Below, piece by piece: positions 1-64,000 of a stretch of 64,000 bases of DNA (its first letter is position 1; each line of letters starts with the position of its first letter). This DNA is from an uncultured Methylibium sp. (GTDB lineage Bacteria; Pseudomonadota; Gammaproteobacteria; Burkholderiales; Burkholderiaceae_C): assembly GCF_902826655.1 (NCBI RefSeq), contig NZ_CADEFR010000016.1, positions 1-64,000 of the forward strand, written 5' to 3'. The translations under genes and the position numbers were made by a program. The notes beneath the pieces are model-generated. The model was not told the DNA's origin. It worked only from the letters and a program-made list of their open reading frames with translations, and searched no databases.

Positions 1-51
<51 letters not shown>

Positions 52-114
52 ATCGTTACTGGTCTGCGCCCGCCATCGGCGGCCTGTGCGCACAACACTA
101 ACGATGATCCGGAA

Positions 115-188
115 TGGAGCGGGAGACGGGAATCGAACCCGCGTCATCAGCTTGGAAGGCTGGGGTTCTACCATTGAACTACTCCCGC
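115..188 (-). tRNA. tRNA-Gly (TCC) with encoded CCA
   Basis: The acceptor stem GCGGGAG (182-188) pairs with CTCCCGC (119-125). The anticodon loop CTTCCAA gives TCC, the T loop GGTTCGATTCC is intact, and the genomic CCA is at 115-117. Confidence 0.95.
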
Positions 189-273
189 CCTGGGAGCCGC
201 CGTGGCCCCGCCACAGCCCTGAAAACTCGCTTTCGCCAACGCTTCACAAGACCCGCTTCGACTCGGTTCGCCC

Positions 274-359
274 TGGTGGAGGAGGCTGGATTCGAACCAG
301 CGTAGGCGTAAGCCAACAGATTTACAGTCTGCCCCCTTTAGCCACTCGGGCACCCCTCC
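274..359 (-). tRNA. tRNA-Tyr (GTA) with encoded CCA
   Basis: This is a long tRNA with a variable arm. The acceptor GGAGGGG starts at 359, the anticodon loop CTGTAAA gives GTA, the T loop GGTTCGAATCC is intact, and CCA is encoded at 274-276. It is the first of the leftward tRNA trio and starts 20 bp from the ung stop codon. Confidence 0.95.
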
Positions 360-379
360 GGGACGAGCCCGCGACTATA

Positions 380-1123
380 TCACGAGGGTGTCGGCTCACA
401 AGCCGATCCCGCAGGGCGCAAGGCCCAGTCGACGCGATGGCCGGCGCCCTCCAGGAAGCCCGTCGCCGCCGAGAAGTGTCCGCAGCCGATGAAGGGCCGC
501 GGCGGGCGCATCGCCGACAAGGGCGACGGATGGTTCGCCAGCCAGGCCCTGTGCACGCTGCCGGATAGCCGCCCGGCCTTGGCCTGGGCATGCGTTCCCC
601 AGAGCAGGAAGGCGACCGGCTGCGGCAGACGCACGACGCCGTCGATCAAAATGTCAGTGAGCACTTCCCATCCTAGATTGGCATGACTGGCTGGCTTCCC
701 ATCCTCGACGGTCAGGCAGGTATTGAGCAGCAGGACGCCACGGCGTGCCCACGGAAGCAGACTTCCCTGGGTCGGTGGCGGCAATCCGAGGTCGCGCTGC
801 AGTTCCTTGAAGATGTTGCGCAGGCTGGGTGGCGGCTTCACGCCGGCCGGGACCGAGAACGCCAGTCCTTCCGCCTGGCCTACCCCGTGATACGGATCCT
901 GACCCAGGATCACGACCCGGACCGACTCCAGCGGCGTCAGGGCCAACGCCCGCAGGGGTTCGGGCGGGTAGACGGCGGCCCCGGCGTCGACGCGCGCATC
1001 GACGAACTCGATGAGACGGCGCCCCACCGGGCTGGCCCGGAAGGCCTCGGTCACGGCCCGCCAGCCGCCCGGGACCGCGTCGAAGGCCCGATCCAGCGGC
1101 AGTTCGAGCCGGGTCCCGCTCAC
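380..1123 (-). CDS. ung: Uracil-DNA glycosylase (family 1)
   Basis: This enzyme removes uracil from DNA in base excision repair. The 247-residue protein carries the water-activating motif GQDPYHG near residue 75 and the Leu-loop motif HPSPLSA near residue 200. Both are diagnostic of family 1 Ung, and the length is close to normal. The start is GTG at 1121-1123, 7 bp after the trpC stop. The gene is therefore the distal member of the trpG-D-C transcript, a repair gene riding on an amino-acid operon. No defect is seen. Confidence 0.95.
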   Translation of the reverse strand: MSGTRLELPLDRAFDAVPGGWRAVTEAFRASPVGRRLIEFVDARVDAGAAVYPPEPLRALALTPLESVRVVILGQDPYHGVGQAEGLAFSVPAGVKPPPSLRNIFKELQRDLGLPPPTQGSLLPWARRGVLLLNTCLTVEDGKPASHANLGWEVLTDILIDGVVRLPQPVAFLLWGTHAQAKAGRLSGSVHRAWLANHPSPLSAMRPPRPFIGCGHFSAATGFLEGAGHRVDWALRPAGSACEPTPS

Positions 1124-1130
1124 CGGCGCA

Positions 1131-1928
1131 TCAGCCGAACAGCGCCGCCAGCGCCACGCCCGGGTCCGGCGCGCGCATGAAGGCCTCGCCGACGAGGAAG
1201 GCGTGGACGTTCGCTGCGCGCATGCGCTGCACGTCGGCGGGCGCCAGGATGCCGCTTTCGGTCACCAGCAAGCGGTCGGCCGGCACCTGCGGCAGCAGCC
1301 CGAGCGTGGTGTCCAGCGTCACCTCGAAGCTGCGCAGGTTGCGGTTGTTGATGCCGAGCAGCGGCGTCTTCAGCCGCAGCGCGCGGTCGAGCTCGACGCC
1401 GTCGTGCACCTCGACCAGGACTGCGAGGCCCAGCGCCTGCGCCACCGCCTCCAGGTCGGCCATGCGCGCATCGTCCAGGCAGGCGACGATCAACAGGATG
1501 CAGTCCGCCCCCATCGCGCGCGCCTCGAAGACCTGGTAGTCGTCGACCATGAAGTCCTTGCGCAGCACCGGCAGCTCGCAGGCGGCACGCGCCTGCTGCA
1601 GGTAGACGGCAGCGCCCTGGAAGAAGCGCTCGTCGGTCAGCACGCTCAAGCAGGCCGCACCGTGCTTCGCATAGCTCTCGGCGATGGCTGCGGGCACGAA
1701 GTGCTCGCGCAACACGCCTTTGCTCGGGCTGGCCTTCTTGACCTCGGCGATCACCGCCGGCCGGCCGGCCGCGATGCGGGCGCGCAGGGCGCCGGCGAAG
1801 TCGCGCAGGCCGGCGCGCGCCTCGGCCGACTCCGCCTCCTCGCGCAGCGAGGCCAGCGAGCGGCGCTTCTTCGCCGCCGCGATCTCGTCACGCTTGACCG
1901 CGACGATCTTGTCCAGGATGTCGCTCAT
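1131..1928 (-). CDS. trpC: Indole-3-glycerol phosphate synthase
   Basis: TrpC closes CdRP to indole-3-glycerol phosphate, the fourth step of tryptophan synthesis. The 265-residue (beta/alpha)8 protein has the family signature [10 protein letters not shown] near residue 62, with the catalytic lysine, then VLRKDFM and the GINNRNL phosphate-site region. The ATG start is 7 bp downstream of the trpD stop. It lies between trpD and ung, all in the same direction. Confidence 0.96.
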
Positions 1929-1935
1929 GCGCGGC

Positions 1936-2964
1936 TCATCCCGTCAGCTTCTGCGTGGTCGCGACGAACTGCTCGAGCTTCCTTGCCGCCGCCCCCGAAG
2001 CCACGGCCTCGCGGGCGCGCTTCACCCCCTCGGTGATCGACGCGGCGACATCGGCGGTGTAGAGCGCCGCGCCGGCGTTGAGCAGCACGATGTCGCGCAC
2101 CGGTCCGTCCTCGTTGGCCAGCGCACGGCGGATCGCGGCGACCGACTCGTCCTTGCCGGCCACCTTGAGCACGCGCGTGTCGTAGACCGGCATGCCGAAG
2201 TCGCTCGGGTGCACCGTGTACTCGCGCACCTCGCCGGCTTTCAGCTCGCCGACCTGGGTTTCGCCCGAAAGCGAGATCTCGTCCATGCCGTTCATGCCGT
2301 AGACCACCAGCACGTGCTGCGAGCCCAGGCGCTGCAGCACGCGGACCTGGATACCGACCAGGTCGGGATGGAACACGCCCATCAGCTGATTCGGCGCGCC
2401 GGCCGGGTTGGTGAGCGGGCCCAGGATGTTGAAGATCGTGCGCACGCCCAGCTCCTTGCGGATCGGGCCGGCGTGCTTCATCGCCGGGTGGTGGTTGGGC
2501 GCGAACATGAAGCCGATGCCGGTCTCGGCCAGACAGGCACCCACCTGCTCGGGCTTCAGGTCGATACGCGCGCCCAGCGCCTCCAGCACGTCGGCGCTGC
2601 CCGAGGTCGACGACACGCTGCGCCCGCCGTGCTTGGCCACGCGCGCGCCGGCCGCCGCGGCGACGAACATCGCCGCCGTCGATATGTTGAAGGTGTGCGC
2701 GGCGTCGCCGCCGGTGCCGCACAGGTCCACCAGCCCGGCGGTGTCGGCCACCGCGACCGGCGTCGCGAACTCGCGCATCACCTGGGCAGCCGCGGCGATC
2801 TCGCCGATCGTCTCCTTCTTGACGCGCAGGCCGGTCATCAGCGCGGCGATCATCACCGGCGACATCTCGCCGCTCATGATGCGTCGCATCAGGTGCAGCA
2901 TCTCGTCGTGGAAGATCTCTCGGTGCTCGATCGTGCGTTGCAACGCAGCGGTATCCGTGATCAT
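1936..2964 (-). CDS. trpD: Anthranilate phosphoribosyltransferase
   Basis: TrpD transfers phosphoribose from PRPP to anthranilate. The 342-residue protein shows the PRPP-binding motif CGTGGD, the [15 protein letters not shown] loop and the NILGPLTNP segment. I take the start MITDTAAL at 2962-2964, because its ATG overlaps the trpG stop as ATGA (2961-2964), the classic sign of translational coupling. The open frame extends further upstream, but that part only shadows trpG. Confidence 0.96.
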
Positions 2965-3530
2965 CGCGCGCCCTCCAGGAAGTTCTTCAGCATCGCGTGC
3001 CCATGCTCGGTCAGGATCGATTCGGGGTGGAACTGCACGCCCTCGATGGCCAGCGTCCTGTGGCGCACACCCATGATCTCGCCGTCCGGCGTGGTCGACG
3101 TGATCTCCAGCTCCGCCGGCAGCGTCTCGCGCTGGATCGCCAGCGAGTGGTAGCGGATCACGTCGAAGCTCCTCGGCAGCCCGGCATAGACACCGCGCTG
3201 GTCGGTGCTGATCGTGCTGGCCTTGCCATGCATCTGCACCTGCGCACGCACGATGTCGCCGCCGAGCGCCGCGCCGATGGCCTGGTGGCCCAGGCACACC
3301 CCCAGGATCGGCAAGCGGCCGGCGAAGTGACGGATGGCCTCGACGCAGATGCCGGCCTCCGCCGGCGAGCACGGCCCCGGCGACAGCACGAGGCGGTCGG
3401 GCCGCAGCGCTTCGATCTGCGCCGGCGTGATCTCGTCGTTGCGGAACACCTTCACGTCCTCGCCCAGCTCGCAGAAGTACTGCACCAGGTTGAAGGTGAA
3501 GCTGTCGTAGTTGTCGATCATCAGCAGCAT
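2961..3530 (-). CDS. trpG: Anthranilate synthase, glutamine amidotransferase subunit
   Basis: TrpG supplies ammonia from glutamine to TrpE for anthranilate synthesis. The 189-residue class I amidotransferase has DNYDSFTFN at the N-terminus, the [11 protein letters not shown] nucleophile elbow, and HPESI with the catalytic His and Glu. Its first six codons form one copy of the direct repeat bounding the genomic island, so everything 5' of the ATG is now island DNA. The island places AGGATAG about 7 bp before the ATG, which can serve as ribosome binding site. The natural partner trpE lies 20.6 kb away. Confidence 0.96.
3513..3530 (-). repeat. Left attachment repeat, overlaps trpG codons 1-6
   Basis: This is the 18-bp sequence GTCGATCATCAGCAGCAT, identical to 24154-24171 and in the same orientation. 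On the minus strand it encodes ATG CTG CTG ATG ATC GAC, the start of TrpG. It is the copy that keeps trpG in frame. Confidence 0.88.
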
Positions 3531-3885
3531 TTGCGCTCTATCCTATTGATTTCGTTGGATGTTTTGTTGGACATCCACGTTTGGTACCCGCTTTGATACC
3601 CGCTTTTTCTGTCGCTGGCGAAGCCGGCGCGACGTGCTGGGTGCGGACTTCACGCGCCCGCTGGGGGCGCATAGGAATGGTCAGGCTGATGGCTTGCGCC
3701 AACGCCAACCTGTGCGCGCTGCGGTGATCGGACGGATCGCAGACATGGTCACATTATGGCCGGGCACGCGAGACGCCCTTGAAAAGGAGATCTCCCGTTG
3801 CGGCTTAGGACCCAGGCCCGTTCCCATACAGCCACCTCGCGCCACTGTCGGACGATCGTGGGCAAGTGCGCCGGGCCCGCCGGGC
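3531..3885. other. Island left end: non-coding, repeats and RBS
   Basis: No convincing gene is present. On the minus strand an AGGATAG element ends about 7 bp before the trpG ATG. An inverted repeat GGATGT/ACATCC lies at 3557-3576, and a tandem pair of GRTACCCGCTT elements at 3583-3606. I found no good sigma-70 promoter reading into trpG. The nearest island gene (3886-5202) points toward trpG, so read-through is possible. Confidence 0.6.
3583..3606. repeat. Tandem GRTACCCGCTT elements, left end
   Basis: GGTACCCGCTT and GATACCCGCTT follow each other with a 12-bp period. Almost the same block, with one base changed, occurs at 24024-24047 in the same orientation. Repeats flanking the core on both sides are the layout expected for integrase arm-type sites. 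Binding itself is inference. Confidence 0.6.
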
Positions 3886-5202
3886 TCACGGAGACCTCCC
3901 CAGGACCTCGGCCCCGATTTGGGCATGTGTGCGGTTCCAGGTGAAGAGGCCATTGAAGTCATCGGACCACTTCGGGCTCTCCCGCTTCGGGAAGTAGTAG
4001 GCGGTGCCACCCGATTCAACCAGCCCAGCCTCCAGCGGCTGGAGTCCGCTCTCGCTCAGGAAACCGACGCCCACCACGTGATCCCGGCCCGCACCACTCA
4101 GGAACCGGCTGACCGCAATCCGAAGGGCCGTAGGCGTCTGGCTGGCGTCTTGGTCTTGCTGCGCGACCGACAGGAGTTGATCACCGCCAATGCCATGGAG
4201 ACCAACCAGAAACATCGCACCGCGGGTCCCAGTGAGCTGCCGGCGGGCCGAGTCGCTGAGCGTGTCGAAGACGGCCTTGAGCAGCGCATCGTCTTGCGAG
4301 CTCTGCAGAGTCAGCGCCAACGCACCTCCCGCGTGGGTACCGACAACCATTGTTTGGCGGTTTCGCGTCTCGCTGACCTGGTCGATGGCGGCACGAACCT
4401 CCGAGGGTTGGACACCGTTTGGAATATCGCCCAGGACGGCGGGATCGAACTCGCTGATGCGCACGCCCGAGCCGTCTGGCAGCACCGTCCCTTTGCCGGC
4501 GAAGATCGCCCTCGCGAAGCTTCGTGCGAGATCGACGCGTTGGGCATGCCGCTCGGGCAGTCTGCCGTGCAGCGTCAAGACAGCGGACAGGCCCGTTCGC
4601 AGGCCCTTGATCGTTGGGTGGATGTGGGACCACAGCAGCCCATAGAAGTCCAACGCTTCGCGCTTGTGGACCTTGCGACCCTTGTCTTCTCCGATTGACT
4701 TGCACTCCACTTCCAGGCCATCGGGGCCAACGTCATCGACGAGCAAATCGAACGTACCGCCACCTGTCATCTCCGGCCACGTCAACCTCCGTGCACGACG
4801 TGCGAAGTGCGTCGCGGCACTCAACTCAAGCCGCAGGGCTCGCATGGCCTCAGGCTTGTTGAAGGCGTCGTGAACGCGACGCCGAAGTTGCTCGGCGAGC
4901 GGCCTTGGGGACACCTGCGCCAGCGATAGCACCTGGGCCGCGAAGCTCATCGCCGGATAGATCTCGCGATTGTTGACTTCCCACGCCGGGATGCTGCCGT
5001 AGCGGGCCTGAAGCTCCCGCAGGTGCTCGAGTTGAAAGGACAGGGCGTTCTCGTGCCTCAGAAACTCCCCAAGAAAGCGATTACCTCGGATCTCGTCCTT
5101 GATCTTCCTGACCCTGTTGCGCCAGTGGGCCTCGCCGACAAACTCGGCGAACCGGCGATAGACCTCCGGTATCTCGCCCGTGCCCAGTTCCGTCAACAGC
5201 AT
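3886..5202 (-). CDS. Uncharacterised protein with PD-(D/E)XK-like nuclease core
   Basis: I do not recognise the 438-residue protein as a named family. Its middle has a beta-hairpin pattern typical of PD-(D/E)XK nucleases: D152 in GTFDLLVDD, then E166-C-K168 in GLEVECKSIG, with a helix Glu (E126) upstream. The N-terminal third is helical and Arg-rich; the C-terminal 200 residues are mixed alpha/beta. I chose ATG at 5200-5202 because AGAGGTG precedes it; a TTG five codons upstream is possible. It is the last leftward gene of the island and reads toward trpG. It follows the YgjP gene by about 58 bp. A DNA-targeting role is inference. Confidence 0.7.
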   Translation of the reverse strand: MLLTELGTGEIPEVYRRFAEFVGEAHWRNRVRKIKDEIRGNRFLGEFLRHENALSFQLEHLRELQARYGSIPAWEVNNREIYPAMSFAAQVLSLAQVSPRPLAEQLRRRVHDAFNKPEAMRALRLELSAATHFARRARRLTWPEMTGGGTFDLLVDDVGPDGLEVECKSIGEDKGRKVHKREALDFYGLLWSHIHPTIKGLRTGLSAVLTLHGRLPERHAQRVDLARSFARAIFAGKGTVLPDGSGVRISEFDPAVLGDIPNGVQPSEVRAAIDQVSETRNRQTMVVGTHAGGALALTLQSSQDDALLKAVFDTLSDSARRQLTGTRGAMFLVGLHGIGGDQLLSVAQQDQDASQTPTALRIAVSRFLSGAGRDHVVGVGFLSESGLQPLEAGLVESGGTAYYFPKRESPKWSDDFNGLFTWNRTHAQIGAEVLGRSP

Positions 5203-5260
5203 CGGCACCTCTGGCAACGGTCAGGTGCGGCCAAGGGTGGCTGCCAGCCAACCGGCCGGA

Positions 5261-5986
5261 TCAGAAGTTCCATTCCTCGTGCCCGAGCGGCGCCGCGTTC
5301 AGCCGTTTCTGCGTCGCCGCCCAGCGTGGGAGGCGACGATTCATGAGCGCCACGAAGCGCTCGCCGTGGTTGGGCTCGGCCAGGTGCAGCAGCTCGTGCA
5401 CGACGATGTACTCGATGCACTCGACCGGCTTCTTGGCCAGTTCGGAGTTCAGCCAAACACGGCGGCTGGCCGGAGTGCAACTGCCCCACTTCGTCTTCAT
5501 CCGCTTCACGCCCCAGGCGCTGGCCTGGACGCCAAGCTTGTCCTGCCATGTGGTGAACATCGGCGCCACCAATGCCTTCAGCTGCTCCCGGTACCAGCGG
5601 TCCAGCACGGCTGCCCGCTGTGCTTGGCTCGCTCCCGGGCGCACGAAGAGATCGAGCGAAGCGATACCTCGCACCGCCACTCGCGGCGTGCCCTCGGCCT
5701 CGTGCACCCGCAGCCTGTAGCGGCGGCCGAAGACGTAGTGGCTTTCGCCCACCGCCATCTCGCGTTCAGACTGGCGCGGCTGCTGCTCGAATCTCGAGCG
5801 CTGCAACTTGATCCACGCCAGCTTGTCGATCACCGCGAGGCGCACCGCCTCGTCGCTGATCACCAGCGGCGCTGCCACCCGCACGCGCCCTGCCGGCGGA
5901 TAGACGCCCAGGTGCAGGTTCTTGATGTCCTTGCGCACCACGTTGATCGTGAGGCCGGCCACCTTTAGCACGGTCTCAGTACTCAT
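5261..5986 (-). CDS. YgjP-type (DUF45) zinc metallopeptidase
   Basis: The protein has 241 residues. The C-terminal half has the zinc motif VHELLHL (HExxH) followed by EPNHGERF, which supplies the third ligand region; upstream is MKTKWGSCTPASRRVWLN, typical of the YgjP/WLM-like group. The start MSTETVLK (5984-5986) overlaps the 3' end of hsdR by 11 bp, implying coupled translation. This peptidase family is often found beside type I restriction genes. Its substrate is unknown; control of restriction activity is only a hypothesis. Confidence 0.88.
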   Translation of the reverse strand: MSTETVLKVAGLTINVVRKDIKNLHLGVYPPAGRVRVAAPLVISDEAVRLAVIDKLAWIKLQRSRFEQQPRQSEREMAVGESHYVFGRRYRLRVHEAEGTPRVAVRGIASLDLFVRPGASQAQRAAVLDRWYREQLKALVAPMFTTWQDKLGVQASAWGVKRMKTKWGSCTPASRRVWLNSELAKKPVECIEYIVVHELLHLAEPNHGERFVALMNRRLPRWAATQKRLNAAPLGHEEWNF

Positions 5987-8900
5987 GCTGGTTCTTGGCC
6001 AGTTCGAGCACCTTGTCGGTCGCAGCGTCGATGTCGGCGGGCGACACGCCGAGCGACCCTTGCGGCGTCTCCTGCGCCTGCCCCGGCTCCGGCTCGGCCA
6101 ATCGCGCCGCATGCTTCGTCATCACGGCATGGATCGCTGCGCGCACGCGCTTAAGCTTCATCGCGTTGGACCGCCAACCGTCCTGACGGCTCGTCTGCAA
6201 CGCAGCGTCGACCGCCAGGGCCAACGTGCCGTCCTTGCCCAGGTTGTTGTACAGCGCCCGTTTCGCCGGTGTGTCCAGCGCAGGCGGGTAGGTGACCGGC
6301 GCGCCGCCCGGCGTCGTGGCTGCCTTGGTCAGTGCCGCGATCTCGTCCAGGTACTTCTTGTAGTCGATCACCCCCTGGCGCCGCTGAGCGATCAGCGCGT
6401 CGAGCAGCTTAGACATCTTCTCGTAGTACGCCGGGTCCACCGGCGACTCCTTGACGATCAGGCGCCGAACGTTGTTCTCGATCGTCTCGGCCACGGCCGT
6501 CTCGTTCTTGCGAATCGAGGCAGGCAGCGCGTCGACCGCTGCAGCGCCACGATCGACGATCAGCTGGATCAGCGACAGGTCGTCGAAGGCCGAGATCTTC
6601 TCGCTCTCCTCGGCGCGGATGTAGGTGTCGATCAGGAACCGCATCGCCGGCTCGAAGGCCTTCAGGTCGATGTAGTCCCCGCTGGCCAACCGCACTTCGT
6701 CACGCACCTTGGTGAAGTGGTCCACCTCGGCCTTGATCGTCTGCACGTCGGCAGCCGCGTAGCCTGCAGCTTCAAGTTCACTGGCCAGCGCCGCGTAGGT
6801 GCGCAGGAGCGTCGCGGCGAACTTGTAGAGCTTCAGCCGCTTGGGCTCGTTGGCCTTCAGATGCTCAGCGTTGCCTGACTCCACAGCGCAGAAGAAACGC
6901 ATGTAGGCGGCGGAATCCCTCGGCTGCAGCACGGGCTCACACAACGCCTTGATGGCCTCGCGGGCTTCCTCCAGGTCCTGCCGCGCCTCGGCCAGGCGGT
7001 CCTTGAGCAGGCCCTTCACATCGTCCTCGTCGAAGGCGTCGAACGCACCGCTGGTGTAGTCGCGCACAGCGCCTTCCAGCGGCTTGAACAGATCCTTGTA
7101 GTCGATGATGTAGCCGTAGGGTTTGTCTTCACCGTCGAGCCGGTTCACGCGGCAGATGGCTTGGAACAGGCCGTGGTCCTGTATCCTCTTGTCGATGTAC
7201 AGGTAGGTGGCCGGTGGCGAGTCGAACCCGGTCAGCAGTTTGTCCACCACGATCAGCAGCTTCAGCTGCCCGGGCTGCTCGATGAAGCGCTTCTTGGCCT
7301 GCTTCTCGAACAGTTCGGCTTTCCCGGCCGCCACGTCCTCAGGCTCGTTGAACCAGTCGGCCAGCATCTGCCGGTAGACCTGGTACTTGCGCAGGTTGTC
7401 CGTCTCGCCCTCGCCCGCGGCTTCACCCTTGGCATCGGCCGTCGTGGGCATGTAGCTGGTGACGATGGCGCACTTGCCCTTCAACTCGGTTTTCGCGAAC
7501 AGCTCGTAGAACTTGCACGCCTCATAGATGCTGCCGGCCACCAGCATCGCGTTGCCGTGGCCGTCCATCAGGCGCGGCCGGGTGCTCATGTCCAGCAGGA
7601 TGTCGGCCACGATCTTCTCCAGCCGCGACTGGCTGGAGAGCACGCGTTGCATCGTGCCCCACTTCTGCTTCAGCTGCGCCTTGGCCAGGTCGTTCAGGCC
7701 CTTGGTCTTGGCCTCGAACCACTCGTCGATCTTCTTCTGCGCGGTGATGGACTGCTCGATGTCCCGCGCCTCATAGCGCAGGTCGAGCACCACGCCTTCA
7801 CGCACCGCCTGGTCGAACTTGTAGGTGTGGATGTAGCGCCCGAACACCTCGATGCTGCGCGCCTTGTCTGCCTTCAACAGCGGGGTGCCTGTGAAGCCGA
7901 TGAAGAGTGCGCTGGGCAGCAGCCCCTTCATGGCCTTGTGCAGGTCACCGCTTTGGGTCCGGTGGCACTCGTCGACGAAGACATGCAGGTCGCCCTGCGC
8001 CTTCCACCCTGGGGGCACCCTGCGCAGCGCCTCGACAAAGGCCTTGGTGGCCGCCGCGCCATCCGCCGCGTCGTCATCGTCCTTGCCGCCGAACTTGTGC
8101 ACCAGCGTGCAGATCAGCGACTCTTCGGCCTGGCCGAGCGTCGTGATCAGATCGGCCCCGCTCTTCGTGCGGTAGATGTTCTCGCTGACGCCGAGGAACA
8201 CCTTCTCGATCTGCTCGTCCAGCTCGGTGCGGTCGGTGATGATGAGCACGCGGGCACCCGAACGGTTTTCGCGGATCCACTTGGCCAGCCACACCATCGT
8301 CAGCGATTTGCCGCTGCCTTGGGTGTGCCAGATGATCCCGCCCTCGCGCCTGCGGATGAACTCCTGCGCCGCTACCACGCCGAAGTACTGGTTCTGCCGG
8401 CACACCTTCTTGATGCCGGCATCGAAGACGATGAAGTCGTGGATCAGCTGCAGGAACCGGTGCTTCGCGCACAGCTGCAGCAGGTGCCGGTCCAGCAGGT
8501 TGGGCTCGTCGGCGAACTCGCCGGTCTCTTCAACCCACGAGAGCCAATACTTCTCGGGCGTCTCGATGGCGGCGTAGCGCAGACCTTCGGTGTCGTTGCC
8601 GGCCATCACCCACTGCATCGTCGAGAAGAAGGGTTGGATGAACTCCTTCTTCTGGTTGTCCAGGTTCTGGCGGATGCCTTCGGACACCGACACCGTGGAA
8701 CGCTTCAGCTCCAGCACACCCAGCGCGATGCCGTTGACGTACAGCACCACGTCAGGCCGCTTGGTGCTGGCCTTGGCTCCACTGGTCAGGTCTCCGCCGG
8801 GGACGGTCACTTCCTCGGCCACCCCGAAGTCGTTGGCCAGCGCATCCGCCCAGCTCACCAGCCACACGGTGACGGTGTTCTCGCCCGCCTCGGGCCGCAC

Positions 8901-9179
8901 CTTCACGCCGTAGCGCAGCAGGCGGTAGACGGCATGGTTGCGGTCGTAGAGGCTCTTGCTGGTGTCGTTGGCCGCCTTCTGCAGCTCGAACAAGGCCCGC
9001 GCGGCCAGCGTGTCGCTCACGCCCTGGCTGGCGAGCCAGGCCTTCAGGCGTTCGGGCTCGATGTTCGAATTAGCCGGCCGGTCGATCCAGTCGCCCAGGT
9101 AGGTATAGCCCAGGCGCTGGCTCAGCAGCGCCAGCACCCGCTCTTGCGTCTTCTTCTCGATCTGGCCGACGCTGGGCAT
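5976..9179 (-). CDS. hsdR: Type I restriction enzyme, R subunit
   Basis: HsdR is the translocase and nuclease of a type I RM complex. The 1067-residue protein has an N-terminal PD-(D/E)XK nuclease (PDVVLYVNG...LELKRS, about residues 150-185). Superfamily 2 helicase motifs follow: Walker A HTQGSGKS, DECH box FVDECHRTQSG, motif III FTGTPLL, and LTGFDSP later. The C-terminal part is helical and should contact the methylase. The start MPSVGQIEKK has GAGGT at the right distance; a longer frame upstream overlaps the preceding ATPase gene and is not needed. Length and motifs suggest it is functional. Confidence 0.95.
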   Translation of the reverse strand: MPSVGQIEKKTQERVLALLSQRLGYTYLGDWIDRPANSNIEPERLKAWLASQGVSDTLAARALFELQKAANDTSKSLYDRNHAVYRLLRYGVKVRPEAGENTVTVWLVSWADALANDFGVAEEVTVPGGDLTSGAKASTKRPDVVLYVNGIALGVLELKRSTVSVSEGIRQNLDNQKKEFIQPFFSTMQWVMAGNDTEGLRYAAIETPEKYWLSWVEETGEFADEPNLLDRHLLQLCAKHRFLQLIHDFIVFDAGIKKVCRQNQYFGVVAAQEFIRRREGGIIWHTQGSGKSLTMVWLAKWIRENRSGARVLIITDRTELDEQIEKVFLGVSENIYRTKSGADLITTLGQAEESLICTLVHKFGGKDDDDAADGAAATKAFVEALRRVPPGWKAQGDLHVFVDECHRTQSGDLHKAMKGLLPSALFIGFTGTPLLKADKARSIEVFGRYIHTYKFDQAVREGVVLDLRYEARDIEQSITAQKKIDEWFEAKTKGLNDLAKAQLKQKWGTMQRVLSSQSRLEKIVADILLDMSTRPRLMDGHGNAMLVAGSIYEACKFYELFAKTELKGKCAIVTSYMPTTADAKGEAAGEGETDNLRKYQVYRQMLADWFNEPEDVAAGKAELFEKQAKKRFIEQPGQLKLLIVVDKLLTGFDSPPATYLYIDKRIQDHGLFQAICRVNRLDGEDKPYGYIIDYKDLFKPLEGAVRDYTSGAFDAFDEDDVKGLLKDRLAEARQDLEEAREAIKALCEPVLQPRDSAAYMRFFCAVESGNAEHLKANEPKRLKLYKFAATLLRTYAALASELEAAGYAAADVQTIKAEVDHFTKVRDEVRLASGDYIDLKAFEPAMRFLIDTYIRAEESEKISAFDDLSLIQLIVDRGAAAVDALPASIRKNETAVAETIENNVRRLIVKESPVDPAYYEKMSKLLDALIAQRRQGVIDYKKYLDEIAALTKAATTPGGAPVTYPPALDTPAKRALYNNLGKDGTLALAVDAALQTSRQDGWRSNAMKLKRVRAAIHAVMTKHAARLAEPEPGQAQETPQGSLGVSPADIDAATDKVLELAKNQHEY

Positions 9180-9192
9180 GGTGACCTCGCCG

Positions 9193-10377
9193 TCAGGGCT
9201 CGAAGCGCGGCATCGCGCGCCGCATGAAGGCATCGAATAGCGGTACGGTGAAAGCCATCTCCCCGTGCGACGGGCTATAGACCATGCCCTTCTTGATCAG
9301 GTTGGCGCGCACCGGCGCCAGGCTCGTGGTCTTCACGCCCAGCTTGTCGGCGATGTCGCCGGTGCGGTAGGGGCCTTCGCCCAGTTCAGCCATGGCTCGC
9401 AGGTAGGTCTTCTCGCGCGGCGTCAGCCGATCGAAGCGCACGCGGAAGAAATTTTCGTCGAGGCGCTGCGACACCAGCGCGCTTGTTTCGCGGATCACGT
9501 CTGCGCCAATGGGCGAGGCCGCTGCGTGGTTCCAGGCCTGGTAGCCCCACTCCTGCAGAAAGTACGGGTAGCCCTGCGTCAGCCTGAAGATCTCGTGCAG
9601 CGCATCGAGGTCGAACGCTACGCCCTCCGCCTGCACGGGGTCCTGCAGCGCCCGCGCAGCGTCGGGCTCAGGCAACGGCCCCACGGCGGGGAAGTTGAAC
9701 AGCCGCTCGGCGTACGACTTCGACTCGCCGGCCAGCCCGGGCAGGATCGGCAAGCCCGCGCCCACCAGCACCAGCGGCAGCTGACGCTGCTGCATGCGGT
9801 GCATGGCCATGATCAGTGCACTCAGCTCCTCCGTGCTGAAGTACTGGATCTCGTCGATCAAGATGGCGACGGCCGCGCCTCGCTCCTGCGCCGCCTCGCC
9901 CACGGCCACGAACAGATTGGGCAGATCGACTTCCAGGTCACCGCTGTCGGCGGAACCGGGCTCGGGCTCGATATCCAGCCCGATGTCCAGATCGCCCACC
10001 TTCACTTTGATGGCGCCGATGAAGCTGCGCAGCACGCCCAGGCCGCGGCGCACCTTGTCGCCAGCCGCCTTCACCCGGTCCAGATCGAACAGCAGGCGGC
10101 GCAGGTGGGGCGCCAGCAGCACGGCCAGCGGCTTGCCTTCGTGCGCCTCGACAAGGATGGTGCGGAAGCCCTCGGCCAGGGCAATGCGCTCGATCTGGTT
10201 GAGCAGCACCGTCTTGCCTACGCCCCGCAGGCCGGTCAGCAGCAAGCTCTTCTCGGGCCGCTTGGCCAGCACGCGCCCGAACAACACCTGAGCCTGCTCC
10301 AGAATGCCTTCGCGGCCCGCCAGCTCCGGCGGCGGCGAGCCCGCGCCCGGCGAGAAAGGGTTGCGGATCTTGTCCAT
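9193..10377 (-). CDS. AAA/STAND-like ATPase with C-terminal winged helix
   Basis: The protein has 394 residues. Walker A GLRGVGKT is near residues 49-56 and Walker B AILIDEIQ near 165, followed by sensor-like LVGAGLP. The C-terminal 90 residues, including GDIADKLGVKTTSLAPVR, look like a winged helix. The layout resembles Orc/Cdc6-like and archaeal-type ATPases. It ends 14 bp before the hsdR start codon, so it is probably cotranscribed with hsdR. I start at ATG (MDKIRNPF); a GTG four codons upstream is also possible. It may regulate restriction, load DNA, or be an independent defence gene; the sequence cannot decide. Confidence 0.8.
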   Translation of the reverse strand: MDKIRNPFSPGAGSPPPELAGREGILEQAQVLFGRVLAKRPEKSLLLTGLRGVGKTVLLNQIERIALAEGFRTILVEAHEGKPLAVLLAPHLRRLLFDLDRVKAAGDKVRRGLGVLRSFIGAIKVKVGDLDIGLDIEPEPGSADSGDLEVDLPNLFVAVGEAAQERGAAVAILIDEIQYFSTEELSALIMAMHRMQQRQLPLVLVGAGLPILPGLAGESKSYAERLFNFPAVGPLPEPDAARALQDPVQAEGVAFDLDALHEIFRLTQGYPYFLQEWGYQAWNHAAASPIGADVIRETSALVSQRLDENFFRVRFDRLTPREKTYLRAMAELGEGPYRTGDIADKLGVKTTSLAPVRANLIKKGMVYSPSHGEMAFTVPLFDAFMRRAMPRFEP

Positions 10378-10397
10378 GGTCGGCGCCACTATAGCGA

Positions 10398-10431
10398 CTT
10401 ATGCGACCTTATGCGACTCCTGTCGCATAAG
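10398..10431. promoter_or_regulatory. Operator-like triple CTTATGCGAC repeat
   Basis: Three perfect copies of the 10-mer CTTATGCGAC occur: two abutting direct copies (10398-10407, 10408-10417) and one inverted copy (10422-10431) after a 4-bp gap. They lie 20 bp upstream of the ATPase start and in the divergent region facing the TIGR04255 cassette. No T tract follows, so this looks like a protein-binding operator rather than a terminator. Confidence 0.75.
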
Positions 10432-10641
10432 TGCGAATAGACGGCTATCAGTCGCGGCGAGGTGCCCACCGCAAATTATCGGAATCCAGATAAAACAAGA
10501 TAAAGCTCAGCCGCTGCGCTGCCGCTCTCGGCACTCAATCACGGGAGGCGGAACAAACCCGGCGCCCTCAGTGTCAACTTATCTGTAAACTACTTCCAGC
10601 CTTTCCGGAGAGAAAGGTTGCCACCCGCCCCAGGAGCCACC

Positions 10642-11427
10642 ATGACCACCACCGCGCTCGGCACGTGGCGCCAGCCACCGCTTGTCTACGTCGTCGCGGA
10701 GCTGGTGATCTCGCCCTACTACTCGCTGGCCGGCAAGGTGCCCGGTCTGCAGGATCGGCTGCGCAGCAGCTTCCCGCGCACGCTTGAGGCCAAGGAGATC
10801 GCCATCGTCGAGGGCGCCAAGCCCAGCGCACAGACGCTGTGGCAGTTGATGTCGGGCGACCAGCGGCATGCCGTCCAGTTTGGCATCCGAGCCATCTCGC
10901 TCCATGCCACGGGCTACCTGCACTCGTCCGATTTCCTCGGGCGCTGGGCCGAGGTGCTGAACATCGTTCAGCAAGCCGACCTGGGTGCATACGTCGAGCG
11001 CGCAGGGCTTCGGTACGTCGATCTCATCGTCCCGACCGATGGAAACGCGCCGGGCGACTACCTCGTGAGCGGCCTGCAGGGCATCGTCCCCGAGGGTGCG
11101 CAGTGCACGGGCTCCATGTGGGCGGCCGCCTTCCAATTCGACGGCAGCATCGTCAACCTTCGCGCCGGCGCGCCTTCGCCGCAAGGCATGCTGCTGCCGC
11201 CCGACTTCAACGCGCTGCCCCTGGCCAAGCCCGCCGTCATGATGCACGCCGAGGCGCGCCTGAAAGCAAATCAATCGATCGGCTTCGTGGATACGGACTG
11301 CATCCGCGAGGTCGGCCAAGTGTTCGAAGCCGACGCTCTGCTGACACACTACAAGAGCATGCAGAAGCTCACGTCGGCCACCTTCAAGGCAGCGATGTCC
11401 CCCCTTGCCCAAAAGGAGTGGATGTGA
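10642..11427 (+). CDS. TIGR04255 family protein
   Basis: The protein has 261 residues. The N-terminal PLVYVVAELVISPYYSLAGK, the central GYLHSSDF and C-terminal THYKSMQKLT patterns fit the sporadically distributed TIGR04255 family, whose biochemical role is unknown. The start has AGGAG at 10632-10636. Its stop overlaps the next start (GTGA, 11424-11427), so it is coupled to the HTH gene. With the two genes that follow it forms a rightward cassette between hsdMS and the ATPase-hsdR block, opposite to all their directions. Confidence 0.8.
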   Translation: MTTTALGTWRQPPLVYVVAELVISPYYSLAGKVPGLQDRLRSSFPRTLEAKEIAIVEGAKPSAQTLWQLMSGDQRHAVQFGIRAISLHATGYLHSSDFLGRWAEVLNIVQQADLGAYVERAGLRYVDLIVPTDGNAPGDYLVSGLQGIVPEGAQCTGSMWAAAFQFDGSIVNLRAGAPSPQGMLLPPDFNALPLAKPAVMMHAEARLKANQSIGFVDTDCIREVGQVFEADALLTHYKSMQKLTSATFKAAMSPLAQKEWM

Positions 11428-12248
11428 GCGAAGTCATCCAGCCCAGGCACTACGCCGCACGCGAGGCCGCCCTGCGGCAACGCCGACCCGGCGCAATCAT
11501 CGACGAGGCTGAACGTCTGGACGCTGCGTCGAACCAGTTCGTGGCTGTGTGGGTTCCGGAGCTGCAGTCCTCGGGAATCGTCAAGATCGGCGGCCTGGTG
11601 GCGGTCTTCAGCGGCGGGATGACGGCCGCCACTCGCTGCGCGCCGGTGCAGACCAGCTGGTCCACCACGGCACTGGAAGAGGTTGACGACCTGCTCGTCG
11701 ATGCAGCTGGAACGACATGGACCCACTGGGCCGAGTCGACCCGCAAGGCGTTTCTGGACGCTGCTGCCAAGACAGCTGACAAGAGCGCCAAACCGCAGAC
11801 CCGTGAAGCCCGAGACCTCCAGGCCGAGGCTCAGCGCCGCGTTCAGCGTCTCGTGGCGATCCAGGCCGTCCTCGGGCTGACCATGCAGGACCTCGCGGCA
11901 GCGCTGAACCTGTCCAGGCCGCAGCTCTACAAGTGGCTAGACCCCTCACAGGACGTGCGCCTGCAGGAAGCCAAACGTCAGCGTCTCGACACTGTCGAGC
12001 GAATTGCCAAGGCATGGCAAGCGCAGTCAGCGGCGCCACTGCGGGCCGTGGCACACGAGCCACTGGCCAACGGGCGCACGGTCTTCGAGCTACTCGCCGC
12101 AGATGCCATCAGCGAGGCCGCGGTGAATGCGGCGTTCGACGAGCTGACGGCCAAGCTGCAGACGCAGCCCAAGACGCGCAGCCAGCTGCTGGCCGAGGCG
12201 GGCTTCAAGCGGCGACCCTCCATCCGCTCGCTGCCGAGCGATGAGTGA
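11424..12248 (+). CDS. Putative HTH DNA-binding protein of the TIGR04255 cassette
   Basis: The 274-residue protein starts at GTG with AAGGAG upstream. The middle (about residues 142-172) reads as a helix-turn-helix: VQRLVAIQAVLGL then LAAALNLSRPQLYKWL, a style seen in Xre/ParS-like antitoxins. The N-terminal 100 residues are mixed alpha/beta; the C-terminal part resembles a short antitoxin tail (AINEA-type helices, then Arg-rich end). It is translationally coupled to the TIGR04255 gene. A repressor or antitoxin role, perhaps acting on the CTTATGCGAC repeats, is a hypothesis. Confidence 0.65.
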   Translation: MSEVIQPRHYAAREAALRQRRPGAIIDEAERLDAASNQFVAVWVPELQSSGIVKIGGLVAVFSGGMTAATRCAPVQTSWSTTALEEVDDLLVDAAGTTWTHWAESTRKAFLDAAAKTADKSAKPQTREARDLQAEAQRRVQRLVAIQAVLGLTMQDLAAALNLSRPQLYKWLDPSQDVRLQEAKRQRLDTVERIAKAWQAQSAAPLRAVAHEPLANGRTVFELLAADAISEAAVNAAFDELTAKLQTQPKTRSQLLAEAGFKRRPSIRSLPSDE

Positions 12249-12260
12249 AGGGCACAGACC

Positions 12261-13088
12261 GTGGCGTTCGGCGATGACGTGGCGCAACGAGGCTGGCAGA
12301 CGGGCTCCGTCTTGCCGGCCGCTTTGCTGCCCGGCCTCGCTCCGCACCTGAGTCGTCCGGGGCAAGCCGCGGCGGCGATCGGAGACGACGACTGGCTGCT
12401 GGTCGTCTCGCAAACCTGCGACATCGTCGCCAGCAAGTTCGAGGCCGAACCCTTCGTCGAAGTCCTTCATGCCCACCGGCGCGAAGGCAAACCGCGCAAG
12501 GAGTTCGTCGATCTGCGGTCCACACGTCAGATCGACTTCCGTCCGAACCCCGGGACGCACAAGGACCTGGTGCTGACCGCGCACGCCATCGGCGATCGGT
12601 ACATCGTCCCTCGCGAGTGGTTCACCCAGCATGAACCCGACCCGGCGCGACGCCTCAGCGTCGACGCTGCCCGGCGACTGCTGGCGTGGTACGCGCTGCG
12701 CGCGGCGCGGCCCTCGTGGCCCGATGAACTCGAGCGGCGGCTGCGCGGCGCCAAGCCGGCACTGCTGGAGGCGCTGACCCCGCTGGTCGATGACATCGCC
12801 GAAGTCAGGGTGGCGATCGAGGAACGCGACGAGGAGCTGCCGGCCGACCAGCCGTACCACATGGTCGTGTTCTTCGTGGTCGACGAAAACGTCTGGGATG
12901 CAGACGTGCCGGGCCGCGCCGCCATCTACGACGCCTTCACGCGATTCGTCGCCGCCTTGGCGGGCTGCGACGGCATCGAGGTGAACACGGACCGAAGCGA
13001 GGTGGTGTCCGGTGCCGTCTTCACCTGGCAGGAGACCCGGGCCACCGACGAGTGGAACTTCGCCAACCTGAGCCATCGAGAGGCTTGA
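12261..13088 (+). CDS. Uncharacterised protein with SQTCDI motif
   Basis: The 275-residue protein starts at GTG 12 bp after the HTH gene. I cannot name a family. It has WLLVVSQTCDIVASKFE near residue 50, a pattern recurring in small uncharacterised proteins of mobile elements, with a conserved-looking Cys-Asp. The C-terminus has YHMVVFFVVDENVWD. No transmembrane segment or known catalytic triad is seen. It is the last gene of the rightward cassette and ends 21 bp from the convergent hsdMS stop. A toxin or effector role is speculative. Confidence 0.6.
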   Translation: MAFGDDVAQRGWQTGSVLPAALLPGLAPHLSRPGQAAAAIGDDDWLLVVSQTCDIVASKFEAEPFVEVLHAHRREGKPRKEFVDLRSTRQIDFRPNPGTHKDLVLTAHAIGDRYIVPREWFTQHEPDPARRLSVDAARRLLAWYALRAARPSWPDELERRLRGAKPALLEALTPLVDDIAEVRVAIEERDEELPADQPYHMVVFFVVDENVWDADVPGRAAIYDAFTRFVAALAGCDGIEVNTDRSEVVSGAVFTWQETRATDEWNFANLSHREA

Positions 13089-13109
13089 CGCTCCCGAAGC
13101 TCGGTGTGG

Positions 13110-16079
13110 TCACACCAGCTGGCTCCGGCCTGTCAGCAAGGCCTGCATCATGCCCTGCTTGAGCAGGCGAGCTTTCTCGCGGCGGGCTTCCAGGGCGGCA
13201 ACCTCGTTCTCGATGTCGGACAGCACTTCGGCAATCGCCTCCTGCTCTTGTCGGGTCGGCGGGAGGTACACCTCGAAGGCCTTGAATGTCGGAAGCCTCA
13301 GTGAGTCGACCGTCGCCTTCACCGAGTTGCGCAGCGCGTGCGCTCCAAAGTGGAGTGTCATGTAGAGGTGCACGTAACGGCCGCTCACATCATCAGCGAA
13401 CCGAGTAATCGCGTAGACCCGCTGGTGCACATCAAAGCGACCGTTGATGTAATGGAAGATGCTGCCGATCCCGCCCTCTCCGGGGACCAGAATTGCCTCG
13501 CAGTCGTGCGAATAGCTGTTGATACGCTCGACTTGCGCTGAACGGACGAAGAACGGGTACTGGCCACCTTCGACCTTGTCTTGGTTGTTCCTCGAGCCAG
13601 TCTTGATATGGGCGATGTCCCCGAGCTTTCGCCAGACCCAGGAGCCGCTGAATCCTGGAAGTCGCAACCGACCCGACAGCAAGTGCTGAACATGTGCCAG
13701 GTGAGTCTCCACTCGTGCAGTACTTGCCTCGACCTCAACGGTCAACCCCGAGAGCGGTGACGAGTACCGTTCGACCAGCTGCGAGAGTCGCCCTGTCAGC
13801 GCGCGGCTAACCGAATCCTGCTCTTCTCGAACGTTCGCTTGAAGAGCCGCGAGCCACTTGTCTTCGACGACGAGTACCTTGACCTCGTCGGCGGTGAGTT
13901 CCCCAAACTTCAACAGCACCTTCGCCGACAGCGCCTTCTGCGCATCCTTGAGCTTCTTGCCCGCCGCCGCCTCTTTGTCAAACAGCGCCTGCAACTTCTC
14001 CAGCACGGTACGCTCCTCGTCGGCGTCCTTGTCGCCACGAATCTCGCGCAACCGGTCCTTCACGCCCTTGGCGGTGACCTTTCCCTTGTCGTTCTTGGCC
14101 TCGTCCAGCGGCCCATCGTCAGCGCCGTGCTCCTCGATCAGCTCTTCCAGCTCCAGCGTCACCGCATCGCGCTCGGCTTCCAGCGCATCCACCTGCGCCT
14201 GCTCCTTGGCGAAGTAGCGCGCGATCACAAGGTGCTCGGGGATCAAGTCGAAGTTCGGCTTGCCATCGGTCAGCGCCTGCCAGCCATCCAGCGTGATGGC
14301 CCAGGCGTCGTCGTTCATCGTCTCTTCCCAGTAGTCCATCAGCCGCTGGTAGACGTCGTAGGCGTCGAGCAGCGGTGCGCCCTGGAAGGCAGCGAGCAAG
14401 GCCTCGGACAGCGTCTCGACCAGGTGCTTGGGTGAGTCACCAGGCTTGAGGGCGACGAGGCCGGGCCGCTGCGCCGTGCGCCAGGCCTCGAAGCGCGCCT
14501 GCACCTGCTGCCGGAAGGCCGTGAATTCCGGGTGCCCGAAGATCGTGGCCTTCACCTGCGCCGGCTCCACCAACAGCCGGCTGTAGCCTGGGCGGCCGGC
14601 CGACTTGAACAACTGCGCGCGCACACCGGGCAGCACTTGCCAGTAGCCGGCCAGCGCGTCCAGGTCACGGTCGGGGATGCCGCCCAACAGGTGCGCCTCG
14701 ATGTCCTGCAGGTCTTCGGGCTCGCTCGTGTCGATGTAGCGCGGCAGGTTCAGGTTGAAGTCGTTGGCTTCGATCTCCGCCACTGGCACCATGCGCGAGT
14801 AGCGCGGCTGCTCCATCTGGCGGTGGAAGGTGTCGACGATGCGGTGCATGTCCTGCGCGCGCAGCCGGTTCTTGTTGCCGTCCTTGATGTAGCCCTTGCT
14901 GGCGTCGATCATGAAGATGCCGCGGCGGCCCGCGCTGCCGGCCTTGTCCAGCACCACGATGCAGGCCGGGATGCCGGTGCCGTAGAACAGGTTGGCAGGC
15001 AGGCCCACCAGCGCCAGGATCACGCCCTGCCGCACCAGCTTCTTGCGGATGGCCCCTTCGGCACCGCCGCGGAACAGCACGCCATGCGGCAGGATCACTG
15101 CGCCGCGGCCGGTGCTCTTCAAGCTCGTCAGGATGTGCAGCAGGAAGGCGTAGTCGCCGTTCTTCGGCGGCGGCACTCCCCAGTCGTGCTCCTTGAAGCC
15201 AAAGCGGCCGTACAGGTCGTTCGCCGGGTCCAGCCCACTGGTCCAGTTCTTCTGCGAGAAGGGCGGGTTGGCCACCACGTAGTCGAAGGCCTTCAGCCGC
15301 AGCGCGTTGCGCTCGTCCTTGAAATGCGGGCTGCTCAGCGAGTTGGCGGGCCAGATCTCGGCCGTGGGGCAGTCGTGCAGCACCATGTTCATGCGCGCCA
15401 GCGCCGACGTGGCGTTGTCCATCTCCTGCCCGTAGATGGTCAGGTCGTGGCCGGTGCGGCTCTTGGCCAGATCGTGCGCCTTCAGCAGCAGCGAGCCTGA
15501 TCCGCAGGTAGGGTCGTAGATGCTCTGCGTGGCCGACGTGGCCTTGTCCAGCCCGATCACCTGCGCCATCACGCGCGAGACTTCGGCCGGCGTATAGAAC
15601 TGGCCCTTGCTCTTGCCCGACTCGGTGGCGAAGTGCCGCATCAAGTATTCGTAGGCGTCGCCCAGTAGGTCGTCCCCTTCGGCGCGGTTGCGGCCGAAGT
15701 CCAGGCCTTCGAAGATGGCCACCAGCTTGGAGAGGCGGTCCACCATCTCCTTGCCCTTGCCAAGCTTCTCTTCGTCATTGAAGTCGGCGACGTTGATGGC
15801 GCCGCTCAGGCTGTCGTTGGCCTTCGCGAGCTTGCCGATGATGATGTTGATGCGGTCGCCGATCTCCTTGTCGCCTTTGGCGGCCACCATGTCGGCGAAG
15901 CGTGCACCGGGCGGCACGTCGATCAGCGCATTCGGTGCGGCGGCGTACTTGTCGGACACGTACTTGACGAACAGCAGCGTCAGCACATAGTCCTTGTACT
16001 GGCTGGCATCCATGCCGCCGCGCAGTTCGTCGCACGACTGCCAGAGCTTGCTGTAGAGCTGGGATTTTTTGAGGGCCAT
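13110..16079 (-). CDS. Fused type I RM methylase-specificity protein (HsdM-HsdS)
   Basis: The 989-residue protein joins two usual subunits. Residues 1-480 are HsdM: helical N-terminal domain, SAM motif I DPTCGSGSLLLK and catalytic motif IV NPPF. A long helical linker (about 480-800) is rich in Lys and Glu. The last 190 residues form one target recognition domain, beginning WVWRKLGDIAHIKTGSRN and ending with the helical spacer EVLSDIENEVAALEARREKA and the HsdS-type end LLKQGMMQALLTGR. A normal HsdS has two recognition domains; here there is one. It modifies adenine at sites also cut with HsdR (5976-9179). No separate hsdS exists in the window. Confidence 0.93.
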   Translation of the reverse strand: MALKKSQLYSKLWQSCDELRGGMDASQYKDYVLTLLFVKYVSDKYAAAPNALIDVPPGARFADMVAAKGDKEIGDRINIIIGKLAKANDSLSGAINVADFNDEEKLGKGKEMVDRLSKLVAIFEGLDFGRNRAEGDDLLGDAYEYLMRHFATESGKSKGQFYTPAEVSRVMAQVIGLDKATSATQSIYDPTCGSGSLLLKAHDLAKSRTGHDLTIYGQEMDNATSALARMNMVLHDCPTAEIWPANSLSSPHFKDERNALRLKAFDYVVANPPFSQKNWTSGLDPANDLYGRFGFKEHDWGVPPPKNGDYAFLLHILTSLKSTGRGAVILPHGVLFRGGAEGAIRKKLVRQGVILALVGLPANLFYGTGIPACIVVLDKAGSAGRRGIFMIDASKGYIKDGNKNRLRAQDMHRIVDTFHRQMEQPRYSRMVPVAEIEANDFNLNLPRYIDTSEPEDLQDIEAHLLGGIPDRDLDALAGYWQVLPGVRAQLFKSAGRPGYSRLLVEPAQVKATIFGHPEFTAFRQQVQARFEAWRTAQRPGLVALKPGDSPKHLVETLSEALLAAFQGAPLLDAYDVYQRLMDYWEETMNDDAWAITLDGWQALTDGKPNFDLIPEHLVIARYFAKEQAQVDALEAERDAVTLELEELIEEHGADDGPLDEAKNDKGKVTAKGVKDRLREIRGDKDADEERTVLEKLQALFDKEAAAGKKLKDAQKALSAKVLLKFGELTADEVKVLVVEDKWLAALQANVREEQDSVSRALTGRLSQLVERYSSPLSGLTVEVEASTARVETHLAHVQHLLSGRLRLPGFSGSWVWRKLGDIAHIKTGSRNNQDKVEGGQYPFFVRSAQVERINSYSHDCEAILVPGEGGIGSIFHYINGRFDVHQRVYAITRFADDVSGRYVHLYMTLHFGAHALRNSVKATVDSLRLPTFKAFEVYLPPTRQEQEAIAEVLSDIENEVAALEARREKARLLKQGMMQALLTGRSQLV

Positions 16080-16091
16080 GGAATCTTGTTG

Positions 16092-16199
16092 TCAGTGTCG
16101 AAGCCGCTGCGAGCAGGTGTTGGGGAAGGACTCGATGCGTGCCAGGGTGATGCTCCACTTGCGCTGGATCTTCGATGGCGTTCCAGCCTTTTCAGGCAT
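16092..16199 (-). CDS. Small ORF between AbiEi and HsdMS
   Basis: A 35-residue frame (MPEKAGTPSKIQRKW...) begins on an ATG overlapping the AbiEi stop and ends 12 bp before the hsdMS start. AbiE toxins normally start at this kind of overlap but are about 300 residues long, and this peptide does not look like one. It may be a coupling ORF, a remnant or chance. Confidence 0.3.
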   Translation of the reverse strand: MPEKAGTPSKIQRKWSITLARIESFPNTCSQRLRH

Positions 16200-16815
16200 C
16201 GTTGGTCAGCGCCATCAGGTAGGGCTGCATCGTGCGCCACACGCCGGCGGCCTGAGCCTCGCGCGCAATCTGCGCCGGCGTGGCCCTGCGTTGCCGCAGC
16301 GCCTGGCGCAGGCCCTCGACGGCGATCAGTTCGCCGACAGTACGGCGGTAGCGGAACAGGTCCGCCACCGTCTTGGCAATGCCGAACACCGGCACGCTCG
16401 CGCCCGCGATCTTCTTGTGCTCGACGCCGCGGCGCAGTTGGTCGTCGGGGAACCGGGCGACACGCAGCGGTGGATAGCTGACGCGGGGTCGCCAGTCCTT
16501 GCGGCCAATGGCGATCCAGACCTTGGGCGGGATCTGGTCGGTCAGCCCGTGGAACGCGAGCGCCGAGACGAGGCAGATCACGCCCTTGGGTACGAGGCGT
16601 GATGCTTCGGCCAGTGACTGTTGCGGGTCGAGCGCGGCGTCGGGCAGTTGGTACAGCCCGCGGGCCAGGCGAACGACCTCTCCGGCGCGCTCCATGCGGC
16701 TCACCGTGGTACCCGTGACCCCTGCGCTGCGCAGCTCTGCGAGCCGCGTCAGCCCGCGCCGCCGAAGCAGCGCCAGCGCTTGGTCGCGCTGAGTCGAGGG
16801 GACGGCAAGGGGCAT
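16192..16815 (-). CDS. AbiEi-family antitoxin (type IV TA), no toxin gene beside it
   Basis: The 207-residue protein has an N-terminal winged helix (ALALLRRRGLTRLAELRSAGV...ERAGEVVRLARGLYQLP) and the typical middle VCLVSALAFHGLTDQIPP followed by KTVADLFRYR. This is the AbiEi layout: DNA-binding antitoxin and autorepressor of the AbiE abortive infection system. The partner AbiEii nucleotidyltransferase should follow immediately but hsdMS does. It may have been recruited as a regulator of the RM operon. I start at MPLAVPS; the frame extends upstream without a better site. Confidence 0.85.
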   Translation of the reverse strand: MPLAVPSTQRDQALALLRRRGLTRLAELRSAGVTGTTVSRMERAGEVVRLARGLYQLPDAALDPQQSLAEASRLVPKGVICLVSALAFHGLTDQIPPKVWIAIGRKDWRPRVSYPPLRVARFPDDQLRRGVEHKKIAGASVPVFGIAKTVADLFRYRRTVGELIAVEGLRQALRQRRATPAQIAREAQAAGVWRTMQPYLMALTNDA

Positions 16816-16849
16816 GTTCTGAAGGCTCGGATGATCTACGAAATCGTCC

Positions 16850-16865
16850 GATGGTTTATACCATC
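16850..16865. promoter_or_regulatory. Palindrome upstream of AbiEi gene
   Basis: GATGGT-TTAT-ACCATC is a perfect 6-bp inverted repeat with a 4-bp centre, 35 bp upstream of the AbiEi ATG. On the minus strand it contains TATAAA. AbiEi proteins are known to repress their own promoters at inverted repeats, so an operator is plausible. Confidence 0.5.
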
Positions 16866-16940
16866 TCTGTGCCCTCGCTGACCAGTTCCGGAGAGGCCCA
16901 GCCAATGACCTCCGACCCGCCCTCACTGCCGCGCTGGGCC

Positions 16941-17459
16941 CTACTTCACCCGCCGCAGTCTCGCTCGTGCATCGGCCGCGCTCGTCATACGCCTCAGCGC
17001 GCTATCGACCTGCGCCCGGACCCACCACCGCCGCAGCAAACGGGCGCACAGAACCGTAGCACCGTACAGCAGGGCCGCCGGCACACCCGCGAGCAACCAC
17101 GGCCACGATGAAAGCATGTAGCTGGCGACACAGGCCACCGGTGCACCCACGACAACCGCCGCGTCGCATCGCCTCCACAAGAGCGGAGGATCGGTGCGGA
17201 CAAAGTTGATGCCTGCCCCCGTGCTCCGGTTGAACAGGCCGACCAACACGTCGCCGAGCAAGAGAGCATCGACGCCATGTCCACGCCGCGCCGGCAGGTA
17301 CCGGCTGTGTACGACGATCTTGACGTCTTGCCCTTCCGGCGTGCTGACCCACAACTCCCGCCGCTCGCGCGCCGGGTACTGCTCGCACCAACGCATCGGC
17401 ACGTTGATGAACCTCTGGACTTCGGTCAGCTCGCCGCTGACCCAGTAGAACGTGCGCAT
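16941..17459 (-). CDS. Uncharacterised membrane protein
   Basis: The protein has 172 residues and starts at ATG with GAGGAG upstream. The N-terminal 90 residues are soluble (RTFYWVSGELTEVQRF, then VSTPEGQDVKIVVHSRYLP). Two hydrophobic segments, about residues 99-120 and 121-140, are followed by an Arg-rich cytoplasmic tail. I do not recognise the family. It lies upstream of AbiEi and in the same direction, separated by about 125 bp including the AbiEi palindrome. Confidence 0.6.
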   Translation of the reverse strand: MRTFYWVSGELTEVQRFINVPMRWCEQYPARERRELWVSTPEGQDVKIVVHSRYLPARRGHGVDALLLGDVLVGLFNRSTGAGINFVRTDPPLLWRRCDAAVVVGAPVACVASYMLSSWPWLLAGVPAALLYGATVLCARLLRRWWVRAQVDSALRRMTSAADARARLRRVK

Positions 17460-18180
17460 CGCGGGCTCCTCGTGTTGGCCCTGTCACCGTCGCATCCGTT
17501 CGCGGCCGATCAACCCCGGCGCGACGCCGAAGCGCGCCGGCGCGCCCCTCGACCTTCGTGAAGTGCGACTCGGTCGCGAGCCGGCTCCTGCCGCAGTTCG
17601 ACTCCAGCACCGCTCCAGTTCCTCCGCGCGCAAGGTGCAACGGGTCGCGCTGCAGCGCGACTTCGCCCCCACCTCAGTTGTGCTCGGCTCCGACTCGGGA
17701 GGCCATCTGGGCGCACTGGCACCGGCCTTCGGCACCCCGGTTCGGCACCAGAGGCCAGCCAAGCTCATGTCAACCCCAGGGGCAACACGCCAAGAATCGT
17801 GGGTCGTGAAATGGAGCCACGTCGAGCGCCGATGCAACGCCACCCGAAACCGCCCGCGAACGCCGCCGTTTGCGGCGCCACTGTGTTGACGCTCGGCGCG
17901 CGCCGGGGTCAACTGCAGGCTCCCGATGGCCCCTCCTGATGGCCAGCTCCTCTGGAGCGAAAGGCGTCGCAGTCGTTACCTGCCCCTGAAGGCCTGATCC
18001 TCGAATCAGGCTGGCCGTGACCCGCGAGGTCGCGGCCTGGTGGACATCCTTCGTAGAGCTGATGTCTGCGACCTGCCGGCGTCCATCGCCGGGCGCTCCT
18101 TGAAGCGCGTCGCAGCCCTTGCTGATGCCGTGCCGGCACCCGATGCCGACGCACCCGTCCCCGCCATCCGTTCGAGCACC

Positions 18181-18202
18181 TGCCGGTCACCCGTGACCGG
18201 CA
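18181..18202. repeat. 22-bp perfect palindrome
   Basis: The left arm TGCCGGTCAC (18181-18190) and right arm GTGACCGGCA (18193-18202) are separated by CC. The loop is too short for an RNA terminator, so a protein-binding or recombination site is more likely. Confidence 0.6.
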
Positions 18203-18332
18203 AGGCATGTGGTCGTGCTTGCCCTGTTGGGCTCCGCCGCATGTCACCCGCTCGTGCACCTGACACCACCCCGGACTCTCGGTGAGGGGTGGACCCATGC
18301 AGGTGGATGGCGCTGCGAAAGCTGAGAACTGA

Positions 18333-18458
18333 TCCATCGAAGGCAGCAGGCTCGACCTGGCTGCCGATGTCGCCACCGCCCTCGAGGCCGGCGACATCAC
18401 CCACCCCGTGCTGCGCGGAAACCCGCGCACGGGCCGGATCAACCCGTTTCATTTTTAA
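18333..18458 (+). pseudogene. Possible 3' remnant of a mobile-element gene
   Basis: A 41-codon open stretch after an in-frame TGA reads like a natural C-terminus (LAADVATALEAGDITHPVL...RTGRINPFHF, then TAA). There is no start codon and no upstream extension. I treat it as a fragment of a lost gene; the family is unknown. Confidence 0.3.
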
Positions 18459-18624
18459 GGACGACCGAGCCAGCCGGCAGCGCTGAGGTGCTGCTCACGC
18501 TGGCGAACCCCTGGGTCGGTGCAGCGCTGCCGTGGTCGCAGGCTGCACTGGAACGAACTGACCACGGCCCGGCCGGGCGATGGAATCCACCTGGCCGGGT
18601 CCCGCCGCCGATTCCTTGCCATGC

Positions 18625-18652
18625 GGTGCGCGCCGTTCGGGCGGCGCGCACC
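18625..18652 (+). promoter_or_regulatory. Hairpin 16 bp before the integrase start
   Basis: GGTGCGCGCC pairs perfectly with GGCGCGCACC across an 8-base loop. CCGGAGAA follows as ribosome site. The stem could limit read-through into, or translation of, the recombinase gene. Confidence 0.45.
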
Positions 18653-18668
18653 CTCACCGGAGAACCTC

Positions 18669-19835
18669 ATGCCTCATGCTGCTGTCGATCCTTCCGCCGC
18701 TCGCCGCCCACCACCTGTGGGGCGAGCTTCCCATCAACCACTGCGGCCACGCGAATGGTCGGGCCTGACCGACCGCGACACGCTGGCGCGCTACCGGCCG
18801 GGCCAGGCCGACCCGCTGCAGGTGCTGGAAGTGCTGCTGAGGCTGCACAACCAGCAGCACACGGCGCGCCAGAAGACCGTGTCGCACAAGACCCGCCAGG
18901 CGCGCGCTCAGTTTCTGCGCCGCTTCTTCGCCTGCCTGCAATCGCGCGCCGGCTTCAAGACCTTGCCCGACCCGCGGAACCTCGCGCAGAAGCACATCCA
19001 CGCCATCGTGCGGGTGTGGCGCGAAGACAAGCTCAAGCCGCCGACGATCCAGACCTACCTGAGCTTTCTGCGCGGCCTGGCCAAGTGGACGGGCAAGCCC
19101 GGCTTCGTGCTCAGACCCGCGCACTACGGGCTGGAGCTGGCGGAGTACCAGCGCCACGAGGCGACCGAGCGCGACAAGAGTTGGTCGGCCCAAGGCGTCG
19201 ACATCGACGCGCTGATCGAGCGGGTGTGCGCCTGCGACCCGTACGTGGGTGCGTCGCTGCGTTTGATCCGGGCGTTCGGCCTGCGCAAGAAGGAGTCGGT
19301 GATGCTGCGGCCACACGCCTGCGTCGTGCCTTTCGAGTCCACCGGACTGCCGGAAGAACAGCGGCAGGGCGATCTCTACGTGTGGATCCGGCAGGGCGCG
19401 AAGAATGGGCGCCAGCGCTTTGTGCCGCTGAACACGCCTGAGCGCATGACTGCGCTTGCCCAGGCGCAGCGGGTCGTGTCAGGGTACGACGCCCACCTGG
19501 GTAACCCCAACCGGGATCTGAAGCGTAACCTGCGGCACTTCGGCTATGTGCTGGAGAAGTTCGGCGTCACGGGCAGCAAGCTGGGGATCACAGCGCACGG
19601 CTTGCGTCATGAGGCGCTGATCGACGAGTTCGTCTCGCTGAGTGGGCATCAGCCGCCGGTGCGAGGCGGTGGCCCCATGCCGGCCTATGACGAGAAGGCT
19701 GCAAGGCTCGCCGTCTCGCGCCTTGCGGGTCACTCCAGGCCAAGAGCCTCGCGGGCGTACCTGGGTGCGGTGATGAACGGCCGTCCGTCGTCGCGGCAAA
19801 CCCGCGACGATGCAGCCCTCGGGCAGGGCGACTGA
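18669..19835 (+). CDS. Tyrosine recombinase, Integrase_1-like family
   Basis: The protein has 388 residues. The N-terminal SAM-like domain covers about 30-170; the catalytic domain carries the first Arg in RAFGLRKKESVML, HGLRHE (HxxR), AGHSR and the terminal AYLG tyrosine, so the active site looks complete. This type is common in integrative and conjugative elements of proteobacteria. The start MPHAAVDPS follows CCGGAGAA. It is oriented opposite to the next integrase, with stops 25 bp apart. Whether it moves this island is not shown. Confidence 0.85.
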   Translation: MPHAAVDPSAARRPPPVGRASHQPLRPREWSGLTDRDTLARYRPGQADPLQVLEVLLRLHNQQHTARQKTVSHKTRQARAQFLRRFFACLQSRAGFKTLPDPRNLAQKHIHAIVRVWREDKLKPPTIQTYLSFLRGLAKWTGKPGFVLRPAHYGLELAEYQRHEATERDKSWSAQGVDIDALIERVCACDPYVGASLRLIRAFGLRKKESVMLRPHACVVPFESTGLPEEQRQGDLYVWIRQGAKNGRQRFVPLNTPERMTALAQAQRVVSGYDAHLGNPNRDLKRNLRHFGYVLEKFGVTGSKLGITAHGLRHEALIDEFVSLSGHQPPVRGGGPMPAYDEKAARLAVSRLAGHSRPRASRAYLGAVMNGRPSSRQTRDDAALGQGD

Positions 19836-19859
19836 CTGCGCGCTCGGGACTCAGCTCTC

Positions 19860-21050
19860 TCAGGCTGGGTGCGCCGCCGCGATGCTGTCGAGCCAGTCCG
19901 CCCAAGACTGCATCATCGCGGCGCGCTCGGCCAGATGGTCGGCATGGTTGTAGGCCGCGCGCACGCGGTTGCGCTCTACGTGCGCGAGCTGCAACTCGAT
20001 GAAGTCGGAGCGCAGGCCCATCTCGTGCAGCCGCGTCGACGCGGTCGCGCGGAAGTCGTGCGCGGTGACGGTGGCCGACGCGAAGCCCAGGCTCATCAGC
20101 GCGTGGTTGATGGTGGTGGCCGACATCACGTCGTGCGGCCGGCGGTGGTTGGGGAACAGCCAACGGCCGGCGCCGGTGATGCCCTTCAGCTCGGTGAGCT
20201 GCGCCACCGCCTGCGTGGACAGCGGCACGATGTGCAGCCGGCGCATCTTCATCTTCTCGGCCGGGATGCGCCACTCGGCGGCGGCCAGGTCCACCTCGAT
20301 CCACTCGGCCTTGCGCATCTCGATCGTGCGCACGAAGGTGAGCAGCAGCAGGCGCAGCGCGATCACCGTGGTGCGGTGGCCGCCGAAGCCCTGCAGCTTG
20401 CGCAGGAAGGCGGCGATCTCGTCGCGGTCCATCGGCCGGCTGTGGTTGACTGGCGGGCGGATGACAGCACCGCGCAGCGCCGAGGCCGGGTCGTGGTCGG
20501 CGCGCAGCGTGGCCACGGCGTAGCGGAACACCTGCGAACACCACTGCCGCAGGTTCAGCGCCACCACCTCGGCGCCGCGCTTGGTGGCGCGGTCCAGGAT
20601 GGCCAGCACGTCGGCCGCGGTCACCGAGCGGATCGGCAGCCGGCCGATGCGCGGGTAGATGTCCTTCTTCATGCCGCGCTCCACCTGCATCAGGTAGTAC
20701 GGCGCCCAGCGGCTGCGCTTCTTCTCGATCCACTCCTCGGCGACGGCCTTGAAGGTCAGCGCGTTGGCGTTGATCTGTCGCGTGCGTTCGGTCTGCCGAG
20801 CATGGGCCGGGTGCCGGCCCTGGCGGATCAGTTCGCGTGCGTCGTCACGCGCCTTGCGCGCATCGGCCAGCGAGACCTGCGGGTACTCGCCGATGGCGAA
20901 CAGGTTCTCTCGTCCGTCGATGCGGTAGCGATAGCGCCAAAGCTTGGAGCCGGTGGGCCTGATCTCGAGGTACAGGCCTGCGGTGTCGGCGAGCTTGAGG
21001 GGCTTGCCGGCGGGCTTGGCCTGGCGGATCTTGATGTCGGTGAGGGGCAT
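19860..21050 (-). CDS. P4-family tyrosine integrase (DUF4102-type)
   Basis: The 396-residue protein starts MPLTDIKIRQAKPAGKPLKLAD, the hallmark N-terminal arm-binding domain of P4-like integrases. A core-binding domain covers about 100-200. The catalytic part has TFVRTIEMRKAEW with the first Arg, AHDFRATASTRL (HxxR), LAHVERN and the nucleophile in AAYNHADH. All key residues are present. Such integrases usually sit beside an attachment site; here the gene is 3.1 kb from the right end. The doubled GRTACCCGCTT elements at both ends suit this family, so it is my preferred candidate for the trpG integration. Confidence 0.9.
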   Translation of the reverse strand: MPLTDIKIRQAKPAGKPLKLADTAGLYLEIRPTGSKLWRYRYRIDGRENLFAIGEYPQVSLADARKARDDARELIRQGRHPAHARQTERTRQINANALTFKAVAEEWIEKKRSRWAPYYLMQVERGMKKDIYPRIGRLPIRSVTAADVLAILDRATKRGAEVVALNLRQWCSQVFRYAVATLRADHDPASALRGAVIRPPVNHSRPMDRDEIAAFLRKLQGFGGHRTTVIALRLLLLTFVRTIEMRKAEWIEVDLAAAEWRIPAEKMKMRRLHIVPLSTQAVAQLTELKGITGAGRWLFPNHRRPHDVMSATTINHALMSLGFASATVTAHDFRATASTRLHEMGLRSDFIELQLAHVERNRVRAAYNHADHLAERAAMMQSWADWLDSIAAAHPA

Positions 21051-21267
21051 GGCAATCGGATCTCTGCGTCGCCCGACGCTCCGGTTCAGTCGACGCACAA
21101 ATTTCGCATCGATGGTTCGCCCGTCAAGGTTGTCTGCCGAATTGCCACGACCAAAGGCCCGGAACTTCAGGCGTTTGGCGAATCAGCCAAACACCGTTGA
21201 CGGAGAGAGCTCGAATCGGGCGGCGCTCAACGACATCAGTAGACTGCCGACCAGGGAGGCGAAAGCA

Positions 21268-22278
21268 GTGAGCAAACGAGTCAGCCCAAAGACGTTCATC
21301 TACAAGTCGGCTAGGTTTCTGGGCTCAAAGCACGAGTTGGGGTCGTCGCTGGCGCAGGCACTCAAGGGTGCACCGACGCTCGCGGACCGCCGACAGCCGC
21401 TTGGGGACCCTCATGCACCTGAGTGGCTGCTGCTGAACGAGCACCGGATCCATAAGGGTTTCGTGAGCGGCGTACTCGTGAGGTACACGCCGGGTACCGC
21501 AGCTGCGGCACTTCTTGACGATCCCGCAGCGAAGACCGCTCCCGTCAGCAAGTACACCCCGCCGAAGCAGGGCGGAAAGCCTACTGAGTGGCTTGAGTCG
21601 CTCTTGTTCTTTACGGTCTTCAAGAACCACGTGGTCTTGTTGCAGTCGTCCGCCTTGAGGGCGTCGCATCTCGAAGCGTTCTTGCGATGGTTCTTTGCTG
21701 CCCGACCCGAGACGCAGAGTTGCGGCTCTCTTGAGCTGAATGATCGACCTGCACGGGTTACCGCGAAGCGGCTTCGGGAGACACCGGTCCGAAACATCCA
21801 GATCGGCGGGATGCTGGCATCAGATCAGGACACCAGCCCAAAGGCGGTTTCGTCGACCACGGAAAGTCGATCGATCTCGGTGTCAGGCGACACAGCCTCG
21901 GCTGCCTCTTCTGACATCCTGAATGCGCTCGCCGTACTGGCCGGCAAGGTCCGAGGCTTCAGTGAACTGAATCTCAAGGGTCTCGACGACTCGCAGGTCT
22001 CGTACAAGCTGCTGCTGACGATCGATCGACGGAAGACCAAAGAGGACCACAGCCAAGACGTGCTGAATCGCCTCGGACACGCGCTTCGTCACGCCGAAGG
22101 CGTCGACACGCGAATCGAACTCGCCGACGGATCTTCGGTCCACGGCGACGAGTTGCGGTTGACCGGCAAGGAATCGCTGACTATGTACGACGGTCTGCCT
22201 GACACTGTCGAGGTCTTCGACCGCATGGAACACTGGTTGCTGCAGAAGGTCGAAGCCGGGGACATCGAGGCCACATGA
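21268..22278 (+). CDS. Uncharacterised soluble protein, first gene of a two-gene module
   Basis: The 336-residue protein starts at GTG with a strong AGGGAGG seven bases upstream. No family is recognised. It has an N-terminal Lys-rich start, FTVFKNHVVLLQSSALRASHLEAFLRWFF near residue 115, a Ser/Thr-rich linker near 190-215, and a C-terminal alpha/beta part (YKLLLTIDRRKTKEDH, then RIELADGSSVHGDELRL). There are no membrane segments. The stop overlaps the next ATG as ATGA, so it is coupled with a four-TM protein, a layout known from several membrane-linked antiphage systems. The function is unknown. Confidence 0.65.
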   Translation: MSKRVSPKTFIYKSARFLGSKHELGSSLAQALKGAPTLADRRQPLGDPHAPEWLLLNEHRIHKGFVSGVLVRYTPGTAAAALLDDPAAKTAPVSKYTPPKQGGKPTEWLESLLFFTVFKNHVVLLQSSALRASHLEAFLRWFFAARPETQSCGSLELNDRPARVTAKRLRETPVRNIQIGGMLASDQDTSPKAVSSTTESRSISVSGDTASAASSDILNALAVLAGKVRGFSELNLKGLDDSQVSYKLLLTIDRRKTKEDHSQDVLNRLGHALRHAEGVDTRIELADGSSVHGDELRLTGKESLTMYDGLPDTVEVFDRMEHWLLQKVEAGDIEAT

Positions 22279-22862
22279 TCGAAGCACTGCAGCGCCCAGG
22301 CCCGACGATCCTCTTCGTCGCGGCTGTATGCGGTCTGCTCCTGGGTGAATTGGCCTTCAGGTGGGTGTTGCCAGACATGATCTGGGCCGCATCGGCCACC
22401 ATCGCATCGGCGGCTGGCACGGCGATCGCGTTCGTTTGGGGCGCGCAGAAGCACGCAGAAGAGCGGATGCGTTCACTGGCAGGACTGAGCTTGTCGGAGC
22501 TGCGAAATGTTGAGTACATGCTCGGCGATATCCGCAGGCGCGTCTTGCTGTTGACCGTCCTCTTGTCCGTGTGCGTGGCGATGGCACTCGTGCCGTGGGT
22601 TTCCAAGAAGCTCGTAGGTAGCTCCTGGCACTGGATGTATCTGATTGCGGGTGGCTGCCTCGGGGTGTCGGTGTTTGGCCTCCTGGTGGCACTAGGTTGG
22701 CGGAATCAAGTCGACTCCGCGGTGCGCAAGAGGCAGATCGAGGCCGAGAGCGAGAGGCGCGCCGGTGAACTCCTTTCGTCGCTGCAGCGTTCGATACCAG
22801 ACGTGAATGAAACGTCGGATTGGGCGCGTCAGCCGCCGCGCGAGCTGAACGGCGAAGCCTAG
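22275..22862 (+). CDS. Four-TM membrane protein coupled to 21268-22278
   Basis: The protein has 195 residues. Hydrophobic segments lie at about 11-31, 34-54, 89-108 and 117-140, the first pair joined by a short turn. A charged loop (about 55-88) separates the pairs. The C-terminal 55 residues are cytoplasmic, coiled-coil prone and rich in Arg and Glu. ATGA overlap with the preceding gene indicates a working pair. No pore or enzyme motif is recognised. If the pair is a defence module, this would be the membrane effector; that is inference. Confidence 0.65.
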   Translation: MIEALQRPGPTILFVAAVCGLLLGELAFRWVLPDMIWAASATIASAAGTAIAFVWGAQKHAEERMRSLAGLSLSELRNVEYMLGDIRRRVLLLTVLLSVCVAMALVPWVSKKLVGSSWHWMYLIAGGCLGVSVFGLLVALGWRNQVDSAVRKRQIEAESERRAGELLSSLQRSIPDVNETSDWARQPPRELNGEA

Positions 22863-22896
22863 CTGAGTGGAGGATCGCTGCTGGTCAACGGCGTGC

Positions 22897-24015
22897 CTAC
22901 GAGCCGATTGCCTTTCCAAATGGCAGGTCGTAGTCGTAGCCCGAGATGCCGGCCTGCAGCGATTCCAGCCTCGCCTTCGTCGGATCGGTCAGCCTTGCCA
23001 GGTGCGTCGCAAGTCTGAGCCACTCCCGGCTCTGCTCGGGTAGCGCCTCGCCGTTGTTGATCTGGCTCTGCAGGTGCTCGACGTAGGCTTTGACCTCGCA
23101 GTACCGATGCCAGGCTTCCGTCTCCTTGTGAAGCTGATCCGAGAAGTTGCGAAGCCGCCGCTGCCGCTCTCGAGCAATCTCCGCTTCGCGAGCCTCTTCC
23201 GCCCAGCGCCGACGCTGCTCCTCCCGCTCGGCGCGCAGCGCCGCAATCGCCTGGGCGCCGCCGGCCAGGCCGGCGACGATGCTTTCGATCTTCTCTTCTA
23301 GGCGCGAGCGCTTGCCGTCCGCCCAGGACTTCCGCCCAGCGAAGTCACCCGCGATCGTCAGCCGCAGCTCACCGGTGAAGTGATACGTGAACGTGCGCGT
23401 CTTCATCCACGAGTACTTCGGGTCGACCTCGACGGTCTCGGTGCGCGTGTAGTTCTCGGCGATGCCGATGCCCAGGCGCTCGCCGCTGACATCGACCTCG
23501 ACTCGCTTCGCTTCCTGGTTGTGGGCGAAGCGCGCGCCCGCCGCGGGCATGGCCCTTTCGATCGTGTCCAAGAGGCGGCACGCTCGCTCAACGGTCGCAG
23601 GGCTGAGCGAACAAGCAATCACGCGGGATGAGCCGCAAGTGACGAAGCCATCCGCCGAAGGCTTTGCGTTGGACAGTCGCTGGAACGTTGCGGCAGCCAC
23701 GCCTGCCAGGGCTTCGCCCAGAGCCGCCTGCGAGGCCTTGATGCTGGCCCTGTCGATCGTCACCTTCGGTGTCTCCGCGATGCGATGGCGCGCTGCGTCC
23801 AGTTCCACCGTGTCGATCTTGGCCGATGGAAGGCTCGGCTTGGGCGGGGCCTTCCCGGCCGCCAGCTTGGCCCAGTAGCCTCGCGGCGGCCGAGGAATGT
23901 TGTGTCGTCGGCAGGCCTTGGCCAAGCCGACATCCGAGATGTCCAGCTCGCGGGCCAGCTTGCTCATAGGCTTGGACCACACTTGGTTGTAGAGATCGCG
24001 GCGGGAGATCTGCAT
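22897..24015 (-). CDS. Uncharacterised protein with N-terminal HTH-like and coiled-coil regions
   Basis: The 372-residue protein begins MQISRRDLYNQVWSKPMSKL with an HTH-like stretch (LARELDISDVGLAKACRRH, about 20-38) and a basic patch NIPRPPRGYW. A central alpha/beta domain follows, then a long coiled coil (about 260-320, ALRAEREEQRRRWAEEAREA style). I know the pattern from accessory regions but no function. It is the rightmost island gene, with the ATG 8 bp from the right-end tandem repeats, where an integrase would usually lie. Leftward transcription from trpE would reach it. Confidence 0.6.
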   Translation of the reverse strand: MQISRRDLYNQVWSKPMSKLARELDISDVGLAKACRRHNIPRPPRGYWAKLAAGKAPPKPSLPSAKIDTVELDAARHRIAETPKVTIDRASIKASQAALGEALAGVAAATFQRLSNAKPSADGFVTCGSSRVIACSLSPATVERACRLLDTIERAMPAAGARFAHNQEAKRVEVDVSGERLGIGIAENYTRTETVEVDPKYSWMKTRTFTYHFTGELRLTIAGDFAGRKSWADGKRSRLEEKIESIVAGLAGGAQAIAALRAEREEQRRRWAEEAREAEIARERQRRLRNFSDQLHKETEAWHRYCEVKAYVEHLQSQINNGEALPEQSREWLRLATHLARLTDPTKARLESLQAGISGYDYDLPFGKAIGS

Positions 24016-24023
24016 ACGTTTTC

Positions 24024-24048
24024 GGTACCCGCTTCGATACCCGCTTTT
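24024..24048. repeat. Tandem GRTACCCGCTT elements, right end
   Basis: GGTACCCGCTT and GATACCCGCTT again, same orientation and 12-bp period as at 3583-3606, with one base changed between the two units. They lie 105 bp inside the right repeat. In a circular form these two blocks would flank the core on both sides. Confidence 0.6.
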
Positions 24049-24153
24049 TGCCGGGCTGGGGCGGTCCTGCGTGGGACGTCAAGAGCCCGAATCTCCAGCA
24101 CTGGCGCGGGTTTGCGGGCCGTCGTGGGATGCCGTGAGACCCACCTGAAGTTG

Positions 24154-24171
24154 GTCGATCATCAGCAGCAT
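24154..24171 (-). repeat. Right attachment repeat with decoy trpG start
   Basis: An exact copy of GTCGATCATCAGCAGCAT. Two bases separate it from the trpE stop, as in an uninterrupted operon. Its ATG opens a 30-codon frame (24079-24171) that begins MLLMID like TrpG and then runs into island sequence. Similarity to real trpG continues weakly a few bases past the 18 bp. Confidence 0.88.
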
Positions 24172-24173
24172 GA

Positions 24174-25649
24174 TCAGAACCCCTCTTCCACGAGTTCCGC
24201 CGCGCGCAGCACCGCCCGCGCCTTGTGCTCGGTTTCCTTCCACTCGAGCTCGGGCACCGAGTCGGCCACGATGCCGGCGGCCGCCTGCACGTAGAGCACG
24301 TTGTCCTTGACGATCCCGGTGCGGATGGCGATCGCGACGTCCATGTCGCCGGCGAAGCTCAGGTAGCCGCAGGCGCCGCCGTAGATGCCGCGCTGCACCG
24401 GCTCGAGCTCGTCGATGAGCTCCATCGCGCGGATCTTCGGGGCTCCGCTCAGCGTCCCGGCGGGGAAGGTCGCGCGCAGCACGTCCATGTTGGTCGTGCC
24501 GGGCTTGAGCAGCCCCTCGACGTTGCTGACGATGTGCATCACGTGCGAGTAGCGCTCGACCGCGAAGGCCTCGGTCACCTTCACGCTGCCGGTCTGCGCG
24601 ATGCGGCCGATGTCGTTGCGCGCCAGGTCGATCAGCATCAGGTGCTCGGCGCGCTCCTTCGGGTCGGCCAGCAGCTCGGCCTCGGTGTCGCGATCCCGCT
24701 CCGGCGTCGCGCCGCGCGGCCGCGTGCCGGCCAGCGGACGGATCGTCACCTTCTGGCCTTCCGCGACCTGCTCGTGCCGGACCAGGATCTCGGGCGAGGC
24801 GCCGACGATCTGGAAGCCGCCCATGTCGTAGAAGTACATGTAGGGCGACGGATTCATCGAGCGCAAGGCGCGGTAGAGCGACAGCGGGCTCTCGGTGTAG
24901 CGCTTGCGCAGGCGCTGGCCCAGGACGACCTGCATGCAGTCGCCGGCCGCGATGTAGTCCTTGCACTTCAGCACCGCGGACTCGTAGTCGGCGCGCGCGA
25001 ATTCGCGTTCCACCGCGTGCGAGGGCCCGCGCTTCACGGCCGGCGCGCTGACGCTGTAGCGCAGCTGGTCGTTCAGCTCGGAAAGCCGCTTCTTGCCGCG
25101 GAAGTAGGCCTCGGGCTGGGCCGGGTCGGCATAGACGATCAGGTAGAGCCGGCCGGACAGGTTGTCGATGACCGCCAGTTCCTCGCACTGCAGCAGCAGG
25201 ATGTCGGGGGTCCCGATGCCGCCCTCGCGCCGCGCCGCGGCCAGCTTCGGCTCCATGAAGCGCACCGCCTCGTAGCCGAAGTAGCCCGCCAGCCCGCCGC
25301 AGAAGCGCGGCATGCCGGGCCTCAGCGCCACCTTGAAGCGCCGCTGGTAGGCCTCGATGAAGTCCAGCGGGTTGCCTTCGTGCGTCTCGACGACCTGGCC
25401 GTCGGTGACCACTTCGCACCGTGTTCCGGTCGCCCGCAGCAGCGTGCGGGCCGGCAGGCCGATGAACGAATAGCGCCCGAAGCGCTCGCCGCCCACCACC
25501 GACTCGAGCAGGAAGCTCTGCGGCCGGCCGCCGGCCAGCTTGAGGTACAGGGACAGCGGGGTCTCGAGGTCGGCGAAGGCTTCGCCGATCAGCGGAATGC
25601 GGTTGTGGCCTTGCTCGGCCAGGCTCTTGAATTCCAGTTCGGTGATCAC
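24174..25649 (-). CDS. trpE: Anthranilate synthase component I
   Basis: TrpE makes anthranilate from chorismate with ammonia from TrpG. The 491-residue protein has the Trp-binding LLES region near the N-terminus. The chorismate-binding domain has AGTRPRG, DLARNDIGRI, FPAGTLSGAPKIRAMELI and YGGACGY. The start is GTG (25647-25649) preceded by GGAGGG; the frame is open further upstream but that part is the leader. It is normally followed two bases later by trpG; here the island follows instead. It is intact and full length. Confidence 0.96.
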   Translation of the reverse strand: MITELEFKSLAEQGHNRIPLIGEAFADLETPLSLYLKLAGGRPQSFLLESVVGGERFGRYSFIGLPARTLLRATGTRCEVVTDGQVVETHEGNPLDFIEAYQRRFKVALRPGMPRFCGGLAGYFGYEAVRFMEPKLAAARREGGIGTPDILLLQCEELAVIDNLSGRLYLIVYADPAQPEAYFRGKKRLSELNDQLRYSVSAPAVKRGPSHAVEREFARADYESAVLKCKDYIAAGDCMQVVLGQRLRKRYTESPLSLYRALRSMNPSPYMYFYDMGGFQIVGASPEILVRHEQVAEGQKVTIRPLAGTRPRGATPERDRDTEAELLADPKERAEHLMLIDLARNDIGRIAQTGSVKVTEAFAVERYSHVMHIVSNVEGLLKPGTTNMDVLRATFPAGTLSGAPKIRAMELIDELEPVQRGIYGGACGYLSFAGDMDVAIAIRTGIVKDNVLYVQAAAGIVADSVPELEWKETEHKARAVLRAAELVEEGF

Positions 25650-25757
25650 GTCGGGGCCCTCCGTGGCCCAGGGCCACCCTGGAAATGGGTGGCCGCGCAA
25701 ACAAGTCGCAAGGGGCTGGACTGCGGCGCTCGGCTCCACGCCGTCGCCGCGCTCAGG
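25650..25757 (-). promoter_or_regulatory. trpE leader with three hairpins
   Basis: Three stems lie between the possible leader peptide and trpE: GCGGCG/CGCCGC with an inner CGGC/GCCG at 25723-25750, GGCCACCC/GGGTGGCC at 25672-25694, and GGGCC/GGCCC at 25654-25669, whose loop holds the ribosome site. No U tract follows, so control of translation or anti-structure switching is more likely than a classic terminator. Confidence 0.45.
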
Positions 25758-25832
25758 TCAGCTGGTCTGGCGACGCCAGGGCCAGGCTCCCCGGTCATGC
25801 GACCCCTTGGTTTGCTTGCGCGACATGAACAT
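25758..25832 (-). CDS. trpL: Possible trp leader peptide
   Basis: A 24-codon frame (MFMSRKQTKG...) ends with Trp-Pro-Trp eight residues before the stop, 108 bp ahead of trpE. Two tryptophan codons placed like this, followed by stable hairpins, are what attenuation needs. Weak points are a poor ribosome site and no clear promoter. Confidence 0.45.
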   Translation of the reverse strand: MFMSRKQTKGSHDRGAWPWRRQTS

Positions 25833-25954
25833 GAAACCAGTCTAGCAGGCAGACGTCACGCGGGCGACACCCTGCTCGGGTCAGCCTGCATGGACGGCGC
25901 CCGGGCGAGCCGCGAAACTCCGTCGCTCCGGAACGACCCACAAGGTTGCTGCTC

Positions 25955-26551
25955 ATGTTCAGACGCTCCCTGGTCGCGGCCCTCTCCGCGATCGCCCTGT
26001 CCCTGCCGATCACGGCGCTGGCGCAGTCCACCGTCACCGAGGTGAACGGCGTCAAGTTCGACAACGAGATCACGCTGCGCGGCAACAAGCTGCTGCTCAA
26101 CGGCGCCGGCACGCGCTACAAGTTCGTCGTCAAGGTCTACGCCGCCGGCCTTTACGTGCCGGCGAAGATCTCCACGCCCGAGGCCGCCTGGGATACCAAG
26201 ACCCCGCGCGCCTTCAAGGTGGTGATGCTGCGCGACATCGACGCCAAGGAACTCGGCAAGCTGTTCACCGACGGCATGCAGAAGAACGCCACGCGCGAGG
26301 AGTTCGGCAAGGCCATTCCCGGGACGCTGAAGCTGGCCGACCTGTTCGCCGCGAAGAAGAAGCTGGTCGCCGGCGACAGCTTCTTCATCGAGTGGGTGCC
26401 CGGCGTCGGCACCTCGGTGGTCATCAACGGCAAGCCCGAGTTCGAGCCGGTCAAGGAACCGGAGTTCTTCTCGTCGCTGATGAAGATCTGGTTCGGCACG
26501 TCGCCGGCCGACTACCAGCTCAAGGACGCCCTGCTCGCGGCGCCCAAGTGA
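25955..26551 (+). CDS. Exported chalcone-isomerase-like protein
   Basis: The 198-residue protein has a signal peptide (MFRRSLVAALSAIALS, cleavage after ALA-Q). The mature part VNGVKFDNEITLRGNKLLLN, KFVVKVYAAGLYVP and the later FFIEWVPG fit the bacterial chalcone isomerase-like family. In this family the fold binds hydrophobic ligands and enzymatic chalcone isomerisation is not expected. It lies divergent from trpE and convergent with rpe. The ATG at 25955 is preferred over a TTG three codons upstream. Confidence 0.88.
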   Translation: MFRRSLVAALSAIALSLPITALAQSTVTEVNGVKFDNEITLRGNKLLLNGAGTRYKFVVKVYAAGLYVPAKISTPEAAWDTKTPRAFKVVMLRDIDAKELGKLFTDGMQKNATREEFGKAIPGTLKLADLFAAKKKLVAGDSFFIEWVPGVGTSVVINGKPEFEPVKEPEFFSSLMKIWFGTSPADYQLKDALLAAPK

Positions 26552-26564
26552 GCGGCGAGGCGGC

Positions 26565-27254
26565 TCAGGCCGCCAGCCGCTCGCGCATCGCGCCGATCAC
26601 GGCGCGGTAGTCCGGCTGCCCGAAGATCGCGCTACCGGCCACGAAGGTATCGGCGCCGGCATCGGCCGCAGCGCGGATGTTGTCGGTCTTGATGCCGCCG
26701 TCCACTTCGAGGCGGATGTCGCGGCCGGTCGCGTCGATCAGGCGGCGCACCTTCTCCAGCTTCTTCAGCGTGGACGGGATGAAGCTCTGCCCGCCGAAGC
26801 CGGGGTTCACGCTCATCAGCAGCACCAGGTCGACCTTGTCGATCACCCACTCCAGCACGTCCAGCGACGCGGCCGGGTTGAACACCAGCCCGGCCTGGCA
26901 GCCGGCGTCGCGGATGGCCTGCAGGCTGCGGTCCACGTGGGTGCTGGCGTCGGGGTGGAAGCTGACCACGTCGGCGCCGGCCTTGGCGAAGGCGGCCGCG
27001 AGCGCGTCGACCGGCTGCACCATCAGGTGCACGTCGATCGGCACCCGGGTCCCGTCGGCCTTCACCGCGTGCTTGCGCAGCGCCTCGCAGACCATCGGGC
27101 CGAAGGTCAGGTTGGGCACGTAGTGGTTGTCCATCACGTCGAAGTGGATCCAGTCGGCACCGGCGGCGACGACGTTCTTCACTTCCTCGCCGAGCCGCGC
27201 GAAGTCGGCCGACAGCAGGCTGGGGGCGATGCGGTGGGTGCGTGAGGCGCTCAT
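26565..27254 (-). CDS. rpe: Ribulose-phosphate 3-epimerase
   Basis: Rpe interconverts ribulose-5-P and xylulose-5-P in the pentose phosphate and Calvin pathways. The 229-residue TIM barrel shows [50 protein letters not shown] and EVDGGI, with the metal and catalytic residues present. In relatives rpe precedes gph and trpE; here gph is absent and a divergent exported-protein gene intervenes. Confidence 0.96.
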
Positions 27255-27325
27255 GGCCCGAGTTTAGGCCCCCCGCGCCAGCCCTCATTGCCGCGCGCCG
27301 CGGTGCTGGCTACGCTCGCGGGCCC

Positions 27326-28936
27326 ATGCAAAGACCTGCCCCGACCGCGCGCCGCGGCCCGACCCCGGCCGAGATGAACGCCTTGCTGGCGCTGTGCAAC
27401 GCCGGTCGCTGGCCCGAAGCCGAGGCCAGCGCCGCCCGGCTGCTGAAGGCGCACCCCCAGGACGTCGCCCTGCACAACCTGCACGGCACGGCCTGCTCCG
27501 AGCAGGGCAAGCTCGACGCCGCGGCTGCCAGCCTGCGGCAGGCGGCCGCACTCGCGCCGAACTCGCCCGAACTGCAGTTCAACCTCGCGGTGACCTGCGG
27601 CCGGCTGGGCCGGCTCGACGAAGCCGTGGCCGGCTACCGCCGCGCCATCGCGCTGAAACCCGACTTCGCCGTCGCGCACTACAACCTCGGCACGGCGCTC
27701 AGGGATCTGCAGCGTCCCGACGAAGCCGAAGGCAGCCTCGGCCGCGCAGTCGCGCTGCAGCCCGGCTATGCGGCCGCGCATGCCAACCTGGGTGCGGTCC
27801 GGCAGGCCCAGGGCCGCACCGACGAGGCGGTGGCGAGCTACCGCGCGGCGCTGGCGATCGCGCCGAACGCCCGCGTGCTGCTCAGCCTCGCGTCGGCGCT
27901 GCGCGCCCAGGGTCGCCTCGACGACGCCATCGCCCGCCTGCGCGAGGCGATCGCGCTCGATGCGGAATATGCGGACGCGCACAACAACCTCGGCGAGACG
28001 CTGTGGGACCAGGCCCGCGTCGACGAGGCCGTCGCCAGCTACCGCGCCGCCCTGGCGATCGACGCCGGCCACGCCGAGGCGAACTACAACCTCGGCACGG
28101 TCCTGTACGACGCCGGGCAGCTGGGCGACGCGATCGCCTGCTTCGAGCGATCGCGCCTGCGCGACTGGCAGGAGCGCCGGCTCTACTGCCTGTACAAGAC
28201 CGGCCGCCACGACGAGTTCCGCGCGGCGCTCGCGCCGCTGCTGGCCGCGCGCCCCCACCGCTCGCCCTTCCTGGCCACGCTGTCGGCCCACCACGCCGCC
28301 AACTTCGGCGAGGCCGATGCCTACGACTTCTGCCGCGCGCCGCTCGACTTCGTGCAGCACGCGCGCATCGCCGAGCTGGCCGCGCCCGGCAGCACGCTGG
28401 TGGCCGAGTTGCTGCGCGACGTCGAGCATGCCGAGATCGCCGAGCGCAAGCAGGGCCGGCTGCATCACGGCATCCAGTCGGCCGGCAACCTGTTCAAGCG
28501 GCCCGAAGCCTCGTTCCGCCGGCTCGCGCAGTTGGTCGAGGGCGCCATCGCCGACTACCGCGAGCGCTTCGCCGCTGCCGACTGCGAGTACGCGCGCGCC
28601 TTCCCGGCGCAGACGAGCTTCGGCAGCTCCTGGTACGTGAAGATGCGCCAGGGCGGCCACCTCACCTCGCACATCCACGAGACCGGCTGGCTGAGCGGCG
28701 TGGTCTACCTGGCGATGCCGCCGCGTGCGCCGGGCCGCGAGGACGGCTGCATCGAGTTCAGCACCGACGGCGACGGCTACCCGAAGCGCCACGACGACTT
28801 CCCGCGTCGCGTCTTCGCGCCGCAGGTCGGCGACATCGTGCTGTTCCCGTCCTCGCTGTTCCATCGCACGATCCCCTTCGCCGCCGACCAGGACCGCGTC
28901 TGCGTGGCCTTCGACGTCGCCCCCGGGCCGCGCTGA
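27326..28936 (+). CDS. TPR protein with C-terminal 2OG-Fe(II) oxygenase domain
   Basis: The protein has 536 residues. About eight tetratricopeptide repeats cover residues 17-300, with repeating AxxxYNLGxxL and AxxxYRxAxAL. The last 200 residues match the putative 2OG-Fe(II) oxygenase type: SSWYVKMRQGGHLTSHIHE (first His pair), WLSGVVYLAMPP, then SSLFHRTIPF with the distal His. The substrate is unknown; family members may hydroxylate a partner protein bound by the TPR part. The start is the first ATG after the divergent rpe promoter region. Confidence 0.85.
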   Translation: MQRPAPTARRGPTPAEMNALLALCNAGRWPEAEASAARLLKAHPQDVALHNLHGTACSEQGKLDAAAASLRQAAALAPNSPELQFNLAVTCGRLGRLDEAVAGYRRAIALKPDFAVAHYNLGTALRDLQRPDEAEGSLGRAVALQPGYAAAHANLGAVRQAQGRTDEAVASYRAALAIAPNARVLLSLASALRAQGRLDDAIARLREAIALDAEYADAHNNLGETLWDQARVDEAVASYRAALAIDAGHAEANYNLGTVLYDAGQLGDAIACFERSRLRDWQERRLYCLYKTGRHDEFRAALAPLLAARPHRSPFLATLSAHHAANFGEADAYDFCRAPLDFVQHARIAELAAPGSTLVAELLRDVEHAEIAERKQGRLHHGIQSAGNLFKRPEASFRRLAQLVEGAIADYRERFAAADCEYARAFPAQTSFGSSWYVKMRQGGHLTSHIHETGWLSGVVYLAMPPRAPGREDGCIEFSTDGDGYPKRHDDFPRRVFAPQVGDIVLFPSSLFHRTIPFAADQDRVCVAFDVAPGPR

Positions 28937-29040
28937 CCGGCGCCGGCCGGCCGGCCGCATGAGGTCATGCCGATTCCTTCGTTCCGCGATGCGCCTCGGC
29001 TTCCGAAGATGAAGTCCTCACATCGCACGAGGAGGACTCC

Positions 29041-30360
29041 ATGCACTTCAAGACCCCCGGCCGCGCCGCCTGGCTGGCGGCCGCGCTGATCGCGCTTCCG
29101 TTCGCGCTGCACGCGGCACCCCGCACCGCGAAGCCGGTCGCCGCCGCCCCCGATGTCATCGCCGACTGGAACGCCGAAGCGCGCAACGCCATCGTCATCG
29201 AGGGCTCGGGCACCTACAAGGCCTCGCGCCAGCTGGCCATCGTCAACGTCGCGGTGTTCGACGCCGTCAACGCGGTCGAGCGCCGCTACCGTCCCTACCG
29301 CGTCGACACCCGCGCCGAGCCCGGCGCCAGCGCCGAAGCGGCCGCGGTCGCGGCGGCACGCGACGCGCTCGCCGGCCTGTTCCCCAAGCTCGCCCGCAAG
29401 TTCGACGCACGCCAGGCGCTGGACCTCGCGCGCATCCCCGAAGGACCGGCCAAGGAGGCGGGGCTGCGGCTCGGCCGCGACGTCGCCGCGCAGGTGCTGG
29501 CCTGGCGCGCCGCCGACGGCCACGACGCCAAGGTCGAGTACACGCCGCCCACCGGCCCCGGCAAGTGGGCCGCGACCCCGGGTGACACCAGCATCGGCCT
29601 GACGCAGTGGCCGAAGATCCCGCCCTTCGGCCTGCTGAGCGCGGACCAGTTCCGCTCGCCGCCGCCGCCGGCGCTGGACAGCGCCGAGTACGCCGAGTCC
29701 TTCCGCCGCCTGAAGGAGAAGGGCGGTCGCGCCGGCTCGACCCGCACGCCGGAAGAGACGCAGATCGCGCTGTTCTGGGGCAACCAGGAAGGCACCTACA
29801 GCTCGGCCGGGCACTTCAACCGCATCACCGAGATCGTCGCGCGCCAGCAGAAGCTGTCGCTGGTCGATCGGGCGCGGCTGTTCGCGCTGGTCGGCATCGC
29901 GCAGGCCGACGTGTCGATCGCGACGCTGGAGTCCAAGTACCACTACCTGACCTGGCGTCCGCAGGAGGCGATCCGCAACGGCGAAGCCGACGGCAACCCG
30001 GCGACGGCTGGCGACCCGGCCTGGGAGTCGCTGCTGCGCGGCGCCGGCCCCGACTACCCGAGCACGCTGTCGGCCAACGCCGGCGCGACGATCGCGATCC
30101 TGAAGGCGGTGCTGGGCCGCGACGACATCCCGGTGACCGTCGACTCGCACGCGCTGTGGGGCGTGCAGCGCAGCTTCGGCACGCTGACCGCGATCGCCGA
30201 CGAGGCCGGCGGCAGCCGCAGCTACTCGGGCTTCCACTTCTCGTATGCCAGCCGCGAGGGCCGGCAGGGCATCGGCGACAAGATCGGCCGCTGGGTCGTC
30301 GCCAACCACCTGCTGCCGGCCGACCGCCGCGCGCCGTCGTCGCCGCTGGCGTCGCGCTGA
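29041..30360 (+). CDS. Exported vanadium-haloperoxidase-like PAP2 protein, motif degenerate
   Basis: The 439-residue protein has a Sec signal peptide (residues 1-26) and a strong GAGGAGG ribosome site. Landmarks of the vanadium haloperoxidase/PAP2 fold are present: K299 and R306 in SKYHYLTWRPQEAIR, and H399 in RSYSGFHFSY. The middle motif, normally PSGH, reads PSTL (340-343), so the acid-base His is missing. The fold should hold but the usual chemistry may not. It could be a phosphatase-like or binding protein. Confidence 0.82.
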   Translation: MHFKTPGRAAWLAAALIALPFALHAAPRTAKPVAAAPDVIADWNAEARNAIVIEGSGTYKASRQLAIVNVAVFDAVNAVERRYRPYRVDTRAEPGASAEAAAVAAARDALAGLFPKLARKFDARQALDLARIPEGPAKEAGLRLGRDVAAQVLAWRAADGHDAKVEYTPPTGPGKWAATPGDTSIGLTQWPKIPPFGLLSADQFRSPPPPALDSAEYAESFRRLKEKGGRAGSTRTPEETQIALFWGNQEGTYSSAGHFNRITEIVARQQKLSLVDRARLFALVGIAQADVSIATLESKYHYLTWRPQEAIRNGEADGNPATAGDPAWESLLRGAGPDYPSTLSANAGATIAILKAVLGRDDIPVTVDSHALWGVQRSFGTLTAIADEAGGSRSYSGFHFSYASREGRQGIGDKIGRWVVANHLLPADRRAPSSPLASR

Positions 30361-30419
30361 GGCCGACCGCGCGGCGGGACGGGGCCGCGGCAGGCCCCGT
30401 CCTGCCTAGAATCGCGCGC

Positions 30420-30794
30420 ATGGCCCGCCCCGCCCTCACCGTCAGCGTCGTCGCGCGCTACCTGCCCGAGCAGTCGGCACCGGAGCAGCAGGCCTATGCC
30501 TTCGGCTACACCGTCACCATCGTCAACAGCGGCGACGTGCCGACGCAGCTGATCGGCCGCCACTGGCTGATCAGCGACGCCAGCGGCGACACCCAGGAGG
30601 TGCGCGGCCTCGGTGTCGTCGGCCACCAGCCGCTGCTGCAGCCCGGCGAGCAGTTCGAGTACCAGAGCTGGGCGCGCATCAAGGCACCGCGCGGCCAGAT
30701 GCGCGGCACCTACTTCTGCATGACCGCCGAGGCCGAGGCCTTCGAAGCCGAGATCCCGGCCTTCGACCTGTCCCAGCAGTCGTCGCTCCACTGA
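30420..30794 (+). CDS. apaG: ApaG/CorD protein
   Basis: The 124-residue single FnIII-like domain has RHWLISDASGDTQEVRGLGVVG and PRGQMRGTYFCMTAEAE, typical of ApaG. It is linked to Co2+/Mg2+ tolerance in enterobacteria; the exact role is not settled. It is followed 10 bp later by the Gcr-family gene and then mltA, an order common in Burkholderiales. Confidence 0.93.
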   Translation: MARPALTVSVVARYLPEQSAPEQQAYAFGYTVTIVNSGDVPTQLIGRHWLISDASGDTQEVRGLGVVGHQPLLQPGEQFEYQSWARIKAPRGQMRGTYFCMTAEAEAFEAEIPAFDLSQQSSLH

Positions 30795-30804
30795 CGCCGC
30801 CAGG

Positions 30805-32850
30805 ATGCGCAGCCCGATCCGCAGCCCGCGCGGCTGGGACCTGACCGCGCTGCTCAACGCGGCCGACCCGCGCGCCAGCCAGCCCGAGCGCCACCTGTGG
30901 CTGGTGCGCCTGCTCGAGTGGCTGCGCCACGCGCCGGCCGGCGAGGCCGAGGCCGCCTCCGGCACGCCGCGGCCGGTGCTGCGTCTGAAGCACCTGCTGG
31001 GCGTGCTCGACCGCCACCCGGAACACCAGGCCCGCGTCGTCGGCCTGCTGCGCGCCTTCCGCAGCGAGATCGACACCACCGCGCTGCTGGCCGACTTCGG
31101 CTTCGCGCAGCGCTTCGCGGTCTTCAGCGAGTTCGGCGACCGGCTGCGGCTGCGCTTGCTGCCCGGCACCCCGGCGACGGCCGACCTGGCGCAGCTGTTC
31201 GGCCTGCTGTTCACCGAGTTCGAGGACGCGGACTGGCTGCAGGCCATCGACGACGCGACGCTGGCCCGCGTGGCCGCGCTGTTCGCCCAGGCCCGCCCCG
31301 AACCCGAGCCGGCGCTCGGCTGGCGCGCGCCCTTCTTCGATGCGATCCTGATCCTGGCCTCCCAGGTCGGCGCGGCCGGCACGGCCGGCGCGATGCGGCT
31401 GCGCATGAGCCCGGAGCTGCTGACCGACCAGCCCTTCCGGCAGCTGCTGCGCGTCAGCGAGCGCCTGCGGGCCGCCGCCGAGGCCGACGACGGAGCCGCC
31501 GTGCTGCAGGAAGCGCAGTACCTGCGCGCCCTGCTTGGGGCCTGCCGCGAAGCCGCGGCCAGCATCCGCGGCCACCTGGAAGAGCACGGCGTCTCGGTCG
31601 ACCTGGTGTTCCAGATCGACCAGCTGCGCCAGCGCACCTGGCGCATCGACGCCCTGCTGGCCTGCGTGCTGGCGCCCGCCGACACGGCCGATCCGCCGCG
31701 CGAGATCGTCCACCTGCTGGCCGAGCTGGTGCGTCTGGCGGCCGAGCGGCGCAGCATCCGGGCGCTCTTCGCCCGTCAGTACTCGATGCTGGCGCGCCGC
31801 ATCGCCGAGCGCAGCGCCGAGACCGGCGAGCACTACATCACCCGCACCCGTGCCGAGTGGCTGCAGATGCTGAAGAAGGCGCTGGGCGGCGGCGCCGTGA
31901 TCGCCGGCACGACCTTCGCCAAGTTCGCGATCCTGGCGCTGGGCCTGTCGGCCTTCTGGGGCGGCTTCTGGGCCGGCGTCAACTACGCCGGCAGCTTCGT
32001 CGCGATCCACCTGCTGCACTGGACCGTGGCCACCAAGCAGCCGGCGATGACGGCGCCGGCGATGGCCGAGAAGCTGGACGACGTCGGCAGCGACGAAGCG
32101 GTCGAGGACTTCGTCGACGAGGTCGCGCACCTGATCCGCTCGCAGACCGCCGGCATCGTCGGCAACCTGGCGATGGTGGCGCCGATCGTGCTGGGGGTGC
32201 AGGCGCTGGCGCAGGCGGTCTTCGGCGCGCCGCTGATCGGCACGAAGACCGCCGAGCACGTGCTGCACGACCTGACGCTGCTCGGCCCCACGCCGCTGTA
32301 CGCCGCCTTCACCGGCGTGCTGCTGTTCGCCTCCAGCCTGATCGCCGGCTGGGCCGAGAACTGGTTCGTGCTGCACCGGCTCGACAGCGCGATCCGCTGG
32401 AACCCCCGCATCCTGGCCTGGCTGGGCGCGCCGCGCGCCGAGCGCTGGGCGCGCTGGTGGCGCGCCAACGTTTCCGGCCTGGCCGCCAACATCTCGCTCG
32501 GCTTCCTGCTCGGCCTGGTGCCGGTGGTCGGGGCCTTCTTCGCGCTGCCCCTCGAGGTGCGTCACGTCACGCTGTCGACCGGCCAGATCGCCGCGGCCCT
32601 GGGGGCGATGGGCACGCAGGCGCTGCACGAACCGGCGTTCTGGTGGTGCGTCGCGGCGATCCCGCTGACCGGCGCGCTGAACCTCACGGTCAGCTTCGTG
32701 CTGGCGCTGAAGGTGGCGCTGCGCTCGCGCGGCATCCGCGTGGCCGACCGCTCGCGGCTCTACGCCGCGCTGCGCCGCCGCCTGCGCACGCGCTTCGCGA
32801 GCTTCCTGCTGCCGCCGCGCGACACGCCCGCGACGAAGGCTCCCGCGTGA
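30805..32850 (+). CDS. Gcr-family ('site-specific recombinase') membrane protein
   Basis: The 681-residue protein has a soluble helical N-terminal 360 residues and a C-terminal part with about six membrane segments (from GGAVIAGTTFAKFAILALGL onward). The family is labelled site-specific recombinase from an early gonococcal report, but no recombinase catalytic motif is visible and the membrane layout argues against it. It is cotranscribed after apaG. Confidence 0.85.
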   Translation: MRSPIRSPRGWDLTALLNAADPRASQPERHLWLVRLLEWLRHAPAGEAEAASGTPRPVLRLKHLLGVLDRHPEHQARVVGLLRAFRSEIDTTALLADFGFAQRFAVFSEFGDRLRLRLLPGTPATADLAQLFGLLFTEFEDADWLQAIDDATLARVAALFAQARPEPEPALGWRAPFFDAILILASQVGAAGTAGAMRLRMSPELLTDQPFRQLLRVSERLRAAAEADDGAAVLQEAQYLRALLGACREAAASIRGHLEEHGVSVDLVFQIDQLRQRTWRIDALLACVLAPADTADPPREIVHLLAELVRLAAERRSIRALFARQYSMLARRIAERSAETGEHYITRTRAEWLQMLKKALGGGAVIAGTTFAKFAILALGLSAFWGGFWAGVNYAGSFVAIHLLHWTVATKQPAMTAPAMAEKLDDVGSDEAVEDFVDEVAHLIRSQTAGIVGNLAMVAPIVLGVQALAQAVFGAPLIGTKTAEHVLHDLTLLGPTPLYAAFTGVLLFASSLIAGWAENWFVLHRLDSAIRWNPRILAWLGAPRAERWARWWRANVSGLAANISLGFLLGLVPVVGAFFALPLEVRHVTLSTGQIAAALGAMGTQALHEPAFWWCVAAIPLTGALNLTVSFVLALKVALRSRGIRVADRSRLYAALRRRLRTRFASFLLPPRDTPATKAPA

Positions 32851-32970
32851 TCACTCCTCGGGCTCGTCGTCGCGACGCTCGCCGCGGCGACGGCCGGAGA
32901 ACATCGTCCACCAGACTATGAAGACCAGGCAGGCCAGCGCCGCCAGCGCCTCTAGCAACAGGAGTCCCAT
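32851..32970 (-). CDS. Small single-TM protein
   Basis: A 39-residue frame with one membrane segment (LLLLEALAALACLVFIVWW) then an acidic/basic tail ending RDDEPEE. Its ATG overlaps the mltA ATG on the other strand (CATG), and it is convergent to the Gcr gene. The composition is protein-like, but short GC-rich frames arise easily. Confidence 0.5.
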   Translation of the reverse strand: MGLLLLEALAALACLVFIVWWTMFSGRRRGERRDDEPEE

Positions 32971-34156
32971 GCGTATCTTCGTGAAGCGTCGTGCGTGGCT
33001 GGCGATGGTAGGCGCACTGGTCGGCTGCACGACCCCCGGAACCGTGCCGCCACCGGCCGCGCCGTCCACCGCCGGCACGACGGCCCCGACGCCAGCGCCC
33101 ACCGGCACGCCGATCGAGCGCGAGAACGCGCGCTGGCAACCCGCCGCCTGGGCCGACCTGCCCGGCTGGGAATCGGACACGCCGATCCACGCCTGGCCCG
33201 CGCTGCTGCAGAGCTGCAGCAAGCCGGCCCCGGGCTGGGCCGCGACCTGCGCCAGCGCGAAGGCCCTCGCCGACCCGACCGACACCCGCGTGCGCGCCTG
33301 GCTGCAGCGCACGCTGCAGCCCTACCGCGTGACCGCGCGCGACGGCGAGGCCTCCGGCCTGATCACCGGCTACTTCGAGCCGCTGGTCGCCGCGTCGCGC
33401 ACGCGCAGCAAGACCCACGGCGTGCCGCTGCACGCGCCGCCGGCCGCGCTGGCCGCCCGCAAGCCCTGGTACACGCGCGCCGAGATCGACACACTGCCGG
33501 CGGCGCGCGCGGCGCTGCAGGGTCGAGAGATCGCCTGGGTCGCCGATCCGCTGGACGCGCTGCTGCTGCAGGTCCAGGGCTCGGGCCGACTGGTCGTGAG
33601 CGAGTCCGACGGCAGGTCGCGCACCGTGCGCCTGGCCTATGCCGGGCACAACGACCAGCCCTACCAGTCGGTCGGCCGCTGGCTGGTCGAGCGCGGCGCC
33701 TTCACGCTCGAGCAGGCCTCGTGGCCGGCGATCAAGGCCTGGGCCCGTGCCAACCCGGGCCGCGTGACCGAGATGCTGAACGCCAACCCGCGCTACGTGT
33801 TCTTCCGCGAGGAGCCGCTGGCCGATCCCGCGGTCGGCGCGGTCGGCGCCCAGGGCGTGCCGCTCACGCCGGGCCGATCGATCGCCGTCGATCCGCGTGC
33901 CGTGCCCTACGGCACGCCGGTCTGGCTGGACACGACCGAGCCGCTGCTGCCCGCGGCCAACACGGCCCGCGCAGCGGGCGGTGCGCCACCCGCTGCGCGC
34001 CCGCTGCAGCGCCTGGTGCTGGCCCAGGACACCGGCAGCGCGATCACCGGCGCCGTGCGCGCCGACTACTTCTGGGGCTGGACCGAAGGCGCCGAGGACT
34101 ACGCAGGCCGCATGAAGCAGCCGCTGAAGATGTGGGTGCTGTGGCCACGGCCCTGA
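32969..34156 (+). CDS. mltA: Membrane-bound lytic murein transglycosylase A
   Basis: MltA cleaves peptidoglycan glycan strands from the outer membrane. The 395-residue lipoprotein has lipobox LVGC at the end of a short signal, a Pro/Thr-rich linker, the MltA domain (GLITGYFEPLVAASR) and the C-terminal 3D domain with the catalytic Asp in LVLAQDTGSAI and GWTEGAEDYAG. CAGGAG precedes the ATG. Confidence 0.93.
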   Translation: MRIFVKRRAWLAMVGALVGCTTPGTVPPPAAPSTAGTTAPTPAPTGTPIERENARWQPAAWADLPGWESDTPIHAWPALLQSCSKPAPGWAATCASAKALADPTDTRVRAWLQRTLQPYRVTARDGEASGLITGYFEPLVAASRTRSKTHGVPLHAPPAALAARKPWYTRAEIDTLPAARAALQGREIAWVADPLDALLLQVQGSGRLVVSESDGRSRTVRLAYAGHNDQPYQSVGRWLVERGAFTLEQASWPAIKAWARANPGRVTEMLNANPRYVFFREEPLADPAVGAVGAQGVPLTPGRSIAVDPRAVPYGTPVWLDTTEPLLPAANTARAAGGAPPAARPLQRLVLAQDTGSAITGAVRADYFWGWTEGAEDYAGRMKQPLKMWVLWPRP

Positions 34157-34169
34157 GGACGGCGAGGCG

Positions 34170-34958
34170 ATGCACACCCCAGGCCCCATCGATCCCGGTC
34201 GAGCGATCGACTGGAGCCTGACCTCGACCGACTACGCCGCGCACCGACCCGGCCCGCCGATGCGGCTGTACGAATTGCTGGCGGCCCTGGGCGTCGGCCT
34301 GCCCGGCCAGCGGCTGCTCGACATCGGCACCGGCACCGGCCTGGTGGCGCGCGCGTTCGCACGGCGCGGTGCGCGCGTCTGTGCCACCGACCTCGCTGCC
34401 GGCCAGATCGACATCGCACGCACCGAGGCGGCACGCGAGGGCCTGGAGATCGACTTCCGCGTCGCACCCGCCGAGGCCTGCCCGCACCCGGAGGCGAGCT
34501 TCGACGTCGTGACCGCGAGCCAGTGCTGGATGTACTTCGACGTCGAGCGCACCTGTGCGGAGCTGCGGCGCGTGCTCGTGCCCGGCGGCCGCCTCGTCAC
34601 GACGCACTTCAGCTGGCTGCCCGGCGCCGACGCGGTCGCACGCGCCAGCGAAGCGCTGGTGTTGCGCTTCAACCCGGCCTGGCGCGGCGCCGACTGGTCG
34701 GGCGAGGTGCCCGCCGTCCCGGCCTGGTCGGTCGGCCGCGCCGAGGTGCAGGCGATGTTCTGGTTCGACGTCGACGTGCCGTTCACGCATGAGAGCTGGC
34801 GCGGCCGCATGCGCGCCTGCCGCGGCATCGGCGCGACGCTGGCGCCGGCGGAAGTCGAGGCCTACGACGCGGCGCATGCCGACCTGCTGGCCCGCACGGT
34901 GCCGCAGCGCTTCACGGTCCGGCATCGCGTCGACGCGCACCTGCTGGGCCTGCGCTAG
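34170..34958 (+). CDS. SAM-dependent class I methyltransferase
   Basis: The 262-residue protein has motif I LLDIGTGTGLVARAF near residue 50, ATDLAAGQI for motif II, and FDVVTASQCWMYFD for post-motif I/II. The substrate is not evident; it resembles UbiE/SmtA-like small-molecule methylases. It begins 14 bp after mltA and is convergent with the Nit1C cluster end. Confidence 0.88.
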   Translation: MHTPGPIDPGRAIDWSLTSTDYAAHRPGPPMRLYELLAALGVGLPGQRLLDIGTGTGLVARAFARRGARVCATDLAAGQIDIARTEAAREGLEIDFRVAPAEACPHPEASFDVVTASQCWMYFDVERTCAELRRVLVPGGRLVTTHFSWLPGADAVARASEALVLRFNPAWRGADWSGEVPAVPAWSVGRAEVQAMFWFDVDVPFTHESWRGRMRACRGIGATLAPAEVEAYDAAHADLLARTVPQRFTVRHRVDAHLLGLR

Positions 34959-34965
34959 CAAGGGC

Positions 34966-36252
34966 TCAGGACAGCAGCGACTCCGCCATCGCCTCGTCGA
35001 CCGACGCCGCCGGCGCGCAACGCGCCTCGATCTGCTCGGCCAGGTAGAGCGCGTCGCGCGCCACGCCGGAGAAGCGGCCCGAGCCCCAGGTGTGCAACCA
35101 GGGCAGGCCCAGGAAGTACAGCCCCGGCTGGCGCGTCACGCCGCGCACGTGGCCGGGGTGGCCGCGGCCGTTGAAGACCGGCACGTCGAGCCAGCCGAAG
35201 TCGGGTTGGAAGCCGATGCACCAGACCACCGCGCCGATGCCGGCCTCGCGCAGGTTCAGGCGCGTGCGCTCGGCGTCCGGCTCCCACACCGGCGTGTAGA
35301 CCGACGGCGGCGGCGCGGCGATGCCCATCCTGTCGATGTACTTGTCGATCGAGGCGTTGATGCCGTTGTAGATGCGGTCGGCGTGGTCGAGGTTGGCGCG
35401 CAGGTCGGGGTTGAACAGCAGCGTGTCGCCTTCCAGTCCGGTGAGCAGGCCGTAGAGCTCCATGCCTTCGGCGGCGAACTTGCGCAGGTCGATGTCGCGC
35501 CCGCCATCGCGGCCGGTGACGTAGTGGTTGGTGTTGTCGCGCACGCCCTCGCGCAGCGGGTGCTCGTGCACCGGCATGTCGTAGTAGCCCATGTCGGCCA
35601 GCCAGTCGACCACGTCCTTGCCGCGGTAGAAGCGCGCGCAGCGCGGCGCGTCGCCGGTGGCGAGGATCACCTGGCGGCCGGCCAGGTGCAGGTCCTCGGC
35701 GATCTGCGCGCCCGACTGGCCGTTGCCGACCACCAGCACCTTGCCCGGCGGCAGCGCCTGCGGGCTGCGGTACTGCTCGGAGTGGATCTGCAGCAGCCCG
35801 GCCGGCAGCCGCTCGGCGAGGCGCGGGATGATGGGCAGGTGGTAGCCGCCCGAGGCGACGACCACCTGGTCGGCGGTGAAGCCGCCCTGCGAGGTCGCGA
35901 TCTCGAAGCCGCCGCCGGCACGCGGTGCCACGCGCTGCACCGTGACGCCGCTGCGCAGCGGCGGGTTCACGTGGCGCACGAAGCCTTCGAGCCAGGCGAC
36001 GATCTCGTCCTTCTTCATGAAGCCGTGCGGATCCGGGCCGGCGTATTCCCAGCCGGGCAGCTTGCACTGCCAGTTGGGCGTGACGAGGCAGAAGCTGTCC
36101 CAGCGCTGCGTGCGCCAGGTGTGCAGCGGGCTGCTCTTCTCGATCACCAGGTGCTCGATGCCGCGCTGCTGCAGGTAGTGGCTCAGCGACAGGCCGGCCT
36201 GGCCGCCGCCGATGATGGCGACGGGAAGGTGTTCGGGGGCGGGGGTCGTCAT
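34966..36252 (-). CDS. MSMEG_0569-type flavin-dependent oxidoreductase (Nit1C)
   Basis: The 428-residue protein has an N-terminal FAD site IIGGGQAGLSLSHYL, a second dinucleotide site VVGNGQSGAQIAEDL near residue 170, and VVWCIGFQPDFGW near the end, the pattern of the flavin monooxygenase/CzcO group. The neighbourhood makes the MSMEG_0569 family of Nit1C clusters the best call. It is the last gene of the eight-gene leftward cluster, 9 bp after the MSMEG_0570-type gene. The substrate is unknown. Confidence 0.88.
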   Translation of the reverse strand: MTTPAPEHLPVAIIGGGQAGLSLSHYLQQRGIEHLVIEKSSPLHTWRTQRWDSFCLVTPNWQCKLPGWEYAGPDPHGFMKKDEIVAWLEGFVRHVNPPLRSGVTVQRVAPRAGGGFEIATSQGGFTADQVVVASGGYHLPIIPRLAERLPAGLLQIHSEQYRSPQALPPGKVLVVGNGQSGAQIAEDLHLAGRQVILATGDAPRCARFYRGKDVVDWLADMGYYDMPVHEHPLREGVRDNTNHYVTGRDGGRDIDLRKFAAEGMELYGLLTGLEGDTLLFNPDLRANLDHADRIYNGINASIDKYIDRMGIAAPPPSVYTPVWEPDAERTRLNLREAGIGAVVWCIGFQPDFGWLDVPVFNGRGHPGHVRGVTRQPGLYFLGLPWLHTWGSGRFSGVARDALYLAEQIEARCAPAASVDEAMAESLLS

Positions 36253-36261
36253 GGATGGTCC

Positions 36262-36552
36262 TCAGAGGTCGTCGTCTTCGAAGCGCAGCACGCGCACCTC
36301 GCCTTGCACGCCGTAGCGCGCCGCGTCGGCCTCGATCTGCGCGAGCTGGTCCATCGCCATCGAGCACGCGAACCCGAACTTCTGGCGCACGCGCTCGGAC
36401 GCGATGTGCAGGGCCTCGCGGCTGCGTTGCAGGAAGTCCGGCAGCGCGTAGGCGGCGCCGGGCTCGAAGTAGTCCTTGATCACCAGCGACGGCGAGTAGC
36501 AGCGGCTCTCGCGCCCGTCGGGCCAGCGCAGGTGGAAGTGCATCGCGGGCAT
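36262..36552 (-). CDS. MSMEG_0570-type nitrogen-starvation protein (Nit1C)
   Basis: The 96-residue soluble protein begins MPAMHFHLRWPDG and contains YSPSLVIKDYF and RVRQKFGFACSMAMDQLAQIE, typical of the small MSMEG_0570 family found only in Nit1C clusters. It has no known catalytic motif. It sits between the glycosyltransferase and the flavin oxidoreductase. Confidence 0.87.
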   Translation of the reverse strand: MPAMHFHLRWPDGRESRCYSPSLVIKDYFEPGAAYALPDFLQRSREALHIASERVRQKFGFACSMAMDQLAQIEADAARYGVQGEVRVLRFEDDDL

Positions 36553-36565
36553 GGCGGGCCTTCGT

Positions 36566-37795
36566 TCAGGCCGCGGCCGCTGCAGCAGCCGGGCTCGCGG
36601 CGCGTTCGGCCAGCAGCTCGCGGTACAGCGCCACGTGACGCAGCGCGCTGGCCGCCCAGCTATGGCGTCGGCAGACCGCCGGCACGTCCTGCGCCAGCGC
36701 CTGGCGATGCCGCGGATCGCCGGCGGCCTCCTGCATCGCGCGCGCGATGGCCAGCGGGTCGGCCGGATCGGCCCAGCAGACCGCCGGCTCGTCGGCGATC
36801 AGGTACTCGGTGAACGGCGCGATGCGCGACACCACGACCGGCGTGCCGCAGGCCAGCGCCTCCAGCACGACGAGGCCGAAGCCCTCGCGCAGCGAAGCCA
36901 TCACCAGCGCATCGGCGGCGCGCATCAGCGCCGGCAACTCTTCGTCGGGCACGGCGCCGGTGATCACGACCGCGCGCCCGGGTCCTACGGCCAGGCCGCT
37001 GGCCGCGAGGGCCGCCGTGAACTCGGCGCCATAGCGGTCGTGGTCCAGCAGGCTGGCACCGCCGGCGATCACCAGCTGTGCCTCGGGCTGCACCGCACGG
37101 ACGGCGGCGAAGGCCTGCAGCACGCGCACCGTGTTCTTGCGCTCCTCGATGCCGCCGACCGCCAGGAAGACCGGCGCCGCGGCACCGCCGCGCAGGCCCC
37201 AGCGACGCGCGACGCGCGCATCGGCCGCGCCGCGCTCGCGCCCGTGGCGGCGCAGGTCGACGCCGTTGGGCACCAGCGCCGCGTCGACGCCGTGCTCGCG
37301 CTGCAGGATCTCGCACCAGGTGCGGCTGACGCACAGCACGCGACGGGCCTGCACGAAGGCGCGCTGCTGCCAGGCCATCACGCGCGCATCGTCGAAGTGG
37401 TCGAGGTGATGCACGGTGCGCACGAAGCCGGGAATCAGGCCGCGCTCGCGCAGCGTCGCCAGCGCATTGCCGCCGATGCCGTCCTGCGCGTGCAGCACAT
37501 CCCAGGGCGTCTCGGCCAGGCGCGGCGCGAGGTGGGCGATGAAGGCGTCGCGGCGTGCGGCCACCATCTCGGCCAGGTCGCGCGGCGCCGGGCCGACCGG
37601 CACCAGCTCGACCCGGCAGCGGCTGGGCCGGAACATGCGCTGCCCGGGCTGGGCCGGCGCCAGCACGGTCACGTCGTGGCCGGCCTCGTGCAGCGCGTCG
37701 GCCAGTTCGAGCGTGTGCACCACGCCGCCGCGCGGATTGACCGAGTGGGTCAGCAAGGCCACCCGCAGGCAGGTCGGCAGCCGGCGCTCAGCCAT
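36566..37795 (-). CDS. MSMEG_0565-type glycosyltransferase (GT4 fold, Nit1C)
   Basis: The 409-residue protein has an N-terminal half with HSVNPRGGVVHTLELADAL, a middle with VPNGVDLRRH, and a donor site GAVPDEELPALMRAADALVMASLREGFGLVVLEALACGTPVV. This is the GT4 layout. The start MAERRLP overlaps the AIR-synthase-like stop by 8 bp. A poly-Ala C-terminus is probably disordered. A glycosyltransferase in this cluster suggests that the pathway makes or modifies a glycosylated product. Confidence 0.9.
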   Translation of the reverse strand: MAERRLPTCLRVALLTHSVNPRGGVVHTLELADALHEAGHDVTVLAPAQPGQRMFRPSRCRVELVPVGPAPRDLAEMVAARRDAFIAHLAPRLAETPWDVLHAQDGIGGNALATLRERGLIPGFVRTVHHLDHFDDARVMAWQQRAFVQARRVLCVSRTWCEILQREHGVDAALVPNGVDLRRHGRERGAADARVARRWGLRGGAAAPVFLAVGGIEERKNTVRVLQAFAAVRAVQPEAQLVIAGGASLLDHDRYGAEFTAALAASGLAVGPGRAVVITGAVPDEELPALMRAADALVMASLREGFGLVVLEALACGTPVVVSRIAPFTEYLIADEPAVCWADPADPLAIARAMQEAAGDPRHRQALAQDVPAVCRRHSWAASALRHVALYRELLAERAASPAAAAAAA

Positions 37796-38816
37796 GGACC
37801 GCCTCCTCGCGCGGCGCCGGAGCACGCGCTCCGATGAAGGCCTGCGCTGCCAGGTCCCACAGCAGCGTGCGGGCCTCGCCGTCGCGCAGCAGCAGCCGCG
37901 GCTCGGCGCTCACCTGCCCGACCGCGGCGCAGGCGATGTGCCGGGCCGCGAAGTGCTGCGCCACCGCGGCCACCTGCGCCGGCCGCACGCTGAACACGTA
38001 GCCGTAGCTCGGGAAGGACTGCAGCCAGCGCAGCAGCGGCACGCCGGGCGGGCGCGGGATCGCCTGCACGTCGATCACGGCGCCGACGCGCGAGCACTCC
38101 AGCAGCATCAGCGCGGTGCCGACGGCGCCGGCCATGCTGATGTCCTTGGCGGCGTCGCACAGGCCGGCCTCGGCCAGCAGCGGCAGCAGTTCCAGGTCGC
38201 CGCGCAGGCGCTCGGCCGGGGCCGAGGTCGAGGCATCCCAGTAGGGCTTGGGCTCCTGATACGCGCCGCGCAGATCGATGGCCATCATCAGCGTGTCGCC
38301 GGGGCGCGCATCGAAGCTGGTCAGCAGCCGGTTCGCACGGCCGAGGATCGCGACCGCGAGCTGGCCACCGGGCGCCTGGTGGTTGCTGTGGCCGCCGACG
38401 ATCGGGATGCCGTAGCGCTGCGAGGCCGCGGCGAGGCCCTGCAGGACCTCGCGGCCCGGGTCCATGCCACGGCTCCACAGTGCGTCGACCACCGCGACCG
38501 GCCGGCCGCCCATCGCGGCGATGTCGCTGGCGTTGACCATCACGCCGCAGTAGCCGGCGAACCAGGGGCTGTCCTGCACGAAGTCGTCGACGAAGCCCTC
38601 GATCGCGAACAGCAGGTAGCCGCCATGGCCGTCCGGCAGGGCCGCGCAGTCGTCGCCGATCGCGACCGCCTGGGCCAGGTCGGCGCTGCCGCCGGGCAGC
38701 GCCGCCGCGAGCGTCGTCACCACGTCGCTGATGTCGCGCTTGTGCGCGAAGCCGCGACCGCGCCGCAGCGCCGACGCGAGCGCGTCGAGTTCGTCCTGGC
38801 CGGGCACCGCGTCCAC
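37788..38816 (-). CDS. Sll0787-type AIR-synthase-related protein (Nit1C)
   Basis: The 342-residue PurM/ThiL/SelD-type ATP-binding protein has IGDDCAALP (metal/ATP loop), VNASDIAAMGGRPVAVV and VGGHSNH. It is related to aminoimidazole ribotide synthase but of the Nit1C-specific group. The start is GTG 12 bp after the GNAT stop. It probably phosphorylates or cyclises a pathway intermediate; the chemistry is not known to me. Confidence 0.9.
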   Translation of the reverse strand: MDAVPGQDELDALASALRRGRGFAHKRDISDVVTTLAAALPGGSADLAQAVAIGDDCAALPDGHGGYLLFAIEGFVDDFVQDSPWFAGYCGVMVNASDIAAMGGRPVAVVDALWSRGMDPGREVLQGLAAASQRYGIPIVGGHSNHQAPGGQLAVAILGRANRLLTSFDARPGDTLMMAIDLRGAYQEPKPYWDASTSAPAERLRGDLELLPLLAEAGLCDAAKDISMAGAVGTALMLLECSRVGAVIDVQAIPRPPGVPLLRWLQSFPSYGYVFSVRPAQVAAVAQHFAARHIACAAVGQVSAEPRLLLRDGEARTLLWDLAAQAFIGARAPAPREEAVHG

Positions 38817-38828
38817 GGGGCGATGCGT

Positions 38829-39404
38829 TCAGGCCGCCGCGCGCGCGCGGCTCTGCGCCACGTAGCCGGTCAGCGGATCGTGGCAGGGCGTGACCTGCGC
38901 CAGGTCGGCCTGCATGAAGCAGTGCGGTCGGCCGTGCAGCGTGACGTCGCGCAGCCAGCGCCAGCCCAGCTTCTCGAACATCGGCCGGTTCTGCGCCTGC
39001 ACGTGCGCCAGGAAGAGCCGCGCACCGCGCGCACGGGCGCTGGCGACCGCGAGGCGGATCAGCGTCGCGCCGAGGCGCCCGTGGTGGCGGAAGTCCGGGT
39101 GCACCGCGAGGCGCGAGCCCCACCAGACGCCTTCCTCGCCATCGTCCTGCGCCGCGTGGATGCGCACCGTGCCGACCACCTGGTCGCCCATCCCGCCGAC
39201 GCAGGACAGCGCGACCAGCGGCTGCGCATGCGCGTCGATCGCGTCGAGGTCATCGCCGTCGAACACGCCCTGCTCGGCGCAGAAGACCTGGCGGCGCAGC
39301 TTGCGCGCCTCGGCGATCTCCCAGCCGCTGTCGGCCCACTTCACGCGGAACTCGCAGGGCACGAAGGCCTGGGGCAGCTCGCAGATCAGGTCCTGGGTCA
39401 GCAT
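38829..39404 (-). CDS. GNAT-family acetyltransferase (MSMEG_0567 N-terminal type, Nit1C)
   Basis: The protein has 191 residues. The acetyl-CoA motif A reads SRLAVHPDFRHHGRLGATLIRLAV, followed by FLAHVQAQNRPMFEKLGW. In some species this domain is fused to the AIR-synthase-like protein; here they are separate neighbours. Confidence 0.9.
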   Translation of the reverse strand: MLTQDLICELPQAFVPCEFRVKWADSGWEIAEARKLRRQVFCAEQGVFDGDDLDAIDAHAQPLVALSCVGGMGDQVVGTVRIHAAQDDGEEGVWWGSRLAVHPDFRHHGRLGATLIRLAVASARARGARLFLAHVQAQNRPMFEKLGWRWLRDVTLHGRPHCFMQADLAQVTPCHDPLTGYVAQSRARAAA

Positions 39405-39414
39405 CGCGCGCTCC

Positions 39415-40557
39415 TCAGGTCTCGTAGACGGAAAGGGACGAACACGCCCCGCACTTGCCGCAGCCGGCCTTGATGTCGCTGGAGCGCAGGTTCGCGGCGG
39501 CGACCATCGCCCCCAGCGGCTCGAGCAGCGCCTTCATGAACTCCGACGACGGCGGTGCGTGGTCCTCGAGCGGCGTGCCGCTGATCGGCACGAAGGGCAC
39601 GACGAAGGGATAGACGCCCAGCGCCAGCAACTTCTCGCAGGTGGCGAGGATCGCCTCGCGCGTGTCGCCCAGCCCCGCCAGGATGTAGGTCGAGACCTGG
39701 CCGCGGCCGAACACGCCGACCGCCGCCTCGAAGCTCTGCAGGTAGCGCTCGATCGGCACCTCGGCCTTGCCCGGCATGACCCGTTGACGCAGCTCGGGCG
39801 TGACCACCTCGAGGTGCATGCCCAGCGTGTCGATGCCGGCGGCCCTCATGCGCGCGAACCAGCGGTCGCCGATGTCGCCGCCCGGCGGCTCGCACTGCGC
39901 CTGGATCGGAATGTCGACCGCGGCGCGGATCGCGAAGGCGCTGTCGACCAGCACCTGCGCGCCGCGGTCGGGCGTGGCCGGCGTGCCGGTGGTCATCACC
40001 ATGTGCTTCACGCCGTCCAGCAGCACCGCGGCGCGCGCCACCTCGGCCAGCTGCTGCGGCGTCTTGTGCGCCACCGTGCGGCCGGCCGCGAGGCTCTGGC
40101 CGATCGCGCAGAACTTGCAGGTCTTCCTGCGGCTCTCGTAGCGGATGCAGGTCTGCACCACCGTCGTCGCCAGCACGTCGGCGCCGTGCAGCGTCGCGAT
40201 GTGCGAATAGGGCACGCCGTCGAGGGTCTGCAGCGCATAGAAGCGCGGCGCCTTCGGGAAGGCGATGTTCGCGATCGGGATGCTGGCGCGCGTGAGGCGC
40301 GACACGCCACGGCCGTCCGGCGCCTCGGCGACGAAGGGCGATTGCCAGGCGCCGTGCGTGTGCACCGGCACCATGATCGTGTGGCCGTCCACCGTGACGG
40401 CCTTGTGGTCCGACGGCCCGGCGCCGCCGCGCCGGCTGGCGACGCCGCCGTTCGCCGAGCCCGGGTCAGCCAGCCGCAATCCGAAGGACTGCAGCTCGGT
40501 CATCAGCTGGCGGCTCTCGGGTGACAGCGACAGGCTGGGGCTGGGCGGCGTGCTCAT
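39415..40557 (-). CDS. MSMEG_0568-type radical SAM protein (Nit1C)
   Basis: The protein has up to 380 residues. The cluster-binding cysteines read [19 protein letters not shown] (C-x9-C-x2-C), an unusual spacing that the family shares. A Cys-rich end CGKCGACS may bind a further cluster. The frame starts at ATG 40557, which overlaps the nitrilase 3' end by 92 bp; an internal ATG (MTELQSFG, 40503) would shorten the overlap. The function is not proven; it is required neighbour content of Nit1C. Confidence 0.88.
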
Positions 40558-41491
40558 GGGATGAACTCCGGGAGGTGGTGGCGGGGCGGTCGTCGATCAG
40601 CAGGCTCAGCAGCTCGGGCCGTGCGTAGTGGCCGACCGAATCCATCATGCGTTTGCGCTTGGCGATCAGCGCCAGGTCGAGGTCGGCGACGACGATGCCT
40701 TCGCCCTCGGTCAGCGGCGCGCACAGGTCCTTGCCCTCGGGCGAGACGATGGCCGTGTGGCAGCCGCCGCGCAGCGCCTTCTGCAGGCCGGCGTCGGGCG
40801 TGATGGAGGCGATCTGCGCGTCCGTCAGCCAGCCGGTCGCGTTGATCACGAAGCAGCCGGACTCCAGCGCGTGGTGGCGGATCGTCACCGCCATCTGGTC
40901 GGCGAAGATCTGCCCCACCATCGAGCCGGGGAACTGCGCGCAGTGGATCTCTTCGTGCTGCGTCATCAGCGCATAGCGGGCCAGCGGGTTGTAGTGCTCC
41001 CAGCAGGCCAGCGCGCCGAGGCGGCCGACCGCGCTGTCGACCACCTTCAGGCCGGCGCCGTCGCCCTGGCCCCAGACCATGCGCTCGTGGTAGGTCGGCG
41101 TGATCTTGCGGCGCCTGAGGATCAGCGTGCCGTCGGCGTCGAACACCAGCTGGGTGTTGTAGAGGCTGCCGTGGTCGCGCTCGTTCACGCCCAGCACGAC
41201 GACGATGCCGCGCGCGCGGGCCCGCTCGGCCACCGCCTGCGTCACCGGGCCGGGCACCGTGACCGCGTGCTCCATCAGCCGCAGGTGCGGCGCGCCCTGC
41301 AGCACCGGCGGCAGCACGAAGCTGAAGTAGGGGTAGTAGGGAACGAAGGTCTCGGGGAAGACCACCAGTTGCGCGCCCCGGCCCGCGGCCTCGTCGATCG
41401 CGGCCAGCACGCGCTCGAGCGTGCCGTCGGGCCGCTCGAGGTCGGGCGCGATCTGGACGGCCGCGGCGCGGACGATGCGGGGCGCGGACAT
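40466..41491 (-). CDS. nitC: Nitrilase (Nit1 branch)
   Basis: The protein has 341 residues. The catalytic set is complete: E47 in [13 protein letters not shown]129 in [14 protein letters not shown] (second Glu E136), and C163 in [12 protein letters not shown]. It hydrolyses nitriles to acid and ammonia; in cyanide-using pseudomonads the Nit1C nitrilase is needed for growth on cyanide. The last 30 residues run over the radical SAM start and look non-conserved. It begins 2 bp after the MSMEG_0572-type stop. Symbol by analogy with the published nitBCDEFGH naming. Confidence 0.92.
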
Positions 41492-41493
41492 GC

Positions 41494-41976
41494 TCAGAGC
41501 GTCCAGGTGTCCAGGATGAAGGCGTTGGACTTGCGGTGCAGCAGGATGATGTCCAGCACGTCCAGCGGGCTGATCGGACGGATGCCTTCGATCAGCGAGC
41601 CTTCGCCGTGGCCGTACAGCGCCTGCAGCGCAAAGCGGCAGGCGTAGACCTTGCCCCCCTCGGCCATGAACTTGACGATCTGGTTGTTGAAGTTCTGGTG
41701 GCCCGGGAAGGCCTCGTCGCCCAGCGTCGGGAAGCCGCGCTTCACGCCCAGCGTGACGCCGGGGCCGTAGAGCAGCACCGAGGTCTCGAAGCCCTTGCGC
41801 TGCAGGCGTGTGGCCTGCAGCAGGTTGACGAAGCCGATCGAGCCTTCGAAGGCGACGGTGTGGAAGGTGACCAGGGCCTTCTCGCCCGGTTCGGCCTTCA
41901 CGTCCTCGAAGACCTTCTCTTCGTAGTCGACGAGGTGTTCGCCTTTCTCGTTGGCGGGGCGGGTGACTTTGGGCAT
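41494..41976 (-). CDS. MSMEG_0572/Sll0783-type nitrogen-starvation protein (Nit1C)
   Basis: The 160-residue protein [21 protein letters not shown] has the core [23 protein letters not shown] and [15 protein letters not shown], a DsrE-like fold in style. It is the first gene of the leftward cluster with GGAG upstream. The Synechocystis homologue responds to nitrogen starvation. The divergent MocR-type regulator lies across a 331-bp region. Confidence 0.9.
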
Positions 41977-42307
41977 GGCAGGACTCCGTTCGGTGAGGAG
42001 GGTTGACGGCAAGCGCAGCGTTTGAATCGCACGCGGCGTGCCATCGCACCGCCGGGTCGGCCGTGCACCGATGCGATCAAGCGCCGATCAACGCGCAGCG
42101 ATGCGCTCGCGGCGGCGAGCGATCTTTCCTGCAGACCGCCGTCACGCCGCCAGGCCCTGGCGCCGCGACGCGATCAGGCGCACCGCCGCGGCGCGACCGT
42201 CTGCGATCAATGCCTCCGATCAATGGCCGCCGTCGCACCGCGCCGGGGCGTCGGGCGGCCGGACCGGTGATCTCCTTGATGGCACGAACGATGCAATCAA
42301 TGGACCC
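41977..42307. promoter_or_regulatory. Divergent control region with repeated CGATCAA boxes
   Basis: No gene is seen in it. CGATCAA occurs at 42074-42080 and 42085-42091 (11-bp period), and at 42204-42210 and 42217-42223 (13-bp period). A near copy CGATCAG lies at 42171-42177 and AATCAA at 42295-42300 next to the regulator start. MocR proteins commonly bind direct repeats, so these are likely sites of the adjacent regulator. Confidence 0.55.
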
Positions 42308-43708
42308 ATGCCCCTCACCGCCAAGCCGATGCAGCACTGGCGCCGCCGCCTCGACGGCAGCCCGCGGCCGGCCTACCTGCAGATCGCCGAACTGATCGCC
42401 GAAGACCTGCGCACCGGCCGGCTCGCCGCCCACGAGCGCCTGCCGACGCTGCGCGAGCTGGCCGAGGCGCTGGACCTCAACTACACGACGGTGGCCCGCG
42501 CCTATGCCGAGGCGCGCAAGCGCGGCCTGATCGACTCGCGGCCCGGCATGGGCAGCTACGTGCGCGGCGCACGGCCGACCCTGCCGCTGCGCGGCGGCAG
42601 CGGCGCCGAGATGACGATGAACCTGCCGCCCGAGCCGCAGGACGCCGCGCTGCTCGAGCGCATGCACGCCAGCGCGGCCGAGCTCTTCGCGCGCAGCGAC
42701 CTGTACGCGCTGATGCGCTACCAGGACTTCGGCGGCACGCCCGAGGACAAGGAGGCCGCCGTCCACTGGCTGCAGCGCCACCTGCCCGGCTGCGAGACCG
42801 CGCGCGTGCTGGTCTGCCCGGGCATCCACAGCGCGCTGGCCGCGTTGATCTCGCAGCTGGCGCGCCCGGGCGAGACGATCTGCGTCGAGTCGCTGACCTA
42901 CCCCGGCATCAAGGCCATCGCCACGCAGCTGGGCGTGCAGCTGCACGCGCTGCCGCTGGACGACGAGGGCCCGAGCGCCGCCGAGTTCGAGCAGGCCTGC
43001 AAGACCCTGCAGCCCAGGGCCCTGTACTGCAACCCGACGCTGCTGAACCCGACCACCGCCACCGTGACGCGGCGCCGCCGCGAGGCGCTGGCCGACGTCG
43101 CGCTGCGCTACAGCGTGCCGATCATCGAGGACGACGCCTACGCGATGCTGCCGCGCGACGTGCCGCCGCCGCTGGCGCTGCTGGCGCCGGAGCTGACCTA
43201 CTACGTCACCGGCCTGTCCAAGTGCCTCGGCGCCGGGCTGCGCACCGCCTACGTCTGCGCACCCGGCGAGCGCCAGGCGCAGCGACTGGCCGGCGCGCTG
43301 CGCGCGACCACGGTGATGGCCTCGCCGGTGACCAATGCGCTGGCGACGCGCTGGGTCGCCGACGGCACGGCGATCGCGATGCTGGAGGCGATCCGCGACG
43401 AGTCGATCGCGCGCCAGGCCCTGGCGGCCCGGCACCTGGCCGGCCACGCGATGCTGGCCCAGCCCGAGGGCTTCCACCTGTGGCTGCCGCTGTCCTCGTC
43501 ATGGAGCGTGGTCGAGTTCGCGTCCTACCTGCGCACCCAGGGCGTCGGCGTCGTCGCGAGCGCCGCCTTCTCGACCGACGGCGATCCGCCGGACGCCGTG
43601 CGCATCTGCCTGGGCGGTCCGTTGACGCGCGAGGGCTGCGACGATGCGCTGCGGCTGATCGCCAGCACGCTGGAGCATCCCCGCCACCCGCACGCCACGG
43701 TCGCCTGA
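42308..43708 (+). CDS. MocR/PdxR-type regulator (GntR HTH plus aminotransferase fold)
   Basis: The protein has 466 residues. Residues 15-85 are a GntR winged helix (YLQIAELIAEDLRTGRL, LPTLRELAEALDLNYTTVARAYAEA). The rest is an aminotransferase I domain with PLP lysine in YYVTGLSKCLGAGLR and IIEDDAYAML. It is divergent from the Nit1C cluster across repeated boxes, so it probably controls it. Nit1C clusters that I know of are often under a different, sigma-54 type activator, so this pairing is worth noting. Confidence 0.88.
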   Translation: MPLTAKPMQHWRRRLDGSPRPAYLQIAELIAEDLRTGRLAAHERLPTLRELAEALDLNYTTVARAYAEARKRGLIDSRPGMGSYVRGARPTLPLRGGSGAEMTMNLPPEPQDAALLERMHASAAELFARSDLYALMRYQDFGGTPEDKEAAVHWLQRHLPGCETARVLVCPGIHSALAALISQLARPGETICVESLTYPGIKAIATQLGVQLHALPLDDEGPSAAEFEQACKTLQPRALYCNPTLLNPTTATVTRRRREALADVALRYSVPIIEDDAYAMLPRDVPPPLALLAPELTYYVTGLSKCLGAGLRTAYVCAPGERQAQRLAGALRATTVMASPVTNALATRWVADGTAIAMLEAIRDESIARQALAARHLAGHAMLAQPEGFHLWLPLSSSWSVVEFASYLRTQGVGVVASAAFSTDGDPPDAVRICLGGPLTREGCDDALRLIASTLEHPRHPHATVA

Positions 43709-43843
43709 CGCAGGTGCTCCGGGATTCCGGCAGGAATTCGCGGCTCGCGCGTTGCCGCCCGCGGCGCGTGTGCGTTTCTCACTCGCGCACGCCGCACCCG
43801 GCCCCCTACGATGGAATCGTCTGCATCGCATGAGGAGGGGAAG

Positions 43844-44200
43844 ATGAAGACGACCCGAATTCAAACCGTCCGGCCCGCGACCGCGCGTCAGCGCATGCTG
43901 ACCCACTGGCTGCCGCTCGGCGCCGCTGCGGTCTTCGCGCTGACACTGGCCGCCACCCAGGCCTTCGCGGCCGGGGCGGCCGTGCAGGGCGAGAAGCAGG
44001 ACAGCGGCCTCGGCGAGCTGCCCCACTACTCGAAGTGGCTCGACAAGAGCGGCAAGGACCCGATGCGCGCGAGCACCGCGGGCGAGAAGCTCGACAGCGG
44101 CCTCGGCGACCTGCCGCACTATTCGCAGTGGACGGACAAGAGCGGCAAGAACCCGATGGGCCCGAAGGCGCCCGAGACGCAGCGCGTCTCGCTGCGCTGA
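43844..44200 (+). CDS. Exported protein with two 26-residue repeats
   Basis: The 118-residue protein has a strong ribosome site GAGGAGGGG. A long signal peptide ends at AFA (about residue 42). The mature part is two near-identical units at 49-74 and 80-105, each GEK-DSGLG-LPHYS-W-DKSGK-PM. No family is recognised. It lies between the MocR regulator and the cyanase operon. Periplasmic location is inferred. Confidence 0.7.
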   Translation: MKTTRIQTVRPATARQRMLTHWLPLGAAAVFALTLAATQAFAAGAAVQGEKQDSGLGELPHYSKWLDKSGKDPMRASTAGEKLDSGLGDLPHYSQWTDKSGKNPMGPKAPETQRVSLR

Positions 44201-44207
44201 GTCGCGG

Positions 44208-44675
44208 CTACAGGCCGAGCGCGCTCAGCCCCGGGTGATCGTCGGGCCGCCGCCCGAGCGGCCAGAAGAACTTGCGTTCCTCGGCCGCGATCGGCTGGTC
44301 GTTGATGCTCGCGTGGCGATGCGTCATCAGGCCGAACTCGTTGAACTGCCAGTTCTCGTTGCCGTGGCTGCGGTACCAGTGGCCCGAGTCGTCGTGCCAC
44401 TCGTAGGCGAAGCGGACCGCGATGCGGTCGCCCTCGGTGCACCACAGCTCCTTGATGAGCCGGTAATCCAGCTCCTTCGCCCACTTGCGCTGCAGGAACT
44501 GGCGCACCTGCTCCCGTCCCACCGGGAACTCGGCGCGGTTGCGCCAGCGCGTGTCCTCGGTGTAGACGCGCACGCAGACGTCAGGGTCGCGCGTGTTCCA
44601 CGCGTCCTCGGCGCCGCGCACCTTCTTCGTCGCGGATTCGATCGTGAACGGCGGGACGGGCGGGCGGGGTTCCAT
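44208..44675 (-). CDS. DUF1348 protein (NTF2-like fold)
   Basis: The 155-residue protein has [34 protein letters not shown] and [21 protein letters not shown], the DUF1348 signature. The NTF2-like cone fold often binds small molecules. It follows cynS by 10 bp and is the last gene of the cyanate operon. Confidence 0.88.
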
Positions 44676-44685
44676 CGCGGCAGGC

Positions 44686-45129
44686 TCAGTAGGTCTTGTA
44701 CGGCAGGAACTTGCCGCTCATCGTGATCGACACGCGGTCGCCCGCCGGGTTCGGCTCGCGCTGCAGGTCCATCCTGAAGTCGATCGCCGACATGATCCCG
44801 TCGCCGAACTCCTCGTGGATCAGTTCCTTGAAGGTCGTGCCGTAGACGCTGACCAGCTCGTAGAAGCGGTAGATCAGCGGGTCGGTCGGCACGGGGGTCG
44901 GCAGGCTGCCCTTGTAGGGCACGACCATCAGCCACTTCTGCTCGGCGTCGCTCAGGCCGAAGATCTCGCCGACCACGCCGGCCTGCTGGGGCGTGAGCGT
45001 CATCTGGCCCAGGCAGGCCGCGGTGACCCACTCCTTGCTGAGGCCGACCTTGGCGGCCACGTCGGACCACTTGATGCCTTTGGCCACCTTGGCGGTGACG
45101 ATCTTCTCGGTGACTTCGATGCGGCTCAT
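44686..45129 (-). CDS. cynS: Cyanase (cyanate hydratase)
   Basis: CynS converts cyanate and bicarbonate to ammonia and CO2 via carbamate. The 147-residue protein has the N-terminal HTH-like domain and the catalytic set R88, E91 and S114 in LIYRFYELV and GIMSAIDF. Its ATG overlaps the stop of the ABC ATPase gene by 4 bp, so transport and degradation are coupled. Confidence 0.97.
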
Positions 45130-46040
45130 GCAATTCTCCTGAGGTTCGGGACGACGGGGGAGGCAGGTTCGGGCTCCGGGCCGGGGTCAAGCCCCGGCCG
45201 GACCTCGGGCGGGAAGGCCGGCGCGCGGCCGTGCGACAGGTCCTTGGATCGCGCCACCAGGAAGTCGACCAGGTGGTTGCGGATGCGGTAGTACTGCGGG
45301 TCGTGGTGCAGGCTCGCGCGTTGGCGACCCCCGTCACCGCGGCGCGGCATCGTGGTCACCACCACCTCGGCGATGCGCGCACCCGGGCCGTTGCTCATCA
45401 GCAGGATCTTGTCGGCCAGCAGGATCGCCTCGTCGACGTCGTGCGTGATCATGAAGACGGTCTGGTGCGTCTCGGCGCAGATGCGCAGCAGTTCGTCTTG
45501 AATGGTGCCGCGCGTCAGCGCGTCGAGCGCGCCGAAGGGCTCGTCGAGCAGCAGCATCTTGGGCTCGATCGCGAAGGCGCGCGCGATGCCGACCCGCTGC
45601 TTCATGCCGCCCGACAGCTGCGAGGGCTTCTTGTCGATCGCCCCGCCCAGGCCGACCAGGGCCACGTATTTCTCGACCTGGGCGTCGACCTGTGCCGCGC
45701 TCCAGTCCGGCCACTTGCTGCGCACCGCGAAGGCGATGTTGCGGCGCACCGTGAGCCAGGGCATCAGCGCATGGCCCTGGAACACCACGCCGCGCTCCAG
45801 GCTGGGGCCGGCGAGCTCGCGGTTGTCCATGAAGACATGGCCGACGCTCGCCGTCTCCAGCCCGGCCAGCACGTTGAGGATGGTGGTCTTGCCGCAGCCG
45901 CTGTGGCCGATGATGCAGACGAACTCGCCCCGGGCGATGCCGAAGTTGACGCTGTCGAAGACCGCCTCGGCCGTGCCCGGATAGGTCTTGGCCAGGCCCT
46001 CGACCTGCAGGAAGCGCTTGACCACGGTCTCAGTCGACAT
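45126..46040 (-). CDS. cynD: Nitrate/cyanate-type ABC transporter, ATP-binding subunit
   Basis: The 304-residue protein has Walker A GHSGCGKTT, signature LSGGMKQR, Walker B MLLLDEPFGALD and H-loop MITHDVDEA. It has an unusual Pro-rich tail of about 40 residues (PPEVRPGLDPGPEPEPASP). It overlaps the permease by 11 bp and cynS by 4 bp. Cyanate is the likely substrate because of cynS. Confidence 0.93.
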   Translation of the reverse strand: MSTETVVKRFLQVEGLAKTYPGTAEAVFDSVNFGIARGEFVCIIGHSGCGKTTILNVLAGLETASVGHVFMDNRELAGPSLERGVVFQGHALMPWLTVRRNIAFAVRSKWPDWSAAQVDAQVEKYVALVGLGGAIDKKPSQLSGGMKQRVGIARAFAIEPKMLLLDEPFGALDALTRGTIQDELLRICAETHQTVFMITHDVDEAILLADKILLMSNGPGARIAEVVVTTMPRRGDGGRQRASLHHDPQYYRIRNHLVDFLVARSKDLSHGRAPAFPPEVRPGLDPGPEPEPASPVVPNLRRIA

Positions 46041-46914
46041 AGGTCACCGCCTTCTGCGCGCGGGCGAACAGCAGGTCCAGCAGCATGCCGACGATGCCGA
46101 TCACCAGGATCGCGAAGATCACGTTGGCCAGCGAGAGGTTGTTCCACTCGTTCCACACGAAATAGCCGATGCCGGTGCCGCCGACCAGCATCTCGGCCGC
46201 GACGATCACCAGCCAGGCGATGCCCATGCTGATGCGCATGCCGGTCAGGATGGTGGGCGCCGCGGCCGGCAGGATCACCTGGAAGGCCTTGCGCAGCGGG
46301 CTCACCTCCAGCGTCCTGGCGACGTTCAGCCACTCGCGGCGCACGCCGGCCACGCCGAAGGCGGTGTTGATCAGCATCGGCCAGACCGAGCAGATGAAGA
46401 TCACGAAGATGCCGGAGATGCTGGAGTCCTTGATCGTGTACAGCGCCAGCGGCATCCAGGCCAGCGGCGAGATCGGCTTGAGCACCTGGATGAAGGGATC
46501 GAGCGCGCGGTAGACCAGCGGGCTCATGCCGATCAGGAAGCCCAGCGGGATCGCCACCGCCATCGCCAGGCCGAAGCCGAGCGCGACGCGCCCCAGCGAG
46601 TAGGCCAGCTGCAGGCCGATGCCCTTGTCGTTGGGGCCGTTGTCGTAGAAGGGCCGCGACAGGTGGTCGAGGACCTTGCTGCCCAGTTGCGCAGGCGTCG
46701 GAAAGCCCGACTTGCCCACAGCCGCCCCGGCCGCCTGCCCGGGGTCCTTGCCCATCAGCCGGGCGTACTCGATCTGCTCGGGCGTCATCGATGCGGCCGG
46801 CGCAGCGGCCACGGCGCCGCCGGTCGGCTGCGTCGCGATCTGCCACAGGCCCAGCAGCACCAGCAGCAGCAGCGCCGACAGCAGCCCCGCCTTGACGTTC
46901 AGGTTCGCGCTCAC
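46030..46914 (-). CDS. cynB: Nitrate/cyanate-type ABC transporter, permease
   Basis: The 294-residue protein has an N-terminal membrane segment, a periplasmic stretch, then five more segments with the EAA-like loop (EWLNVARTLEVSPLRKAFQVILPAAAPTIL). It belongs to the NrtB/SsuC/CynB family. Confidence 0.93.
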   Translation of the reverse strand: MSANLNVKAGLLSALLLLVLLGLWQIATQPTGGAVAAAPAASMTPEQIEYARLMGKDPGQAAGAAVGKSGFPTPAQLGSKVLDHLSRPFYDNGPNDKGIGLQLAYSLGRVALGFGLAMAVAIPLGFLIGMSPLVYRALDPFIQVLKPISPLAWMPLALYTIKDSSISGIFVIFICSVWPMLINTAFGVAGVRREWLNVARTLEVSPLRKAFQVILPAAAPTILTGMRISMGIAWLVIVAAEMLVGGTGIGYFVWNEWNNLSLANVIFAILVIGIVGMLLDLLFARAQKAVTYVD

Positions 46915-46972
46915 TGGACTACCCTTCGCGCCTCGCGCTGCGGGATGAGCGCTTGGGAGCGGCCCGGCGCGC

Positions 46973-48373
46973 TCATGTCCGCTTGATCGCGAAGCTCGCG
47001 AGGTAGGGCTCGGGCTTGTCGGCGTCGAACACCTTGCCCATGATCGTGAACTTGGGGTACGCGCCGTCGGGCACCTTCTGGTCCAGCTGCTTCATCGTCT
47101 TCTTCGCGTCGGTCAGCAGGAAGACCTTCTCGGCGATCTGCTTGTAGTTGACCTCGCCCTTCACGTAGCCCCAGCGCTTCATCTGGGTGAGGATCCACAC
47201 CGCCATCGACTGCCAGGGGATGGGGTCGAAGTCGGCCCGGTCGGGCACGTTCTTCACGCCGCCCAGGCCGTCGGCGAACTTGCCGGTCAGCACCTGCGCC
47301 ACCACCGTCTCCGGCTGGTTCAGGTAGGCCTGGGGCGAGATCACCTTGGCGATCAGCTCGCGGTTCTCGGGCTTGCGCGCCATCGCGGCTGCGGTCAGCA
47401 CGGCGCGGTAGAGCGCGGCGAAGGTGTTGGGGTTCTGCTGGATGAACTCGGTGCTGGTGCCGAAGGCGCAGCAGGGGTGGCCGTTCCACAACTCCCTGGT
47501 CAGCAGGTGGATGAAGCCGACTTCCTCGAACACCGCGCGCTGGTTGAAGGGGTCCGGGCCCAGGAAGCCGTCGATGTTGCCGGCGCGCAGGTTGGCCACC
47601 ATCTCGGGCGGCGGCACGACGCGGATCTGGATGTCGCGGTCCGGGTCCAGCCCGGCTTCCGCCACGTAGTAGCGCAGCAGGAAGTTGTGCATCGAGTACT
47701 CGAACGGCACCGCGAACTTGAAGCCCTTCCAGTCTTTCGGGTCGCGCTTGTCCTTGTGCTTCGTCGCCAGCGTGATCGCCTGGCCGTTGGTGTTCTGGAT
47801 CGTCGCGACGTTCATGGCCACCGGGTTGGAGCCGACGCCCAGGCTGATCGCCAGCGGCATCGGCGACAGGAAGTGCGTCGCGTCGTACTCCTTGTTGATC
47901 ATCTTGTCGCGGATCAGCGCCCAGCCCGCCGTCTTGACGACCTGCACGCTCAGGCCCTGCTTCTCGTAGAAGCCCAGCGGGTGGGCCATGATCAGCGGGG
48001 TGGCGCAGGTGATCGGGATGAAGCCGATCTTCAGGTCCTTCTTCTCCAGCGCCCCCTTGTCCTGCGCCATCGCCTGCAGCGGCGCGATCGGCAGCACGCT
48101 GGCGATCGCCGCCATCGCCGTGTTCCGGCCGACGGCGCGCAGGAAGCGCCGGCGCAGTGCGTCCTGCGGGAACAGCGCCTTGACCAGCGTGGCCTCGATG
48201 AAGTCGCGCGAGTAGTCCTCGAAGTCGGCCTGCTCCGAACGCGCCCGCAGCACCGTGGCCGCGTCGCCGGCCGACAGCTCGCGCTGGTGGTCGGCCAGCG
48301 TGTGGTCGCGGCCGCAGCTGCACTTCATCGCGAGCGGCCGGTCGGCGTCGTAGGGGTCGAAGTAGCGGGTCAT
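46973..48373 (-). CDS. cynA: CmpA/NrtA-type ABC substrate-binding protein, Tat-exported
   Basis: The 466-residue protein carries a twin-arginine signal, RRRFLR at 74-79 followed by a hydrophobic stretch ending AMA-Q (about 103). Before it lies an odd cytoplasmic extension with KCSCGRDH near residue 17-24 and His/Asp residues that could bind metal or a cluster. The binding domain starts KDLKIGFIPITCATPLIMAHPLGF, as in NrtA/CmpA. AAGGAG precedes the ATG. A TGTAGGGC palindrome lies 75 bp upstream. Confidence 0.92.
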   Translation of the reverse strand: MTRYFDPYDADRPLAMKCSCGRDHTLADHQRELSAGDAATVLRARSEQADFEDYSRDFIEATLVKALFPQDALRRRFLRAVGRNTAMAAIASVLPIAPLQAMAQDKGALEKKDLKIGFIPITCATPLIMAHPLGFYEKQGLSVQVVKTAGWALIRDKMINKEYDATHFLSPMPLAISLGVGSNPVAMNVATIQNTNGQAITLATKHKDKRDPKDWKGFKFAVPFEYSMHNFLLRYYVAEAGLDPDRDIQIRVVPPPEMVANLRAGNIDGFLGPDPFNQRAVFEEVGFIHLLTRELWNGHPCCAFGTSTEFIQQNPNTFAALYRAVLTAAAMARKPENRELIAKVISPQAYLNQPETVVAQVLTGKFADGLGGVKNVPDRADFDPIPWQSMAVWILTQMKRWGYVKGEVNYKQIAEKVFLLTDAKKTMKQLDQKVPDGAYPKFTIMGKVFDADKPEPYLASFAIKRT

Positions 48374-48447
48374 CGGGACTCTCCTTGCTTGGGACTCAGC
48401 TTAGGGACGGGGGGCGCGCGGCGGTATCGCGGCGTCCGGCTTTCGCG

Positions 48448-48465
48448 TGTAGGGCCAGCCCTACA
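48448..48465. promoter_or_regulatory. 18-bp palindrome TGTAGGGC-CA-GCCCTACA
   Basis: The inverted repeat is perfect, with a 2-bp centre, between the response regulator stop and cynA. The loop is too small for a terminator. This form is typical of NarL/LuxR-type response regulator sites, so it probably links the two-component system to the cyanate operon. Confidence 0.65.
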
Positions 48466-48480
48466 AGACCGGCCGCCGGC

Positions 48481-49146
48481 TCAGACCGACGTCAGGTCGG
48501 CGCGCACCGCGTAGAGCGCCAGCTCGACGTCGTTGCGCGCGCCGGTCTTCTCGAGGATGCGGGCGCGGTAGGTGCTGACGGTGTTGCTGGACAGCGAGAG
48601 CGACTCGGCGATCTCGCCGACGCTCGAGCCCTGGCTGAGCATGCGGAAGACCTGCCACTCGCGGTGCGACAGCCGCTCGTGCAGCGGCTGCTCGGGCGCG
48701 ACGCCGGGGCGGATGGTCGCCGCCAGCTGCTCGGCCACCGCCGGCGTGATGAAGAGCCGGCCCACGGCGACCTGGCGGATCGCCGCGATCATCTGCTCGG
48801 AGTCGGCGCTCTTGTTCAGGTAGCCGGCCGCGCCCAGCTTGAGGCTGCGCACCGCGTACTGCTTGTCGGGGTAGGTGGACAGCATCAGCACCGGCAGCTT
48901 CGGAAACTCGGTCTTCAGCTGGCGCAGCACGTCCAGGCCGTCGCGCTGCGGCATCGCGATGTCCATCAGCACCACGTCGATGGGGGCGATCGCCGAACCC
49001 GGCGTGCGCGAGGCCCGCACCTGGCGCAGCGCCTCGGGGCCGCAGTCGGCCTCGCCGGCCAGCGCGATGTCGGCGGCGTCGGCGAGCATCTGCTTGATGC
49101 CCTGGCGCACGATCTGGTGGTCGTCGCAGACCAGCACCTGGATCAC
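48481..49146 (-). CDS. NarL/LuxR-family response regulator
   Basis: The protein has 221 residues. The receiver has DD at 8-9, phospho-Asp D62 in VVLMDIAMP and Lys in NKSAD. The C-terminal LuxR HTH reads LSHREWQVFRMLSQGSSVGEIAESL. Start GTG overlaps the kinase stop as GTGA, with GGGGAG upstream. It probably regulates the downstream transporter/cyanase operon. Confidence 0.92.
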   Translation of the reverse strand: MIQVLVCDDHQIVRQGIKQMLADAADIALAGEADCGPEALRQVRASRTPGSAIAPIDVVLMDIAMPQRDGLDVLRQLKTEFPKLPVLMLSTYPDKQYAVRSLKLGAAGYLNKSADSEQMIAAIRQVAVGRLFITPAVAEQLAATIRPGVAPEQPLHERLSHREWQVFRMLSQGSSVGEIAESLSLSSNTVSTYRARILEKTGARNDVELALYAVRADLTSV

Positions 49147-50318
49147 GGCGCGCTCCCCTCGTGCAGCGGCACCTGCAACGGCATCTGCAGCCGCACCACC
49201 GTGCCGGCGCCCGGCGCGCCGTCGATCGCGAGGCGCCCGCCGAACTGCGCGGCGCGCTCGCGCATGCCCATCACGCCGTAGCTGCGCGACGCGTTCAGCG
49301 CCTCGGGCGTGGCGCCGACGCCGTCGTCGCGCAGCTCGACGTAGAGCGCCGGGTCGGGCGGATCGTCGACGGTGATGCGGATCTCCAGGCGCCGCGCCTG
49401 CGCATGGCGCGCCACGTTGGACAGCATCTCCTGGAAGATGCGGAACACCGCGATCGCACGGCCGCCCTCCGGCGGGGCGACGCCGGCGGCGACGTGCACG
49501 CGCAGGTCGACCTCGATCTCGCTGGCGCTGGCCGCGAACTCCTGGGCCTGCCACTCCAGCGCGGCCCACAGACCCTGGTGGTCCAGGATGCTGGGGCGCA
49601 GGTCGGTGATGATGCGGCCGACGTTGTCGACCGCGCGGTCGATCAGGCCGCCCATGCCCTGGCACTTGCACTGCAGCTCGGGCTTGTCGGCGACGCGCTT
49701 GCCCAGCCAGCCGACGTCCAGCTTCAGCGCCACCAGCAGCGAGCCGAGCTCGTCGTGGATCTCGCGCGCGATGCGGGTGCGCTCGGTCTCGCGCACCGTC
49801 TCCAGGTGCGCGGCCAGCTCGCGCAGCTGGCGCGTGCGTTCCTCGACGCGCGCCTCCAGCTGCGCGTTGATGCCGCGCAGCAGCGCCCAGGCCTCCTTGC
49901 GCCGCGAGATGTCGACGAAGGTCGCGACGGCGCCGGTGGTCACCGGGCCGTCGGGCGTCTGCTCGACGATGGGGTGCGAGGAGTACTCGGCGGCGAAGGA
50001 GCTGCCGTCCTTGCGCCACAGCACCTCGTCGTCGATGCGGCAGGGCAGGCCCTGGCGGAAGGCGGCGAAGATCGGGCAGTCGCTCTCGGGGTAGTGGCGG
50101 CCGTCCGGGTGGCTGTGATGGATGAGCGCGTGCATGTTCCGCTGCAGCACCTCGGCCGGCGCGTAGCCCAGCATCTGCGCGCCGGCGCGATTGATGAAGA
50201 CGCAGCGGCCGTCCATGTCGACGCCGAACATGCCTTCGCCGGTCGACTCCAGCAGCAGCGCGAGCCGCTCGCGCGAGTCCGGCGCGGCGAGAGGGGCGAT
50301 GGCGGCGGACGGGCGCAT
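49143..50318 (-). CDS. PAS-domain sensor histidine kinase (NarX-like type)
   Basis: The 391-residue cytoplasmic protein has a PAS domain (about 20-145, GMFGVDMDGRCVFINRAGAQMLGY), a coiled coil, HisKA_3 with ERTRIAREIHDELGSLL (phospho-His), and HATPase ELRDDGVGATPE. It lacks membrane segments. Cys residues in the PAS part (SDCPIFAAF, CKCQG) might sense ligand or redox; that is speculation. The signal is unknown. Confidence 0.9.
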   Translation of the reverse strand: MRPSAAIAPLAAPDSRERLALLLESTGEGMFGVDMDGRCVFINRAGAQMLGYAPAEVLQRNMHALIHHSHPDGRHYPESDCPIFAAFRQGLPCRIDDEVLWRKDGSSFAAEYSSHPIVEQTPDGPVTTGAVATFVDISRRKEAWALLRGINAQLEARVEERTRQLRELAAHLETVRETERTRIAREIHDELGSLLVALKLDVGWLGKRVADKPELQCKCQGMGGLIDRAVDNVGRIITDLRPSILDHQGLWAALEWQAQEFAASASEIEVDLRVHVAAGVAPPEGGRAIAVFRIFQEMLSNVARHAQARRLEIRITVDDPPDPALYVELRDDGVGATPEALNASRSYGVMGMRERAAQFGGRLAIDGAPGAGTVVRLQMPLQVPLHEGSAP

Positions 50319-50402
50319 GCGCAGTCCGCGCAAGCCCCATGCCGGGACGCGGGCGCGCCCATCGCCCGGGCGCGCTCCATCCCGGGGCGCTTGCGCCCCG
50401 CG

Positions 50403-51119
50403 CTAGGGCGCCGTGACCCGCATCTGCACGACGACGCGCCGCTCGCTCGCCGACTCGCGCGTCGAGGCCACGCCGCGCTCGCGCGCCTGGGCCTGCTCGC
50501 CCGAGCTGGCGATCGTCACCCACTGGCCCAGCGGGATCTGCAGCGTCGTCAGCACATCGGCCCGCGACACGCTGCCCTCGGGCTGCGGCCGGCCGTCGAA
50601 CTGGTAGCGCGAGGGGATGCCGCCCGAGGCCATCTGCGAGGCCTCGCTGCGCACCTCGACCGTCACCGGCGCGTCGCCGCCGGGCCAGCGCGGCTGGACG
50701 ACGAAGCCGCGGCCGGTCTCGACCAGCTGGCTGCCGGCGATCACCGCCGGGCCCTGCGGCGTCCAGACCCACTGCAGCCACTGCATCGGCACGCTGGCGC
50801 CGATGCGGATCGACCCCTGGCCGCCGTTGATCACGCGCAGCTGCTGCGCACTGCCGAGCGTCGAACCGCCGCTGCGCGACTCCAGCGTCACGCCGGCGCG
50901 CGCCGACACCTGCCCATCCGGACCGACGGTGACCGCAGCGCTGCGCAGGCCGGCAGCGCTGGCGTCGAAGGACGACTCGTCGCCCTGGCGCAGCTCGACC
51001 AGCAGGTTGCGCAGCGGCAGCCCGCGCGCGGCCGGGGCCTGCGCGAAGCCCCGCGTCGACAGCGCGATCGAGGCGGCGAACAGCAGCGCCCGGCGGCGCG
51101 ACGGGAGGGCTCGGATCAT
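50403..51119 (-). CDS. Exported protein, secretin-like short domain
   Basis: The 238-residue protein has a signal peptide (MIRALPSRRRALLFAASIAL... cleavage near FAQ). The mature part is all beta in style, with VINGGQGSIRIGASVP recalling the short domain of secretin-like proteins. No partner secretion genes are in the window. The role is unknown. Confidence 0.7.
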   Translation of the reverse strand: MIRALPSRRRALLFAASIALSTRGFAQAPAARGLPLRNLLVELRQGDESSFDASAAGLRSAAVTVGPDGQVSARAGVTLESRSGGSTLGSAQQLRVINGGQGSIRIGASVPMQWLQWVWTPQGPAVIAGSQLVETGRGFVVQPRWPGGDAPVTVEVRSEASQMASGGIPSRYQFDGRPQPEGSVSRADVLTTLQIPLGQWVTIASSGEQAQARERGVASTRESASERRVVVQMRVTAP

Positions 51120-51216
51120 GTCCGACAGCTTAGCGGCTCGGGAGTCGGCGTCGCGACAGCACCCGCCCGGCGGTGGGTGCAAAGGCGGCGAAGGAATCCG
51201 GCGTGACCGCGGTGCC

Positions 51217-51810
51217 TCAGGACTCGCGCGAGGACGCCGCGTCGCCCAGCACCACGCCCATGCCCAGGCCGCCCGCGGCCGCGCCGCCGCCCATGCCGCC
51301 ACCGCCTCCCGCGCCTGCGGCCCCGCCGCGGCCTCCGCCGCCGGCGCCGCCGCGCGAGTCGCCGTCGCGGCCGCCGCGAACCGTGCGGCTGGGGCCGGAC
51401 GGCGGCAGGCTCAGGCTGTCGGGGATCGGATCCAGGCCCAGCTGGACCCGCAGGTCGGCGCGCAGCGACTCGACCAGCGGCTGGGTCTCGACATGCTCGC
51501 CGGCCAGCAGCGCCCGCGCGCAACCCGCCGCCAGCTCCACCTGCGGCAGCGAGCCGAAGAGCACGATGTCGGCGAGCGCCTCCTCGAGCTGCCCGTGGTC
51601 GCCGCCGGCCGCGGCCGGCGAGAACGACCCGGCCAGCGCCCGGTAGGCCGCGACCAGCGACTTCAGGCGCTCGGTCTCCTGCCGGTTCTCGCGCTGGCGC
51701 TGCGTCTGCACGCGCTGCATGACGAAGACGCGCAGCGCCAGCAGCACCACCGCGACCACCAGCGAGGCGATCAGCGTCAGCGTGAAGGGTCCGAGATCGA
51801 GGTTGCGCAT
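51217..51810 (-). CDS. Single-TM protein with Gly-rich tail
   Basis: The 197-residue protein has an N-terminal membrane segment (about 8-30), a helical domain that reads like a paralogue-rich Burkholderiales family of unknown role (LKSLVAAYRALAGSFSP), and a very Gly-rich C-terminus (about 150-185). The repeat-rich tail is probably disordered. Confidence 0.65.
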   Translation of the reverse strand: MRNLDLGPFTLTLIASLVVAVVLLALRVFVMQRVQTQRQRENRQETERLKSLVAAYRALAGSFSPAAAGGDHGQLEEALADIVLFGSLPQVELAAGCARALLAGEHVETQPLVESLRADLRVQLGLDPIPDSLSLPPSGPSRTVRGGRDGDSRGGAGGGGRGGAAGAGGGGGMGGGAAAGGLGMGVVLGDAASSRES

Positions 51811-51832
51811 GGGACGGAGTGTGCCCTCGGCC

Positions 51833-52420
51833 TCAACGCACGCCGGCCCGGGCCAGGTGTCCGAGCGGCAGCGCCGCGCCGGCCTTCACCTCGCCGAGCG
51901 AGAAGCTGGTGTGGATGTCCTTCACGTTGGGCAGGTTCAGCAGCGTCTCCAGCGAGAAGCGCGAGAAGGCATCGAGGTCGGTCGCCATGACCTGCAGCTC
52001 GAAGGTGCCCGAGCCGCTGATGTAGTGGCAGGCGATGACCTCGGGCAGCTTGCGGATCGCGTCCTCGAGCGCGCGCGTCGTGCTGCCGGTGTTGCGGTCG
52101 GCGTCCACGCGCACGAAGGCCAGCACGCCCAGGCCGATCCTGTGGCGGTCGATGTCGGCGCGGTAGCCGCGGATGTAGCGCTGCTCTTCCAGCCACTTGA
52201 CGCGCCGCCAGGTCGGCGCCGGCGACAGGCCGATGCGGCTGGCGAGTTCGGCGTTGCTCAGGCGCGCATCCTGCTGCAGCTCGGCGAGGATCGCGATGTC
52301 GTAGCGGTCGAGCGCGCTGCCGTGCGGAGCCGCGGCGTCGTCGCCGGGCTCCGCCGGCTGCGGCCGGACCGCGCCGCGCGACACCCGGGTTTGCCCTGAA
52401 GTCTGTTTTCTCGATGGCAT
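51833..52420 (-). CDS. Lrp/AsnC-family regulator
   Basis: The protein has 195 residues. A 45-residue polar N-terminal extension precedes the HTH (LDRYDIAILAELQQDARLSNAELASRIGLS), then the RAM domain (VIACHYISGSGTFELQV). It is divergent from the indolepyruvate oxidoreductase gene, which it probably controls in response to an amino acid. ATG at 52420 was chosen; longer frames upstream look non-coding. Confidence 0.9.
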   Translation of the reverse strand: MPSRKQTSGQTRVSRGAVRPQPAEPGDDAAAPHGSALDRYDIAILAELQQDARLSNAELASRIGLSPAPTWRRVKWLEEQRYIRGYRADIDRHRIGLGVLAFVRVDADRNTGSTTRALEDAIRKLPEVIACHYISGSGTFELQVMATDLDAFSRFSLETLLNLPNVKDIHTSFSLGEVKAGAALPLGHLARAGVR

Positions 52421-52612
52421 TTGCTTGCTCGAGCGCTGTTTTGAGAAACACCCTTGCGCGAAGCATGCTCCAGAAGGCATAGAAAGAAAAGACATGCCGG
52501 CCCGCATTGCCTACACTGCGGCGCATCCCCACCGGGTCCTGCGCCGGCACGCGCCCGCCACAAGCGAGTGCGTGCCGCGCACCCTCAAGCCCCAGGCAGG
52601 AGCCTTGACGCC

Positions 52613-55600
52613 ATGAACGCCCCGCTGCCCGAGTCGATCCGCCGTGCCCTCGAGACGGTGACCCTGGACGACAAGTACGCCCTCGAATCCGGGCTGGCCT
52701 TCATGAGCGGCGTGCAGGCGCTGGTGCGACTGCCGATGCTGCAGCGGACGCGCGACGCCGCCGCCGGGCTCAACACCGCCGGCTTCATCAGCGGCTACCG
52801 CGGCAGCCCGCTCGGCACCTACGACCAGGCGCTGTGGGCCGCGAAGAAGCACCTCGCCGCCAACCACATCGTCTTCCAGCCCGGCGTCAACGAGGAACTG
52901 GGCGCGACCGCGGTCTGGGGCACGCAGCAGCTCGACCTCTACCCCGAGAGCAAGAAGTTCGACGGCGTGTTCGGCATCTGGTACGGCAAGGGCCCGGGGG
53001 TCGATCGCTGTTCCGACGTGTTCAAGCACGCCAACATGGCGGGCACCGCCCGGCACGGTGGCGTGATCGCGATCGCCGGCGACGACCACATCGCCAAGAG
53101 CAGCACCGCGGCCCACCAGAGCGACCACATCTTCAAGGCCTGCGGCACGCCGGTGTTCTTCCCGTCCAGCGTGCAGGAGATCCTGGACCTGGGCCTGCAC
53201 GCCTTCGCGATGAGCCGCTTCTCGGGCGTGTGGTCGGGCATGAAGACGATCCAGGAGATCGTCGAGTCCTCGGCCAGCATCAGCGTCGACCCGGACCGCG
53301 TGAAGATCGTGCTGCCGGAGGACTTCGCGATGCCGCCCGGCGGCCTGCACATCCGCTGGCCCGACGCGCCGCTCGAGCAGGAAGCGCGGCTGATGGATCA
53401 CAAGTGGTACGCGGCGCTGGCCTACGTGCGCGCCAACAAGCTCAACCACACGGTGATCGACTCGCCGAACGCGCGGCTGGGCCTGATCGCCAGCGGCAAG
53501 AGCTACAACGACACGCGCCAGGCGCTGCACGACCTGGGCCTGGACGACGCGGCCTGCCGGCGCATCGGCATCCGACTGCACAAGGTCGGCGTCGTGTGGC
53601 CGCTCGAGGCGACGATCACGCGCGAGTTCGCGACCGGCTTGACCGAGATCCTGGTGATCGAGGAGAAGCGCCAGGTCATCGAGTACCAGCTCAAGGAAGA
53701 GCTCTACAACTGGCGGCCCGACGTGCGGCCCAACGTGCTGGGCAAGTTCGACGAGCCCGAGGGCGACAGCTCCGGTGGCGAATGGAGCCGCCCCAACCCC
53801 AGCGGCAACTGGCTGCTGCGCGCCCAGGCCGACCTGACGCCGGCGATCATCGCGCGCGCCATCGGCAAGCGGCTCGTCAAGCTGGGCGTCGATGCCGACA
53901 CGCGGGCCCACATCGAGTCGCGCCTGGCCGTGATCGACGCGAAGGAGCGGTCACTGAAGGCGCTGAGCGTCGACACCGGCGACCGCGCCCCCTGGTTCTG
54001 CAGCGGCTGCCCGCACAACACCAGCACCAAGGTGCCCGAGGGCTCGCGCGCGATGGCCGGCATCGGCTGCCACTACATGGTGGTGTGGATGGACCGCAGC
54101 ACCACCACCTTCACGCAGATGGGCGGCGAGGGCGTGCCCTGGGTCGGGCAGGCGCCGTTCACGACCGAGAAGCACCTGTTCGCCAACCTCGGCGACGGCA
54201 CCTACTTCCACAGCGGCCTGCTGGCGATCCGCCAGAGCATCGCGGCGGGCGTCAACGTCACGTACAAGATCCTCTACAACGACGCGGTCGCGATGACCGG
54301 CGGGCAGCAGGTCGGCGAGCGGCCCGAGGGCCACTCGGTGCTGCAGATCATGAAGAGCCTGACGGCCGAGGGCGTGAAGAAGCTGGTCATCGTCACCGAC
54401 GAGCCGGGCAAGTACGACGGCGTCGCGCTGGAAGCCGGCGTCACCGTGCACCACCGCGACGAGCTCGACCGCCTGCAGCGCGAGTTCCGCGAGATCCCCG
54501 GCTGCACCGCGATCATCTACGACCAGACCTGCGCGACCGAGAAGCGGCGCCGCCGCAAGCGCGGCACGATGGTCACGCCCGAAGAGACGGTGATCATCAA
54601 CGAGGCGGTCTGCGAGGGCTGCGGCGACTGCTCGGTCCAATCGAACTGCCTGTCGGTCGAGCCGGTCGAGACCGAGTTCGGCCGCAAGCGCCGCATCAAC
54701 CAGAGCAGCTGCAACAAGGACTACTCCTGCGTGAAGGGCTTCTGCCCGAGCTTCGTCACCGTGACGGGCGCGAAGCTGAGAAAGCCCAAGAAGGACAAGG
54801 CGCGCGATCCCTTCAGCCTGCCGGCGCTGCCCGAGCCGGTGCTGCCGCTGGCCGAGCAGGCCTGGGGCATCCTGGTCGCCGGCGTCGGCGGCACCGGCGT
54901 CATCACCATCGGCCAGCTGCTGGGCATGGCGGCCCACCTGGAAGGCAAGGGCGTCGTCACGCAGGACGCCGGCGGCTTGGCGCAGAAGGGCGGCGCGACC
55001 TGGAGCCACATCCAGATCGCCAACCGGCCCGAGGCCATCTTCTGCACCAAGGTCGGCACGGCCGAGGCCGACCTGGTGATCGCCTGCGACGCGATCGTCG
55101 CCGCCAAGAAGGACACGCTGGCGGTGATGCGCGAAGGCCGCACGCACGTCGCGCTCAACACCCACGGCACGCCGACGGCGGCCTTCGTGAAGAACCCGGA
55201 CTGGCAGTTCAAGGGCGGCAACTGCGAGAGCGTGATCGAGGCGGCGATCGGCACCAACGCCAACCTCGGCAAGTTCGACGCCGACCGCCTGGCGACCGCA
55301 CTGCTCGGCGACGCGATCTACACCAACCCGCTGATGCTGGGCTACGCCTGGCAGCGGGGCTGGATCCCGCTGTCCCAGGCCGCGCTGCTGCGCGCGATGG
55401 AGTTGAACGGCGTGCAGGTCGACAACAACAAGGCCGCCTTCGAGTGGGGTCGCCGCACCGCGCACGACCCGGCCTCGGTGGCCGCGCTGACGGCCACCGC
55501 GCAGGTGATCCAGTTCGCGAAGAAGCCCGCGCTCGACGAGCAGATCGCGACCCGCACGGCCTTCCTCACCGACTACCAGAACGCCGGCTACGCGGCCGAC

Positions 55601-56176
55601 TACCGCGCCTTCGTCGACCGGGTGCGTGCCGCCGAGGCACCGCTGAACTCGACGCGCCTGACCGAGGCCGTGGCGCGCTACCTCTTCAAGCTGATGGCCT
55701 ACAAGGACGAGTACGAGGTCGCGCGCCTGCACACCGACCGCAGCTTCCACGAGCGCATCGCGCAGCAGTTCGAGGGCGAGGCCAGGCTGCACTACCACCT
55801 GGCGCCGCCGGCGATCGCGAAGAAGAACGAGAAGGGCGAACTGATCAAGCGCGAGTTCGGGCCCTGGATGCTGCGCGCCTTCCGCGTCCTGGCCCGGCTC
55901 AAGGGCCTGCGCGGCAGCGCCTTCGATCCCTTCGGCCGCACCGAGGAGCGCCGCACCGAGCGCGCGCTGATCGGCGAGTACCGCGCGTGCATCGAGGAAC
56001 TGCTGCGCACGCTGGCCGCCGGGAACGTGGCGCTGGCCGCCGAGATCGCGCGCATCCCCGAAGAGATCCGCGGCTACGGCCACGTCAAGGAGCGCCACCT
56101 GAAGGCGGCCCGCGAGAAATGGGCCACGCTGATGGCGCGCTGGCGCGCCGGCGGCGGCGAGCGCGCCGCCGCCTGA
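52613..56176 (+). CDS. Indolepyruvate:ferredoxin oxidoreductase, fused subunits
   Basis: It oxidises aryl or branched 2-oxo acids to acyl-CoA with reduction of ferredoxin. The 1187-residue protein joins the IorA-like TPP parts (GFISGYRGSPLG near the start, GIGCHYMVVWMD in the middle), a 4Fe-4S region (CEGCGDCSVQSNC...CNKDYSCVKGFCP, about 665-710) and the IorB-like gamma domain (GVGGTGVITIGQLLGMAA). The start has AGGAG. Found in amino-acid degradation with a divergent Lrp regulator. Confidence 0.93.
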   Translation: MNAPLPESIRRALETVTLDDKYALESGLAFMSGVQALVRLPMLQRTRDAAAGLNTAGFISGYRGSPLGTYDQALWAAKKHLAANHIVFQPGVNEELGATAVWGTQQLDLYPESKKFDGVFGIWYGKGPGVDRCSDVFKHANMAGTARHGGVIAIAGDDHIAKSSTAAHQSDHIFKACGTPVFFPSSVQEILDLGLHAFAMSRFSGVWSGMKTIQEIVESSASISVDPDRVKIVLPEDFAMPPGGLHIRWPDAPLEQEARLMDHKWYAALAYVRANKLNHTVIDSPNARLGLIASGKSYNDTRQALHDLGLDDAACRRIGIRLHKVGVVWPLEATITREFATGLTEILVIEEKRQVIEYQLKEELYNWRPDVRPNVLGKFDEPEGDSSGGEWSRPNPSGNWLLRAQADLTPAIIARAIGKRLVKLGVDADTRAHIESRLAVIDAKERSLKALSVDTGDRAPWFCSGCPHNTSTKVPEGSRAMAGIGCHYMVVWMDRSTTTFTQMGGEGVPWVGQAPFTTEKHLFANLGDGTYFHSGLLAIRQSIAAGVNVTYKILYNDAVAMTGGQQVGERPEGHSVLQIMKSLTAEGVKKLVIVTDEPGKYDGVALEAGVTVHHRDELDRLQREFREIPGCTAIIYDQTCATEKRRRRKRGTMVTPEETVIINEAVCEGCGDCSVQSNCLSVEPVETEFGRKRRINQSSCNKDYSCVKGFCPSFVTVTGAKLRKPKKDKARDPFSLPALPEPVLPLAEQAWGILVAGVGGTGVITIGQLLGMAAHLEGKGVVTQDAGGLAQKGGATWSHIQIANRPEAIFCTKVGTAEADLVIACDAIVAAKKDTLAVMREGRTHVALNTHGTPTAAFVKNPDWQFKGGNCESVIEAAIGTNANLGKFDADRLATALLGDAIYTNPLMLGYAWQRGWIPLSQAALLRAMELNGVQVDNNKAAFEWGRRTAHDPASVAALTATAQVIQFAKKPALDEQIATRTAFLTDYQNAGYAADYRAFVDRVRAAEAPLNSTRLTEAVARYLFKLMAYKDEYEVARLHTDRSFHERIAQQFEGEARLHYHLAPPAIAKKNEKGELIKREFGPWMLRAFRVLARLKGLRGSAFDPFGRTEERRTERALIGEYRACIEELLRTLAAGNVALAAEIARIPEEIRGYGHVKERHLKAAREKWATLMARWRAGGGERAAA

Positions 56177-56204
56177 TCCGCCCCCCCGGCGCACGCGCAC
56201 GCGC

Positions 56205-57074
56205 ATGCCGCAGGCGCCCCGCTTCGAGGCCATCGCTGCCGCACGGCGCCACGACGCAGCCGCGCGGATGCCGCTGCGGCTGGGCGGTCGGGCCGTCGGC
56301 TCGGTCGCCATCGCCTGCCTGGACGCGCTGCGCGAGCACGCCGCCTGGCTGACGCTGCGCGACGACGCGCTGACGACCGACCTCGCCGGCGCGGCGCTGG
56401 ACGCCGCCTTCGCGCAGACGCACCGCGCGTTGCAGCGCATCGGCCTGGTCACCGGCTGGCGCGACGAGACCTACGCCATCGTGCCGGGCCTCGGCGCCCC
56501 GCCGCTGGCCCGCATCGAGCGCGCCGCGTCGCGCTTCTGGGGCAGCCTGACCTTCGGTGCGCACGCCAACGGCCACGTCGTCGATGCCGCCGGGCGGCCC
56601 AGCCACCTGTGGATCGCGCAGCGCGCCTGGACCAAGCCCACCGATCCCGGCCTGCTCGACAACCTGGTCGGCGGCGGCGTGCCCTGGGACCAGACACCCC
56701 AGCAGACGCTGGTGCGCGAAGGCTGGGAGGAAGCCGGCCTCGACGCCGCGACGATGGCGCACGCCGTGCCGGGCCGCGTGATCGAGCTGAAGCGCGACCT
56801 GCCCGACTGCAGCGGCCACGGGCTGCAGTGGGAGCAGCTCTTCGTCTTCGACCTGGCGCTGCCAGCCGGGCTGCTGCCGCGCAACCAGGACGGCGAGGTC
56901 GAATCGCTGCGCCTGCTGCCCGTCGACGAGGCGCTCGCGCTGGCGGCCGGCGGCGCGATGACGGTGGACGCGGCCCTGGTGACGCTGGACTTCGCCTTGC
57001 GCCACCGCCTGCTCGCACCGGCCGACCACGCCCGGCTCGCCGCGCGCGCCGCCCATCTGTTCGTCTCGGGCTGA
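56205..57074 (+). CDS. Nudix hydrolase with DUF4743 N-terminal domain
   Basis: The protein has 289 residues. The N-terminal 120 residues are DUF4743-like; the Nudix box reads GGGVPWDQTPQQTLVREGWEEAG (G-x5-E-x7-REUxEE form, with the early Glu replaced). Relatives include the thiamin-pyrophosphokinase-like Nudix proteins of fungi. The substrate is unknown. It may be cotranscribed with the upstream oxidoreductase. Confidence 0.88.
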   Translation: MPQAPRFEAIAAARRHDAAARMPLRLGGRAVGSVAIACLDALREHAAWLTLRDDALTTDLAGAALDAAFAQTHRALQRIGLVTGWRDETYAIVPGLGAPPLARIERAASRFWGSLTFGAHANGHVVDAAGRPSHLWIAQRAWTKPTDPGLLDNLVGGGVPWDQTPQQTLVREGWEEAGLDAATMAHAVPGRVIELKRDLPDCSGHGLQWEQLFVFDLALPAGLLPRNQDGEVESLRLLPVDEALALAAGGAMTVDAALVTLDFALRHRLLAPADHARLAARAAHLFVSG

Positions 57075-57205
57075 GCGCGGCCCGCGGGCCTTCGGGCCGG
57101 GCGGGTGCGTCCGCGCGGCATCCCGCTCCGTATGTCTTTTTTGAATCGTCGCGTCACAAACGCTGAACCCTTGGGCGCAGGTCCGTCTCTACAGTGCCTT
57201 CATCG

Positions 57206-57769
57206 ATGAACACGACCGCCACTTCCCCCTCCCGCTACACCGGCACCGCGATCGCCCTGCACTGGCTGCTGGCGGCCGCGATCCTGGGCAGCGCCGCCTT
57301 CGGCTGGTACATGAGCGGACTGCCATTCTCGCCGCAGCGGCTCAAGCTCTACAACTGGCACAAGTGGGCCGGGGTCACGATCCTGGCGCTGTCGGCGCTG
57401 CGCCTGGCCTGGCGCCTGACGCACCGGCCGCCGGCGCTGCCGCGCCAGGTCCAGCAGGCGATGCCGGGCTGGCAGGTCCGGGCCTACCACGCGACGCATC
57501 ACCTGATGTACGCGCTGTTCTTCGCCGTGCCGCTGGCCGGCTGGGCCTACAGCTCGATGTCGGGCTTCCCGATCGTGCTGTTCGGCGTGCTGCCGTTGCC
57601 GGACTTCGTGGCGGTCGACAAGGAGTTCGCCAAGGTCTTCAAGCCGGTCCACGCGATCCTGGCGTACACGCTGCTGGCGCTGGTGGCGCTGCACGTGGCG
57701 GCGGCCGTCAAGCATCACGTCGTCGACCGCGACGGGCTGCTGCTGCGCATGCGTCCGGGGCGCGGCTGA
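57206..57769 (+). CDS. Cytochrome b561
   Basis: The protein has 187 residues, with four membrane helices carrying heme-ligand His residues (ALHWLLAAAIL, NWHKWAGVT, YHATHHLMYALF, HAILAYTLLALVALHV). It moves electrons from quinol to periplasmic partners. ATG at 57206 is preferred. It heads a transcript with two yceI genes, an arrangement common in this order. Confidence 0.93.
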   Translation: MNTTATSPSRYTGTAIALHWLLAAAILGSAAFGWYMSGLPFSPQRLKLYNWHKWAGVTILALSALRLAWRLTHRPPALPRQVQQAMPGWQVRAYHATHHLMYALFFAVPLAGWAYSSMSGFPIVLFGVLPLPDFVAVDKEFAKVFKPVHAILAYTLLALVALHVAAAVKHHVVDRDGLLLRMRPGRG

Positions 57770-57810
57770 ACCGTCGATCCGATCACGAACAAGCACTCCA
57801 AGAGGTCCTC

Positions 57811-58398
57811 ATGAGAACGCTCTCCGTCACCCTGGTCAGCCTGGCTTCGGCCGCCTTGCTGACCCTCGCCCTGGCCGATCCGGCCGTCGCACAGGCCGCC
57901 CCCGCCAAGCTGCTGCCCGGCAGCGAGATCGGCTTCGTCAGCAAGCAGATGGGCGTGCCGGTCTCCGGCAAGTTCACCAGGTTCGACGCCCAGATCGCCT
58001 TCGACCCCAGGAAGCCCGAGACCGGCAAGGTCGGCTTCACGATCGACATCGGCAGCGCCACGATCGGCGACCCCGAGACCGACCGCGAGCTGCCGAAGGC
58101 GCCGTGGTTCAACGCGGCGAAGTTCCCGCAGGCCAGCTTCCAGTCCAGCAGCATCAAGGCACTGGGTGGCGGCCGGTTCGAGGTCGCCGGCAAGCTGGCG
58201 ATCAAGGGCAACAGCCAGGACGTCGTCGTGCCGGTGGCGCTGACGCAGTCCGGCGGCAACAGCACGGCCACCGGCGCCTTCGCGATCAAGCGCCTCGCCT
58301 TCAAGATCGGCGAAGGCGAGTGGACCGACACCTCGATGGTCGCCGACGAGGTGCAGGTGAAGTTCAAGCTCGCGCTGACCGGCGTGGGCCCGCTCTGA
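57811..58398 (+). CDS. YceI-family periplasmic lipid-binding protein (1)
   Basis: The 195-residue protein has a signal peptide to about residue 28 and a lipocalin-like YceI barrel (EIGFVSKQMGVPVSGKFTRFDA, FNAAKFPQASFQSSSIKAL). The family binds polyisoprenoids such as ubiquinone, which fits the preceding cytochrome b561. It differs from the other two copies here, lacking the HFGTSTIRGRF block. Confidence 0.92.
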   Translation: MRTLSVTLVSLASAALLTLALADPAVAQAAPAKLLPGSEIGFVSKQMGVPVSGKFTRFDAQIAFDPRKPETGKVGFTIDIGSATIGDPETDRELPKAPWFNAAKFPQASFQSSSIKALGGGRFEVAGKLAIKGNSQDVVVPVALTQSGGNSTATGAFAIKRLAFKIGEGEWTDTSMVADEVQVKFKLALTGVGPL

Positions 58399-58438
58399 TC
58401 CCGACCTCCCTTTCCTCACCCACCCGCAAGGACCCACG

Positions 58439-59014
58439 ATGATCCGCAAGACCCTGCTCGCCACCGCCTTCGCCCTGTTCGCTGCCGCCGGCGGTGCGCA
58501 GGCGCAGAGCGCGACCTACGCGATCGACCCGACCCACACCTTCGCCAACTTCGAGGCGGCGCACTTCGGCACTTCGACGATCCGCGGCCGCTTCGACAGG
58601 AAGGAAGGCACGGTGCAGTTCGACCGCGCCGCCAAGACGGGCAAGGTCGACCTGACGATCGACATGAGCTCGGTCAGCACCGGCGTTGGCCCGCTCAACG
58701 AGCACCTGAAGAGCAAGGACTTCTTCAACGCCGCTGAGTTTCCGACCGCGAAGTTCGTCGCCGACAAGTTCAGCTTCGGCGGCGACAAGGTCACCGAGAT
58801 CGCCGGCACGCTGACGCTGCTGGGCAAGACCAACCCGGTCGTGCTGAAGGCGAGCAACTTCAACTGCTACCAGAACCCGATGCTCAAGCGCGAGGTCTGC
58901 GGCGGCGACTTCGAGACCACGATCCAGCGCAGCCAGTACGGCATGAGCTACGGCCTGCCGGGCATCCCCGACAACATCCGCCTGCTGGTGCAGGTCGAAG
59001 CCGTCAAACAGTGA
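58439..59014 (+). CDS. YceI-family periplasmic lipid-binding protein (2)
   Basis: The 191-residue protein has a signal peptide to about residue 22, then TYAIDPTHTFANFEAAHFGTSTIRGRF and KREVCGGDFETTIQRSQYGM. It shares these blocks with the copy at 60912, so those two are paralogues. Its 3' end overlaps the convergent kinase gene by 11 bp. Confidence 0.93.
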   Translation: MIRKTLLATAFALFAAAGGAQAQSATYAIDPTHTFANFEAAHFGTSTIRGRFDRKEGTVQFDRAAKTGKVDLTIDMSSVSTGVGPLNEHLKSKDFFNAAEFPTAKFVADKFSFGGDKVTEIAGTLTLLGKTNPVVLKASNFNCYQNPMLKREVCGGDFETTIQRSQYGMSYGLPGIPDNIRLLVQVEAVKQ

Positions 59015-60836
59015 TGTCCAGGTGCAGCGACGGCCCGAGGCCGCCGCGCGCCTCGGCCGGCGCCAGATAGCGCGCCAGCAGCGCGTTCAGCTCGCGGGCC
59101 CGGAAGGGCTTGGCGAGATGCTCGTCCATGCCGGCCGCGAAGCAGCGGTCGCGATCGCTCTCGTGCGCATTGGCCGTCAGCGCGACGATCGGCACGCGCG
59201 GGCGGCCCTGCCGCTGCTCGCGGTCCCGGATCTCGCGCGTCGCGGCAAAGCCGTCGAGCTCGGGCATCTGGCAGTCCATCAGCAGCAGGTCGGGCGACGA
59301 GGCTTCCCAGCGCTGCACCGCCTGCGCGCCGTTCTCGACCAGGTCGACCTCGAGGCCGGCCTCGCGCAGCATCGCCTCAACGACCAGTGCATTGACCGGG
59401 TTGTCCTCGGCCACCAGCACGCGGCCGAGCAGCCGCTGCGGCAGGCCGGGCAGGTCGGTCGGCGGCGGCTGCGTGTCGGGCAGGTCCGGCGGCAGCGGCA
59501 CTTCGAAGGCGAACACCGAGCCCACGCCCGGTGCGCTGTGCGCGTCCAGGCTGCCGCCCATCGCGCGGGCCAGTTCGCGCGCGATCGTCAGGCCCAGGCC
59601 GGCGCCGCCGAAGCGGCGGTCGAAGCTGCCGTCGGCCTGGTGGAAGGCGTCGAAGATGATCTCCAGCTGCGACGGCGGGATGCCGCGGCCGCTGTCCTCG
59701 ACCTCGATGCGCACGTGCGCCGTCTCGGGGTCGCGCAGCGCGCGGATGCGCACGCCGCCCTCGTCCGTGAACTTGACGGCGTTGCCGACGAGGTTGTGCA
59801 GCACCTGGCGCACCCGCACCGCGTCGCCGCGCATCCAGCCGCCGGACGCCCCGAGCCCGCCGGTGTCGACCTCGATCGACAGGCCCTTCTCACCGGCGCG
59901 ACCGCCGGCCAGCAGCGCGACCTCCTCGATCACCGCGCTCAGGTCGAAGGGCTCGTCGGCCAGCTGCAGGCGGCCGGCCTCGATGCGCGCGAAGTCGAGC
60001 ACGTCGCTGATGAGGCCCAGCAGGTGCTCGCCCGAGCGCTCGATCAGCGCCAGCTTGCGCGCGCGCTGGTCGGGCGCGCCGCCGGCGTCGCGCAGCTGCT
60101 CGGCCAGGCCCAGGATGCCGTGCAGCGGCGTGCGCATCTCGTGGCTCATCGTCGCCAGGAACTGGCTCTTGACGGCGCTGTGGCGCTCGGCCAGCGCCAG
60201 GGCCTGCGTGTGCGCCGCGGCCTCCTGCTCGAGCAGCAGGCGCAGACGCAGCAGCTCGTTGGTGTGACGCCCCGAGGTGCGGCCCTCGAACAGCAGGAAG
60301 GCCTGGAACAGCAGCAGGCCGATGCCGCCGTACAGCCCGACGACGCCGCCCGAGACCAGCTCGGTCGCCGCCGCCGGCAGCAGCACGCCGGCCGAGAAGC
60401 CCAGGTGCAGCGGCCCGTGCACCGGCAGCACCATGCCGGCGATCGCCACCACCGCCAGCAGCGTGACCAGCAGCAGGGCCTCGATCACGCCGTCGACCTG
60501 GGGCAGGAACAGGACGCCGGCCAGGCCCCAGAGGCAGCCATCGACGACGACGACGGCGGTGAACCAGCGGCGCCAGTCGGCGTCGCTCCAGCTGCCGGGC
60601 TTGCGATAGCGCCAGCGCACCCACTGCCGCAGCGCGAGCACCGCGACCTTGAGCACCAGCCAGGCCAGCAGCCCCGGCAGCGCGACGCGACCCCACAGCA
60701 GCGCGGCCAGCAGCAGCGCCGCCGAGAGATTGGTCCACGCCGAGGCGCGGGTGCGCTCGACCAACAGCGCGACCTGGGCGGCCAGCAGGCGCCGATCCAG
60801 CTCGGGCGGGTCGGCGGCGGTCGGGGGCGCGGGCAC
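59004..60836 (-). CDS. Hybrid histidine kinase with receiver domain
   Basis: The 610-residue protein has about six membrane helices (40-190), a HisKA box SQFLATMSHEMRTPLHGILG, an HATPase domain with DSGRGIP and GGAGLGL, and a C-terminal receiver with phospho-Asp in LLLMDCQMPELDG. No separate output domain is present. Start GTG. It lies between yceI genes on the opposite strand; a link to them is not shown. Confidence 0.92.
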   Translation of the reverse strand: MPAPPTAADPPELDRRLLAAQVALLVERTRASAWTNLSAALLLAALLWGRVALPGLLAWLVLKVAVLALRQWVRWRYRKPGSWSDADWRRWFTAVVVVDGCLWGLAGVLFLPQVDGVIEALLLVTLLAVVAIAGMVLPVHGPLHLGFSAGVLLPAAATELVSGGVVGLYGGIGLLLFQAFLLFEGRTSGRHTNELLRLRLLLEQEAAAHTQALALAERHSAVKSQFLATMSHEMRTPLHGILGLAEQLRDAGGAPDQRARKLALIERSGEHLLGLISDVLDFARIEAGRLQLADEPFDLSAVIEEVALLAGGRAGEKGLSIEVDTGGLGASGGWMRGDAVRVRQVLHNLVGNAVKFTDEGGVRIRALRDPETAHVRIEVEDSGRGIPPSQLEIIFDAFHQADGSFDRRFGGAGLGLTIARELARAMGGSLDAHSAPGVGSVFAFEVPLPPDLPDTQPPPTDLPGLPQRLLGRVLVAEDNPVNALVVEAMLREAGLEVDLVENGAQAVQRWEASSPDLLLMDCQMPELDGFAATREIRDREQRQGRPRVPIVALTANAHESDRDRCFAAGMDEHLAKPFRARELNALLARYLAPAEARGGLGPSLHLDITV

Positions 60837-60911
60837 GTCGTGGGGCGGAGGGCAGGACGCGGCAATTTACGACATCGAGCGCGGCGCGGGACCCCCGATC
60901 ACAATGCCCCG

Positions 60912-61502
60912 ATGCGAAAAGTCCTGGCACTTCTGCTCGCCGCGGCGGCGCCGGCGCTCCCGGCCGCGCCGGTGGACTATGTCCTCGACCCGCAGCACAG
61001 CTGGGTCCAGTGGGAGGTGGCGCACTTCGGCACCTCGACGATCCGCGGCCGCTTCGGGCCGGCCGAGGGCGTCGTCACGCTGGACCGGGCGGCCGGCCGC
61101 GGCGAGGTCAGCGTGTCCCTGCCGACCGCGTCGGTGAGCACGGGCATCGGCGTCTTCGACGCCCACCTGCGCGGTGTGGACCTGCTGGACACCGCGACCC
61201 ATCCCACCGCGTGGCTGGTGGCCCGGCAGCTGCGTTTCGACGGCGAGCGGCTGGTCGAGCTGCGCGGCGAGTTCACCTGGCGCGGCGTCAGCCAGCCGCT
61301 CACGCTGACCGCGCAGCGCTTCGGCTGCTACCTGCATCCCGTGCTGAAGCGCGAGGTCTGCGGCGGCGACTTCGAGGGCCGCCTCAAGCGCAGCGACTTC
61401 GGCGCCGGCTACGGCCTGCCGCTCGTCGCCGATGCGGTGACGCTGCGCGTGCAGGTCGAGGGCGTGCGCACCGACGCGCCGGCGGCGTCGCCGGCGCGCT
61501 GA
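60912..61502 (+). CDS. YceI-family periplasmic lipid-binding protein (3)
   Basis: The 196-residue protein has a signal peptide to about residue 18, then VDYVLDPQHSWVQWEVAHFGTSTIRGRF and LKREVCGGDFEGRLKRSDFG. It is clearly related to the copy at 58439. It begins 75 bp from the divergent kinase start and is followed 21 bp later by an MBL hydrolase gene. Confidence 0.92.
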   Translation: MRKVLALLLAAAAPALPAAPVDYVLDPQHSWVQWEVAHFGTSTIRGRFGPAEGVVTLDRAAGRGEVSVSLPTASVSTGIGVFDAHLRGVDLLDTATHPTAWLVARQLRFDGERLVELRGEFTWRGVSQPLTLTAQRFGCYLHPVLKREVCGGDFEGRLKRSDFGAGYGLPLVADAVTLRVQVEGVRTDAPAASPAR

Positions 61503-61523
61503 AGCGGCCGCTACAGTGGCCGC

Positions 61524-62462
61524 ATGACGTCCCCGCCCGCGAGCTCGCTCGATGGCCTGACCGTGCTCGAGCGCGGCTGGCTGTCGTCGAACAACGTGCT
61601 GCTGCATGGCGCGCCCGGCCAGGGCGCGACGCTCGTCGACAGCGGCCACTGCACCCATGCTGCGCAGACCGTCGCGCTGGTGCAGCGGTCGCTGGCGGGC
61701 GAGCCGCTCGAGCGCATCGTCAACACCCACCTGCACTCCGACCACTGCGGCGGCAATGCGGCGCTGCAGGCCGCCTTCCCGGGCCTGCCGGCCGACGTGC
61801 CGGCCGGCGAGTTCGACGCCGCGCGGCGCTGGGACGAGGACGCGCTCAGCTACCGTGCGACCCGCCAGCGCTGCGAGCGCTTCGCGGTGCGCGGCCGCAT
61901 CGAGGCCGGGACGTCCTTGCGCGTCGGCGCGCGCCGCTGGGAGGTCGTCGCCGCGCCCGGCCACGACCCGCAGGCGCTGATGCTGTTCGACGCCGCGCAC
62001 GGCGTGCTGATCTCGGCCGACGCGCTGTGGGAGAACGGCTTCGGCGTCGTCTTCCCCGAGCTCGACGGCGAGTCGGCCTTCGACGACGTCGCCGCGGTGC
62101 TGGACGCCATCGCGCGCTTGCCGGTCGCGCTCGTGATCCCCGGCCACGGCGCGCCTTTCACCGACGTGTCCGGTGCGCTGGCGCGCGCCCGCAGCCGCCT
62201 GGCGAGCTGGCGCGCCGCGCCCGACAAGCACGCGCGCCACGCGGCCAGGGTGCTGCTGAAGTACCACCTGATGGAAGAACGCGAGCAGTCGCTCGCCGAC
62301 CTGCAGGCCTGGGCCGCCGCCGCGCCGCTGCTGCAGCGCCTGCACGAGCGCATCGGCCGGGCCGAGGCGGCAGGGCCTGGCGCCTGGGGCCTGCGGCTCG
62401 CGGGCGAACTGGTCGCGGCCGGGGCCTTGCGCGCGGACGGCGAGCGCATTCACGACGCCTGA
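61524..62462 (+). CDS. Metallo-beta-lactamase-fold hydrolase
   Basis: The 312-residue protein has the metal motif THLHSDHCGGN (HxHxDH), a later APGHDPQALMLFD and IPGHGAPF. This is a glyoxalase II or lactonase-like fold with an added helical C-terminus. The substrate is not evident. Confidence 0.9.
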   Translation: MTSPPASSLDGLTVLERGWLSSNNVLLHGAPGQGATLVDSGHCTHAAQTVALVQRSLAGEPLERIVNTHLHSDHCGGNAALQAAFPGLPADVPAGEFDAARRWDEDALSYRATRQRCERFAVRGRIEAGTSLRVGARRWEVVAAPGHDPQALMLFDAAHGVLISADALWENGFGVVFPELDGESAFDDVAAVLDAIARLPVALVIPGHGAPFTDVSGALARARSRLASWRAAPDKHARHAARVLLKYHLMEEREQSLADLQAWAAAAPLLQRLHERIGRAEAAGPGAWGLRLAGELVAAGALRADGERIHDA

Positions 62463-62524
62463 GCAGGTGCCGTTTGACCGGGCCGGTTTGACCGTCCTTC
62501 GGCGCGCCGACCACAATCGGCCGC

Positions 62525-63910
62525 ATGCCCTCTCCCCTGTCGCCCGAGCGCCTGCAGGCGCTGATCGCCCACCTCGAAGCCGGCCTGCTGGAACGCGGCG
62601 AAGCCGTGCGCCTGGCGCTGCTGGCCGCACTGGCCGGCGAACACGTGCTGCTGATCGGCCCGCCGGGCACCGCCAAGAGTGCGCTGGCGCGGCGGCTGCA
62701 GCATGCCTTCGCGGGGGCGCGCTACTTCGAGCGGCTGCTGACGCGCTTCTCGGTGCCCGAGGAGCTGTTCGGCCCGCTGTCGCTCAAGGCGCTGGAAGAC
62801 GACCGCTACGAGCGCCTGACCGACGGCTACCTGCCGACCGCCGGCATCGCCTTCCTCGACGAGGTCTTCAAGGCCAACTCGGCGATCCTCAATGCGCTGC
62901 TGACCCTGCTGAACGAGCGCGAGTTCGACAACGGCAGCGCGCGCGTCAGGACGCCGCTGGTCTGCGTCGTCGGCGCGACCAACGAGGTGCCGACCGACGA
63001 GGCCCTGCAGGCCTTCTACGACCGCTTCCTGCTGCGCGTGCCGGTGCAGCCGGTCAGCGACGCGGGCTTTGCCGCGCTGCTGGAACTCGATGCGACGGCC
63101 GCCGACGAACCGGCGCCGGTGACGCCGCAGGAGCGCTTCGCGCTGGCGCTGCGGCGCGAAGCGGTGGTGCTGGGCGACGCGGCGACGGCCGCGCTGAAGG
63201 CGGCGCGCGACTGGCTGCGCGAGCAGGCGATCACGGTGTCGGACCGCCGCTGGCGCCAGACCGTCGGCCTGCTGAAGACCGCCGCCGCGAGCAGCGGCCG
63301 CGACGCGGTCGCCGTGCTCGACCTGTGGCTGCTGCCGTATTGCCTGGCCGAGCAGCCGGCGCAGGTCGCGCGGCTCGCGAGCTGGGTCGAGGACGAGTGG
63401 CTGGGCACGCGCGCGATCGAGGCGCCCTGGCTCACGCGCGCAGTGGAGGCCTTCGAGCAGCAGCTCGGCCTCGAGACCACGCCGCGCCAGGACGACGGCG
63501 AGGCCGGCAAGCTGGCGCTGGCCCGGTCCATCGCCGGGCCCGGCGACGGCAGCGAGCTGACGCGCATCGTCAGCGCCACGCTCGAGGCGAAGCTGCAGCC
63601 GCGCTACGGGCCGCTGCACGTCGAGGCACGCGTCGCGCAGGTCGACGAGCTGCTGGAGCGCGCTGCCGCCCACCTGCAGCCGCTGCGCGCGCGCGCGCTG
63701 GCGATGCAGGACGCGCTGCGGCAGGCGCCGTGGCTGCCCCCCGCGCTGGCGCAGCGCATCGTCGACGCTCACGAGGACTCGGTACAGACGGTGAGCGACC
63801 GCGTCGAGCGCCTGCAGATCGTTCGTGCGGGCTTCGCGGCCTTGCCGATCGACACCGCCCTGACGGATGCCCCGCGGCCGGTGACCTGGAGTGAGGCGCA
63901 GGCGGCGTGA
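62525..63910 (+). CDS. MoxR/RavA-type AAA+ ATPase
   Basis: The 461-residue protein has Walker A LIGPPGTAKSALARRL, Walker B GIAFLDEVFKANSAILN and the MoxR patterns SVPEELFGPLS and GATNEVPTDEAL. It resembles RavA, a chaperone-like ATPase that works with a VWA partner (ViaA). The next gene overlaps as GTGA but begins with a signal peptide, so it is not an ordinary ViaA. Confidence 0.9.
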   Translation: MPSPLSPERLQALIAHLEAGLLERGEAVRLALLAALAGEHVLLIGPPGTAKSALARRLQHAFAGARYFERLLTRFSVPEELFGPLSLKALEDDRYERLTDGYLPTAGIAFLDEVFKANSAILNALLTLLNEREFDNGSARVRTPLVCVVGATNEVPTDEALQAFYDRFLLRVPVQPVSDAGFAALLELDATAADEPAPVTPQERFALALRREAVVLGDAATAALKAARDWLREQAITVSDRRWRQTVGLLKTAAASSGRDAVAVLDLWLLPYCLAEQPAQVARLASWVEDEWLGTRAIEAPWLTRAVEAFEQQLGLETTPRQDDGEAGKLALARSIAGPGDGSELTRIVSATLEAKLQPRYGPLHVEARVAQVDELLERAAAHLQPLRARALAMQDALRQAPWLPPALAQRIVDAHEDSVQTVSDRVERLQIVRAGFAALPIDTALTDAPRPVTWSEAQAA

Positions 63911-64000
63911 GCGTGGCGCCGTCGCTCCTTGCCGCCGGGCTGCTGGCTCTGGCCGGCGCGGCGAGCGCCCAGGCGCCGATGCCGCAGGGCGCGGCCCTGG
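63907..64000 (+). CDS. Start of an exported protein, cut by window edge
   Basis: The frame starts at GTG overlapping the previous stop and encodes a typical signal peptide (LLAAGLLALAGAASAQ). Only 31 codons are visible. The function cannot be told. Confidence 0.55.
   Translation, partial: MSVAPSLLAAGLLALAGAASAQAPMPQGAAL

Follow-up and report, generated by a model that had tools for sequence, protein, structure and literature searches.

The window analysed here, a stretch of 64,000 nucleotides from an uncultured Methylibium sp., contains a trp operon in which trpE is separated from trpG, trpD and trpC by an insert of 20,641 bp (20.6 kb) that lies between two copies of an 18-bp sequence. The identities of trpE, trpG, trpD and trpC are backed by Pfam, and the following features, all on the minus strand, define the split.

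2961..3530, minus strand: trpG (189 aa), severed from trpE (PF00117; relatives)
3513..3530, minus strand: trpG-side 18-bp core repeat, exact, equal to trpG codons 1-6
24154..24171, minus strand: trpE-side 18-bp core repeat, exact
24174..25649, minus strand: trpE, with a GTG start set from relatives (PF00425 and PF04715)
25758..25832, minus strand: host leader ORF ahead of trpE, MFMSRKQTKGSHDRGAWPWRRQTS (open reading frame; similar leaders elsewhere)

The sequence GTCGATCATCAGCAGCAT at 3513-3530 and 24154-24171 matches over exactly 18 bp, with no extension possible on either side, and on the minus strand reads ATGCTGCTGATGATCGAC, codons 1-6 of trpG. The 4.22-Mb assembly contains these two exact copies and no more, where about 0.0001 exact matches to a given 18-mer would be expected by chance at equal base frequencies. 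The sequence-only reading had proposed that a 20.6-kb island bounded by such repeats interrupts the operon at the trpG start and that joining the flanks restores trpE-TGA-2 bp-ATG-trpG. Both proposals were borne out, since the sequence across the join is trpE-TGA-TC-ATG-trpG and the site is empty in congeners. In our survey of relatives, which found trpG in 99 of 100 and in which 30 loci were read (one of them the window's own), trpEG is uninterrupted in all five congeners, the trpE stop and the trpG ATG being separated by 1 bp in four of them and by about 70 bp in the remaining one. Thus, the direct repeats at both ends equal the uninterrupted site in relatives, as in a site-specific integrative island, and the crossover lies inside the 5′ end of a coding gene. 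The frame of trpG is kept because the crossover falls at the start codon itself.

The island encodes its own tyrosine integrase, in which arm-binding, core-binding and catalytic domains were all found, together with type I restriction genes and several proteins of less certain function.

3886..5217, minus strand: protein of no recognised family adjoining the leader, transcribed in the direction of trpG (cluster c18)
5261..5968, minus strand: YgjP-like metallopeptidase (PF01863)
5976..9182, minus strand: HsdR, type I restriction (Pfam, PADLOC)
9193..10377, minus strand: AAA ATPase (PF13191)
13110..16079, minus strand: HsdM-HsdS fusion, type I restriction (PF02384, PF01420; PADLOC)
16192..16926, minus strand: AbiEi antitoxin-like protein (Pfam, PADLOC)
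18519..19835, plus strand: second recombinase-like protein, convergent with the integrase (PF12834 and PF12835, weak but above cutoff)
19860..21098, minus strand: P4-type tyrosine integrase, 412 aa (PF13356, PF22022, PF00589), of a clade found at trpG
22897..24015, minus strand: first gene inside the trpE-side end, of no recognised function (relative in G602)

No conjugation genes, the hallmark of an integrative conjugative element, were recognised by Pfam among the 20 island ORFs scanned. The second recombinase-like ORF beside the integrase is kept in related elements, and relatives of the protein at 3886..5217 adjoin the same element end at two other loci (L127 and L131). Genes of clusters c7/c8 also recur, HsdM-like in G058, G602, G790, G805 and Aquabacterium commune and HsdR-like in G058, G790, G805, L134 and L135; neither was present in the part of the Aquabacterium parvum element examined.

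Some match to the integrase was found in 323 of 399 family genomes. Among the matches listed only those of G058 and G602, besides the window, exceed 50% identity; a further search added four integrases at 72% identity. Every one of the seven full-length integrases at about 72% identity or above, that of the window among them, is located 0.3-3.4 kb from a trpG core that has no more than one mismatch. A FastTree phylogeny with midpoint root places the integrase in one clade of 13 tips (the window, L047-L050, L053, L057, L065 and L148-L152), all 13 of which are at the trpG start as judged by the core or the first codons of trpG. Two of them, L049 (G625) and L050 (G689), were placed by first codons of trpG that run into other sequence, the full trpG lying about 85 kb and 150 kb away, respectively, on the same contig, and for L053 (G741) no trpG was found in the assembly. 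The core is absent from the other 42 distinct integrase loci (0/42), within at most 1.5 kb of upstream DNA and less for five of them, a span that would not reveal more distant att sites. Matches to 999 plasmid and 449 phage records are all below 60% identity. These comparisons, along with the empty sites in congeners, uphold the earlier proposal of a tyrosine-recombinase island at the 5′ end of trpG, and the suggested search of other genomes revealed related islands in other genera that use the same trpG start.

Both ends of the island carry a further repeat, AAAAGCGGGTATCRAAGCGGGTAYC.

3583..3607, minus strand: integrase arm-like repeat, -77 from the core, in the same place in the other complete element ends
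24024..24048, minus strand: integrase arm-like repeat, +124 from the core, in the same place in 8 of 9 aligned element starts

On the trpG side, the window, G058, G602, G790, G805, A. commune and A. parvum all have the repeat at -77, differing from the window copy by 0-1 mismatches. It recurs at +123/124 with 1-3 mismatches in eight of the nine element starts aligned; in the remaining one, G499, a different repeat takes its place. Judged by position and sequence, repeats at fixed distances on both sides are the layout expected of integrase arms. No match at up to 6 mismatches was detected at -77 of the host leaders that lie beside elements in G058, G602 and A. parvum, nor at -77 of the leaders of G490 and G593. 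Good arm repeats are present in G051 (one mismatch) and G595 (two) without an integrase of more than 50% identity, and the nearly perfect arms of G051 imply that arms do not always signify an element.

A pattern built on the trpG-side end matched 22 stretches in genome contigs, of which 20 lead into trpG and two (L138 and L143) into an element start. The element-end/element-start junctions of G058 and G602 were considered as tandem islands or an excised circle. This reading was dropped because in neither genome is the junction leader the same as the one at trpG (identities of 84% in G058 and 68% in G602); a single element preceded by the host's own trpG leader explains the junctions better. 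A narrow 35-nt end pattern, searched order-wide, gave the window alone (1/399 genomes); of these 399, 12 listed genomes (window included) belong to the window's family. Named carriers of related elements include A. parvum, A. commune, A. soli (G805) and Piscinibacter sakaiensis 201-F6 (G058), the PET degrader originally described under the name Ideonella. A single contig holds the integrase together with both ends in the window (20.6 kb), G058 (18.9 kb), G790 (21.6 kb) and G805 (21.0 kb), and the ends are on separate contigs in G602, A. parvum and A. commune. In G058, G790, G805, A. parvum and A. commune, trpE is located 1.4-13.6 kb before the element with a host trpG leader between the two, and in G602 trpE is on a different contig. 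G695 (27.7 kb) and G507 (24.9 kb) repeat the layout of the window: trpE stop, 1 bp, trpG start, element.

The trpG-side end of the island comprises a -10-like box, a leader peptide of 21 residues, hairpins, the integrase arm repeat, a Shine-Dalgarno sequence and the ATG of trpG.

3753..3758, minus strand: -10-like box CATAAT, where conservation of the island end stops on its inner side (alignment, spacing)
3681..3746, minus strand: island leader ORF, MSAIRPITAARTGWRWRKPSA, with two Trp codons, in the 22-codon frame seen in 27 of 27 box-bearing leaders
3531..3578, minus strand: island-supplied hairpin and Shine-Dalgarno region before trpG (alignments)

This Trp-codon leader had gone without mention in the sequence-only reading. 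The conserved block runs for about 220 nt from the -10-like box to the trpG ATG, and beyond the box the elements are mostly unrelated. We gathered 29 leaders by likeness to the window end, element and host leaders mixed, and recognised the box in 27, all of which have the 22-codon frame ending in TGA; G496, which has a leader with the box GATAAT, and G573, where no leader was found, were left out of the codon count. Trp is encoded at codon 16 in 26 of the 27 and at codon 14 in 16, with at least one Trp in each; the element leaders of the Aquabacterium group have one Trp codon only. Differences per 20 codons are 6.0, 5.3 and 5.9 at the three codon positions, which thus vary equally and do not demonstrate selection on the peptide as such. 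trpE retains its own leader ORF, similar to those preceding trpE in the other genomes read, which end around GAWPWR, and hence Trp codons open both halves of the split operon.

As in a ribosome-mediated trp attenuator, a leader ORF containing Trp codons precedes a trp gene at the island end. An intrinsic terminator competing with an antiterminator and a match to a described leader family, the other features of such attenuators, were not found: there are no terminator-like sites in 3400-4000, and Rfam gave no match to the island leader at E up to 5 and, for the trpE leader, three chance-level matches and nothing else. Neither a -35 consensus nor a full sigma-70 consensus was found upstream of the island leader. 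Sequestration of the Shine-Dalgarno sequence by a CATCC arm was considered and dropped, as the pairing fails in some leaders. Rho-dependent or translational control is possible.

To survey the leader more widely we used a covariance model, R1, at an E-value of 0.01 with filters that lose weak matches. R1 matched 32 of 399 family genomes (window included) and 21 of 141 genera, and none of the five congeners of the window. Thirty loci were examined of the 35 R1 matches listed: 26 contain trpG, 25 with the leader peptide by pattern, and the remainder are two element junctions (G499 and G664) and two weak loci without trpG. This distribution indicates that the leader is native to trpG in several genera and foreign to the genus of the window.

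Comparison of element leaders with the native leaders that they displaced bears on how the leader moves. In G790, G805, A. commune and A. parvum the element leaders share 93-98% identity with each other, whereas the displaced native leaders share 30-62%, and native and element leaders of the same four hosts are 28-72% identical. Similarly, G058 and G602 have element leaders that are 95% identical and native leaders that are 60% identical. The native leader peptides of A. commune, A. soli and G790 end in WWR, whereas that of the element ends in RQRWRKPAT. On these identities the leaders group by element rather than by host, that is, the leader travels with the element. A 26.5-kb island in G499, whose integrase is 41-43% identical, leaves the host leader MFATRSISAACPGWHWRRPSA on the integrase side and has a different peptide, VKHLSTRFWGFRRWRSRQTQTRTH, at its trpG-side end, with a GTG start 6 nt after TAAAAT. 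G507 and G695 have a candidate Trp segment, WRWRKPSTR-stop, preceded by 40 codons of open frame. No credible Trp leader was found in G625 and G689, two large members of the clade.

Since the leader is foreign to the congeners and carried by the element, the island both splits trpEGDC and gives trpGDC a leader of its own. We consider it likely that this is an integrative island specific for trpG, one end of which supplies a Trp leader that expresses and tunes the severed trpGDC genes. The P4-type integrase would recombine attP with an attB consisting of trpG codons 1-6, and the trpG-side end brings a new 5′ region with its -10-like box, Trp leader peptide, hairpins and Shine-Dalgarno sequence. 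From there trpG-trpD-trpC, now apart from trpE, would be transcribed and translated and, through the leader, adjusted to the supply of tryptophan, so that the end probably keeps the severed genes both expressed and tryptophan-responsive. Comparison shows that the trpG site is used and that the element carries the leader; promoter activity and attenuation at this end, as well as excision and transfer of the island, are what we infer. The operon would become two units with a Trp-codon leader on each, and the island would gain a conserved target without killing the gene. The end may derive from a host whose trpGDC genes are separate from trpE and preceded by a leader of this kind; the wide spread of diverged native leaders favours such capture over the domestication of element ends by hosts.

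A different origin for the same arrangement is that the leader is host DNA trapped when attP arose, without regulatory function, and that trpG is expressed by read-through from the island. The island genes between 3886 and 9182 are directed towards trpG, neither a terminator nor a -35 element was found, the codon positions vary equally and two clade members have no credible Trp leader, all of which suits a passive end. We nevertheless think this unlikely, since all 27 leaders, those of elements among them, retain the frame and one or more Trp codons, the much diverged integrase of G499 is accompanied by another Trp leader, and the conserved block starts at the -10-like box, beyond which the sequences are mostly unrelated between elements. 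Retention of the 220 nt for recombination only, as arm and accessory-protein sites with an inherited but unused likeness to a trp leader, would account for the arm-like repeat at a fixed distance inside the block; it seems distinctly improbable given that the leader ORF is outside the arm-core interval and that native leaders with degenerate arms retain the same ORF. The genome is a draft of 142 contigs, and an assembly join or a chance repeat might in principle mimic an island. Because these ends recur at this position of trpG in other genomes, a join at either repeat is very unlikely on sequence grounds, and with the repeats, arms and integrase also recurring at trpG in those genomes and the site empty in congeners, we give such an artefact hardly any credence.

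Returning to an island that supplies a Trp leader, a broader proposal seems to us evenly balanced between true and false: that an integrase clade at the trpG start carries a portable Trp-sensing leader, each integration moving a working attenuator between species and breaking leader-trpEGDC into two separately regulated units, thereby spreading operon architecture and regulation horizontally. The process would involve at least two integrase lineages, which are about 41-43% identical and have different leader peptides.

Genomic islands often prevent damage by restoring the end of the gene they enter. In this case the restored piece would be a regulatory leader belonging to the target's own pathway and situated midway in the well-studied trp operon, and if the leader works, a mobile element can split and rewire this operon in one step. 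The attachment region would then be under two selections, because the integrase arm repeat and the leader of the gene share about 220 nt. Carriers include P. sakaiensis 201-F6, making the idea testable in cultured strains.

Our search of the literature found no island described at trpG; the part of one report consulted (PMC4686621) notes a Xanthomonas strain with restriction genes between trpG and ltaE, which is a likeness of synteny only. The sequence-only reading had called the target unusual. That it is a 5′ gene end with the frame kept stands; 5′ targets have precedents in dusA and prfC (PMC8409611). As described there, dusA-specific integrative elements such as IMEVchUSA3 target the 5′ end of the gene and supply a new promoter. 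The trpG island likewise encodes a tyrosine integrase and occupies the 5′ end of a conserved gene, which would be kept expressed from an element promoter, here a predicted one. According to the same sections, the N terminus of the protein changes at dusA, whereas insertion at trpG leaves the protein as it was, divides an operon and supplies a region encoding a pathway-matched Trp-codon leader. SXT/R391 ICEs target the 5′ end of prfC (PMC4344509, in the part consulted), where SXT supplies a new promoter and N terminus (PMC8409611). The target at a 5′ end and the replacement promoter, predicted in our case, are shared; unlike SXT, which is conjugative and for which the cited sections mention no leader peptide, the trpG island has no recognised conjugation gene. 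With ribosome-mediated trp attenuators, whose general mechanism is outlined in PMC1183508, the island leader shares a short Trp-codon ORF and hairpins ahead of trp genes. It differs in being carried at a mobile element's end, in front of trpG, and in having no U-run terminator and no Rfam match. An element-supplied promoter is thus already known from dusA elements and SXT at prfC, and the new part is the pathway-matched leader.

No clear genes were found at 10390-13100 of the window, between the AAA ATPase gene and the HsdM-HsdS genes of the island, and this interval includes an open reading frame:

10839-12248, + strand, ORF with an HTH_23 match

Close to its integrase and restriction genes, the G790 element (locus L174) also has genes for an actin-like protein, for a protein with a RelA/SpoT domain and for a Schlafen AlbA_2 protein.

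The trpG leader in G051 (L078, G051:C68:28000-37500) is element-like and carries an almost perfect copy of the integrase arm-like repeat, and the trpE-trpG interval contains just two genes, one for a SNF2-type helicase and one unknown. This leader may be either a relic or the native leader of trpG. In G802 (L180-L182, G802:C4), trpE and trpG are separated by 42.6 kb, a stretch in which no close integrase was detected, and an Aquabacterium-type leader is present. In G593 (L190, G593:C2:44500-50500), the 3' end of trpE is present a second time, as a short copy approximately 2.6 kb past full-length trpE.

Genome G568 contains the following genes between trpE and trpG:

L189, G568:C1:79500-90800, reverse orientation, HsdM-like gene and genes of cluster c13

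The arm repeat at this trpG is degenerate, and the locus is perhaps a decayed island of the same family as the window island. The integrases of G689 (L247) and G625 (L248) belong to the clade of the window integrase, and at both loci the initial trpG codons are followed by a stop codon and different sequence; the complete trpG gene lies ~150 kb (L239) and ~85 kb (L238) away, respectively. These two genomes perhaps carry very large elements at trpG.
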